Shown piece by piece: positions 1 through 64,000 of a DNA stretch of 64,000 nt. The notes below the pieces were generated by a model that was given only the letters and a program-made list of their open reading frames with translations, had not been told where the DNA came from and made no database searches. The stretch covers positions 328,899 through 392,898 of the forward strand of contig NW_003155738.1 of NCBI RefSeq assembly GCF_000003605.2. The letters are read 5' to 3'. This DNA is from Saccoglossus kowalevskii. Lineage: Eukaryota; Hemichordata; Enteropneusta; Harrimaniidae. Position 1 is the stretch's first letter. Every line of letters begins with the position of its first letter. The position numbers were made by a program, and so were the translations under genes.

Positions 1-1611
1 GCTTACTGTGAGACGATCATCACAACTGGGTCATTATAGTATATTCCGGCTTATAGTCCAGCGAGATTCTTCAAAGTATGTTTTAAAACGAAAGATTACC
101 AGAAAAATTCGTGAGTTTATTCCCGGGGGGCCGATTTAGCTGTGGCATGATGTATTGAAGTGTATCTTACAAATCATTGTAATAGTGCTACTATACAATG
201 TTTACGAGGCCAAAGTACACCGATTTACGCAGTCATGTGTGTTGTTACACGTCACTGCAATTGTTGATTCACTAAAATCGGGCAGTGTACTGCTATCAGT
301 AAGCAAAGTGTGGAAGACAGTCCAAACCCAGCCGCCATTGTCTAGGTTGTCGTCGTTGTCACATTGTACCCTGCGAGGTTTACTGAAGATTCAATGTGTT
401 AAGGTAGGCATACACAACTGTTTTCATATTCCCAAATAGTATGTGTTTAAGGTCAGACACTACTGTTTGTAAGTTCATATTATTATAGTCGGTGAACGAC
501 CTATCTATGGTCTATTTCCTCGTCTCCGTAATACGGCAAAGAAAGACACTAAATCGTGTTCATTCTCTGTTACATGTTTTTTTGGTAGCATCACATATGA
601 CATATAAACATATATAAAATGGTATTTGTATGACGACCTCAATGCTGATATGCTGAATTATTTCAGGACTGTCAGTGAGCTACACTAATATTTAATACCG
701 CTCAATACTGGATTTATTTGGGCAGAATGCCAGATTGTTATCTTTTTGGAATTTGCACTATAACTTCCGCATATGTGTTGTATTGCGTCTTTGTATGAAG
801 AAACGCATGTACGATGATATTTAGTAATCGCACCAGTGCCTGTGATCACAAGGTCATGCAATGCAAACTTCCCTATTATAATTTAAAGTGTGTATATGTA
901 GACAGTTGTACGCCACTAACTGAACTTCCACCCAGCAATTAATGTAATTATTCCCTATATTTAATACTATTTTTACAATTAATAAATAAAACAATTCCGT
1001 TGGGTCATATCAGTAATATTTATAACATTTTATTGGTAATATGTATCAATAAGTGTGTTTCGTCGACAAAAGACCACTAACATGAAACTGCTAGAAGAGA
1101 CAAACCTGATTCAAATATAAGCTACCGTTTATGGCGTTTACCGACAATGGTAAATGCATTTATAAATAGTTTGTCGTACTAGTGTCAGAACAATTGTGGT
1201 CGAGCCTATTTAGCTATATAGTATAATAACACACTCTATAAACCATTACAACATTACAAAAACATTCTTACTGTCTTCAGTTTAAGGAAACGATAGTATT
1301 GTACGATAGATTACAAAAATACTTCTATGTTTTTTTCAAATTAATTGCTAAGGAGATTCTTAATTAGTTTAATAATTCGGACCACTTTTCACACTATTTA
1401 TTAGTGTCGTATTGGGATCGGTCGAGTCGATAACACTAAATGCTTACAGTGAGTGCGGCTATCTGCTTGACATATGGATGTTAAACAAATATTCACCCGC
1501 CATACTGTTTTGCATCTATTTATCTATTTATTTTACATGTGACTCATATTTGAATGTTTATATTGTTTCTTTCACCTAGGATTCAAACTGTTCAACTATC
1601 AATATAAAAAG
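1..1611. other. Upstream flank, no gene recognised
   Basis: AT-rich sequence without convincing exons. A 94-codon open frame at 155-439 has neither domain nor flanking splice logic. A possible untranslated or upstream coding exon may run from 1580 to the ATG at 1612, after TTTCACCTAG. The promoter of the RhoGEF gene should lie here or further left, but no TATA or initiator can be assigned. Confidence 0.4.
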
Positions 1612-1663
1612 ATGTCCAAAGTCCGCAATTTAGTTAATATCTTTGAACACAAGAAAAATAAAA
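1612..1663 (+). CDS. Putative first coding exon of the tetra-DH/PH gene
   Basis: The ATG at 1612 opens 17 codons beginning [12 protein letters not shown], followed by a strong GTAAGT donor at 1664. The exon ends one base into a codon, and the acceptor at 3601-3602 supplies exactly the two bases needed (A plus AG gives Lys), so the join is in phase. The frame also stays open upstream to an AG at 1578-1579, so this may be an internal exon with the true start further left. No similar protein segment is firmly recognised. Confidence 0.5.
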
Positions 1664-4600
1664 GTAAGTTGTTAATACATTAACATAATAATAGTATTGA
1701 AACGTGGTAAAAAATGACTAAATACCTGACATGCTATCGACAATTCAACTGTAGTTATTTGGTAGGAGCTAGAAAAAAAGCCCGCAGGGTTGCCCACGTG
1801 TTGCGTAGGTTATTATATATAGTAGCATGCTTAGTGCATTTAGTGTCTGAACCACAGATCAATGTTTAACACGTTTTACCCTGGTTGCTATCTTAATTAA
1901 GATTAATTTAGTTTATTCTAAAAAAAAATCATTTTCATTTCACTTGCTTTGGATAATGTGCAATGGTAACCAAGCGTAATTTAAAGGTCTAACGTACGTT
2001 TTTTCATAGTCGGAAAAGCCACAATATCTAAGCTTTCAGAAGATATATAGGTTGTTATAGTAGTATGCTTAGTAACTTTAAGAATAATTGATCAATGCTT
2101 ATCACCTACATAGTTACTTATAAGTCGACTTTTGAACTAACTGTCATGAACTAGTTTTCGCGTATCTGTTGATCGACCTATTTAGCTGATTACTAGTGAA
2201 TGGCTGTGTTATATCTGTCACCATTTAGGCTCATGCGAGGTCCTGGACGGAACTTGACTTGATTTGGAACTAATTACGATATAACCGTCGTCACCCGGAC
2301 TGCTATTTCTGACAGTTGGCATTTGTAGTTTATTAATATAGTGAACGATTAATCAAAAGATATGACGTGTTCAGTACTTAGTTTGATTGGCTATGTGTAA
2401 GTTGAATGTGTGAAGGCCACGCCTTTAGAGTATTTTAACTGCTTTGTAATTGGTTAAGTTTTTGATACGTAATAAACAGTCCAAGTCCTTGGTCACAGAG
2501 AGAGAGGGAGAAGACTCCACGAGGCGAGAGAGTCTTGGTCAGTCCGGGCGGATTCTCCGACGAGGCAGTTCGCCTTGATGCGTTCTCAATGTGGCTAATG
2601 TCTAGCTATTGAAATGTATTTCGTTGTGTGCGTCTATTTGACTGTAAGGTTTAAGAGACTTTTCCGGTCCGGTACCTCAAGCAGACGAGATATAGAGACC
2701 AGACGATATTCCCCCCTGACACATGTTGGAGAAACCCAGACTAGAAGAATTTCCCCCTGATATAACCATGGTATTTATTATGTTTTGCCGGCACTATTGC
2801 TCATGTTTTGTACTGATTTATCCTGATTGGTACCTTAATTATTATAATAATAATTCAATTTATTCTCAACAACATATTTACTTCTCATTTTCAGGCAGTT
2901 AAAAAGAGTTTATGATTATAAATGTGTTTACAGACACACGGTAACAAATTGCAATAATATATCATTCATATAATTTTCAGTAAGCGAACATTCTGTTGTT
3001 TGCTCAATTCTTACCACGTGATTTTGAAACAATAATTTGTGTTTTTGCAATGTACTTTCATGTACAATATAAAAACTCGAACGTTAGAGGCACCATAGTT
3101 GTTGAAAAATTGTCACTGAGGACGTATCCTACGTCTTTGTCAATCTTTCGCGTGGTTAAGTCTGGTCAATATACAATCGCAATAAAACTAAATAGGTTAT
3201 CACCATGTAATATTTATAACAAAAAAATCGATTCAGTCTGAAAGATTTCAGATATGGGTTTACAGCCCGTAAGAGGTGCACGTACTAACCCCCTCACAAT
3301 ATCGTGCCCCCAAGCTATTGCAAAACTGCAGAAAGCCTACCATAAATTGCTGCGAAAAAAATAGTATATATTTTTGAACATAACCGTAATTTGAGTAGTT
3401 GTATATTATTATATTGCTAGCATCCTGTTGTCGATTAAAGTGTCTGATCTAAAGTCTAAATTGGACAACACAGGTATTCTTGTAATGTCAGATCTGTTCC
3501 TTCAATCAATTTATTGGAGTGAGTGCAAATGGTTTTAGGAAAACAAAATCGTACGGCCTGCACGTTGATGAATACGAATTACAATTTTCTTTGCATATTT
3601 AGAGGCTGTCGAAGCTGACACCGACTATACTGAAAATGAAGGCGCAACTGCTTGCGCTAGTTCTGACGAAGTCATGGCAGACAATGAAGTTGTTGTTGAA
3701 GAGACAGTACCAGAACCATATTGGGAGGGCGTGTCAGATAATGATGAAGAACTTGACAATGAAGATGATGACGACCTGGATGACACTGAAGTAATTACTT
3801 CCTACGATGTCTCCCTCCTCGACGACAAGTCTCCGACTATGGCAAAAGTGACATCCAAGGACGATGTTTCGGCTTTACTACCAATTAGAAAAATTGAACC
3901 ATGTTATGAAGGATTTATTAAAGTAAGAACAACAGTTTCTCAACGCATACATTGTTATTTGGTATGCATTCAATCAATTACAAATCTCGAAAATGTAGGG
4001 TCAACATCGAATAACAAACTAAAGGTGTATAAAAGTACTTAGACCACAATTGAAAAAAAAGTATAACGACGTTTACAATTCGTTTTTTTAATAACTAGTT
4101 TTATGTCAACTGAACATGTGTATTAATCAAATCTTACTGTTCGTATACAACAGCTACCATTTTCCGAGAAAGAAATCGATGACGATTGTATTACACAAGT
4201 AGACGACGAAGATGCTCTGAAAGTTGCTAAAGAACTACTCTTAACTGAAAAGAAATATGTCAATAAATTATTTCTCCTCGACCAGGTAAACATTTTATTG
4301 TTACTTTGGTTTAAATAAGATAAATTTACGTATCGTTATTAATAGTAATTTAGGCGACGAGCATGTTCCAACGCAGGCATTTAGCATAAACTGTTTACAG
4401 CAGTTTTCCTAGCCTACAATGAACCATTTTTTCATCTTCAACCTTTTAACACATTGACCAATTTTCCTTCTGACTTTCATTCTATCTCAAGTTTTTTTTT
4501 CGAATATTTAACCCTCCAAGGTATTCCAATCAAGGATAAAGACGGAAAACAAAATAAAAAAATGGTTTCCTGAAGATGTTGTGAAAGATATGTTTCCTTA

Positions 4601-7600
4601 TATTAAATCCATCCACCAGTTTCACAGCGAAGTATTCTTACCCGCTTTGAAGCTCAGGATAAATGATTGGTTCGTCTAAATTATATCGAACTATAAGTTT
4701 ATAATTATATGCATACACACACATGTGCGATACGTACACAAATTCTATAAATTAACAAATTAATTCACAAATATGATATTATTCTATCGCCAGAAAATCA
4801 ACATAATCCTTCACTTTTTTGTATATTTAGGAAAAACAATCCGAAACTAGGTGATCTCATTTATGCTTTCGGGCCCTTCTTCAAAATGTACACTGAATAC
4901 ACACGAAACACAGATCAAGCATTAGAGGTGTTGAATACGTGGATGTGCAAAGCTCAAGAATTTAGAAACTTTATACGCGATATTGAGGTGAGTGTCAAGT
5001 AAATCGGCCAGAATAATCAAATCCATAAACGTTATTTAACTTTTTATATTTCATGAAAACTAATGACCCATCTCGACACACTCCTTATAATACAACACTC
5101 ATGCCATCACAAATTATTGTTGTGTTGTGTCTTTTTTCTTCCCCACAGAAACAAGACGCTTGCGGCAAGTTACCATTATCCAGCCATATGTTGGAACCAA
5201 CACAAAGAATATGTAGATATGAATTATTGCTAAAAGGTAATTAGCACTCATTATCAATAAACTACGATTAAGATTTTTACAGCTCTTAATGAAGTCAACT
5301 TGAATGTAATTTAAGAAATACTCCTGGTCTAGCAAAGAATACAAACTCACCAATTTATCTTCCAGTAAATATATAACATATAGGCCAATTGCCCGGAATA
5401 TTGTACTGGATAGACTCACTTGACTGATTAAATGAGATTTTTAAAAACGCAGTTCACATTCTTCAGAGGGTTGTTGTCAGTTATTTAAATACAATATAAT
5501 ATATAAGAAGCGTGCGTAAACGATACAATATTAATAACAATAAACATATAATTCCATCTCCTGTAGAATATTTCAAAAGATTATCCCATGCTTCCAAAGA
5601 TAAAGAAGATACTGAAGGTACGATTATTATAATTAATGTTATTACTATGAAGTTACGATTTGACAATTTTACTCTTTTTACTATTTCAAGTTATAGGATT
5701 TTACTTTGCTCGCCGACTTTGCTATACAATAACAATCAACTGTCCTGCGTGGGAGTACTGTCCACGGCTCTTTGTTTTAAATATGGCTACACTAGTTAAG
5801 AGCATTGTGTTAAAACATATAATTCACTGAACATAACTCATCTCGTTTATTCAACATAAACCTTCGGCTTTGCACTAGTTTTCATTCAATAATTACTTGC
5901 CAGAATGATACCAAAGAATTTGAGCAAACACACATTTCCCATCAATGTAAAAATCATTGTAAGTTGAAAGCATCGACCAACGAAGCAAACACCGTCAGTT
6001 ACTGTTTCCAAGCGAACTCAGCAAAACTTGCATGTTCTAACAGGACAAAGCGTGAACGCATGAACAGGGACATTTTCAGAAAAGACTATGTTGGACGTTT
6101 TTAAGCATAAATCGGGTGAACGCCGTTCCGGGCGACGAAGCCCTGGACAGAGAATAACACCCATCACTCAAATAGACTTTATACATATTCGCTTAATTGT
6201 TCTCTAGGGATAACCCAGGGAAAACACGTCTTTAGTATATTTAGACGGAAACAAAATGTAATACATACTAAATAATATGTATCCATTGATATTTATGTTA
6301 TTTTTCTTAACAAAAAATGCTTTGGTACAGGTTAAATTGCAAGTTGATCGGTAAAGGCATTCATGAGGCACAGATGCCCAAATTGTGTCCACATTTTTGA
6401 TGAAAATCTAAGATAGCGGCCAAACCATGTGAATGATCGTTTTTCTCTCATAAGAAGCTTTGGCCATACATGTTATATGCAAAATATCAAGTTGATTGGG
6501 CAAAACACTCATGAATCAAATTTAAATTTTTCCTTGAAAAGCTGTGGCCATACATGGTTTTTACAAAATATCAAGTTGATCGGTGAGAGAATTCATGAAA
6601 AACAAATGCCAAAGCGTTTGTACATTTTCTAACGAAAATCAAAAATCACGTGACTAACTTAAATTATTCGTTTACTGTCTAAAGGAGCTACGTTGAGAGA
6701 TGCGACATGACAAATATCGAAGAAATAGGATAACTGAAACGTCAGTAACTACTTCCTGAAATCCAATATGGCGGCCAAACTATAATGTGTTTTCCACATA
6801 GATGCTAAAAACAACGTCCACGTGAATATGTTCAGGGGTTCTGAAGAAGAAGATTTTTAAGCTTGTTTGAAGATATTTCCGGTAAAAACATGTCAGAAAA
6901 AGTCACATGACCGCTAAAGTTTTTATTCATGAAGTAAATAGCCAATATCCCAATAAAGCTCTACAGCAAATCAGAATGTCTAGAACCCCAGAAAGGATTC
7001 AAAATGATCACTTTCGTTTTAAATTCAATGGAAGATGGCAATCGGCAAATCAAAAGTCATATTAGGTTTTGTCAGGAAAACTTGACGAAAATATGACAAT
7101 AAAAAGAAGAAAAAAACTTGAACAGAAACGGAAGTGTTCAAACCTGACTTGGATTCTAAATATAAATGAAACCCGCACACGTTATAAGGCAGATAATTCT
7201 ACCCCAAAACTAAGTGACGGAAAACAGAACACCAGACACTAATATTGTTACATGATATTACACAATAGTGTGGCCAACGTATTATGTTCTGTATATCTAT
7301 GCTATTGTTTAAAAGTTGTGTCTGCTTTTATCGAGAAGTCATGACATGGTGGTAACCAGATATGGTAATATTCCATGACATGGTAAATAGAGATGTTTTT
7401 AACGTAGTCGATGATGGTTCGGTCGAGTTCAGTCAGGCACGGTGAGTCAGTTTCAATCAGACACATGGTTTGGTTGCTATCTTATATTTTTGGCAAAACT
7501 GGCCATAAATTAGAGCATTTGTCTCTCATGATTAACTTTATATTTTGTGTGTAACATGCATGGGAGAAGCTTCTTACAAGAAAAATAAAATAATGTTAAT

Positions 7601-10600
7601 CCTCAAGTGATTTGTCCACTATGTTCGATTTCTGAAAAAATGACACAAGTCCGACATGGACGATGATTGAAACTTTAACATCCACGCTTCTTGTTGTTTC
7701 GCGCGGAAAATTTAACGCGAGAGTGGTTCGTTAGTCATCGCGTTAAACTACGTTAGGGTAATTCATGAAGCAACAAACAAGATTTTAGCATCGTGGTCAT
7801 GTCAGTATGTCAGTATCACGCGGTGATCAAGTCGCAAGTCGCAAGTGAGCCTCAATGTAAAATTTCCAGTCACATGATTTTAAGAGTTGGCAGGTTTGGT
7901 TCGATCCGATCTTTTTTTTTCAAAATAAGCAGCCAAACAGATCTCCCTTTTAAACGGAGTAATACCAGACTGTCACGACTATAATTAAAAATGTCATGGC
8001 CACGTGTACATTATACAGATACCGTGATTGGTTGAACTTGAGGCAATGTATACGGATAGGAGTTATTTTTGCTATATTGTGGTCACAGTGCCAACAGCCA
8101 TTGTCCTCTCCCTGTACCCATGTAGTGTTTGACAAGCCCTTGGATGACTAATTATATGTAAAACTGACGAAGCTGAATATAAGTTTACCAATGACGACGA
8201 AAACGGCGTCAGGTGTTAACGTTTGGCCTGCTGTCGACCCCTACGCAAAACCCGCCCGTATGATACATGGGTGGATGGCCAGACTTGATCATTTCTTTTG
8301 ACTGGTAGTTACGTTCCATGGCACTGTATTTTGAAACAATGTCGCATTTGAAAAGTTCAAATTGCCGTTGGAAGTCAGATGTTTTTGACTGTAACTTATC
8401 ACGGTAACACTTTGTGTTTGTTCGTCTTTTCAGAGGCACTGCAGCTAATCTCATTGGCCGCCCAGAGTTGCAACGAAAGAAAAAAGGACACGGTACGTTC
8501 TTGTTTCATTTGTCAGTTTGTTTGTATGTATATATGTACGTACTTGATAACATTGTAAATAACCGTTTATATGATGCAGGAAATGCTCCAGAAAATACGT
8601 ACACTGCAGTCAGTGATTGACGGTATAGACGACCTAACCGGACACAATAGAATATTGAAGAAAGAAGGCACATTAATCAGGTTCAAATCTAGAAGCGGTA
8701 CCCAAACCCAAGTGTTCTTAGTAAGGATTATACACTTGCAAATTCAAGTGCTAATCGTACATTTGGTAATTTTTTGACACATAAACCGTATCGATGTTTG
8801 AGGCTATGCCTTGTAGGGTGTTATGGTTATCTCTCTATCAAACGGACCAATCCGAATGTCACCAAAGTTAGAGGGCGTTAGTTGTTTGTTCAACCCCAGG
8901 TTTGACTGACATACGTATAGCCACTTCTTTAGCATATTGTTGAATTGTACTCTACCAACCTGTATATTGAATTGTTGCTATCAACGTATTCTTACTCTGT
9001 ATTGTTGATGTAATTTAGTTCAACGATATGTTGCTGTGTTGCAAGATAAGGAAAACGAAAGCAATTAAATATAAAGTCATCGACCGGCTGCAAACCAGAG
9101 ACAATATGAAGGTACATGTGTAACAGAAATCTCTCATATTTGCAAATCATATTGAGTTGATATATTACAGGAATTGCTCGTCACTAATATATTGTTTTCA
9201 TACAGGTGAATCGATTTGTTGAGAATAAGTTTGTGGTTAGTACAACAGACTCGATGCTCACTCTTGAAGCTGAATCCGAAGATGAAATGACATCATGGGT
9301 GAAGGTGAATTAATATTAAATATTATGTGGAATACATGACTTAATTGTCTGGCATTAGTGAATCTTAAATGTGAAATAATTACTCACTACAAATACTTAC
9401 TCGTATACATACATATTTTACATTTTTACAGACAATCCAAGACGTGATATGGAAGTATGTGAAAAAGAAAGATTCATTTCAACTGATGGATAAGCCGGTG
9501 AATATTTATTTACATTCGATAGATCTATAATACACAACAGTCTGCGCATATTGCCAATTGTGTTCATGTGTTAACAGTTCGGGCTTTCTGCATCCTTTTT
9601 TACACACACATATTTAGACATACTTTTAACTACAATTTTAAGGAGTAGTATTTGCACATGGAAGCATCACATATTTTTTCCATTTAGAAACTATTCGAGC
9701 GAGACATTTTCAGGAAACATAGTGAAGCAGACAGTGACACGAACAATGAGGATATGTCTAGCGACACACTAGAATCTGTCACGTACAGTATTGACGTCAC
9801 CTCGCAACACACACTTGCAAATGATTCTTGCGTTTCAAGTGCCGATCCAGATGAAAGAGGATCTTTTATGGAACACGCCGGTTTTCATGACAATAATGAC
9901 AGTAGCCATGGAGAGGGACACGTTGCTAACGGTGGTGATAAGTTTTTTGAGGATGATAGCACTGAACTTGCGAGTTCAACTTCAACGACTAACGCAATAA
10001 AAGTGAGTAAATACATCTATAGTATAAATTTGAATTCTATCCTTATCAGATCACGATATTATATACAAGCCATGTCTAATATTACGTTTTCACTAGTTAC
10101 CTTTCAACGCTGATGAACTAGTTATGCACACAGAAGGCATTCAAGACAAAGCGCATCAGATTGCATTAGAGATACTGGCTACTGAGAAGAAATACGTGAA
10201 TAGATTGTTTTTAATTGACCAGGTAAAAGCATTCGATAATAAATATTAATACCAACATATAGTATCAACATAAGCAATAGTAACGTTAGATAAATCAATA
10301 ATAGTCAGCACATTTGCCACGAAGAATGAACGTAACACAAACGAGCTTGGCATCAAAATGTTATACTATTATTAAAATAAATGTTATTTTATAAAATTTA
10401 TATTTCATTACATAAAAAGCAATTTTATTTTGTGAATTCATATACAAGACATCAGTTGTTTCTAAAATTCAATATATTATGCCAGATTGTGTTTAGTATA
10501 CTAGTATAATTTTTCGTTCTTTATACAATCCCTGCTCGCCTGGGACTTAAAAAAGATGAACATAGATGTTGCAGTGGTCCGGGGTTCGTCCTGGAAACAT

Positions 10601-13600
10601 CATTTTTGAAGTGATTTTTCATATATAACTAAGAGGTTACCCTTGACACAAGTATTTTTCATTCATAAATCTACAGATTAAGAATAAATTTTCTTGAAAT
10701 TCATGTGGGATTGCCTTTTAATCTGAATCTAGTTGCAATGGAAAATAGTTTCCAATGATTATTTTCTTCCATACACAATTTTTAGAAAAGATTCCCTTCT
10801 TTAAAAAAAATCAATCGATTAGATTTTAGCAGAGATCTGAAATTTGTATTTCAATGTGAGATCATTATCTGATTTTTTGATTGAATAAATTCGATAATAA
10901 ATTAAAATGTGATATATGTCCATGTGATAAACGCGTTTTGTTAAATGAAGACCAATACAATATAACAGATGTTTACGCTCATGGACTGTCTTCTAGTATA
11001 CTAATTAATTTGTATACCATCTTTTAGGTATTTCGTTCTCGGATTACAGAAGAAAACGAGTCGAAGAAGTGGTTTTCCTCCAGTGTTATTAAAGACATGT
11101 TTCCAAACATTACACCTATTTACAGATTTCATTTTGATGTATTTTTTCCGGCACTGAATGATCGTATGAAAAACTGGTATGTATACATGTAATAAACGGG
11201 TCAATTAACGTGACTAGTGAAATCTGGTGTATGACACGTGTAAAAACATGGATAAACGAATTTCACACCTTCTTGGTTCATTGTAAAAAAAAGAAAGTTT
11301 ATTCAATATTCACTGTAAGCGGACATACACTGTCGGGACATCACCCTTCTGGTTTATGCAGCAATGTATCGAATGTAGCCACCATATTGACTTTTGACCG
11401 AATAGTACGGGAATTTGGAAGATTTCTATACGCGAGAATAACGTGAAAGTGAAAATGTGACAAATAATAAAAGTAAAAAAAAACCTTGAGAACTCCATGT
11501 TTTCCCGCCAAAATTGTGCTGTATTATTTTGCTCAGTGATTTTTTTCCTACAATTCCGTTGTTAGTTTTGAACCAAATGAGTATAATAACTTTACAGGTC
11601 GTGATCGTAAATTTCGAAATATGATGTCAGTATTATGCAGATTAGAATTTTGAAAGGAGCGATTGACATTGCCATTCAAAACATTATTACACAGTAGAAG
11701 TAATATAAGCATGGGTATAGTTAGTGTTGCCGTCAATTATTTCATGACTATTATACTCATACACTTAATCATTGTAATATTTTGAAATATTTCTCGTGAT
11801 CTCATTGATGATTTCAGGAATATCACTCCAAAAATAGGGGATCTTTTTAAGACTTTTGGACCATTCTTCAAAATGTATTCTGAATATGTTCGAAACTCCG
11901 ACCACGCCATCAAGATATTGAATACTTGGATGGAGAAAGAAAGTGGGTTTGTCGAGTTTGTCAAGAAAATTCAGGTAATAACACACTTCGAACGGAAAAG
12001 AGAAATAATTACATTGTTTGTAAACAAACGATAATAATATCATAATATCATAATAATACCATAATATCATATGTTTAAAAAAATATTTAATACAGAAAGA
12101 CGAAGCTTGTGGAATGTTGCCGTTAGCGAACCATATGTTGGAACCGATACAGCGAATCTGTAGATATGAAATGCTAATTAAAGGTGAGACTTGAGATATA
12201 TAAGATATATAAGAATATTTTATGAGTAACCCTAAACAATTTAATTCATTACACGAGTGCATTAATCATAAATTAAGTTTATTGAAGCTGATATTTTAAA
12301 TTCATAAATTATATTTTCTGTTTATCTTTACTAAAACTATATCATAACCAATATTGCATAGTAACGCCAATGGCAGCTACTATAACAAAATTACTATATC
12401 AATATAGAATGACTCGCTGAACCAACTCATTATATTGTGACTGGCAATTGTATGTATATTTCGAATAGCATAGATTACAGCCTGAATGATTCTTGATAAG
12501 TACAAAATCGCAAAGTAAATGTTGTTTGTTCATAAGGTCTAATTAACCTACTCCAATTAACCAACATTTGTGTATTATTAGGCGTGACCATGTGTATTAT
12601 TGGTTGCCAAGAATAATGTTGTGTAATGACGCAAATATCAATGATACAACATACTGCACCAATTGTTTTTGGAAGAAAAACATTTTAAAACTTCATTTGC
12701 ACAAAGCACTTATTACCCAAATTTACTATTCGAAATATATTTAAGCAATAATATAATCGTTACTAAAAATAACGCCATTTATTTTCCAACAGAATATCTC
12801 AAATCTTTGCCAAGAGACTCAGAAGATAAATTCGATTCAGAAGGTTGGTCAACTGGGGTTGAAATAAATTAAATTTCATTCTTGCACACTTTCATTAATA
12901 TATGCACATCCCACAAGGATTACATATTGTCACCAAGCAATTTCATTTGCATTCTATTGTGCAAACATTTCATAATACTAGACATATTGCTCAGAAATAT
13001 ATTGTTATTGACAAGAATACTACTGTTAAAATGTTCCGAAATTAAATTGGTAAAGTCATAATATTTACATTTAATATGTCACACATATATATATACACTC
13101 AGCTTTGATTTGTTTCGATTTTACCTTCATTAATCAGATGTGGATGATATATATTTCATAGTATAGTTACATGCACTATGAATATGAATATCATTGCACA
13201 TCTCGAACTGATATTTAACAGATGCTTTGGTCCTAATATCCGCGGCTACACAGAACTGCAATGAAAGTAAGAAGTATATGGTAAGTTCAGAAACATTATA
13301 CATTTCTTTCCATATTTGATGTGGTTCTGACAATACATGCTCTTTTGATACTGATGTATTTTATATGACCTCACAGGAAATGAGTCACTCAATGCGGAGA
13401 CTGAACTCATCCATAGAGGGCATCGATGATTTAAATGTGTCTCGCAGAATTCTACTGAAAGAAGCAAAGTTATCTAAATTCAAAGGAAAGCAAAGCACGC
13501 CCATACAGCTATTTCTAGTAAGAATTCATTATTTCAATAATGTGGATTTTGTGTAAGAGTTTTATAAACATGCTAACTAAGTTGTTAAATGTGTAATACT

Positions 13601-16600
13601 TAATTTCCGATTTATAATTATTAGTTTAACGACATGATTCTGTGTTGCAAGATCAGAAAACTGAAAAGTATTCGTTACAAAGTAATGGACAAACTCGATT
13701 TCGAGAACGAATTGCAGGTAATTATATTGGTTATTGTAACGTTGAGAGTGACCAACTGATACTTTGAATGACGAGCTGCAACTCAACTCGGTGTGTCATT
13801 TCTTTCGTTTTGCTAGGTTTATGATTTCCCTATCGGAGTACATGTCACATGTTTGATGTTTTATCACATGATTTTATTCGCTCACTTTGTTGAATATTAG
13901 GTTGAAAGGTTTGTGAACAATAAGTTTAATATATCGTCTTCAGCAACAATACTGACACTAGGGTGCATATCAGAGGATGACATGATTCAGTGGGTTGAGG
14001 TGAGTTTATGTAACGTGTATATACGACATTTTTAACATGAGTCAAATTTTCGAAAATGCACCATTTGCTTAGTTTTGTTTATTTTTAAACAAACATGACG
14101 TGCTAAACTATTTTACTATTAATAGGATATTCAAAATGCAATGGACGATTTCACCAAGAGAAGAGCGTCGTCTACGGTCCTACAAGGCATTAATAGATCG
14201 GTAAATGTTATATTTTGTTTTTCGAAATATATATTTTATCACATTGTCTAATACTATATAATCCATCTGTTTCTTGGTACATGTACTGCCCAGGTACATC
14301 ATTATCCGTTTATTTATCACTTCTACATATTATCCCAGATGCCATCAATGTCACTTTCATTTTGATTTCAATATGTGGTGTGTACCGCATGTATAACACA
14401 ATGTGATCATACTTGTAGACCACCTCGTCGGTGAGCGCCTTAGGGCCTGTGTCATATTCTCAGTTTTGGCCACTTTTGCAATGTATTGTCTATATACCGT
14501 TTGAATTGCATGCATATGCATAAACTTGTACTTCTCTATGGAACTTTTGTTTAATGATCAATCACTCGGAATGTTATTCAACCATGATTACCATAAAATG
14601 ATTAATAAAAAACTTTTCTGATTAATGTTTGCAGCTCACTTATGTTGAAGCAGATGATCGAGAGGAATCTGTTCAACATCTGATACAAAGTGAAGATGAT
14701 GTCTTTATAGACATGGCTGAGCAACCGATTCAGGATGGCCCCGGCAATGATATCACTTGTTTACCGGTGATAGAATCCCCTGACGTTCCAGCTAGTAATA
14801 CTACTCATAAATCTGATACTGATGAGGAGGATGTAGTTATTCAGGGGATTGGTGATTCTGAGGACACAATTGTCGAAGACCAATCCATTAAGGTGAATCA
14901 CTCAATTCATGACATACAATTACAGCCTGAAATAAAAAACAATTCAATTAGATGGACAAAATGTAACACGATATTTTTGTTTGGTTTTCAGTTGCCATTT
15001 TCAGCAGATGAGCTTGTAGAGACGCGGGGAGTCCAGAATAATGCACATAATGTTGCTCAGGAATTATTGATTTCTGAAAGAAAATATGTGAATAGGCTCT
15101 TCCTCATTGACCAGGTAAGTAGTTTCAACACGAATTCATGTCGATTAGAATAGAATATTTTCGCCCTCACTATAGCAATATATCTAAGAAATGATCTACT
15201 GGGATGAATCAACTCTAGACAGACCTCCGTCAGTTTTAAATTTTCAAGGACATACTCTTTTTATTACTAATATTCTGATCACAATAACGAACTTCGAGTT
15301 ATAGTGCCACCAGTAAGTTTCCCTGTGAAAACGGAGGGGGGGGGGATTTCTAGCTTGCGGAATGTATTCGCTGGTTTCACTGGTTCCAGGCGTTTTGATG
15401 AGTTATCGAACGTTTACACGGCGTAAACATCTCCCAGAATTGGACGTTGTTCACACCAGGTACTAAGGTATAAAACTCGAAACTTGTATATTGTCTCCCA
15501 TTCTATGAATTATGATTGAGTCTGATTGAATTATCGTAGTGTATCATGTGCATAATGTGAATAACTATGGTTATACTTTGAATAGTTTCAAATGCTGAGA
15601 TATGTTTTATAATTGATTAGTTATTTAACTGTCACAGTTTAGTCAGTTAGTCTAGGGCTTCCCCTTTGCAGGCAGATAACATCCAACAAAATCGAACTAT
15701 TATGACAATGTAACAGTATGTTATTGTTGATATCATTCCAGGTATTTCACTATAGGATAGAAAACACCAATAGCTCAAAAAAGTGGTTCAGTGGTGATGA
15801 TCTCAAAGCTATCTTTCCTGATATTAGATCAATATACCAATTTCACCGTGAGATATTTTTGCCAGCATTGGAAAACCGGTTGAAGGAATGGTTTGTTGTC
15901 AATCACTGTCTCACTATCAAAAACATATATACACAATGACTTGTGCTGGGAAATTAGTTTGCTAAGTCCAATGTTTTATGTATTTTGCAGGAACAACACT
16001 CCTAAAATAGGCGACGTTATAAAATCATTTGGACCATATTTCAAGATTTATTCCGAGTATGTGCGGAATTCGGAGCAAGCCATCCATTTGTTGAAATTGA
16101 ATATGTCAAAGTCAACTGAGTTTTCAAAATTTGTCCACAATATTGAGGTATATAAGTACAGGCTGTTTACGAACATATACACACGCACACACAAGATTCG
16201 ATCTCATGACAACGGCAAGGCGCTAGCGCATCGCTACTGTAAACGCGCCCCATACTGACTAAATACACACGCGCAAGCCAACTCTGTAACGTCACATGCA
16301 ACGTACATATAAAGCCAGGTATAAAGTTGTCATTCACGCAACATAAATTCAATTATGTGACTGTGTTGTTGAGGCATTGATTACATTGTGCTTTATTTAT
16401 TATCAGAAAGACGAGGCGTGTGGTAAATTGAAATTGGCATCTCATTTACTGGAACCAGTTCAAAGAATATGTAGATACGAAATTCTTCTTAAAGGTAATA
16501 TATGAAGTTACAAATTGAATGTCGCAACAAATTATATATTATATCCTAAGATATCAAGCTGTACAACGTAGCACTACCATTTTGTATATACTCGTATTTT

Positions 16601-19600
16601 AATATGGTTTAGTATATGAGGGGCGTTCAATAAGTAATGCCCCTTACCCATTTCCCATAGCTGGAGATTAATGACACTTGGCACAGTTATTAGTCTTTCT
16701 CTACATAGGAACCACCCAGAGTTATGCATTTCTCTCATCGTTTGATGCAGCTCTGGACACCAGGTTGGCCGTCCAACCATGTCATCTGGGAAACGCTTTC
16801 CTTTCAAAAAACAACTTAATGGCTGAGAAGAGATGAAAGTCACTCGACGCTTTCTTGCTTCTGGAAAGGTGTGAGCAACCTGGGAATCCATCTGGCAGAC
16901 ACCTTATGCATATGCAAATGGTCATGAATGATAGTTTCCACAGACCCTGTACTAATCTTGACCTTCAGGCTATTTGGCGAATAGTAGTGCGTCGATCTTC
17001 CAAAATGGCTGCCTCAACTTGACGGACAGATGCCTCATTAATGGCAGAAATCTCCTTTGTTGTGCGTCTTTTCAAATACAAAAACCGGATTACTGCACTC
17101 AACTGACTCCATCTCACACTTGACTCAGTTCAAACACCTGTAAATCAGAAACCACAATTAGTTCAGAGCTGTTTTTGGAAACATAACCCATAGAGATGTA
17201 AATCATTAACATGCAAAATTTCATCTAGATCAGACAACTGGAAGTGGGTCAGGGGCATTACTTATTGAACGCCCCCATTCATATATTCGGCCAAGCGTCT
17301 TTATTTACTTCACTGACACAATGGTCTTCACATTTTTCTTATTTGTAATGCTTGTAAATACGCACAAACTTTTCAAACCAACCTCGCCATCTCAGGTCAA
17401 ACACACACTTTCCTAATTGCATCACCCCTACCACTACCATCACAATCAATGCCTTAATGACCATAGGCGATATTATACATCTCGCCATGCGTATTTTTAA
17501 TTTAAAGTTTAATAAAAAATAACACAGCATTATATACAACGAGCATTTGGATATAAATCTAATAGACTATACCGAATAGAATGAATTATATATGTGGATA
17601 TCTTAATTTTCATAGATAGAGATGGATACAATTATCCCTTCGCCAATGAAACGCAGTCGTACTATTATTTTTAAGAGAAAATGCCACACAACATTTCAGA
17701 GCACTACATTCGTCACGCAGCACGTGTTCGAATTTCGTGTCAATAAATAATCTGTTTTACCCGTTTATCGAACACATGGCGTCACGAAAATCATGGCGAA
17801 TGAACACATTAGTCCTTTGGGAAAACATTTTAGTTAGCAATACACCTTACGTTTTACACTCTGTGTGTTGCTGTTCCAGAATACCTGAAGAATTTGCCAG
17901 ATAACTCGGACGATTACATCGACACTGAACGTAAGTTTACTGCCAACACATTTAAACCACATTCACGATCAAATATTAGTAATTATCTGAAATTCAATGC
18001 GTGTGTTTATTTATATTCTCAAAGCCACCACAAGCATATATGTACATTATGAAAATATATAATGTGTACCATTTATTTATATAGAGGCACTGTTCTTCAT
18101 CTCAACGGCGGCTCAGACGTGCAACGAAAGCAAACGTAATTTGGTAAGTTCATTTTTCGATGCATATACAATATTCCAAAAAATCTAATTATTCGGTGCC
18201 AATTACCCATTTGTTATTAATTAATTAACAGGAAAGAACAAACGAATTACGGAAGATACAAAGCTCAATAGAGGGAATTTCGAATTTATTGGAGCACAAT
18301 CGAGTACTTCTCAAAGAAGGTAGATTGATGAAGTTCAAAGGTAGAGGTGGTACTCCAGTCCAGGCATTTATGGTGAGTCCGCTTTAGCACATAAAGTATT
18401 CATACCATTAGAATGTGATTATCGGCACACACTAAACAAGACAATTCTAAGATACGCATGTCATATATAAGAAGCTATTGCTGAAATATGCAGTACGGCG
18501 GTATCGTCGGACTTAAATAAACTTTAATTCCCATATACTCTAATGATTGATTAATAATGATTTATGTCGCAAATATAATAATTTTATCACATTTTAAAAA
18601 TTGTTTGTGAAATTGTCAAAATGAAAACTTTATTATTAAATTAAAAAAATAGCCTTCGACCTTATTATTGAAAAACACGTCCTTTTCTTCTGCTCAACAG
18701 TTTAATGACTTTTTGCTGCTATGTAAGATCCGTAAGGTGAAGTCACCAAAGTATAAAGTCTGCGAGAAATTAGAAATTATTGACAATATGCAGGTTTGTA
18801 TATATCATACAGGTAATTCGAAATTAAGAAATAAGTATTTTGCAAATTACAATGCATGAGCAGTTTTCCTCAATTGTTTTATTTCAGGTGAATCGTTTCG
18901 TTGAAAGCAGATTTGTTGTCTCTACAAAGAACTCATATATCACACTGGAAGCCAATTCAGAGGAAGAACGAGACGAATGGGTCAACGTGAGATTTTTATC
19001 AATTTGTAATCATTAGCTGATTCACTTGCGCAAAATTACTTTATTTAATAACAATTATCCGATTAAGTAACATAATCATATATACTGGTGGTTACGTAAT
19101 TGTATTTCTTTACAGGTTATAAAGGAAGCAATTCCAGAGCAAGAGAAGAAGCGATTGTCCTTTCTGACAACCAATGAAATGGTAATAGTGTAACCCAATG
19201 TATTTCACATGATATATATAGTGTCAATGTTTATGTGTCATAAAATTAATATTATAATTAATGACAATTTTAAGTTATAACCTGCTATTTTTTCAACTGT
19301 ATGATCACTGTATGATGTTTTGGCATGTGATATCGTTATAGCCACGTGACAACCCCATGATATTTTCTGTTTAATCCCTATAATCTATTTAATTTATACT
19401 TTCCCTTGTGGTGTAGGGCTTTGATGTAACTAAAATCACAGATGGACGAGATAACAAGGAGTCGAATAACCTTGCTCAAGCAGGCATGGAACAACCGATT
19501 GTAGTTGCCCAAAAACCTGTGTTACAGATTACACATGTAGCAAATGAAGAAGATATTCACATTAACTCGTCGTCCACGAACGCTTCTTCAATATCGTCAC

Positions 19601-19714
19601 CCATACTGCTAGAACCTGAGTCTGATAACATTTGTAGAGACAACGATGATGATGATCATGAGAATGACGATGATGATAACGACAACGACGACGACGACGA
19701 CGATGATGATGATA

Positions 19715-19753
<39 letters not shown>

Positions 19754-22700
19754 ACATGACTTGCTCTTACGACTTTTCAAAAGAATATGATAAACCAGCT
19801 AACGACGAGACCTCAACGGCTGTATACGAAAATGTAACATTAATGGATATTAAGCTATTAGCAAGCCAGGGGGATGTGCGAGACTTTTACACGAACGATT
19901 TAAATAATGCCGAATTATTTGAACTTGATTCTGAGGATGACATTCCTATTGGCGATTCAGATGACTTTGATGATGACTTCAGTGACGCCTCAGATGACCA
20001 CAGTCCGCCAAATAACGCCAAGGAATTTGATAGAATTGAAGGCAAGGGAGTGGGGTGTTTACCAATGATTGGAACGAAACCAATATTGGTAGGATTATTT
20101 TATAATAATCATTTATAATTAACAAAATCTATATTTGATGATCTTAGAATTTTATATGAAAAATGATCACATACAATTTTTTATAGTTACCATTTACACC
20201 TGAAGAGCTGACTATGTACATGACTGGAGATAAAGCTTGTATAGTTGCAAATGAAATTTTGGTTACAGAGAAGAAATATGTAAACCGACTGTTTCTCATT
20301 GACAAGGTAATTAAAAACACATAATGCAATTACACATTTAATTCCTGATTTGTTTCGAAACTGTAATATGCATTATAATCGAAATAATTTTGAAATTGTC
20401 ATAAGCAATATGTTGATTGTTTTTGTGGAGCTTTTTAAAATATTTTAATTGTTTTTTACGTGATATCTCAAATAACCATATTAGTGGACCAATCAGAGAA
20501 AGTCTTGTAAACACTGATTATACCATATGGGTGTCAATTTCATCCCTCGAGGGACATATTGCAAACATGGGATGCACGTCACTGTTTTAATATAAAGAAA
20601 TAATAAGTAATGATATGCATTTGAAATACACCGTACAAGGTGGTTGACTTGACTAAATATGGATCTCTTTGTTAATACTCAGATATTTCGTACTACCATT
20701 GAGAAGAGAAACTCGGAAAAAAAGTGGTTTCCTTCCCATTTGATCAATGATATGTTCCCAAATATAAAACCAATCTACCAGTTCCACAGTGAAGTTTTTG
20801 AACCGGCATTAGACGCACGAATAAATGAATGGTTCGTATACCCTCCACTGCATTTTGATGCACATTTTTAGAATTTGCATACTCATTTAAATTCATAAAA
20901 TTGTGTCGGGTGAATTTGAAACAAAGCCTGTTCAATATAGCCAAGAGCATGGATATGTGACCATAGAAAAACACTTTTACTGTTTTACTGCACGGAAGCT
21001 AAAAGTTATTTTAAAAAGACACTGTCTTCTTTCGTCCAAACTATCAAACCAACTGTTTTACAGAAAACGACATGCCTTAACATTCAAACAGTTATTTCTG
21101 GCAGATATAACTAACTTATGGTTAAATGTAATAACACCATTACATAAACGTATATATTGTTGAGTTATAACAAATTAATATTCTTATATTCTTTGTATAT
21201 GACATTATATATTCACCATAACAACGCACCACAAAGGACTAACAACCCAAGAATAGCTGATCTGATAAAAGAATACTGCCCGTATTTCAAGATGTATTCG
21301 GAATACGTTAAAAATGCTGACCACGCTGTCAAACTACTGAACATCTGGATGAATAAAGTACCGTCATTTGCTAGATTTGTGAATAGTATTGAGGTACAAC
21401 TTGTTTAAATATATGTATTTATATTTATCTATGTTAACTATATCGTTGATATATTTATTTTATTTTCGTTTTTTAGTCTTTTTATAGCTGAAATATCATA
21501 AAAGCCATAAATATAAACATCTACTTATGTCTGGATATAAGGGAAGGGCATTTTTGTTTCAAACAGCAACATCAAGACGTATCTGAGGTCCACTTTGACG
21601 AATTTATTTTTTAATTGGGTAAAAAGACTAACGCAATCGAATAGCATGAAACTTTATTTCAGTAAATATGACTTTACTTCAAATTATTCTCTCTTCTTCA
21701 AATGTTACATCAGCCGAATACAAATGTGTATAGATAGCGACATTCACAATGTCAAAATTGTTTTGCAGTCGCCAATAAAAAATAATATATTTCAGTGAAT
21801 CAGTATTTTCTAAATGACGAACTACTGCACAACACAACACAATACAGTATTTTTTTTTATTTGAACGACAATGTTTACGACACGGCACGTATAAAATAAT
21901 TAATTTATTTGTCTGTGTGTTTATTTACTAACAAATTATTTATTTATGATATTATTAACTTAAATGTCCCTGATGTAGAGAGATCCAGCGTGTGACAAAT
22001 TGAAACTATCTCACCACATGTTGGAGCCTGTACAAAGAATATGTCGTTACGAACTATTGTTAAAAGGTTGGTGAATGTAAATATATTGATGAATTGAAAA
22101 TATATTACATGCACTGAGTAATTGCACACCAATACCAATAATACCAATAACATATTATTATAAATCTTATTTTGCAGAATACGCAAAAACTCTCTCAGAC
22201 GATTCTGAAGAAAAGGATGATGCAATTGGTATGTCAAATCATTTAGACGTACATTGCAGTCGTTTAATAATATTAAGCGGTATTTGACCATTGATCATTC
22301 TTTGTTTCACGTGGATCTCACAGTTCAAATATTTTATATCTACAGAAGCTATGCAGCTATTCTCCACCGCTGCCCAAAGGTGCAATGAGAGTAAACGAGC
22401 CATGGTATGTTTGATTTTTGAATTCTAGTAAATATAGTGTGTTTGCGCTCATCACCGTGGTACGGGCAAAGTTTATATAGTCGATGTACATAATGCATGA
22501 TTTGAACAATCGAATCAAATCTGTGAATCAATTAATGTTCATGTATATGAGTAAGTATTTGCAAGAATTTATTTTGGATAGATAGGCAAATGGGCATAAA
22601 GTGCATTTACGTTGGAGCATCATATGTGAAATTGATAAATTATAAAAAAATAAATAAAATTGTGTTTACAATATTGATAAGAACAGACGTACAACAAACA

Positions 22701-25700
22701 CGATACTAAACCAGATTATTATCTTGCGTTTTTTCTCATGGAGAACGCATTTTCCCCAAATCAACAATATTGTTAACAAGTATTATAAATCTAGGATGTA
22801 TGCAGAGCATAACTTTCCCACATAATACACTTACAAAACACATGTTTGCTGTGCTACATGAAGAGCTGGATGTACTAACCTTTTTTGTAACAACTATAAT
22901 TAATATTGATCAACACTATATAAAATAATATGTCAATATTGGCAAATATCGCGGGAAACTAGCTTATTTTGGTATGATTGACCTTTCTATTGTTACTAAA
23001 TGTTTCACTACACAAAAACTTGAAATTGTTTTCTAGGAAATGTCCATTAAAATAGCAGAGCTGGAATCAACCATTACCGGAATTGATGACTTGAAAGGAT
23101 ACAACAGAGAACTACGTAAAGATGGTAAACTGACAATACATGGAACAGATCGCACTAAGATTCAAGGCCATGTTTTTCTGGTAGTTACATATTTTTTAAT
23201 AATATCAACGATATATTGTCGTTTCTTTGTAAGGCGTTCAAGAGTAACCCTGTGTGAGATAATGCCTTAACATGCATGTCACTGTTATATAAATATATTA
23301 CTTTGTCTCAACTAATTAACAGTTTAATGATATGCTGCTAACTTGTAAGATTCGGAAGATGAGGTCAATGCGGTATAAAGCTATTGGCAGATTCAATATC
23401 AAGAACATATTACAGGTAATCATGTTGATAATTAAAACCTGCGTTTCCACATTTACATTCAATATAAAACATTGCACGTGGTATTACTCGCCCGAGTGCC
23501 TGGGTGTGTTTCTAAGTCCGAGTAGACTTTTTTGATATACACACTTCTTGGCGTTACTGCGACCATACGATGGGCATCAGCTGGTTACGATTCAGCAAGA
23601 CAATGCGGGTTTCAATCATTGAGGCAGATAATAGGAATATGATATGTTATGTGTAATTAGCACCCCATTGAAATGTACTATATGATTTATATAGTTACAT
23701 AGAAACTGTTGATGAATGTATACAAAATCGAGCATTAAAAACATGATTGATTAAACAATTTTGTTGTATGAATATAATGATCTTTACTGTTCGATAACAC
23801 AAAGGCAATAGTATTAAAACAAGATAAACAATCACTAAACGTAAACTCCAATAGCATTTATTGGTGGAAGTTGTTAATCAACACGTACATGTATAAATGT
23901 GGCCTTATCCTGTGCAGGTAACATCGCTTTCAGAGAATGTGTTCGAAGTCGCAACTACGCAAAATGTACTTTCACTCGAAGCGAGGTCGGAGGATGAGAG
24001 AAATCAATGGCAAGCGGTAAGTCAGTATAATATATTAGCACTATGTATTACAACCACCGCGAGAAATGTCGATTTACAGATATAAACCCATAGTTTGAGT
24101 TAGTGCCTAGTACATTGCACGAGGACATTCCGAAAACTCAGTAAAAAGAATAAATTACAGTAACAGCGTTTATGATAACCATGTAATCACTGCCATTTCA
24201 TTACAGGTTACATTTGTGCATGGTACGCTTGACTTTCAATTTAAAGTACATTAAATATTATAGTTTGTGAATTACAAAAGGAATTGAGTAAATGCTTTTA
24301 AAGATTTTTAAAATCGACTGGGAGACAAAATGAAATTAATGACAGTTAGTAGAACTATATTCAAAATTACAGAAACACACTAAAATTGATAGAAGAAATC
24401 AGAACCGTCTTAAAATTAAGAATAAACCTGCTTCCACTAGAGTGTCTAAACTTTTACGTGAAGTGTGCACAGAATTACGTAGTGTTTGTCGTTTTTTAAA
24501 TGCTGTAAACTGTAGAGCTGTACAATATATACCAATGAACTGTGTTCTATCGCTAGGCAATTCAAGACGTTATATACAAATACAAGAAAGAGTCTTTCGT
24601 GGTGCAGTGTAATTCATGCCGAGAAGACCTTGGGACTTCGGAAGGTCTATGCGCTTGTACTTCTTGTGGATGGGTATGTTGTGATGTTCAAAACATCCTA
24701 CTATTTTACACACTGTAAGATATAGTTATGCGAAGATAGAGCATCATAGTCGTGACCGATCACATACAACGTCTCCAAATATATATTTTAATACGGAATT
24801 GTAGAGTGCGCTGCTTGCATGATGTTTTAAAGTTTTAATGTCATTGACCTTTTACAGAAGCAGTGCAGCAAATGCTGTACTTTCTACGAGTCGGCTGATA
24901 ACGAGGTAATTACCCCATTATGCCACGTTTGTTCTATGGAGCAGCAACATGAGATGGAACAGGACGAAGTTGACGGAAATACTGGTACTCCGATCAAGGT
25001 ACATTTGTCGAATTGCAGGGTTTGGTTTTGAAGGTAGTCAGTAGATAGTAACTGGAAGATTTGTAAAATGTGTCCGATCCCTGTTTACACGTAATAGTTG
25101 GCAGATCATAATTCTTTATTTCAAAAACAATGCACCACGAAATGTCGGGAATTTGTGCAGCGGTTTGCTTAGAAGTTAGAAATCGTCCGTGTGGTTAGTG
25201 AGTCAAGAGTTGACGACGCTCCTCAGCAAATGCCATGCGATTAATTTGCAGATGAAAGTGTTCTGGATTTGTGAACGTAAACACAAATCATAACGGGTTT
25301 GTTATTAATGATATTTACAAATCTGGACAAACATTCGAATATTGTTGGTTTACGTGCCGTTGCAATACACAGTGATACAATACATGATAAATAACATTAA
25401 TAAACCAACACAACATTTGCGACACGGTGTTTGGAAGCATGTGTGAATGTACATTTACAGAGCTAGAATTAAATTTTAAAATCCGTCAACATATTCTTAT
25501 GCTGATTTGTGCTTAAATGTTACCAATCTCAAGCATGTCAATCACCCTCGCCTTTAATTTACCTTTTGAAACTTTAATAGATACTCAGTAAAGCACCTGT
25601 CAAACAAGATGAAGATGGCGATAATAAACGTGATGAGATGGCTGGATCGTTGTATTACATTACAACTGATGCAGAAGGTACATTTGGTGACTGGTCAGAG

Positions 25701-26963
25701 AAATGGTTTGTGTTAAGCGACCGCAGCTTGTATATGTACAACTCGCCCGAGGTAATTATATTGAATAATTTGGTATTGCGTTCGAGGGGTGTTTTGTGTG
25801 TAAATGTTGGCGGGAAAAACCCTGGCATTCAAGTTGGTAATATTATAAAGTTGACATGCTTCGATTTATATATGAAACACACTCTTCGCACAGTGTACAC
25901 AGTCGCCAACACTAATTGTAAATACTGTTCTTAAACTGCACACGTTTGACCTATGTAACATGTATTCAGTCACTTTGTGCATGGGTTCTAACAAATACGT
26001 GATTTCTTTATTCTTATTTCTAGGAAGGTGGTCCCATTCAGACTATTCCACTATGTGAAGCGACACTGACGGAAACATCGGAAAGTGACTGGGGTGACAA
26101 GTCAACGTGTTTTCAGATGATGTATGAGAATATCCAATATTATTTTTCTGCCCAAGACGAAAATATTAAATCAGAGTGAGTTTCATGTCGATTATTAAAG
26201 TAATATCGGTAATGACCATATGAAATTAATTAGAAAACCCTATTATGTATCCAGAAACATGAATTACAGAACAATGTACGCATCATTTCCAATTATTATT
26301 GTTTTTCATTTTCTTCGATCCAACCGTTTGGTGTATGTAACTGAGCAATATGGAAAAACACGGTTTAACTTTCTTGCTATGAGCTTCGTTCACGAAAAAA
26401 TATCCGCCGTCTTTAAAATATAAAAACATAAGACAATCGTATGTATTGTACCCTGTGCAATGTCGCGACATGATTACACGTGGAAACTGAAGATGATACA
26501 ATGACTACAACTGACCCGTTCTGACCTATCCGTAAAGTATAATAGTACTAATGTACATGTAAATCTGTATTTCCATGTCCAACAGCGCGTAGTAATTGTA
26601 TGGTGTTGTACGGGGTATCGGTAACCCACCGATTATTGTAGTATGGAACGATTTCAAGATGGCGGACATGTTTGAAATCAAAATTCGTGGCAATAACGTT
26701 TAAATAGATTTCATCATTATTCATACCCCAAATAGTTAGATTGGGGAGATGTACGATGACAGAATTATTATGAGGACACTGAAAAGTGCCCATCTATAGA
26801 ATACGCGCACTCGTAGACAGATGTGCGTACTTTGCGGTATTTATGTAATTTTATATTCCGTACAATAATGATTCAGTTACTGAAATAACTCGCATTTTTC
26901 ATTTGTAGGTGGTTTGAAAAAATATCGAAGTTCACGAGTTGGAAAGAAGATGGTACAGACTAG
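1612..26963 (+). CDS. Tetra-DH/PH FGD-like Rho guanine-nucleotide exchange factor (49 exons, about 2,103 aa)
   Basis: DH-PH proteins catalyse GDP/GTP exchange on Rho-family GTPases; FGD members act mainly on Cdc42 and link membranes to actin. Joining 49 exons with GT-AG borders and matching phases gives one frame ending at TAG 26961-26963. Order by residue: acidic N-terminus 1-124; DH1 125-336, PH 337-469, linker 470-574; DH2 575-784, PH 785-920, linker 921-1006; DH3 1007-1215, PH 1216-1348, linker 1349-1572; DH4 1573-1780, PH from 1781, FYVE-like finger about 1907-1960, last PH about 1995-2100. No stop codon or promoter-like break separates cassettes, and only the last carries FYVE and PH2, so one gene is favoured over four. 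The start is uncertain: the ATG at 1612 lies in an exon whose frame stays open upstream to a possible acceptor at 1579. The family is certain from sequence; the single transcript is inferred from phase only. A poly(A) signal AATAAA occurs at 27587. Confidence 0.85.
1664..3602 (+). other. Intron 1 with a GC-richer, LTR-like block
   Basis: No exons are seen. The part at about 2465-2770 differs from its surroundings: AATAAA at 2470 is followed by a purine-rich GAGAGAGAGGGAG tract and a more GC-rich stretch, reminiscent of the polyadenylation and R-U5 part of a retroviral-type LTR. No flanking duplication or internal coding region was found, so this is only a suggestion. Confidence 0.25.
3603..3922 (+). 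CDS. Acidic N-terminal exon preceding DH cassette 1
   Basis: One 320-base exon encodes about 106 residues rich in Asp and Glu, including NEDDDDLDD, with no recognised domain. It begins after TATTTAG and ends at an AAA|GTAAGA donor in phase 0. Its composition matches the acidic linkers before cassettes 2, 3 and 4, so it is probably the equivalent pre-DH segment of cassette 1. The frame also reads on through the donor to a stop at 4042, but that extension is intronic. Confidence 0.75.
4154..10002 (+). CDS. DH-PH cassette 1 and acidic linker
   Basis: Exons: 4154-4285, 4521-4669, 4831-4987, 5149-5236, 5567-5617, 8434-8492 (DH); 8580-8720, 9019-9111, 9206-9304, 9432-9497 (PH); 9688-10002 (linker). 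The DH domain starts with LPFSEKE and has conserved region 1 as [18 protein letters not shown], with the Glu that in DH domains contacts switch 1. Conserved region 3 reads [17 protein letters not shown], and the C-terminal helix carries the conserved Asn in SCNE. The PH domain contains [12 protein letters not shown] and ends in the usual Trp helix (TSWVK). The first exon equivalent (4154-4285) is 132 bases, the longest of the four. The 105-residue linker is Ser/Asp-rich. A 2.8-kb intron splits the DH domain between 5617 and 8434. Confidence 0.85.
5618..8433 (+). other. 2.8-kb intron with degenerate repeat units
   Basis: Intron inside DH1. It holds three diverged copies of a short unit near 6316, 6453 and 6536 that share TTTGGCCATACATG-like and ATCAAGTTGAT blocks. 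Sequence around 6765 (CCAATATGGCGGCC) resembles common dispersed repeats. No coding exon is seen. Confidence 0.4.
6316..6640. repeat. Degenerate direct repeats
   Basis: Three related segments begin near 6316, 6453 and 6536. The last two share GGCCATACATG, an AAATATCAAGTTGAT core and a CATGAA-type 3' block; the first shares AAGTTGATCGG and CATTCATGA. Spacing is irregular (about 137 then 83 bases). They produce the small open frame at 6429-6632, which is not a gene. Confidence 0.5.
10097..14892 (+). CDS. DH-PH cassette 2 and acidic linker
   Basis: Exons: 10097-10222, 11028-11176, 11818-11974, 12096-12183, 12793-12843, 13222-13280 (DH); 13377-13517, 13625-13717, 13901-13999, 14126-14200 (PH); 14635-14892 (linker). 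The DH core shows [36 protein letters not shown] and [15 protein letters not shown], closing with NCNESKK. The PH shows [12 protein letters not shown] and IQWVEDIQNAM. DH exons 2-6 are 149, 157, 88, 51 and 59 bases, identical to cassette 1. The 86-residue linker is rich in Asp, Glu and Ser, including DEEDVV. The Glu, Lys and Asn positions usually needed for exchange appear present, so activity is plausible. Confidence 0.85.
10223..11027 (+). other. Intron within DH2
   Basis: AT-rich intron between DH2 exons 1 and 2. No coding exon, transposon terminus or tandem repeat is seen. Confidence 0.5.
14992..20088 (+). CDS. DH-PH cassette 3 and long poly-Asp linker
   Basis: Exons: 14992-15114, 15742-15890, 15991-16147, 16407-16494, 17880-17930, 18085-18143 (DH); 18232-18372, 18701-18793, 18888-18986, 19116-19181 (PH); 19417-20088 (linker, 224 residues). 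The DH has [47 protein letters not shown] and TCNESK. Here the acidic residue before the AL in the last DH exon is Gln instead of Glu or Asp. The PH has [12 protein letters not shown] and DEWVNVIKEA. The linker exon is the longest of the gene and contains a long Asp run. The 1.4-kb intron at 16495-17879 carries a mariner-like insertion. The antisense poly-His frame across this exon is a shadow. Confidence 0.85.
16614..17283. mobile_element. Mariner-like non-autonomous element in intron of DH3
   Basis: Near-perfect terminal inverted repeats of about 25 bases, GGGGCGTTCAATAAGTAATG onward at 16620-16644 and its complement at 17251-17275, flank about 0.66 kb. The repeat pattern is typical of mariner-family ends, and TA dinucleotides sit just outside both ends. 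The interior is too short for a full transposase, and I recognise no catalytic motif, so this is a deleted or MITE-like copy. The minus-strand frame at 16574-16891 lies partly within it and is not a credible gene. Confidence 0.7.
19640..19758 (+). repeat. GAT/GAC microsatellite encoding poly-Asp
   Basis: An imperfect GAN trinucleotide tract inside linker exon 19417-20088 encodes a run of more than 30 residues that is almost all Asp, with a few Asn, His and Glu. It stays in frame. Such tracts expand by slippage and are often length-polymorphic. Confidence 0.9.
20187..24016 (+). CDS. DH-PH cassette 4
   Basis: Exons: 20187-20306, 20683-20831, 21237-21393, 21979-22066, 22178-22228, 22346-22404 (DH); 23037-23180, 23323-23415, 23918-24016 (PH). 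The DH has [18 protein letters not shown] (Lys replaces the final Gln of the other copies), [26 protein letters not shown] and RCNESK. The first PH exon is 144 bases instead of 141, adding one residue. The PH has [18 protein letters not shown] and ends [15 protein letters not shown] across the next exon. This cassette leads directly into the FYVE-like finger, as in ordinary FGD proteins, so it is probably the ancestral position. Everything from the last bases of exon 21237-21393 onward is duplicated at 42.65 kb. Confidence 0.85.
24557..24998 (+). CDS. FYVE-like zinc finger exons
   Basis: Exons 24557-24673 and 24858-24998 encode the end of the PH helix and a Cys-rich segment: CNSC, then [15 protein letters not shown], then LCHVC. 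The spacing fits the eight zinc ligands of a FYVE domain (CxxC, CxxC, CxxC, CxxC), with two extra Cys. FYVE domains bind phosphatidylinositol 3-phosphate through WxxD, RR/KHHCR and RVC motifs; none of these is visible here, where EGLCAC stands in place of the basic motif. Zinc binding is therefore likely, but classical lipid binding is doubtful. The finger is followed by a Glu/Gln/Asp-rich spacer. Confidence 0.8.
25581..26963 (+). CDS. C-terminal PH domain exons and stop
   Basis: Exons 25581-25751, 26024-26175 and 26909-26963 encode a PH domain starting about GSLYYITTD, with the typical [18 protein letters not shown] strand pair and a closing helix [13 protein letters not shown] that holds the conserved Trp. 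The exon at 26024 ends at GA|GTGAGT, two bases into a codon, and the acceptor ATTTGTAG at 26901-26908 completes the Glu codon. The TAG stop lies at 26961-26963. This matches the second PH of FGD proteins. The copy of this region at 46.7 kb has lost its middle exon. Confidence 0.8.
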
Positions 26964-29900
26964 AATACCGTATCGATTTTTCAAATACATTTATTGTCTA
27001 GCATATGCTTTATACTACTAAACACTATACATGTATACGTATTTATAGTGAGCATTATTTCGATACCGTAGTATACACGTGTATTGTTGTATGACGTAAA
27101 ATAGTAAACAAATGAGTTTCTACAGTTACGAAAGCATCAAATCTGACTCGTTTTGACACTTCCAAGGCATTCTTAATTTGAAACGACAAATCATTCCCCG
27201 AATCGTAGCATATTATTTTTATAGTTTAATTCTAATTCACGCGTTGCGTCTCAACTGAAAATAGTGAATTTGAATGTACATACCTCTGCCCGGGAAGCAC
27301 AGAAACATGCAAACACGGTAATCTCTTTGATGTAAAAATAAGATATAGACGATTCTGAACTGTCACGTAATATAACAACGCTATCTAAGATACATCGCGC
27401 GGATTATCATTATATTCATTGACATAAATGCATGTCTCTTTATTTCCTCATTGATTAGAGATCAAGCAAATGCAGAAATCCACAACATATTTTGTTAGAG
27501 AAATAGAGATCATGTATACCATTTCTATTGATAATTCTTAGAAATGAACTCATATAAATGTAAATCATGTATCAAAGAAAGTAAATAATAAATAAGTATT
27601 TACCAGGTACTTTAGTAATGATAAATGTTTCAGCAATCAGAGATCAGCGCACAGCTGTTGAATACAGATAAGGTAAAACAAAAGCAAAATACTCTAAGGT
27701 TGCTATAACTGGAAAGAATTCTTATCTATTCTTACGGCAACAAGGAAGTATCCGAATGTGACAGTATACAATGGTTTTACTAGAAACTACTAGGACTATT
27801 GTAAACTTGTGTCCTTAAATGATACACAACGAATGCAATATTGCAATAAATCTACAATACCGTAATATTAAAAGGCACTGGTCATCGCGCTGCGTATGTA
27901 CGTCATTTGTGTTGATAAACATTCATTATCCCACAATCCAATCGGAATGTAAATCGGAAGTACGAGTTTTACACTGATCGCAACGTGCACTAATTACCAT
28001 CGATGACCATAACTATCCATTTTGTACTCGTTTATATGACACGCACAATAATAAATGTCCCAGACAATATTTTCTACTTCCTACTTGATGCTGAATGTCA
28101 TCCAAATAAAGGTTTGGTGGATATGTGTGACAGTCTAAAACCAACGTGATTCGGGTGGTCGGATTTTTCTACACAGAATAATATTAGGTTTAGTTGAAAT
28201 CTCAACGAGTCGTTATACTGGAAATAGCTTCATTCAACACAACGGCAACACCAGACTGAAATGTCTACCCGCCAATCCACACAACCACAACTTTCGGATA
28301 CGACTTCTGAGACTCATTAAATGTCCCTGCAAACACAATTTCTCCTGCTACTGGAATATCATAACATCCATAATCAATTTCACTCAGGTTTTAGGATAAT
28401 TTTAATTAAGTAAATTTAACAGCAGAATTGACCTTCTCACACACACGAAATTAATTTGACTATTACACATCAAACCTCCATGCTGACTACCCTGAGACAT
28501 GCAGATGTATTAATGAACAAAGTCATTCTAACACCATACTTAGATGGGCGCTGTCACTATAACCCGTCATATAGACACATACAAAATATAATCAAGCATC
28601 CAATGAAATGTAGCAGAGATATGTCAAATTTGAATTTAATTATGTTGGATAAATATTTTGCTAATAATAAAAGATACAGACAAACGAATATAGGTTCTGA
28701 TACTCATTCATCTAATATTATTTTCAGTAAAATATCCTTCGATATGTTTGACTGTCGGCATCCTTTATTCGATGTTTTTGTCATATTACCTCAAACCCTG
28801 CAAATAGAAGTGTGCATGGAATCATAGGAAGAAACGATGTGCATTGCCGTGTGATAACTGTCATAAAGGTGATTGACAGGTCATACTTGTTTACCACTCT
28901 GGAAGGACAATTTTAATCTACCAGGTGTGCTTGTGATTTACATAATAAAAGATGTTTGCGATCTACTGACTTGCCTACGTGCGACAACTGCTAGCATGAC
29001 CACATTCTGATTGGCTCATGTGGAAACCCAGGTGGTCTCCCCGAATCTGGACCATTTATGCCTATAAATTGGCTAGACTGAGAACAATTTGGGTCCTTCA
29101 TTTCATGTTGATAAACATGCACATTGCACATCTATTATTAGCCCATTTCTGATATCTAAAAAATCAGATTTAAATTGAATTCATCACAGAGGTGCTCTGG
29201 AATAAATTAGACTGAAACCATGGATGAAAAATCAAATGTATTTTCTGTATGTATTATAAATTTTGATAATGTGAACCACATTTGTTCATGTTATGCATCT
29301 CAAATAACAGACAAAATTAGTTGCCAAGCTTTTGGTTCGAAAAGCAAATCTTAAATTTTGAATTATCTACAAGTATCTCTAATACTCTCAGTACACGGGA
29401 GTTCTTTCTAAGCTTTCTTTGATTTGAAATGACCAGCCGCCATGTTGATTTTATTTTTAAGTATCCCCACTGATTTTTCTGTCACTATTTGTTTTTACCG
29501 ATTTTGTTTGTGGTTCACAGGCAGGCCAAAATATATACTGTTATAGCTATGTTGAGTACAAACGAAATCGGTTTTATTTACAATGATAGTTTTTCAACTG
29601 GAAATTCATTGTTTTCATCTTGCATTCGTTTGTATGCGAGTCTGTCGCTGATTTGATTATGTATTGACAACTCTCTTGTAATTCTGTTTCAAGCTTCGCT
29701 GTTTATCGAAATGCAGCGCTATTCGCAAATTTATCCACCGTTTGTTTGACAAAATCGGTAGCAGTAATTGTTCAAGTGAAACTCGACTCCATTTGATCTA
29801 TTATATGATTTAGCTCATTCTAGGCACCAGGCATTTTACCTATTTATTTATTAATTGAAATTGAAATGTTTTATAAATAATGGCTAAATAACTTCAATTA

Positions 29901-30419
29901 TTTTCATTTCGTATTGATTGTATATAGAGGGGGCAAACTGTCCCGATGTTGTGTTAGCTCTGTCAAGATAGAAATGTTCCTCGCGTTCTTATCTAGTGTC
30001 GTGGTGATGTTCAAGTGGCCGAAAGTAATCAAAATGAATGGGGTGAATCTTAATAAGTAAGATTATGAATGACTGTAGCGACGAAGAGTTTATGAGGTTC
30101 AAATATATCAAGAATATGTAGTTGTGAAATTAGATTAGCTGAATTGTCGTTGCGTGGCTTAAACAACATTGTACGAACTATATATTTTTGGGCAATGTGA
30201 AACTTTCACTTCACAAGTGGCACATCAGTAAAACACGCACACCATTCGACCCTTTAAAAACCCTTTAATGAACCAAGAATGAGAATACAATTCTTAGTAT
30301 ACACCCAACAACCAAACCCACGACTTTAACTTAATATGCGTTTCGATGACAGTAAGCTTGGTTTATAATATTCATATAGTACCACCAGTTACAGTCTGTC
30401 ACCGTCAGGGCTTTGTACA
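26964..30419. other. 3' flank of the RhoGEF gene, parental part of a segmental duplication
   Basis: The first part, to about 28947, is repeated at 48.3-50.3 kb. AATAAA at 27587-27592 could end the RhoGEF transcript. An open frame at 28456-28827 has a partial counterpart at 49930-50184 but no recognised domain. From 28950 to 30419 I see only AT-rich sequence without features. Confidence 0.45.
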
Positions 30420-32089
30420 TTAACATCTGCAAAACAGAAAACACATTTTAATGCATCACTCGTCCGATAGCTCATTATAATATTCTTATAATAAACACTT
30501 TTGCGATTAATACTTACTGTTTGCCAGGAACTTTCCAGCTTTCTCCAAACTCAATAGCATCTTTTACAATAACACCATCGGGTCTCAGGAAGTCATTTTT
30601 GGCATTACCGTCAGCATTACCAAGCAGTCCACACATTTCCCCGCGATAATAATCACCAGTAAATTCGATATTGAAAACGTGTTTCCTCCCAATCCAGAAT
30701 ATCTTGAATGTTGTATCCTTCAGCTTGAAAGTCAATAATGCCATGTCGCCTTCCTGTACTATGCTTATATTGTTGAGACTGTCTTCACGCACCTACATGA
30801 AAAGTTAATCACGTTAGTGTATGATTAATACCTGAAGTAATATTTTAAAATTCTACTTGTGCATTACAACCTAGTCGCTATAGGGTTCACTATATATTAT
30901 TGAACTACGTTTTATGGTGCAGTGTTGTGGCCCAGTAGTTATCATGTCTACCTGCCGTTGTGAGGCCATTGGTCTTGTTCGAATCTTGTCTTTCATGCTG
31001 TCACATTTGTCTTTGTTTTCATGTACAATTTATTAGTACAGATGTTATACGATTAGTTGTCAATTTACAAAAAATGTACTTACACTCGCAACATTATCCT
31101 GATCAACGACAACGCTTTCATCTCCAACTGTAACATTGATGGCAACAGCTCTGGTTCTAATTTGATCACCGATATCGTTTCCTGGTGCTAAATCAGCGGT
31201 AATTTCAAACTGAGGGTTGTTGCTGGAGCAGTCTTTTACAAGTGTATACCAACACATGCCTTGAAAACTGTAAGCACGTCCGTCTAAAGTGGTAATGTGA
31301 GGATCATGTTTCGGGCCTTCAGTGAATGAATATGGAAAAGATAGATCAGAACTTATTTTCAAAACTTTTGTTACATTAAATGATTAATATCAACATATTA
31401 TCAAAGAGTGTTACATAATTTATACTGCCTCTTACCAGTACACTTGCATTCATTGGGATACATGGCTGCCTTAACTTCAGCTTCATTCAATGTTCCATTG
31501 TAAATTTGTATACAAGTTATGGAACCATTAAACCATTCTTGAGGAAGAAGTGCAGCGCCGGCTTGTGCATCATATTGAGTTGCTATTTCTCCTTCAAAGG
31601 GTGCCGATTCCAAATTCCCATTGATATACAAGTGCCCCTTGTCATTCTCATAGTCGTAGACAACAGCCAGGTGATACCATGTATTCAACGCTGGTATTTC
31701 CTGTTTTAATGGTGTCACTGGAGTTCCATCGTGTTTGGTAAATTTCACGCTTGCAGACAACCCAGCTGCATTATTATCCATCACTTGCGATATTTGAACA
31801 CCCTCATCCTGCAATGACGAATCGAAGTAGAAAATAGGACCTGGATTACCATATGGACAAACCCATGCCATGATAGTGGTTGACCTTGCAGTGTCGAAAT
31901 CACCATTATTGTTTGGAAAAATAAGATACGAGCTGGGATTACCGCGGAATTCATAAACGTTGCAACTTAGGAAAGTTTTGTATGTCAACGTTACATTGCC
32001 CCAAAGGTCGATTGCATCATTCCCGTTACCAGACTTGTCCTGAAGAAGATGTATGTCATTCAACGGCCAAAATGCTACAAGGTCAGGTA
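30420..32089 (-). CDS. Laminin-G plus von Willebrand D secreted protein, 3' part
   Basis: Minus-strand exons 32089-31436, 31316-31084, 30792-30518 and a final piece 30426-30420 join in phase to at least 388 residues ending in Cys-stop. The first exon encodes a LamG/concanavalin-like domain (AFWPLND near its start, then TTIMAWVCPYG, TWYHLAVVYDY and GHLYINGNLE). The next two encode a VWD domain, with DPHITTLDGRAYSFQG and CGLLGNADG, and the last exon restores the terminal Cys of GKQC. VWD domains mediate disulfide-linked assembly, and LamG domains bind matrix or carbohydrate, so a secreted product is likely. The 5' exons, including any signal peptide, were not found: the first exon begins in mid-codon (Val split as G|TA). 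Orthology is not assigned. Confidence 0.8.
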
Positions 32090-33472
32090 CTATTGAAAAA
32101 CAAAATATTCGTTAAAGTATATATAAACACTTCACAGTCAGCTGGCGCACATCTGATATAATAAAATAAATGCGATATTTACTATATGGGGGCCGCCATC
32201 TTGAATGACGCATAAAACTAAATAAGAGACAAGTTGTGAAACGCGTTTTTCAGATTCCTACAAATCAGGACAAAAATACCAATCTTTCACAAAAATACGG
32301 TCCGTTGGGGTTATATTAAGCCAACCGATAACAAAATTCGGCCGAATTCGTCGTTTTTGTGTGGAAAAATCCCTTGCATACGAACACCTAATTACGCGAA
32401 GAACATAGAACACTAAGCCGGGGTATTTGAAGCTAAAAATTGGCATTCCAGCACATCGGCCAATCAGCGACGGCCTAACGCTTAGATGACACAATATACT
32501 CAGTTTAACATATCAACACATAAAATAATATAATTCATGTCACCATGCTGAAAAATATAGTTTGAAAACAGGATAATGCCACTACAATGAAAACATATGA
32601 GGCCCCATGAGTTAAGCCATATTACCATGTGTTGTGATCAGGGAACATTTCTCGTCCGAATGTTTGGAACAAAAGATTGAACAACGAGATACCTGCTATC
32701 TCCGGAGCACTTCTTCATACAGTAGCGAGGGGCATGTTGTGAGTAGTTCGCATGTGCCTGTATTATTACACCTTAGCATCACCTTTCGGGAATTCACAGA
32801 TTCCCACTGTAATAGTATGATCTTATCAAATGTGTCGAACCCTACTGCAACCAGTGTCTAGATGGCAAAATATTTTTAAATGTTTTTTAAAACCTTATAT
32901 TTATAATGATGTCAATATATCCCTATTGTAAATTTGAGAGCTTTGATCTCTGCTACTGTATTAACACAAAACACTCTATCCCCAGTCTGGGAACGGCTAT
33001 TGCCTAAGGTGTGAATCACCCGCTGTGCTTGGACTGCGCTGGGTATGACTTTCCGCGAAGCATAGTCTCTTGATAGCAGAACATTCCATTAAAACGATCG
33101 TTTCATTGTTCCCTTTATATTCTAGTTTTTACAATAGAAAAACATATATATATTGATAATTTATATAGATTTAGAAGCTCAACACAATTCTTTAGCCGGC
33201 AAGTTTTTCTATAGTGGTATATTGACATTATTATTCGTGAATATCGCACTTAAATTTGAGGTACTATGTCAGGGGTCGCAACTTGGAACACTTCTAACAA
33301 TCTTTACCGGTTGAGCCCTTCTAGTCATCATGTGTTTTAGAAAGATCAAAGTTTTTATTGGATAGCTTAAACCTAGTTGTAGTTGGTAGATTGGTCTATT
33401 GTGCTTGTTTTATTATATTATATACAGTATACGTATCATATTTTTGCATCACTTTTTCCGTTCAAAATAAAG
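32090..33472. other. Intergenic or intronic sequence, no gene recognised
   Basis: This stretch may contain upstream introns and 5' exons of the LamG/VWD gene on the minus strand, but I could not define one with the required phase. The open frame at 32258-32494 has no recognisable domain. Confidence 0.35.
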
Positions 33473-33919
33473 ATGGCCTCTCGCCGATTCATTGCCATTC
33501 GAATTTTCGTGTCATTACTTTTGTTTCCATGCATATATTTGGTAAGTAGTTTACAATGCTGGTGACATCATGTCTCTAATAATAACATCCTGCAGTATCA
33601 GTTCTTTAGCACTGCCAGAAATTGAGTAGGCAGACCTTTTTTTGCCCCGATGAGAATTTATTTACGGGCGCCATTTAGTTTTTGATCACAAACATACTCG
33701 ACGCGTTGTCAGAGGGTTGGCCCATTTTATAGTAAGAAAACTACGCTCAACCATAATATTTTTTTCAATGTGAATATATATGTACATTTACCTTTTGGTG
33801 ATGAGGTTAATTTTTTTTTCGGATATTCATATTTTGACAAATCACGATTATATGTTCTTTTCTATTTGCAGTTTGTGATTGCAGTGCTTAAGTTAATATA
33901 CGCTCAGCTTCGTGGCTAA
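33473..33919 (+). CDS. Possible two-exon micro-gene for a hydrophobic peptide
   Basis: ATG 33473 starts a 23-codon exon (33473-33541) that looks like a signal peptide or membrane anchor: MASRRFIAIR then FVSLLLFPCIYL. A strong GTAAGT donor follows. A TTTGCAG acceptor at 33865-33871 leads in phase into 15 codons and a TAA at 33917-33919, giving 38 residues with a second hydrophobic stretch (FVIAVLKLIYA). Alternatively the first exon belongs to a longer secreted protein with exons further right. I do not recognise the family. Confidence 0.35.
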
Positions 33920-35554
33920 GTGTCCAAGGTGTGAACGGTTTATTTACCCGCAACCAGCCTGCGAAGCGTTTCTAGATAGAGGGACTGTGACACAAACCAC
34001 CCAATGATGGTGTAAATGAGACATGAGTATCCAAAGAAGGGACTCAACATGTTTGCGCAGTTCCTCATTTTGGTAGAGGTGTTGATAACATAACGTGTGC
34101 ATGAAGACAGTGTTCACATAGGTACAGGTGATGTTGAAAAAAATAGACAATATTGAGAAGTGGGCTTTGTGGGAATTTAGAAAGTAAATAACGTCTGAAA
34201 ACATATTCCAATTCTAGTCGATGATGGACTGGCAAATATTTCTCAACTATTACAGGTCTGTAAATCGTGGAATACTGTCTGCGTCCAGACAATTTGTAAA
34301 GTTAGTAAAATTAAAAATTTTCAAAGTTTCAAAATTGTTACTTCAACCAAACACGATGAACTTGATTGCAACATTTGAGATGTTATTATAATTTAAAACA
34401 ATAGACGGTTCAAAATGATTTCTAACATTGGAAATTTAGTTCATATAATTAATGTTGTAGTTTGAAGTAGGAAAGTAAAGCAAATGCCTGACAAACAAAC
34501 AAAAAGGTAGAAACATAAAATAGTCGAATTATTAAGACATGTAGCTCATGGTCAGGTCTTTCGAAAAAAAAGTTTTGAGACACATGAAATTCATGATTCA
34601 TCGCCATTTTAGACAGGTTTTCCATCATAACCAAATACACAAACATTTGTTGATAGTTTGGTTTGTGATTCCTGTTGTAGGACCTTTTCACCCAATTGAA
34701 TGTCACTTTCTCTAACAATCCTATGTGCAGGACTATAACTTAAATAGGATATCAACATCGTCATGCCATAGTGGACTATTGACTGATTTCAAACAACGCG
34801 GTTAACCACGAGCTATGAATCGCGAGTCTAAAATAAAGGCATCCTGTATCTCACAATCATATCAAATCTCCTGTCATATTAAGCAATGTTCTAAGGCTGT
34901 TGCAAGATTGAGTGTTTGTCTGGCTGAAAAGATTACTAGAGCATAACAACTTGTACCTGATTCCCAGGTGGTCTTGTCTTGGGAAGTAGAATTACCATAA
35001 CTTCTAGATGGGGCATGCAAACAACATTTATAGTCTGTGTAGTGTGAGCCCCCTTTTTTAGGGTATTTCATAAATTTCATGAGCCTGTATGACCTTATCA
35101 TCGGATATATTTTATGCTACCCACGCAACCAGTATTTGTTGTATGGAGCATTTGATACCCCACCCCTGTTTAAGTGATGTCCATGACTACACCACCAATT
35201 GTTATTCTACTGTAGTCACAATTTGTGATTTGTCATTTTGAGACTTTAAATGCATACACATCTCTGAAAACACGGTTGAGACTCTCTACCACTGAGAACT
35301 TTTTCACTTTTTCTCCTGTTCAAGCTTGTTTGCTATGTTTTGTTTTGAAAATTACCACAACATATGTTCCCCTGTAAAAACCGTCCTTGCAGTCACAGCG
35401 GAATGTCTTAATTTGTTACCCCTTTATAAGTTTCAAGCATCTGGGTTGTCTCGTGCCGTATTTGGTTAATTTCTTTTTTTAAATCACCCACCATAATATT
35501 AATTGGTATGATAACACCTTTTTATTACTAGTTAAAATTCTAATTTTAATTTAT
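33920..35554. other. No gene recognised
   Basis: AT-rich sequence with short open frames on the minus strand (33944-34718) lacking domains. An acceptor-like TTTGATACAG precedes 35564, and about 110 open bases follow, which could be an exon now fused to the retroelement below; this is weak. Confidence 0.35.
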
Positions 35555-35679
35555 TTGATACAGAAAAACATTGTCGAATTGCACACAAGAATTCACAGAA
35601 AACACTTCAAAGGAGCAATGGAAGTCTTGAGTGAATTGACAGAGAGATACAACATTGTTTTACAATACAGTAGTAATAT

Positions 35680-36661
35680 TTCACATTTTGATGTTAATAT
35701 GTATGCTGATGATACAGCTTTTTATTTCAAGGACAAAGATAACGTTAAGGTCACAAGTGCTCTAAATGAAGATTTAAAAAATGTACATACATGGCTATGT
35801 GCCAACAAGCTCAGCCTTCATGTTGGCAAAACTAATTCTATACTGATATGTATTCACCAGAAAGTACGTCATTTACCAATAACTACCCTTAATGTAAAGT
35901 TAGATCAATCTAATTTAGAACAAGTTAGGGCTTTAAACTATCTTGGTGTTTCTATAGATACCCACCTCAACTTTGATGAACACTTTAACAGTATAAATAA
36001 AAATATAAATAGAGGTCTGGGCATTTTAAAACGCTGCTCTCCATTCACCCCTTTCCAAACATGTAAATCACTTTTTTATACTCTAATTTTACCATATATG
36101 GATTACTGTTCAACCGTGTGGTCAATATCTTCTGGTAAGAACATCTCCAGATTACAGAGACTACAAAATCGCGCAATGCGAATTATTTTGAAGGCTGGTC
36201 CTCGGACCCATATTGAGGACATGTTACGATGGATGAGTGTTAAACAGCGAATCCATTTTAATAAGATGGTTTTAATGTGGAGAGTGTCCCATAATTTGGC
36301 ACCTGGGTATCTTATTTCAAAATTTAAATATCTTAGAGAAGTGCACTCATATGACACAGTTTCAAGTGTTTCAAGTGACTTTAGGGTCCCATCTGGCCAC
36401 AAGTCCTCTCTCACTACTTCAGAGAATGGAACTCTCTCCCCCAGCAAATGTCTAATCACGATACGTTTGCTGGTTTTAAGAAGTCATGTTCTCAGTATAT
36501 TTTACAAAATACTGGTAAATTTTAAAAATATTCTAATGTAATTGTAGCTTGTATATTTGTATATATTTTTATAGCTTTTTTTCTGTATTGTATTTTAATG
36601 TAATATTTTAAATGGCTCCTTGTAAAACAGCATTTAGCTGACAGGATTCCTAATAAACTTT
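35680..36661 (+). mobile_element. 5'-truncated non-LTR retrotransposon (reverse transcriptase C-terminal part)
   Basis: The open frame reads through the reverse-transcriptase active-site motif YADDT at about 35701, then NYLGVSID, a Cys/Trp-rich thumb-like segment (PYMDYCSTVWS) and RLQRLQNRAMR, all typical of jockey/CR1-type LINEs. The N-terminal endonuclease and fingers are absent, as expected from incomplete reverse transcription. The frame is open to 36541, so insertion is relatively recent. The 3' tail ends in CCTAATAAACTTTGAA. The open frame starts at 35555, but the first 120 bases are probably host sequence. Confidence 0.85.
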
Positions 36662-37775
36662 GAACAAGATAATATTGACAATGAAAAACAAGATTTCTGT
36701 AGACGGTAATGTTTTCTTGGTATTCGGACACATATAATGAAATGTGTTACTGTGAAGCTTGCACAAAGCAGTTCACTATACAAATAGTGAAAATTAAATC
36801 AGAGGTACATCAGGATATTGCAGACAGAGCAGCGGCTACAGGTAAAACACAGTTGAGAGCAAAAGCAAGTTGCAAATGACCCATAGAAAACAGCACTACC
36901 TTATTGCTACAAGCTGTTGTTTTGTTTTTTTTCATTGTATTTGTGCTACGGACATACAAGAAATTGCCAAATTCAAACGTTACAGAAAAATGAAAATACA
37001 CCTACGTATTTACTTAGCCAAATAACCATAAAGCTGTATTGTATATTATCAGGTACTGTACCAGTTTTCTAACCCGTGTTTTTTCATGATGAAAATAATC
37101 ACAGGACTGCCGTACATTTGACGGCTCTGACTATCCGAATATTGAACAGAAAACAAATACATTTCATAATTTCGACGTAGTTTATAGCTCGCAAAAAAGA
37201 AAACAGCAATAGCGGTCAGGCGTAAAACAACTATACATCGCTGATTCAAGTGCCCTAGGAAAGCAGAAATTAGCATACGAATAGCTGAATCAGTGGACAG
37301 AAACGCAATGTATTCTGGGTAAAGCGATGTAAAACAGTGTCACACATCATGAAAAGAATAATCTGAGAGAAATGAAGATTTCCAGGTTTGCTGAAACTAA
37401 TAATTATCTACTTACAATGTTTAGGTTTTAGTATTTTAGCACAGTGTTAGTCTTGCTTTGTTAAATGCTGTAAATGAGTTTCCTTGTGTACTGTACCAGC
37501 TGTAGCAATTACATTAAAGACAAAAAACAATAGTCCTACACCTATCTACTCGTTTCATCATTTATGATGGCGTCTTGGTTTGTCTGGTTATTATTTAACA
37601 GCTAGTAATATCATAACTGAAGTATTATCATACCTGCCATTGTCAGTGATTGATTAATTTTGTTGAAATTTTGAATAATTCCCTTCATTATTCATGTCTT
37701 GCTACAACATTATTGGGAGTCAATGACAAGCAAACATGGCTAATTTAGCTATGAAAAGATACTGACATTTATATG

Positions 37776-38028
37776 CAGAGGCGGCGGCACGAAATTGTGC
37801 ATGGGTAGGCGATATCTGCTCTCCAACCCTCGCGCCAAAGGCGCGACCTTACTATGGGGATTCTGGGCATGCTTCTCCTTAAAATATTTGAAATCTATAC
37901 CCTCTGAAACGCTATTTCCGGCATTTTGACACAAATGGTTCCAGGTTTTTTTGAGGGGCGACGCCCTAAACATTTTTTCTAGGGAGCGACCGCCCCTCTG
38001 CCCCCGCCCCCGTGCCGCCGGCCGCTAC
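37776..38028. mobile_element. Small GC-rich hAT-like MITE
   Basis: A 253-bp block far richer in GC than its flanks. Its ends are imperfect inverted repeats (CAGAGGCGGCGGCACG against the complement of CGTGCCGCCGGCCGCTAC), and TTATATG occurs directly on both sides (37769-37775 and 38029-38035), as a target-site duplication of 7, or 8 with one mismatch. The CAG start and the size of the duplication suggest a hAT-derived non-autonomous element. Confidence 0.6.
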
Positions 38029-40137
38029 TTATATGGTGTATAATTAGAATAAAAATAACGTACCAGAAGGGAAATTTAATTTTTTTTTCTGTTGTCAAGT
38101 GGGAAACCATCAATTTTTGTTTCTTGAGCAATGAAATATATTGTAAGACTTGTCTGAAAAGGCGTGCCATCATGCTGATTAGTATAGAAAGTCAAATTTC
38201 TTATTCAATGTTGTTATGTGCCGGAAAAAATCACCATCATTCTGATATTATGTCATGAGACTCATTTTTCCATGCCTAACAGTCGTTATGTGGTACAGCT
38301 TGTCTGTGCACCAACCTGATAATAATCAGACTACACCAAAACAATACCGGTGAGCGGGTGTCCAGTAATATAAGCCCATTTTTTGAGCACAATTGCAGGA
38401 TTGTGTCGAAGATTACAATAATCTTATGAGTATGATTGGCAGAACTAGCATCATGTGATATTGTTTTTTTTAGGTTTCAATAACATTTTCCCTAATTTTT
38501 GTATGATGCCGGTTATAATTTGGGCTATTGTGGCTTAAACAACTTACTATACTACACTATACTATACCACTAAATTACTAAAAAACAGAAACGAATCAAT
38601 AATTATCCTGATACGCTCTAAGCAATACAAAATAATATATAACAAATATGGCTATATAAAAAATAAGTAATTTTCTCAAAATTTTTGTATGGTGTCACAG
38701 GTTCAACATAAGTGTTGGCTACCCGAAAATTAAAACACTAAATTCGGACAGTCACGTTTCACTGGTAAAATACTTCATAAAATAAACTCACAAAGGTGCT
38801 CGCATCAAAGCTGGTTAACGTCCAATCGCAGAGTCATTCTTCTTACCCTTTTGCGGGAGCCATTTCTATAGCACTCTTGACTATTTTTTGCGTGCTGGTA
38901 CGTGCTGAATAGTGACGTTATAAAACCAACATCGCAAAATATTTGTTCTCGGAGCGGTACTGAATTCTTTATTTTAAGGGAGATTCCTGTAGATCCCTAT
39001 CACTCAAGCTAAAGGCAGCATCGATGGCAAGAAAGTTAATGCAAATCTCACTGATTGGAAAGGGGACCCAACTTCGCGCACAGCTTCCCATACACGAACC
39101 AAAGAGATGGAAAACGTTCTGCGCATGCACAACCGGAAGTCAGCGCATTTTGTAGTGATGCATTATTATACATATGGACTGTGATGTAACTTATGTACGA
39201 TTAATATAGTATGTGCAAATACTTGACAGTATTGTACTGTAAGTCGATTATTATTTTTTTTGGTTATGAATGTTTTTTTGTTTTTTTTGTCAGACATGTT
39301 TCAATTTCAATCCACCAGTCAAATATCTGGCATGTACGTATGGTGTCACTGTCATATACAGTGTACGTTTGACATTTTGTTCATGTTTTGAATTGTAAAA
39401 CTTGAAAGTACCATGTATACCTATCAACTTTCATACCAGTGTGCCACTTAGAGTCCACTTTCAAACTAATAATTCTCCAGGCAGCCACGTTCGGTTCATG
39501 CTGACTTGCTGGATCAATTGGATATTGGTGGTAATTCTGACAAGTGTCAACGTTGAACAAAAATTATTGTCTATCAAATCTGTGTCAATTTTTAACATTT
39601 AGCATGTTGTTCGCTGAGTCATCCTGATATTGTCGGACAACTCCCCTTTTACCCAATACCGTCATTTTAGTATTAATTTAGGGAAAATACTTAAATACGT
39701 CTTCTCAAAACATCCCTTTTGCAAAAACTGTTATCTACGCATATAAATGTCATATTCCACACCTCTTTGTTTTCCGTTTTGATCCCTTACCCTGCAACTG
39801 CCTAACACGACATACAACTACCTCAAATTATATACTCCTAGACTGAACAAGCACAACCTTTCTTAATCAACAAGACATTGGGACTCCCTGCTTTCTTGCA
39901 TTCAAATCAATAACAAACTGACAGATTTTCAGAAAACATTAAATAATCATTTTTTTTATTTATTACATATTTATGTCATGAATAGAATATATCGAATATT
40001 TTTTTCTTAGAATATGAGAAATGTTGGCTCCAAAACCGAATTAGTTGAAATGAAATAAATCTCTGATAGACATTGGAAGATTATTACTGTTTTTCTGGCG
40101 TGTAGATCAAATCACCTACTTTGGTGACGGTTCATTT

Positions 40138-40300
40138 CTAACTAGATGTAAAACCATTATTATTACAAATAGATTGTGAAGGAATGCCGGAAGCATCGGT
40201 GTTAACCTTATGGCGTTTATCCAAAGAATTCCAAGACTTCAAAAGATCAGAATAAAATGTAGGTCTATGAAAGGACAAAATATCAATAGTGGTTGACAGT
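40138..40300 (-). mobile_element. Degraded LINE fragment
   Basis: The minus-strand reading frame shows PTFYSDLLKSWNSL and, after a short gap, ICNNNGF. This resembles the conserved linker before the reverse transcriptase of L1-like elements (FY..LL..W, then QPLWNN). No other part of an element was found nearby. Confidence 0.45.
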
Positions 40301-41239
40301 AACTTATATGAGTGTTTGAGTTTACCTACTTGGGTGAAGCAATAATAGGTGAAATTGAAGCAAATGTAGACTAAATATAAACATATTTGAACGTATTTAA
40401 TGCGCATTGCTTTAATTGTGCTGAATAGATGAACAACATGTTGACATATCATTTCCGAATGGAGATCCAATGTCGCCCATGCCCTTAGACGTTCACAATA
40501 AAGACTGAATGTAATTAAGTGTCAATAGGCGGGGAAAGACTGATTAAACGGTATAACGAATACGAAGATATAACCTTACTAACAAATAACGTGTGTCCTT
40601 TATACGACTTGCCTCGCGAAAAGCGGGGCCACTACTAAAATTTACCTTCAGCTGTTCAGCTTGGTCCTGTATTTAGCGTAAACATTTTTGTTACAAGAAT
40701 AAAAAAAAACGAGTAGCACGCCTCTGAGCGACCCACAGGCAACACGATTCTAAGTTCTATATCATCTGCATATGTAATAAGTTTAGTGTTTTAACTATTA
40801 CTGTTAGAAGTAGCCAGCCAAGTGACTTTTATTTTATCAAGAAAATGTTCAATACACAGAACATAGAGTTGAGCGGACAGGGAACGGTCTTGTATCATAT
40901 CCGAGCTGATGGAAGGGATGCAACCAGAGAGTTATTTATTAGTATATATATTAAACCAATAATATTAATAAAATAGTCACCGTAGCCGAATACTTTCAAT
41001 AATATAATTCCCATTAGCATAATCAACGCAGTCGCATCGCGCAGTGCAAACAACTGCCAGAATGCTTGGTTTTCATTGCTCACCGCATTTGATGTGATGG
41101 GACAGGAAGTAACTGGTGCTCCTTTGACAGTTGGTGTTTTAAGATGTAAAATATGCAGCAATCAATATATAAATGTCACATTCCCTAGCTCTAACAAGAA
41201 CTATATGGCCTTGGATAACACAACTAGATGATTACATTT

Positions 41240-41900
41240 GAAAATACTAAGCCTTATTGAAATGCAATACGATATAGATAGAAAATTATCATGCATAGAT
41301 TTCAACCCAGGACTAATTAGGTTTGTGCATTATTCCAGGGCACATATGTGCCATGTTCCATTGTAATGTGATGGTTGATTCTTAAACTGGTGGAAAGCTG
41401 ACAAGCAATTTATTATGCAAATGTGGTAGTTACTATAGATGTATATACATCCATAACTAATTAGATTGTTCCATTGTCCTAGCGTATTCATGTACTAAGA
41501 TTCATTGAAATTAAGATAAGTACTTGAGAAATTGATAGAAAAACGGAAAACTGTAAACAGGATGTAAAATGAATAAAGTTTGTACAATGTTACAAACCAT
41601 CTATGTACAAGGTTTCATTGAAATTATTATTAGTACTCAAGATATCAGTGGAAAAACTGAAAATTACTAATCAATATGTAAATCACGTAATATTAATACC
41701 CAAAACTAATCTATCCACCCATTGTCCCTGATCATTTATGTACCAAGCGTCATCATTCTTTAGATATCAGTGGAATTGGTGAATTGTAATCCAAATAGAT
41801 AAATAATATGCTTGGATTTCAACCATAACCTAATCAAGTCTGCGCTTAGTCCAGAGCATCTTTGCATAAAGCTTCATCAAAAACCAAAGCTTCATCAACA
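41240..41900. repeat. Diverged tandem units
   Basis: Similar phrases recur at about 140-150 base spacing: a CATTGTCC..TTCATGTAC block, ATTGAAATTA, GTACT.GAGAAAT and AAAACTG..AATTGTAA-like ends near 41260, 41460, 41590 and 41720. The units are strongly diverged. Confidence 0.4.
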
Positions 41901-44900
41901 ACCAACATATATATCTTTATATACTCGCTAATAATTGTAAACAAGACTGTACCGGGAAGAAAACATAATGCAATTGAGCTAACACCCAGTGCAACTTACA
42001 GTTTGTATGCTGCCACGTCACGAAGCTGTAAGTTTAGTTAATATAGTGGCTATATTATGACATAATGAGTCGTTGCTGAGTGTGAAACGAATTCATTTGT
42101 ATACTGACTTTGTACAAAATCACACAGAGAAGTGTTGATGTTACTAGAGATGGTAGAAAGGGCTTGATAAATATGACATGCATATGTACCTGAGTATGCA
42201 TGATCCTGATAAAAAGTTTGAATGAAATCAACTTTAATTTCAAAGAAACGGGCCAAGAAAGATTTTAGATAAAAGAATAGCCATCAATTCAACACATTTG
42301 ATCAACCTACAGATTCATCTACGTGTATAGTATTTGTGTTCAAATTGAATCATGCGATAATCTAGTGAAGAATTAGTATAGACATGAATAAAAACAAAAT
42401 AGCCACTAGCTGGCTGTTTTTGTTTAAATCTCAAAAACAATCACCTGTATATGTATTACCCTGATACATAGTCCTGTTCATCGCCAAGAGATAGTTCTGA
42501 ACATGATTAAGTCTCAGAATTTACCACATTTTATAATCAAAATGGATGCCAGTTAGCCAAGTTTAATCAAATCAATGTGCTTATGGTATTTGTATTAAAT
42601 TTGAATGTGATTGATCACAGCATGTCTGTGAAATTTATTTATTTATTTATTTGAATAGTATTGAGGTACAACTTGTTTAAATATATGTATGTATATTTAT
42701 CTATGTTAACTATATCGTTGATATATTTATTTTATTTTCGTTTTTTAGTCTTTTTATAGCTGACATTTCATACAAGCCATAACACCATATATAAATATAA
42801 GCATCTTCTTATGTCTGGATCTAAGGGAAGGGTATTCTTGTTTCAAACAGCAACATCAATACGTTTCTGAGGTCCACTTTGACGGATTTATTTAACACAA
42901 TTGTTTAACACAATCGCATAGTATGAGACTTTGTTTCAGTATATGATGACTTTGTTTCACATTATTCACCCTTCCTCAAATGTTACAGCAGCCGAATACA
43001 ATATGAAGGCTTTTGTAAAAAATACTCCTTGCCCATTAGCGCTACTATGACGTAAATGTGTATAGAAGACGTTCATAATGTCAAGATTGTTTTGCAGTCG
43101 CCCGCCAATAAAAAAAATATATTTCAGTGAATCCCTATTTTCTGAATGACGAGCTACTGTATAACACAATACAGTATTTTTTATTTGAACGACAATGCTT
43201 ACGGAACGGCACGTATTAATTTATTTATTTACTTATTTGTTTGTGTTTATTTACTAACAAAATATTTATTTATTTATCATATTATTAACTTAAATGTCCT
43301 TGATGTAGAGAGATCCAGAGTGTGACAAATTGAAACTATCACACCATATGTTGGAACCTGTCGTTATGAATTATTGTTAAAAGGTTGGTGAATGTAAACA
43401 TAAATACGTTACATGCATTGAGTAGTTGCACATCAATTTATATAAAAGAATATTAATACCAATACTATATTGTTATAAATTCTATTTCCAGAATATGGAA
43501 AAACTCTCTCTGACGAATCTGAAGAAAAGGATGATGCAATTGCTATGTCAAATCATGTACAATGCAGTCGTTTACCATTAAGCGGTATTTGACCATTGAC
43601 TTTTTGTTTCACGTGAATCTCACAGTTCAGTTTTATTTCTACATAAGTTATGCAGCTATTCTCCACCGCTGCCTAAAGATGCAATGAGAGTAAACGAGCC
43701 ATGGTAATTTGACTTTTGAATTCTAGTAAATATAGTGTGTTTGCGCTCACCACCGTGGTACGGCCAATGTCTATATAGTCAATGTACATAATGTATGATT
43801 TGAACAATCGAACCGAATCTGTGAATCAATTAATGTTCATGTATATGAGTGAGTATGTACAAGAATTTATTTTGGATAGATAAGCAAATAGGCATAAAGT
43901 ACATTTACGTTGGGGCATCATATGTGAAATTGATATATTATAAAAAAATAAATAAAAATATGTTTACAATATTATTAACACACACGATATCAAACCAGAT
44001 TATAGATACAGTCTTCCAAACGATTAAATATATTTTTGTTTTTCTCACGGGAACGCATTTTCCCAAACTCAACAATGTTGTTAACAGGTATTATAAATCT
44101 CGGATGTATGTAGTGCATAAATTTCCCACAAAATACACTTACAAAACACGTATTTGCTGTGCTACATGATAAGCTGGATGTACTAACTTTATTTTGTAAC
44201 AACTATAATTAATATTGATCAACAATATATCAAAATAGTATGTCAATACTGGAAAATATCGTGGGAAACTAGCTTCTTTTAGTATGATTGACCTTCCTTT
44301 TTTTACTAAATCTTTCACTACAAAAAAGCTTGAAAATGTTTTCTAGGAAATGTGTGAGATAATGCCTTAACATGCATGTCACTGTTATATAAATATATTA
44401 CTTTGTCTCAACTAATTGACAGTTTAATGATATGCTGCTAACTTGTAAGATTCGCAAGATGAGGTCAATGCGGTATAAAGCTATTGGCAGATTCAATATC
44501 AAGAACATATTACAGGTAATCATGTTGATAATTAAAACCTGTGTTTCCACATTAACATTCAATATAACACATTGTACGTGGTATTACTCGCCCGAGTGCC
44601 TGGGTGTGTTTCTAAGTCCGAGTAGACGTTTTTGATATGCACACTTCTTGGCGTTGCTGCGACCATATCGTGGACATCAGCTGGTTACGATTCATCAACA
44701 AAATGCGGGTTTCAATCATACAGGCAGATAATAGGAATATGATATTTTATGTGTACTTAGCACCCCATTGAAATGTACTATATCATTTATATAGTTATAT
44801 AGAAACTGTTGTTAAATGTCTACTAAATCGAGCATTAAAAACATGATTGATTAAACAATTTTGTTGTATGAATATTATGATCTTTACTGTTCGATAACAC

Positions 44901-47140
44901 AAAGGCAATAGTATTAAACAAGATATACAAATCACTCAACGTAAACTCAAATGGCATTTATTGGTGTAAGTTGTTAATCAACACGTACATAGAATTTTAT
45001 AAATGTGGTATTATTCTGTGTAGGTAACATCGCTTTCAGAAAATGTGTTCGAAGTCGCAACGACGCAAAATGTAATCTCACTCGAAGCGAGGTCAGAGGA
45101 TGAGAGAAATCAATGGCAAGCGGTAAGTCAGTATGATATATTAGCATTATGTATTACAACCACCGCCAGAAATGTTGATTTATAGATATAAACCCATAGT
45201 TTGAGTTAGGGCCGAGTATATTGCACGAGGGCATTGCGAAAACTCATTAAAAAGGATAAATTACAGTAACAGCGTTTATGATAACCATGTAATCACTGCC
45301 ATAAAACACTCATTTCAATACAGGTTAAATTTGTGCATGGCATGCTTGACTTTCAATTTAAAGTACATTATATGTTAGAGTTTGTGAATTACAAAAGGAA
45401 TTGAGTAAATGCTTTTAAAGATTTTTAAAATCGTTTAGGAGACAAAATGAAATTAACGACAGTTAGTAGAACTATATTCAAAATTACAGAAACACACTAA
45501 ATTGATAGAAGAACCATCAGCACCATCTTAAAATTAAAATGCAGCTAAGAATAAACCTGCTTCTACTAGAGTGTCTAACCTTTCACGTGAAGTGTGCACA
45601 GATTTACGTAGTGTTTGTCGTTTTTTAAATGCTGTAAACTGTAGAGCTGTACAATATATACCAATGAACTGGGTTCTTTCGCTAGGCAATCCGAGACGTT
45701 ATATACAAATACAAGAAGAAGTCTTTCGTGGTGCAGTGTAATTCATGCCGAGAAGACCTTGGGACTTCGGAAGGTCAATGCGCTTGTACTTCTTATGGAT
45801 GGGTATGTTGTGACGTTCAAAACACCCTACAATTTTCCACTCTGTAAGATATAGTTATGCGAAGATAGTCATAGTCGTGACCGATCACATACAACGTCTC
45901 CAAATATATATTTTAATACGGAATTCTAGAGTGCGCTGCTTGCATGATGTTTTAAAGTTTTAATGTAATTGTCTTTTTACAGAAGCAGTGCAGCAAATGC
46001 TGTACTGTCTACGAGTCGGCTGATAACGAGGTAATTACCTCATTATGCCACGTTTGCTCTATGGAGCAGCAACATGAGATGGAACAGGACGAAGTTGACG
46101 GAAATACTGGTATTCCGATCGAGGTACATTTACCGAATTGCAGTGGATAGTAACTGGAAGATTTGTAAAGTGTTTCTGATACTGTTAGCACGTAATAATT
46201 GGCAATGCAGTGAGTCATTTATTTCAAAAACAATGCACCACGAAATGTCGGGAATTTGTGCAACGGTTTGCTTACAATTTAGAAGCTAGAAATCGTTCGT
46301 GTGGTTAGGGAGTCAGTTGACGACGCTATCTAGCATATGGCATGCGATTAATTTGCAGATAAAAGTGTCCTGGATCTGTGAACGTGAATAATAACGGGTT
46401 TGTTATTTATGATATTTACAAATCTGGGCAAACATTCGAATATTTTATGATTTACGCGCCGTTGCAATACACAGTATTATAATAATGAACATTAATAAAC
46501 CAACACCACATTTACGACACGGTTTTTGGAAGCATGTGTGAATGTACATTTACAGAGCTAATATTAAATTTTAAAATCCGTTAACATATTCTTATGCTTA
46601 TTTGTGCTTGAATGTTACCAATTTCAAGCATGTCAATCACTTTAATTAATTTTTTGAAACATCATAGATACTTAGTAAAGCACCTATCAAACAAGCTGAG
46701 GATGGCGATAATAAATGTGATGAGATGGCTGGATCGTTGTATTACATTACAACTTACGCAGAGAGTGCATTTGGTGACTGGACAGAGACATGGTTTTCAA
46801 AATAGGATAGGATGTATTATACCCTGTGCAATGTCGTGACATGATTACACGCGGAAACTGAGGATGACACAATGACTACAACTGACCCGTTCTGATAAAT
46901 CCGCGTCATAAAGTGTAATAGTACTAATGTACATGTAAATCTGCATCTCAATATTCAACAGCGCGTAGTAATATGATGATATTGTACGGGGTATCGGTAA
47001 CCCACCTTATTAACAAATGGGAATTCCAAATGTGGAACGATTACGCGGTATTTTCAAGATGGCGGACATGTTTGATATCAAAATTCTTGGCAATAACGTT
47101 TCAATAGATTTCATCATTATTTATACCCCAAATAATATGA

Positions 47141-47266
47141 CAGAACCCCACACCCTCCCCGTGGCTTTCGTTGCGTATGGAAGTTATTTTCACGAGTGAT
47201 GCGGTGTATCCTGCGGCCGTACTTTCACGAGCGAAGCGAAAGCCACGGGGAGGGTGTGGGGTTCTG
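47141..47266. repeat. Perfect 30-bp inverted repeat (hairpin)
   Basis: The arm 47141-47170, starting CAGAACCCCACACCC, is exactly complementary to 47237-47266. The 66-base loop holds repeated TTCACGAG words. It lies where the pseudogene copy stops matching its parent, so it probably marks one terminus of the inserted block to the right. Confidence 0.85.
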
Positions 47267-47276
47267 TTATTATTAC

Positions 47277-48031
47277 ATATGTTCCATGTTTGATTATTTC
47301 ATATTAAAGAAAGAACGTGCAACCAACCGGGATGGAATATTAGGTCGGAAACCCCATTGCCCATTAATATGTTCCAATATAGTGTTACGCCCTAGCAACG
47401 CGTGTCAGTGTAGAACGCGCCCGAAGAACGCGTGTCACTGTTTGTTTGAAAATAAAATAATCAGACGTCTAATCTGAGTCACTGTCCGAATAAATAACCC
47501 GTGGACGTTTAGTTGGGACCACGACAGAACCAGAACTTGAACTGGACGACTATGATACACAGTTTATGTTGAAGTTAAAAGTTCCTCCACAGAATTGTGC
47601 ATTGGTAAACATGCCGTGCAACTGCGGTACTCCACTGACGGGATGACTTTCGTCGACAGCGGTCGTCGCTGAGCTGCACGCTACAACTTCGTGTGTGACG
47701 TTGCTTGCTGGTCGTGGATTGACTGAGTCTTGGTTACCGGTTAAAATGTTGCTCATTTGGCGTTGGTAATCTTTATTTGGAACTGAGTAACGCCGCGACG
47801 TCGCCAGCAGAAATCTCCTGGTATCTCGATGTTGATGATTGTGGCTCCATAGTAATCGCTGATTTTACGGCGGGTGGATCTTCCGAGAGCACTGCAAGGT
47901 TTATAAAACTCAGTTTCCAGGTGGTCAACATACATTAAGTTCTCCCAATCGTAGTATTCCATGAGATGTACACCTAACATGCCAAAAATGTTGCTGAACG
48001 ATTTGAACCGGACAAAAATAGCAGACGAAAA
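47277..48031 (-). mobile_element. GC-richer insertion with overlapping unidentified reading frames
   Basis: Between the hairpin and the N gap the sequence is absent from the parental copy and is richer in GC. On the minus strand one frame (running into the gap, ending at 47753) is followed by a 68-codon frame (47756-47550) whose ATG overlaps the previous stop as ATGA. Past its stop the same frame continues with a Ser-rich then Lys/Arg and Ser-Asp-rich tail to about 47475. No domain is recognised. A DNA transposon or an endogenous small DNA virus fragment are both possible; neither is established. Confidence 0.4.
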
Positions 48032-48295
48032 NNNNNNNNNNNNNNNNNNNNNNNNNNNNNNNNNNNNNNNNNNNNNNNNNNNNNNNNNNNNNNNNNNNNN
48101 NNNNNNNNNNNNNNNNNNNNNNNNNNNNNNNNNNNNNNNNNNNNNNNNNNNNNNNNNNNNNNNNNNNNNNNNNNNNNNNNNNNNNNNNNNNNNNNNNNNN
48201 NNNNNNNNNNNNNNNNNNNNNNNNNNNNNNNNNNNNNNNNNNNNNNNNNNNNNNNNNNNNNNNNNNNNNNNNNNNNNNNNNNNNNNNNNNNNNNN
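48032..48295. other. Assembly gap (N)
   Basis: Run of N. Reading frames spanning it are artefacts. The gap lies within the insertion that interrupts the pseudogene copy, so its true length may be larger and may hide a second hairpin. Confidence 0.99.
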
Positions 48296-50300
48296 CAATA
48301 AGCGAATTCGTAGACAGATGTGCGTACTTTGCGGTATTTATTCCGTACAATAATGATTCAGTTACAAAAATAACTCTTCTTTTTCATTTGTAGATGGTTT
48401 AAAAAAATATCGAAGTTCACGAGTTGGAAAGATAATGGCACAGACTAGACTACCGTATCGATTTTCCAAATTCATTATTGTCTAGCATATGCTTTATACT
48501 AGTAAACACTATATACGTATTTACAGTGATCCCCATTTCGATACCGTGGTATACACGTTTATTGTTAACGCCTAAATAGTAAAAAAGGGTTTCTACAGTA
48601 ACGAAAGCATCACATCTATAGCTATTTTATGTGACTCGTTTTGACACTTTCATGGCATTCTTAATTTGAAACGACAAATTATTCCCAGAATCGTAGTATA
48701 GTATTTTTCATACTTTACAACTGACACACGCGTTGCGACTCAACTGAAAATAGTGAATGTGAATGTAGTCTCTTTGACGTAAAAAAACATATAGAATATT
48801 CCGAACTCGTATACTGTTACGTAATATAACAAACCAACCCAAGATACATCGCACGGATTATCATTATATTCATTGCCATAAATGCATGTCTCTGTATTTC
48901 CTCATTGATTGGATACAAACAAATGAAGCAGCAATCCACGACATATTTTGTTAAAGAAATACAGATCATATATTGTAACATTTCTATTGATAATTCTTAG
49001 AAATTAAGTGATAGAAATGTAAATCATGTATCAAAGAAAATAAATAATAACTAAGTATTTACCAGGTACTTTAGTAATGGTAAATGTAGAGTTTTAGCAA
49101 TTAGAGATCAACGCGCAGCATATAATTCATATAAGGTAAAACAAAAGCAAACAACTCTAAGGTTGCTATAACTGGAAATATTTCTTATCTAGTCTTGTGA
49201 CAACAAGGAAGTAACCGAATGTGACAGTAAATACTGGTTTTACTAAAAACTGCTAGGACTATCGTAAATTGTGTGCTTAAATAATACACAGCTAATGCAC
49301 TATCGCCATAAATCTACAATATCGTAATATTAAATAGCAGTTGTCGTCACGCCGCGTATGTACGATATTGATTATCCCACAATCCATTGTTAAATCGGAA
49401 TGTACTAGTACGAGTTTTGAACTGGGCGCAATGTGCACTAATTACCACCGATGATGACTCAGTTTGTACTTGTTTATATAAAACGCACAATAATAAATGT
49501 CCCAGAAAATATGTGTCAGTCCGACTAAAACCAACGTAATGCGGGTGGTCGGACTTTTCTACACAGAATAATATTAGGTTTAGTTGAAATCCCAACAAGT
49601 CGTTATGCTGGAAATAGCTTCATTCAACACAACGGCAACACCAGACTGAAATGTCTACCCACCAATCCACACAAACACAACTTTCGGATACAACTAAATT
49701 TCGACTGCTACTTGAATATCACAACATCCATAATCAATTTCACTCAGGTTTAGGATAAAATACAGGAGAATTGACCTGTCCACGCAGACGAAATTAATTT
49801 GACTATTACACATCAAACCGCCATGCTGACTGCCCGGAGCCATGCAGACTTATTAATAAACAAAGTCATTCTAACACCATACTTAGATGGCGCTCTCACT
49901 ATTACCTGTTATATAGACAAACGAAAGAGTTGATCAAGCATCTAATGAAATGTAGCAGAGATATGTCAAATATGGATTTAATTATGTTGGATAAATATTT
50001 TGCTAATAATAAAAGATACAGACAAACAAATATAGGCTCTGATACTTCTAAATATTCATCTAATATTATTTTCAGTAATATGATATCCTTCGATATGTTT
50101 GACTGTCAGCATTCTTTATTCTATGTTTTTGTCATATTATCTCAAACCCTGCAAATAGAAGTGTGCATGGAATCATGGGAATAAACGGTGTGCATTGCCG
50201 TGTGATAACTGTCATAAAGGTGATTGACAGGTCATACTTGTTTACCACTCTGGAAGGACAATATGAATCTACCTGGTGTGCTTGTGATTTACATAATGTG

Positions 50301-50775
50301 ACCCATGGTAGATTGCTTTCAGAGTTTTATGCAACTATTCATATTATCTTGATGTAAATGGGTTATCATTAAATGTGTAAATAAATAAATAAATAATAAA
50401 AGATGTTCTCTGTGTGTTGCTTCTGCTATCAGCAGTGTCCTCCAGATTAACAGCGTCCAGTGTGAGTTCTGTGGGTTCCCCTCTCAATAGCAATAAGCAG
50501 ACATTTTGTTTCAGTATTGATACCGATTTTGTTTCACTATCAATTTGTCAATAATCCCCTGACTAAATTGACTGTTTTGTAACTGCTTAAGGCCCAGAGA
50601 ACACGGTGTTTTCAGACCAGTTTGTACTGCTAGGTAGACATTAAATTGCTGTATTTAATACTACTGGAACTTGAATAACACTTTCTCAGCATGGATATTG
50701 TTATTGAACGTAAATAGTTAGGTAGATAATTGGGGTATTAAAGGGAAGAGCTGACTCAATTTGTGAGGCCAGAGC
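50301..50775. other. No gene recognised; LINE-like tail at 50385
   Basis: A TAAATAAATAAATAAATAA simple repeat near 50377-50398 follows about 80 bases absent from the parental duplicate, and resembles a retroposon 3' tail. The rest shows nothing recognisable. Confidence 0.35.
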
Positions 50776-51300
50776 GTGCGAAGAGAGAGTATGAGAAGAG
50801 AGAAAACGAGCGTGAGGAGAGGGATGAGAGAGCAGCCAAACGTGAGGCTGAAACGTGAGGAAAGAGAAGAAGAACATGAAGCAATAGAGAAAGAGAAAGT
50901 AAGACAGCATGAAGCTTGGAGTGTTGAGGTTGCGTGCAGAAGCTTATGGTCAAAATGGAGGCGTAGAACACTTGGCGCAGACCATTATTATTTCTAGGGT
51001 CCAAAGCTACCATTGTTTGATGAGACTAGGGACGAGATGGACGCATTTATTTTAAAGTTTGAGCAATTTTCTGCAACTCAGAAATGGCCACGTGACAGTT
51101 GGGATATGAATCTTAGTGCATTATTGACAGGCAAAGCTTTGTATTTGTTTTCTGCATTGTCTGCAGCAGAGTCAACGATTATCACCCCAATTTGATAGAA
51201 TTGAAGGAAAGATTGAGCTTGAGATTTATTTCAGAGAGTCGTTGACGGAGACCGTCTTGATTTATGCTGAATAGAACAGCATTATCGAGATTGACAGAAA
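50776..51300 (+). mobile_element. Broken retrotransposon gag fragment
   Basis: A charged coiled segment (REEREEEHEAIEKEKVRQ) is followed after a stop by PKLPLFDETRDEMDAFILKF, then WPRDSWDMNLSALLTGKAL. This is the capsid N-terminal pattern of Gypsy-type gag proteins common in invertebrates. A stop at about 50996 and a frameshift near 51175 break it, and sequence after 51300 is not recognisable. No LTRs, protease or polymerase were found. Confidence 0.65.
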
Positions 51301-52425
51301 CAGCAAGGTGACATATTTCTAGCTGTGATGGATATGAATCAACTGTATCGTAGTCTGTCAACTAATCCGTAAATAAAAAAATGCGTTCTTTGGCCTAAAA
51401 TTAGACTGTTGGCGTATCCCGCAGCATTCGTATCAAACACAGATGACAGTAGCGGGGTGGAACGCATTGGGTCGCTTTATATCTGGAGCACCCCTACCAT
51501 GAAGAATATTTTGACTCATTCAGTAGTCCGCCAATTACACGGAATTTAAGAGATTTCTCAAAAGACACGTTCGTATGTGCAACAACAAAACCATGGTATC
51601 ATTCGTAGGAGTGTGGTCAATACGTCCTGAATTACTTTTTGTGCGGATTTCGACGCATTAAAAGTAAAATTATGTGCGTGTGTATGTGAGCGACATCTAC
51701 TGTTCAGTTCTTGTCGGGTGTGACTTCATAATTGATTCGCGACATCATACGTTTAGGAAAAAAATAATGAAAAAATGAACGAGTCTAATTAATGCTAATT
51801 TATTCGTTACTTCATAGTTATTCAATCGTACATATAGTGTCATATTAACTACTAGCAAATATGATATATTCCGAGCACAGTCTGTCCCTTTCATTTCATT
51901 ACCCGTCACCACTATATTAATTATGCTGCTGAGATAAAATTTCAAACATTAATTGGCTACAATGTTATACAAATAAACACACAGTTCGAGATTGTGAAGA
52001 CAAGTGGTAGGATATATATGAGTATGTTAAGAAGTAATACCCTTTTCGGTTTATCAATAACAGTATCGAGGGTTATGACTCAGTTGAAACAAGCATTGAG
52101 AATTTGGATACGATAGATTATTTAAAGAATTGTCCAAATTGCAATATAATACACTACACTATGAAACACCACAGCATAAATATTGCAGTCAAATTATTGA
52201 AATACAATGTTTTGTTATCGTTGTCATAAACTAATTGACCATATAATCAGCTTTGGTTCAAGTAGGTGATTGTATATTCAAGACTGTAACTAATCTAACC
52301 TGTATCTTATGTAATCAACACAAACTATATTCATTCTTTGCCTGTTTGAAATTTAATGTATTTGTGCATGCGTTTCATTTTAACCCTCCAGCCCTATTTT
52401 ATATTAATTGACAACCAAATCATTT
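51301..52425. other. No gene recognised
   Basis: AT-rich spacer between the gag fragment and the 3' end of the methyltransferase gene. Short frames only. Confidence 0.5.
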
Positions 52426-54568
52426 CTACTTAGAGCCTATAATATCACATTCAGTAGCATCAAATATGACCTCATCACCAACAACCTCGCAGCACTTGTC
52501 TTTCAAGAAAGACAGTAGGGTTATGATTTCATCTTTAGGCACCGATTTTCTAAAATCTAATTTCTGATGAAAAAAATCTAGCAATTTATTTCCATCGTCA
52601 GAGGTCTCGTCAAAACATTTTGTGGCAGTAATTGGTACATATCGTTTGATATTTTTGACGACCGCTAATTTTGATTCATGTCTCAGGAACTCCTCTACCA
52701 TTGTTGCTCCAAGTAGGTTTTTATTTGGGTCATACAAATATCTCCTGAAGTTCCTTCTACATTTCTCCCATCCTCCTGTATAAAAAAATAGAAAGTTATT
52801 TCATGGAAATATTATGAACACGATTGATATTGTGACCAACATTGAACATTCACATTTACATTGTGATTGTTATGCAAATATAGAACAATGAGTAGAGTTA
52901 AAAAAAATCCTGAAGTGAAGTCCAAACATTAGACTTGCTTGCAGTCTGTTGCGATTCCGATGAAAAATTCTTGAAAACTTACAAGCCCGAATCTGGCCGG
53001 TGATGTGAGGGCAGTTACACTCCTTGCAAGTCTGCTGGGATTTCGGGATTTTTTCAAGAGTTCATCTCAATCGCAACAGACTGAATTCAAGTCTATCCCA
53101 ACACGAGAGTGACCAGGTGTAAACATGACAATTGTTTAATAATGTGACGGTATTAATGCTAACGGAACTGGTCACTATTCATTATAAACCAAACAACATG
53201 CTTGTATGAGAAACGTTGGAGTTAATTAGTTGTACAGATTAAATACAATTAATCAGCTTGATGATTGCTGCAATGTGGTATAATGACATTGTTAACCAAG
53301 TAATCTAGGTAAAATCCAAATGCACAGTTTTACATTTCAACTGTAATGTTATGTTATGTAACTATACATAACAAGGAATGCAGTTATGTGTGGACAAATT
53401 GCATATAAAGTAATGATATAATAAACAACACTACATCTATATAGTATCTGTATCATAGCCATCTAATCTGAACTGTAACTTCCTATAAGATATTTATTAT
53501 TTACCTTCCTATTAATAATAACTTCATATTACTCACATCAAGGCAATTGGTTTTATTAATGCCATTAAGCATGTTACCATTCACATGTATGGATCATTGT
53601 GAGTTCAAGTTTATGAACTAGTGTTTCATGTATCATTGTCAATGTTCTTAAGCTATTACATTCACGGTTGGCTTACTCTAGTTCATTAGACCAAGGCAAT
53701 TGGTGATTATTTTATGAACAACATTTTAACGTACGTAGTGATGACAAATTTAATAGTTCCATTTACGTAGTATTGTTATTATTTTTTATTTGTATTACGT
53801 AATATTTTGATATACACTAGTAAAATATGAGATTATATACGTTCCATGTACCATAAACACGTTTCTATCCCGTATATTGACTTACCTCCAATCACTCTAA
53901 TTAGAATAATTCCTTTGTCATATAAACGATCATTGCATAACTCGGACACAACTTTTCTCCCGTCTCTAAAACAATTCACAGCATTACATATATGAATGAG
54001 ATGATATCTCTCTACAGTATTGCGGTCTTTCAGATAATCATTGATTTCCTGTGCATGGAACTCAAAGCTAACATTGTCCCACTTGCTCTCATGAGACTGA
54101 ACCAAAACTTTGAATTTCTCTAGAGGTTCCTTCGCTGGATCAACGACGCAATATCGTACTTTGGAATATTTCGCCACCAGTGCATTGATAAAGTATTCAT
54201 CTGCACTACCTAAAAAGTTACACGTACAAATGAATGTTAAGATCAATTATATCACTGTTACAATACCGTTACAATGACAAAAAACAACAGTAGGACGAAC
54301 AATAAGCCTTTAAAAATATACACCTACCATTTCCAGATCCAATGGCCAGTACATGCACTTCCGAAGATAGGTGTATTTGCATATTGGCAATCAGGTTATT
54401 TGCTTCCTCTTCATAATTATCCTCCCTAGTTTTGAGCCCATATTCCATTGCGGTTTCAAACCTATCGTGGTACTCCTTCAGAAATTCGTTTAGCTCCGAT
54501 ATATGTTGAGCCATTGAAATAAATTTCAGTTGAATGAGCTTGAAAACAGATGAACATTTAGTAGTCAT
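52426..54568 (-). CDS. Histamine N-methyltransferase-like methyltransferase (3 exons)
   Basis: Minus-strand exons 54514-54328 (or from an earlier ATG at 54568), 54209-53886 and 52775-52426 join in phase to 286 residues (304 from the upstream ATG), close to the 292 of vertebrate HNMT, a cytosolic SAM-dependent enzyme that methylates histamine. Seen features: a helical N-terminus (HISELNEFLKEYHDRF), motif I VLAIGSGNG split by intron 1, the acidic VVDPAKEPLEKFK end of the second strand, then YHLIHICNAVNCFRD, the GGGW turn after intron 2 and a C-terminal DFFHQKLDF segment. Family-level assignment is good. Substrate is unknown, since many invertebrate paralogues exist. The ATG at 54514 gives the family-typical length. 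Confidence 0.8.
52932..53093. repeat. Foldback (MITE-like) element in methyltransferase intron 2
   Basis: An arm starting GACTTGCTTGCAGTCTGTTG at 52932 is complementary, with a few mismatches over about 45 bases, to the block ending AACAGACTGAATTCAAGTC at 53093. It lies within the 1.1-kb intron, which otherwise shows no features. Confidence 0.65.
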
Positions 54569-55690
54569 AAAATAGCCCTGTTATTATCGAAACTAAAAAT
54601 TCCTTCCTTTACGTAATGTCCAACAAGGTGAGACAACTTGAAAAACAGACTCCTAGCTAAATGGCTGCTGTTTGATAGGAAAACAGAGAGTACTTTTCTA
54701 TTATATACTGAGAAAACTACTTGTGGGGTATAGGCTCTTTTACAGAATCAGATAACAAGTCAGTTACTTCGTGTTGAAAAGGACGACTACTTTATTGCGT
54801 GGTCTAAACACTACTGCCCCATGTCAGCCTTGACTCACACATGTGACAAGTTTACATTCTGGCGGGCAATCTCAAGTCACACTAACGTGATAGGCTATAA
54901 ACTATAGTGACGTAAAGTAAGATAAAGAATATCATGCGGTATCCCCAAATATGTTAATCCCAGAAATCTGCTCCCAACACTACTCCCCGTTAGTGAACTT
55001 TTACAACAATAGAGATGGGTCAAAAAGTGGTATTACTGGAAAGAACAGTACAACAAATGTTGGCGGGAAATTTAGCTATTCACATGAAAAACATCACTAT
55101 GCGTAAGTTCCTATCGAAGAAGGAATGATTTCAAGCTTGAACCATTTCCATACTTTTCGTACGTTGACCTCCTAATGCAAATTGTACGAGACAACTAGGT
55201 CAAATTCTGAATTTTGTTTCAAACAATCATAGTATTATAGGGTTTTAACATACATCATCAGATAAATAACTATTCTTAATATTACTGTTATTATTACTGA
55301 ATACTGACTTATATGAGACTTTTAATGAATAATTGTATTTTATTTTAAAGGATCAATACTGTAGAAAATACAAAGGGCACATAGAATATTAAAGGTATAT
55401 TAAAGACGTAAACAGCGCCACAGGGGTAAAAGTTTTACATTGTGACCAGCAGGATTAAAGATTTTAATATACATTCTACCAAATTTCATATTGTTGTGGT
55501 TAGTTTTTTTGTATTTAAACAATATTTCATTTTAATAATATAAACATACAACACAAAATATTACATAACATAGTGGTATAAGTGAAGAAAATTAAGAGAA
55601 AGAAAAAAGAGGAAAAAAATGTTGTGGTTAGTTGTTCAGTTAGTAGTGAATGTGTATTAACAATTAGTATCTGCGAATTATATGTGCATG
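54569..55690. other. Upstream of the methyltransferase gene, no further gene
   Basis: Likely holds the minus-strand promoter and 5' UTR, but no element is recognisable. Otherwise plain AT-rich sequence. Confidence 0.4.
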
Positions 55691-55694
55691 ATTT

Positions 55695-56385
55695 GGGAAT
55701 TTGACATGTGCATAACTAATGAGGTCACATGATTTGCTAACAAGTATACTTATGTGCACAATGAGTATTTAGTAGTAGTAAATGTGTATCTATATCACAT
55801 CTCATAGAATTAGATATGTACATAATTAATGAGGTCACACGACCAGCAAATTGTTTATTCAAATCGATTTACCCCTGTGCACAAAACGAAGTTAGTAGTA
55901 AATATGTTCCTATAACAGATCTCTCGAAATTAGATATGTTCATAATTAATGAGGTCACATGGCCTTCTAAAAAATTATGTAAATCTCCTCACCTATGTGC
56001 ACAATATCCATTGAGTAGTAAATGTTTATATATATAACAAATCTCTGGCAATTAGATAAGTGCGTAATTAATGAGATCACATGACCAGACATCCTCCCCT
56101 CCCAACTAACCCTTTACAATGTTACACATCGTCTGATTGGGGCCTTTCCAACAGGCGCATCCAATCAAACTTGTCCATTTGTTTAAAATAAAATACGCAT
56201 TCACCCAGGCTGACCCCGCACGGGTTGGTGGAGTCGGCACCAACAAACCGTGCGATTCGGACCAGACAAGTTTATTGAAATATCTTCATTTATGTGCACA
56301 ATATCCTGTTGTAAATGTAAATTTATAATAGATCCTTGGGAATAAGGTTTGCGAATAATTAATGAGGTCACCTGTCTAACTATAA
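55695..56385. repeat. About 120-bp tandem repeat array
   Basis: The word ATAATTAATGAGGTCAC or a close variant recurs near 55711, 55821, 55941, 56062 and 56353. Between copies TGTGCACAAT, GTAGTAAATGT and ATAACAGATCTCT-type blocks recur. The gap before the last copy holds an unrelated stretch of about 170 bases. Short open frames here come from the repeat. Confidence 0.75.
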
Positions 56386-57024
56386 TGCTGCATCCAAATA
56401 AACTAAAACAATTCTTCACACAATATGGATACAATTAATAATACACATTAACTGTGTATCTGCCAAGAATAATTGGAAATTAAATTTACTTTAAATGTCC
56501 ATAAAATTGATCATGTAAATGTGAATATAAACATATGCACAGATCAATTAGAAAATGAATGAAAATTCTAAATTAAAATGCAAAACTACCAAATTTGATC
56601 ATCTGCGATATTAATCATGCATCTGTGCCATAAAAATTGGTGTATGTAAACATATGAAAAACACGCCAAATTTAAATTGCCACTGCTTGTTTTTGCTTCA
56701 AATTGTGTCTTTTTTCCTACCTTTGTAAGACGAACGTCGAGTAGTTTAATAATTGGCAGCACACAATATTATAATGTACACTCTATACGGCCTACATACA
56801 ATTTGGTGACCTCACGATGACCTTTAATCGGGATCGTTTGTTCGGCTTATAATACTTGCTATACACAAATTAAAGATACTTACAGTAAGGTGGTACAAAT
56901 CACGTGATAATATAATGATAACCACGATAATAAATCCTAGCATATTAAAGAGAACGATCATATAGTATGGGTGGGTCATGCCAGAGGACAAGTTGAAACG
57001 TGGTCATCTGACTGATCTAAACTA
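56386..57024. other. No gene recognised
   Basis: AT-rich spacer between the tandem array and the long-TIR element. Confidence 0.5.
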
Positions 57025-57905
57025 AAGCAGCTCGCTTGATTTCACTATCGGTTATTTCGTTCGTCGTGGTGTCAAAGCGAAACGAGGGAGCAACAGTTCC
57101 ATTCTATGCGAGTTACCCTATTTTACCGACCTGAAATCAGGTCGGGCCGTAAACAGCCGTTTTTTTTTTATTTTCGCCTGAGGTTTCTACCTTTCTACTG
57201 TCGATGGGTCCCGAAACTATTTCCCTAATTATTCTGCGGACGATAGTCCGAAATTGGTCGAGCGAGCGAAATCCCCGTGTTTGCCACCATCTTGAATACA
57301 TTATCGTGACGTCACGACGTGTCACAGTCTCGATCAGATCTCGCCTTGATGTCCAGGAAATGGGTCATCCCCGTTCACGCATAGTTTATTCCAGAGGGAA
57401 GGTATTACTAAAAACTGGGGATTTTTTGTTCCCTTTTTTCTTTAATAAATGTAAAATGAACTGTAATGTATTGAAAATAATAAATAAAGTAATTTTAAAC
57501 ATAAAACATAAAACAATAAAATCAACACCCTGCCTGGAGCCTGTATAAATATACCAATTATAAAACTTTCTTTGTTAAATAAATAAACTGTATGTTTATA
57601 GTGATATCAGTTAATGACCTGATACCACTCGTTTTTATACTGCTTTACTGGTCATTTATGTTAGATTCAGATGTGTACCAGAAAGGTGCATGGTGATTTT
57701 CGGGGCCACTTCACAAGTGCGAGTATTTTGATATATAGCAACAATAACAGAAAATATCAAGAAACAAATCTTCAAAGTGCTGCATTTTGATGTGAGTGAT
57801 GTTTTTGTAGTTGCTAAACACCCTGACAGGTAATACGATTATCAAGTCCCTAAATAATGTATTGAATTGTAGAATTATTGAATTGTTATGCATATTATTG
57901 TATAG

Positions 57906-58028
57906 GCCAAACATATACTTGAATATGAAAAGTGAAGTAGGCATGAAATTCAGTGAGGAAATTGCCTGGTATTTAGATGAAGTAAAAGCTAAAGGACAAA
58001 AAGCAAGAAAGGCAATTATATATGTCAG
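57906..58028 (+). CDS. RecQ-helicase-like exon (fragment)
   Basis: An acceptor (ATTGTATAG) and a donor (CAG|GTTGGT) flank 123 bases encoding RPNIYLNM at the start and ARKAIIYVR at the end. This is the pattern that in RecQ-type helicases links the two RecA lobes (RPN..., then KTIIYCR). The usual Cys of IIYCR is Val here. Only this exon is seen, between two long inverted repeats, so it is probably a captured or remnant piece; other exons may be unrecognised. Confidence 0.45.
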
Positions 58029-58629
58029 GTTGGTATCACTGTAATATTTAATCGTGTTTTGTTTAGTGTACAATCATCAAGGAACAAATTTGTTTGTAAA
58101 ATTATTCTGATTTAAAATTTGATCATCCTCGTATATGGTTTATGATGAAAAAGTTATCGAAACTAGCATACTACTGCTATATCAAACTTGAAATTTGTAC
58201 ATTTAGCATTATAGTTGTTTTATACTTAATAAAGTTATTTTAACATTAGTTGAATTTGCCTTACAATATTTGAGGATAAATACTTCTAGCCTGATCAGAT
58301 GCTTATTATTTCATTGATCTTTCTGCCTCATACATAGCAAACTGGAAATGTTACGTTGTTTTTACCTAGATGGTCAGTAGGTGATCATGAAATTGATTGG
58401 CTGATAAATATAGCAAAGTGATAAGCCACATTGTAATATGTCATGCGACTTATGTACCTGTCATTACTGCACATGCTGCTGTGTGTGCAGACAATTGTGT
58501 CCATGTCAACACAAGCTTTAGCTCTCTTTTTTTGCAAACAATGAGAGGTGTAGTACTTATGCGATAACTCTACGCCTGAACGGGGACTAAAAAGAATATT
58601 CATAATCTGCAACTTAACATGCATAACCA

Positions 58630-58970
58630 TGCCACATTTTCCAAACAAACAAGATGGATGCCAGTCTGCAATCTTTGATTTGATTGTAAAACAAACAATC
58701 ACGGACATGTAATCTAAAATGTACAAATTTGAATGAAAATGACAAAGCACGTTCATGATACAATATTTCCAAAAAACAAGTAGACCGTCAGTCGGCTATC
58801 TTCGATCCAAATGCGAAACGAATCGCCAGACATGTATCCTAACATATATAAGGCATGTACCAAATTTGAACGAAAACTCACAAAGCATGCATAAGATATC
58901 ACATTTTCAAAAAACAAAATGGCTGCCGGTCAGCCATCTTGGATTGAATCAGTGAACGACATGTGCATAT
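58630..58970. repeat. Three direct repeats of about 135 bp
   Basis: Units begin near 58631, 58762 and 58900 with an ACATTTTCCAAAAAACAAG-like word, followed by a GTCAG.C.ATCTT block, GACATGTA and AAATTTGAA.GAAAA. They lie inside the long-TIR element. Confidence 0.6.
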
Positions 58971-59815
58971 ATCCCAGATGGTTCTGATATATGACTCCGG
59001 ACATACGGACTAATAAGTATATTTGAATCAGCTACAAAAATTCTAATACAATAGAATCATTCATTCTCACATTTTGTCTGCAGCCACTTTTGTACATCTG
59101 AATAGAATTGAACCCTTGTATGATATTACATTTTTATCTTCTTCTTAAATGAAGTATCATATACATCAATATACCATATGCTGGAGTTAATTTTCCGCAT
59201 GTACCATCTTCTTGGCTGAAAAGGATAAAAATAACTTATAATAAGTATTATACCACTATAGCATGCATACCAAAAATAGCATGCATAATATAGTACATTT
59301 ACTGAACTGTATAGAATAACTGACAAACGATATATCAAATTAAAATGTACTCACATATCTACTATATCAGAAAAAATCCCCAGTTTTCAGTAATACTTTT
59401 CCTCTGGAATAAACTATGCGCGAACGGGGACGTCTCATTTGCTGGACGTCAAGGCGGGATCTGATCGAGACTGTGACGCGACGTGCCGTCACGATAATTT
59501 ATTCAACATGGCGGCAAACACGGAGATTTCGCTGTTGTGTTCACATTTTCCGGGGTTTTCGTCGTGAAATTTATCAATTTCGGACGATCGTCCTCAGAAT
59601 AATTGGTGAAATAGTTTCGGGGCCCATCGACAGTAGAAAGGTAGAAAGGTGAGGTGAAAATAATAAAAAAAACGGCTGTTTACGGCCCGGCCTTATTTCA
59701 GGTCGGTAAAATAGGGTAAGTCGCATTAGGATGGAAATGTAGCTCCATGGTTTCGCGTTAACACCACGAAAGAAATAACCGACAGCGAAACCAAGCGAGC
59801 TACAGAACTGCAGCT

Positions 59816-62800
59816 AGGTCATGGCGTGACACACGAGCAAGACATTATTGAACACTCACAAAATCAAAATAACATAATAAAACTGGGATGTGGTCATATA
59901 AGGCGGTTTGGCACACATGGGAAATGCAAAACCGCCGAAAATTAGAATCACACAAGATAAACACTGATCGGAACCAAAGCAATCAATTTTGGCATTCCCT
60001 TCCTCTAATTTTCAGTCAATAATCGGACATTAAAGTATGTGCTATATTATTCTCTCAATCTAAAAACTTGCAATGGTGGAAATAATAAATCAGTACATAC
60101 GTACGTGTAAACAAATCGGTCCAAACACGTGACGTTGGACGTAGGTGGCACAATGACAGCAACGTGACCTACTATATATTAAAAGATGCTATATGGCGCC
60201 CGTGTTGTCCGGAAATGATGGAAAATCGTCACGATATTAATGTAGATAGTTCAGGTCATTTAAAATTACAGTTAGATAAAAACAGTATCACCATCAAAAC
60301 GAGGGAGTCTAAATCATTCAGTCGTTTGGAGCGTGTTCCAATATTTATTGACACGAGCCAATGGCTACCGTTGATGGCGATATATACAACTCGCTTTTAA
60401 ATCACGTGGTTTCATCGCGCGGGATTTTCTATCACAACATTTGCCGATTTCGATAAATTCGCGCTGCCGGCCGTAGCTGACCAACATCCGCAACATCGAT
60501 ACAGTCAGGCACCTTTAAACTTGCTTTATACGACGTATCAGCATAAATCTAGTTTTTACTAGTTCCAAGCGTATCAAAATGCTGTATGACTTTCAGGCTG
60601 TTGTCAATAACCTTGTATGTTTGAAAAAAAACACACACTTTGTTTAGTCATTGTCCAGAAAAAATACGTTATTACAAACAGCAACTTGTTACATATATTT
60701 GATTTCACATCCCATTGCCGATTATGATCGTATGGTGAGTAATGCTCGCCCGATCCCAGTCGACTGTAAGCGATCGACGTTCAAAAGAAAAAAAACACGG
60801 AAAAAAAGAAATCTCTCTGGCTGATCATGTGTAGACTGGGGCAAAGGGCGCCGCCTCTTGATCTCGTTTCTACAGCTCGGGTCTTAAGTAGATTCACCGC
60901 ATCCAATGAAGCACAACACAAACTTTTTTAATTATAATTTATTGCCATATATAGTTCAGTAACATAGAAAATTAACAGAAGTATATAAATAAATTGGGAA
61001 AATAAAACTGATTGCTAAATACAAATAAATAAGTACATAAATAAACAAACAACTAAATGAGTAACTGAATAGCAGTATTTTAACATATATGGTTAGAAAA
61101 CAGCAGTTAGCTAAAAAAGAGCTAGTCAAGGCTATTTCCCTTTATTACTTAGCATACTTGAGATATTAGGGCGTCTGTATAAAAGTTAGGATAATAAATA
61201 AATAAATAAACAAACAAACAAACAAATATATAAATAAACAAATAAATAAATAAATAACCAGTCAATCAATTTTTAATACATTTTTACAGATTTCAAGGAG
61301 TGGGGTAAGTTATTTCACAATTTGGTTTCCTGGTAATCTAATGGAAAGTGTTGTTTTTTCTTAATTATCTAAATTATGTGGTGATCATGAATCGTGATTA
61401 GAAGTAGATATTTGATATTTAAATTCGGTGTAAATATGTAAAATACCAAGAGAATGAGAAGAGGCTGACTGTGAGTGAATTTATTTTCGAATGAGAAGAG
61501 GCGAACAATTTTCTTTTGGAGGATATAGATAAGATTATCTATTTTTTGAGAGTTTGAAAGTTACTATATATTAATTTCACACAATCCAATGCGCTCGTCT
61601 AATGGTAATCACAAGTATGAGGTTTGGTCTTGGCGCGACTTGCACTAATTACCGCCGGCAATTCCTTCGATACCTTCCAATCACTTAAAAAAAATACCTA
61701 ATTAACGTCTCAGTTTAGTAACGGCCTCAGTTCATACTCGTTGATCTACGCAACAGTCAAAGTCGCCATTTCTGTTTATATGATACCCATTTATCTCGCA
61801 CATGCGTCGCGACGACTATCGCCCTTTAATATAAAATTAATAATGAGGAATTGTTTTTAAATTTTGTAACTGCATTTGAATAATGTTTTTTTTTATTTCC
61901 GAAGTAGGGATGCCAATATATTTTTTACATAAGATCCTGTTCATGCCAGTGACTACTCAATGAGTCAACAACATAACCATGGTGTTTTCAAAATATATCC
62001 ACCACACCTGCGTTGGCCAAAGCAGTTGCATCACATGACTGCAAAGAATGTAAGCCAAATGCTAAATCCTCACTACTCACACCCCAAAGCCACTTGACAA
62101 TCATCTCCTTGCTTTTGTGTAACTCAATTTGAATTTCCTTTTGTAAGCATATAAATATCGCCTGAACTGAAAATGGTCCAAAAGTGAATTATGGCGACAC
62201 AAGTACAATGAATGCGTCATCGACACATGTAAACAACCAAAATATGGCACCTAGAAATAATAACTGTATTACCATGTCTGCATTGAACAGTTTCACTGAG
62301 AAATAAAAAATGACGTGTGGTTTTCATAAATAAGGATAGGCCAATGAACATAACAAGAACTCTTAAAACTGAGTAACATAGAGTGAATTGCAATCCTCCA
62401 GGTTGAACTTTTTATTTGCTCAGATACAGACCACTTACCGACACACTCTTTACCTTCTTGGTCAACTATATAACCACAATAGCAATCAAGGATGCGTCAA
62501 TATAAACGCATGATCCGTTAAAACTCCTTGATGTGACTTTTGTGATGTATAACAGGCATCTATGTGTACACAGTTTCACCGATCGTTAATACATTAACAC
62601 AATATGGTCATGAACCAGACTCCTTGGGATCAGGATACATGACTGTATAACACAAACAATTACTAAAAACGAATGCCCTGTTTCTTTCCACCATTGAGAA
62701 ATGAAGCACATAAGTAAGCAATACATTTTCTGAAATGGATCGACATGTATAGTGTACAATAATATAACTATCATCACAGTTAGCGACTACCTCACAATGA

Positions 62801-63210
62801 GTAAAAATATCACAACATGTCTTAGAAATACATGGAATAACACGCATTAGATTGTAGAGCAAAGATACTGTACAATAACAAATCTGTATGACGTTATTTC
62901 ATCATAAAATAACAGGAAAAAGTGAATGACAAATAAATCAACATGAATACGTATGCAACAACATGTGTTGATGCCAAAAAGGACGCTGTGAGCATGAAAG
63001 ACTACATAGCGCACACAACAGTACACAAAAACACACAGCCAAGATACACAGCAACCCGACTCACAGGCTCCCACACTTCAAAATCATATATCTTAAAACA
63101 GTCACCATGGTAAGTCAAAAGTCAAGTACCAACACCAGCTTCCAAAATTATACCCAACTTGTCAATAGGCCGTACAAGTGCATTGAGCTTATTTGAACTT
63201 CTTTTCTTAC
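59816..63210. other. Gene-poor interval with simple repeats
   Basis: A short open frame at 60164-60400 has no recognised domain. A simple repeat lies at about 61190-61257. The minus-strand AATAAA near 62410 could belong to the gene at 63.2 kb. Nothing else is recognisable. Confidence 0.4.
61190..61257. repeat. AAAT/AAAC microsatellite
   Basis: An imperfect tetranucleotide tract, ATAAATAAATAA then ACAAACAAACAA, next to other TAAA-rich sequence. Probably a decayed retroposon tail. Confidence 0.8.
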
Positions 63211-63398
63211 TTAGCTACTTTTACCAAGTCTAGATAATTCTTCCCACCGGCCATGAGTTCCTTGGTTGATGAATTGTCTACCACTAGAACTATATCTACT
63301 ACTGTCAGGTTTCCCTGAGGTTACAAACACTTCTGGCACTCTTGCAGATTTGCTGGATACCAAAGCATATGCCTGGAAGATATTGGAGCTGGCACCAT
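63211..63398 (-). CDS. Possible terminal exon of a minus-strand gene
   Basis: After an AG at 63400-63399 the minus strand is open for about 61 codons to TAA at 63211, ending GRWEELSRLGKSS. Composition is protein-like (SSSGRQFINQGTHGRW) and differs from the surrounding AT-rich noise. Further right, minus-strand stretches near 63575-63480 (HLDDEGLATMFREKE) and 63780-63730 (DSGWDEHIEGIII) also look like coding pieces, but I could not match their phases. No family is recognised; the gene would continue off the right edge. Confidence 0.35.
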
Positions 63399-64000
63399 CT
63401 ACGGCGAACATAATAATAATAACTTTGGAATACACCTGGCGGTAAACTCTGATAGTAAGTGGTTCTTAATCATTCAGAACTTTTGAATGCTGTGTAATTG
63501 GCCGACTATTTATAATATTCTCCTTTTCACGGAACATTGTGGCAAGACCTTCGTCGTCTAAGTGAATTACTTGTTTTTTTCAACAATCCAAAGATACATT
63601 CCTTATCCTTCAATTATGAAATTATGTACTTGACATGAGAGTATTTCACCAAAATGTTTGGTTTTATAAGGCCTTCAACTAAAAAGGACTCAATTTTTTT
63701 TAAAAGACAGTCAGCCATTTTTTTTTTCACACCTGAATAATAATCCCTTCAATATGTTCATCCCATCCACTATCTGTCTGCTGCAGGTATTACTGGTATT
63801 ACTACTAGAAGATGTTATTTTCTAAGGTAAAAAAACACATTTAATACTCGTATTGATGGTTGATGGCATGAATGGACAGCATCATGTGAGACATTCGCTT
63901 CCTTTCTTTATGTTTACTTTATGTTTTACCTATGATATCTGTGAACCCTACTTTTTCTGTGAAAGTATTGCTACTGTGCTTGGAGGATTGTTTGTGAAGT

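Follow-up and report, generated by a model that had tools for sequence, protein, structure and literature searches.

A candidate Saccoglossus kowalevskii RhoGEF gene with four tandem FGD-like DH-PH cassettes, a FYVE-like finger, and a C-terminal PH domain

Analysis of the window (the whole 64-kb stretch of DNA studied here) points to a single gene that would encode a RhoGEF with four FGD-like DH-PH units in one chain, followed by a FYVE-like finger and a PH domain. RhoGEFs are usually viewed as one catalytic unit with regulatory domains, and the known kinds carry one DH-PH unit (FGD) or two (Trio/Kalirin). Judged from its sequence, the four-unit chain would lie beyond these one- and two-unit kinds. 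The best-known exception to the one-unit RhoGEFs is Trio, which has two units with different targets (Rac1/RhoG for one GEF domain versus RhoA for the other; PMC9467883, excerpt). Among the literature matches listed for multi-DH and RhoGEF proteins (titles and abstract openings, from a collection that leaves out most subscription journals and animal protein databases), none was a RhoGEF with at least three DH domains; GxcDD has one DH (PMC1914345, excerpt). Such proteins may already be present, unannounced, in animal protein databases. A constrained chain of four units would allow two tests, namely, whether the gain in local GTPase activation from linking like units exceeds the sum of the single units, and whether splicing tunes the number of units.

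Gene model and domain content

Rebuilt from the raw sequence, 49 exons between 1612 and 26963 on the plus strand join in phase into a coding sequence of 6,312 nt, which translates into 2,103 aa with one terminal stop. All of the introns have GT donors (48 of 48) and AG acceptors (48 of 48), and we hold the structure of this four-cassette model with high confidence. The model upholds the in-phase protein of about 2,100 residues that had been proposed in an earlier note on this DNA. That note placed 49 exons in 3603 to 26963; 48 exons start in this range, and the total of 49 is reached by counting the upstream exon at 1612 to 1663. The features of the gene are listed below.

1612..1663, plus strand: coding exon 1; ATG at 1612, phase 1 out, in phase with 3603, upstream of the earlier range
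3603..3922, plus strand: exon 2, acidic linker 1; 31% Asp/Glu
4154..9497, plus strand: exons 3-12, cassette 1 DH-PH, aa 125-469; RhoGEF E 1.9e-44
9688..10002, plus strand: exon 13, acidic linker 2
10097..14200, plus strand: exons 14-23, cassette 2 DH-PH, aa 575-920; RhoGEF E 2.9e-44
14635..14892, plus strand: exon 24, acidic linker 3
14992..19181, plus strand: exons 25-34, cassette 3 DH-PH, aa 1007-1348; RhoGEF E 2.1e-47
19417..20088, plus strand: exon 35, acidic linker 4, 672 nt; GAT repeat giving an Asp-rich run
20187..24673, plus strand: exons 36-45, cassette 4 DH-PH, aa 1573 to ~1905; RhoGEF E 4.5e-45
24557..24998, plus strand: exons 45-46, FYVE-like finger (begins within exon 45 of cassette 4); eight Cys, by eye
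25581..26963, plus strand: exons 47-49, C-terminal PH and stop, aa 1979-2103; PH E 5.4e-12

The 5′ end of the gene is unproven because, read by eye, the sequence from the 3′ splice site at 1578-1579 to the start codon of exon 1 has no in-frame stop, and because a run of 2,445 N, either a gap or masked sequence, abuts the window start directly on its left. Since no stop precedes this ATG, the N terminus could extend upstream. Further cassettes were sought upstream, in C4505:289000-328950 (C4505 being the contig that holds the window). With E allowed up to 0.5, this region, which contains N runs of 2,445, 1,261, and 122, gave no match.

The four complete DH-PH units in one chain described by the earlier note were recovered with Pfam. 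The Dbl-family hallmark, a DH followed by a PH, is present in every cassette: RhoGEF scores are far above the cut-off in all four DH domains, and the SOS1_NGEF_PH model is over its cut-off in all four PH domains. The general PH model exceeds its 25.1-bit cut-off in cassettes 1 and 4 only, with 24.5 bits for cassette 3 and 13 bits for cassette 2. Linker 4 has no Pfam family over the cut-off. Its Asp-rich run is encoded by the GAT repeat at 19645-19750 (35 copies), which is likely a length-variable site.

At the 3′ end, the domains follow the order DH-PH-finger-PH. The tail had been read as FYVE-PH, and the PH half of this reading stands, as a single C-terminal PH (E 5.4e-12). The FYVE half does not. 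The finger scores 10.4 bits where Pfam requires 27.8 for FYVE; two unrelated models do equally well, and the score is indistinguishable from chance. Of the solved structures, the WDFY3 FYVE matches it best, at E 0.24, and the genome search for FYVE, which gave 14 matches, did not recover it. By eye, eight Cys stand in a zinc-ligand arrangement. The motifs that define FYVE domains are WxxD, RR/KHHCR, and RVC, of which FGD1 and frabin lack WxxD (PMC3865658, excerpt). By eye, none of the three occurs in exons 45-46, and the finger reads GLCACT where RR/KHHCR is expected. Because the score is far below the cut-off and the defining motifs are absent, the finger is FYVE-like at best. Compared with solved structures, the tail PH matches FARP1 best (E 2e-8) and also FGD6 (E 1.5e-7).

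Origin of the cassettes and continuity of the chain

Several features relate the four cassettes to one another. First, their exon lengths correspond. The first exon measures 132, 126, 123, and 120 nt in cassettes 1 to 4, respectively, the last one 66, 75, 66, and 117 nt, and the four cassettes share exon lengths of 149, 157, 88, 51, 59, 141 (144 in cassette 4), 93, and 99 nt. Second, intron phase is identical at every exon junction within the four units. Third, the proteins are 49-54% identical in pairwise comparisons over 325-343 aligned residues. Finally, the Nei-Gojobori method gave a pS of 0.78-0.84, which is saturated, and a pN of 0.285-0.312 in all six cassette pairs, with dN values between cassettes of 0.36-0.40, and at the DNA level only four pieces of 55-120 nt match between cassettes, at 73-82% identity. 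Because the exon architecture matches, pS is saturated, and dN is 0.36-0.40, these comparisons indicate that the cassettes are an old intragenic duplication in which every unit has been under long-term purifying selection.

The junctions also bear on what was duplicated. Blocks 2 to 4, each consisting of a linker and a DH-PH unit, begin and finish in phase 0, and linker 1 is entered in phase 1. Exon 45 runs the last PH helix of cassette 4 into the finger; the equivalent exons of cassettes 1 to 3 also have such a K-rich stretch but terminate shortly past it. This difference suggests duplication of the linker and DH-PH portion of an ancestral DH-PH-finger-PH gene. In the mechanism that we propose, an exon block bounded by phase 0 and made up of an acidic linker and ten DH-PH exons would have multiplied in place, and the locus would be translated as one protein carrying four units.

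The sequences between the cassettes are consistent with such a protein. The introns there measure 190 and 94, 434 and 99, and 235 and 98 nt, and the three intervals that the earlier note had named for checking, 10003-10097, 14893-14992, and 20089-20187, are the 94-, 99-, and 98-nt introns that lead from an acidic linker exon to the next DH exon. In the frame needed to join the cassettes, the exons of linkers 2 to 4 stay free of stops for 315, 258, and 672 nt. Random sequence from a first-order model with intron composition stayed open at these lengths in 13, 49, and 0 of 20,000 trials, respectively, the last figure carrying the caveat that the GAT repeat of linker 4 favors openness. Asp and Glu make up 22-32% of the four linkers. 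A search for exon 1 gave no counterpart between the cassettes, the next-best match in the window having an E of 0.10, at 3355. From the sequence, we infer one shared transcript, and one protein, running through the four cassettes.

The strongest rival reading is variable unit use by splicing, in which the locus would give several products, one- to four-cassette GEFs made through alternative splicing or internal promoters, and the four-DH protein would be rare or absent. We regard this as possible, though doubtful. Units 2 to 4 could be skipped in frame together with their linkers, having phase 0 at both ends, and splice variants without the tail domains are described for frabin (PMC3865658, excerpt). 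AATAAA motifs at 14604 and 14931, in the inter-cassette introns, are weak evidence for possible early transcript ends. However, all four linkers are open in the frame required for one chain, exon 1 has no counterpart between the cassettes, and the finger-PH tail follows cassette 4 only. Within the preferred reading of one four-unit protein, splicing could still vary the number of units 2-4 without a frame break, because these units begin and finish in phase 0, but this is a weaker step of the proposal than the others.

Exchange residues, relatives, and predicted activity

Residues E56 and N238 of P-Rex1 are required for exchange (PMC12569377, excerpt), and the columns aligned with them are Glu and Asn in all four cassettes. 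In the P-Rex1 chain used for the alignment, NETK has its Asn at letter 204 and TERDY its Glu at letter 27; the Glu five letters before the TERDY Glu was taken as E56 because the spacing from 56 to 238 is 182. E56 then aligns to E27 and N238 to N206 of the cassette alignment. Since E27 and E32 are both invariant in the four units, as is N206, the result is independent of which Glu is E56. Invariance extends to the basic residue in the QRICRY motif and to the Leu that precedes EP, and at the five positions checked the residues are the same in all four cassettes. All four DH-PH units are probably active in exchange.

Among solved structures, the only set in which this ranking applies, the DH appears closest to the FGD DH, with P-Rex1 close behind. 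A profile of the four cassettes matched FGD5 best (2e-40), compared to 1e-37 for P-Rex1 and 2.4e-35 for FGD6 (DH alone; 125.5 bits over 181 positions), and cassette 3 alone also found its best solved DH-PH match in FGD5. P-Rex1 is a Rac GEF, and because it scores close behind FGD5, the GTPase target is uncertain. The Leu before EP is presumably where the DH domain senses residue 56 of Rac or Cdc42. It leaves specificity undecided because P-Rex1, a Rac GEF, also has Leu there. The GTPase residues Trp56 and Phe56 are named for Rac/Cdc42 discrimination, with no DH-side residue given (PMC7156542, excerpt).

Comparison with known systems used a Pfam scan over the whole protein, in pieces, for accessory domains. 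The FGD family (FGD1-6, including frabin/FGD4) shares the order DH-PH-zinc finger-PH, which in frabin is DH-PH-FYVE-PH (PMC3865658, excerpt), and the cassettes match FGD5 and the tail PH matches FGD6. Unlike the FGD proteins, which have one DH-PH unit, the present protein has four, its finger is without the FYVE motifs and far below the Pfam cut-off, and its acidic linkers are long. FARP1 and FARP2 (FRG) share DH-PH-PH, and FARP1 gives the best solved match of the tail PH; however, no FERM was among the Pfam matches here, and the PH domains are separated by a finger. Trio, Kalirin, and UNC-73 also have more than one DH-PH unit per chain (for Trio, PMC9467883, excerpt). The two units of Trio are of distinct specificity, whereas the four here are similar and FGD-like, and no Sec14, spectrin, SH3, Ig, or kinase domain was among the Pfam matches. 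Finally, P-Rex1/2 are highly similar in the DH (the four-cassette profile matches at E 1e-37) and share the exchange-critical Glu and Asn, but the Pfam matches here include no DEP, PDZ, or phosphatase-like domain.

With moderate confidence, we favor a single gene for an FGD/FARP-related RhoGEF, (linker-DH-PH)x4 plus a FYVE-like finger and a PH, that would work as a membrane-recruited array with one target. Its product would most likely be a multivalent GEF of Cdc42 type, related to FGD and FARP, whose tail binds membranes; Cdc42-specific activity is described for frabin and FGD1 (PMC3865658, excerpt). Anchoring of the protein at phosphoinositide membranes would fall to the C-terminal PH, perhaps together with the first PH domains. 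The four DH domains, on flexible acidic linkers, would all act on one kind of GTPase, with Cdc42 the likeliest, and recruitment of a single molecule would then give a burst of local GTPase activation. More tentatively, and with considerable doubt, the array may consist of four active units of the same specificity whose number, set by in-frame splicing, determines the strength of a local Cdc42 pulse.

Two other readings concern what the units do. In the first, which we consider rather unlikely, the chain is a scaffold in which at least one cassette is catalytically dead and binds GTPases or inhibits the other cassettes. It is general knowledge that duplicated domains often specialize, but here both exchange-critical columns are conserved in all four cassettes, and pN is similar across the six pairs with pS saturated. 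In the second, which the earlier note had put forward, the four units would activate different GTPases, as the two GEF domains of Trio differ in specificity (PMC9467883, excerpt). The units have diverged to ~50% identity, yet they resemble one another in exon structure and have the same residues at the five examined positions, a weak argument, and no finding here favors several GTPases at once; we consider this reading improbable. Multivalency toward one target appears likelier than several targets because the five positions are identical and the best solved match is FGD5.

Genome context and partial copies

The genome searched comprises 572 Mb in 4,830 contigs. With cassette 3 as the query, 22 of 23 matches fell in the four-cassette gene. 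Cassette 1 gave 36 matches at E up to 1, distributed as 30 in the gene, 1 in a copy at 42-50 kb, 2 in a downstream fragment, and 3 elsewhere, and the tail, at the same limit, gave 9, with 5 in the gene and 4 in the copy at 42652-50297. Because nearly all of the matches lie in the gene or its copies, the genome shows, at the sensitivity used, neither a second, allelic contig nor a close paralogue. Profile searches of the genome gave 24 RhoGEF matches (7 in the four-cassette gene) and 14 FYVE matches, whose translations are not FGD-like by eye, and in this exon-by-exon search no contig had both kinds of match, which left no canonical FGD of this genome to compare with the cassettes. Control genomes gave RhoGEF matches in 0 of 14 and a FYVE match in 1 of 14, below the cut-off. 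The cassettes were also compared with one stretch each from eight other RhoGEF contigs.

Tandem separate genes or an assembly artifact, the outcomes that the earlier note had raised against its own reading, are very improbable and neither is favored: the locus does throw off partial copies and N runs lie nearby, but separate genes as the main reading are opposed by the open linkers, the 94-434 nt introns between cassettes, and the single start exon and single stop recognized, and an artifact by the saturated synonymous sites and by there being only four short DNA matches between cassettes.

Two partial copies of the gene were found to its right.

42652..50297, plus strand: decayed partial copy (copy 2) of the gene's 3′ third and 3′ flank; matches 21380-28946, introns included, in four pieces
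C4505:396229-398813, 3.3 kb right of the window: third partial copy (cassette 4); six pieces match 21267-24096, 78-92% identical

Several exons of copy 2 are missing or broken, and it was therefore rejected both as an additional functional gene and as another 3′ end for the main one. Exon 38 keeps 14 of 157 nt and exon 42 keeps 7 of 144 nt, exon 39 has lost 13 nt, exon 48 is absent, and the counterpart of exon 41 has a stop in the cassette frame; the copy also contains an N run at 48032-48295. Over aligned letters, its identity to the gene is 94.4% in exons and 91.4% in introns. The differences number 15, 9, and 23 at codon positions 1, 2, and 3, respectively, of 280 each. Such an excess at third positions would be compatible with purifying selection acting on the intact gene, or on gene and copy alike until the copy decayed. 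The third copy starts at a different breakpoint from copy 2 and, being partial only, was rejected as a working gene. The same segment thus appears to have been partially duplicated repeatedly, and the locus may still be generating partial tandem copies.

Other elements were seen within and around the gene. Rfam at gathering scores and ARAGORN each gave 0 matches in the 64-kb window. Intron 28 contains, at 16613-17285, 46-nt inverted ends that are 89% identical around ~0.6 kb, possibly a mariner-like remnant. Between the gene and copy 2, the minus strand at 31060-32111 has open frames with matches to von Willebrand D (E 2.8e-11) and a laminin-G-like domain (E 5.6e-17). At 35483-36541, there is a 352-aa open frame that is reverse transcriptase-like (E 1.4e-4, below the Pfam cut-off) and LINE-type by eye. 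The minus strand at 52426-54580 has three open frames with no Pfam match at E 0.01, which we take, also by eye, to resemble a histamine N-methyltransferase-type enzyme. Finally, a long inverted repeat lies at 57029-57427 and 59371-59801, with 434 aligned letters and arms that are 82% identical and ~2 kb apart.
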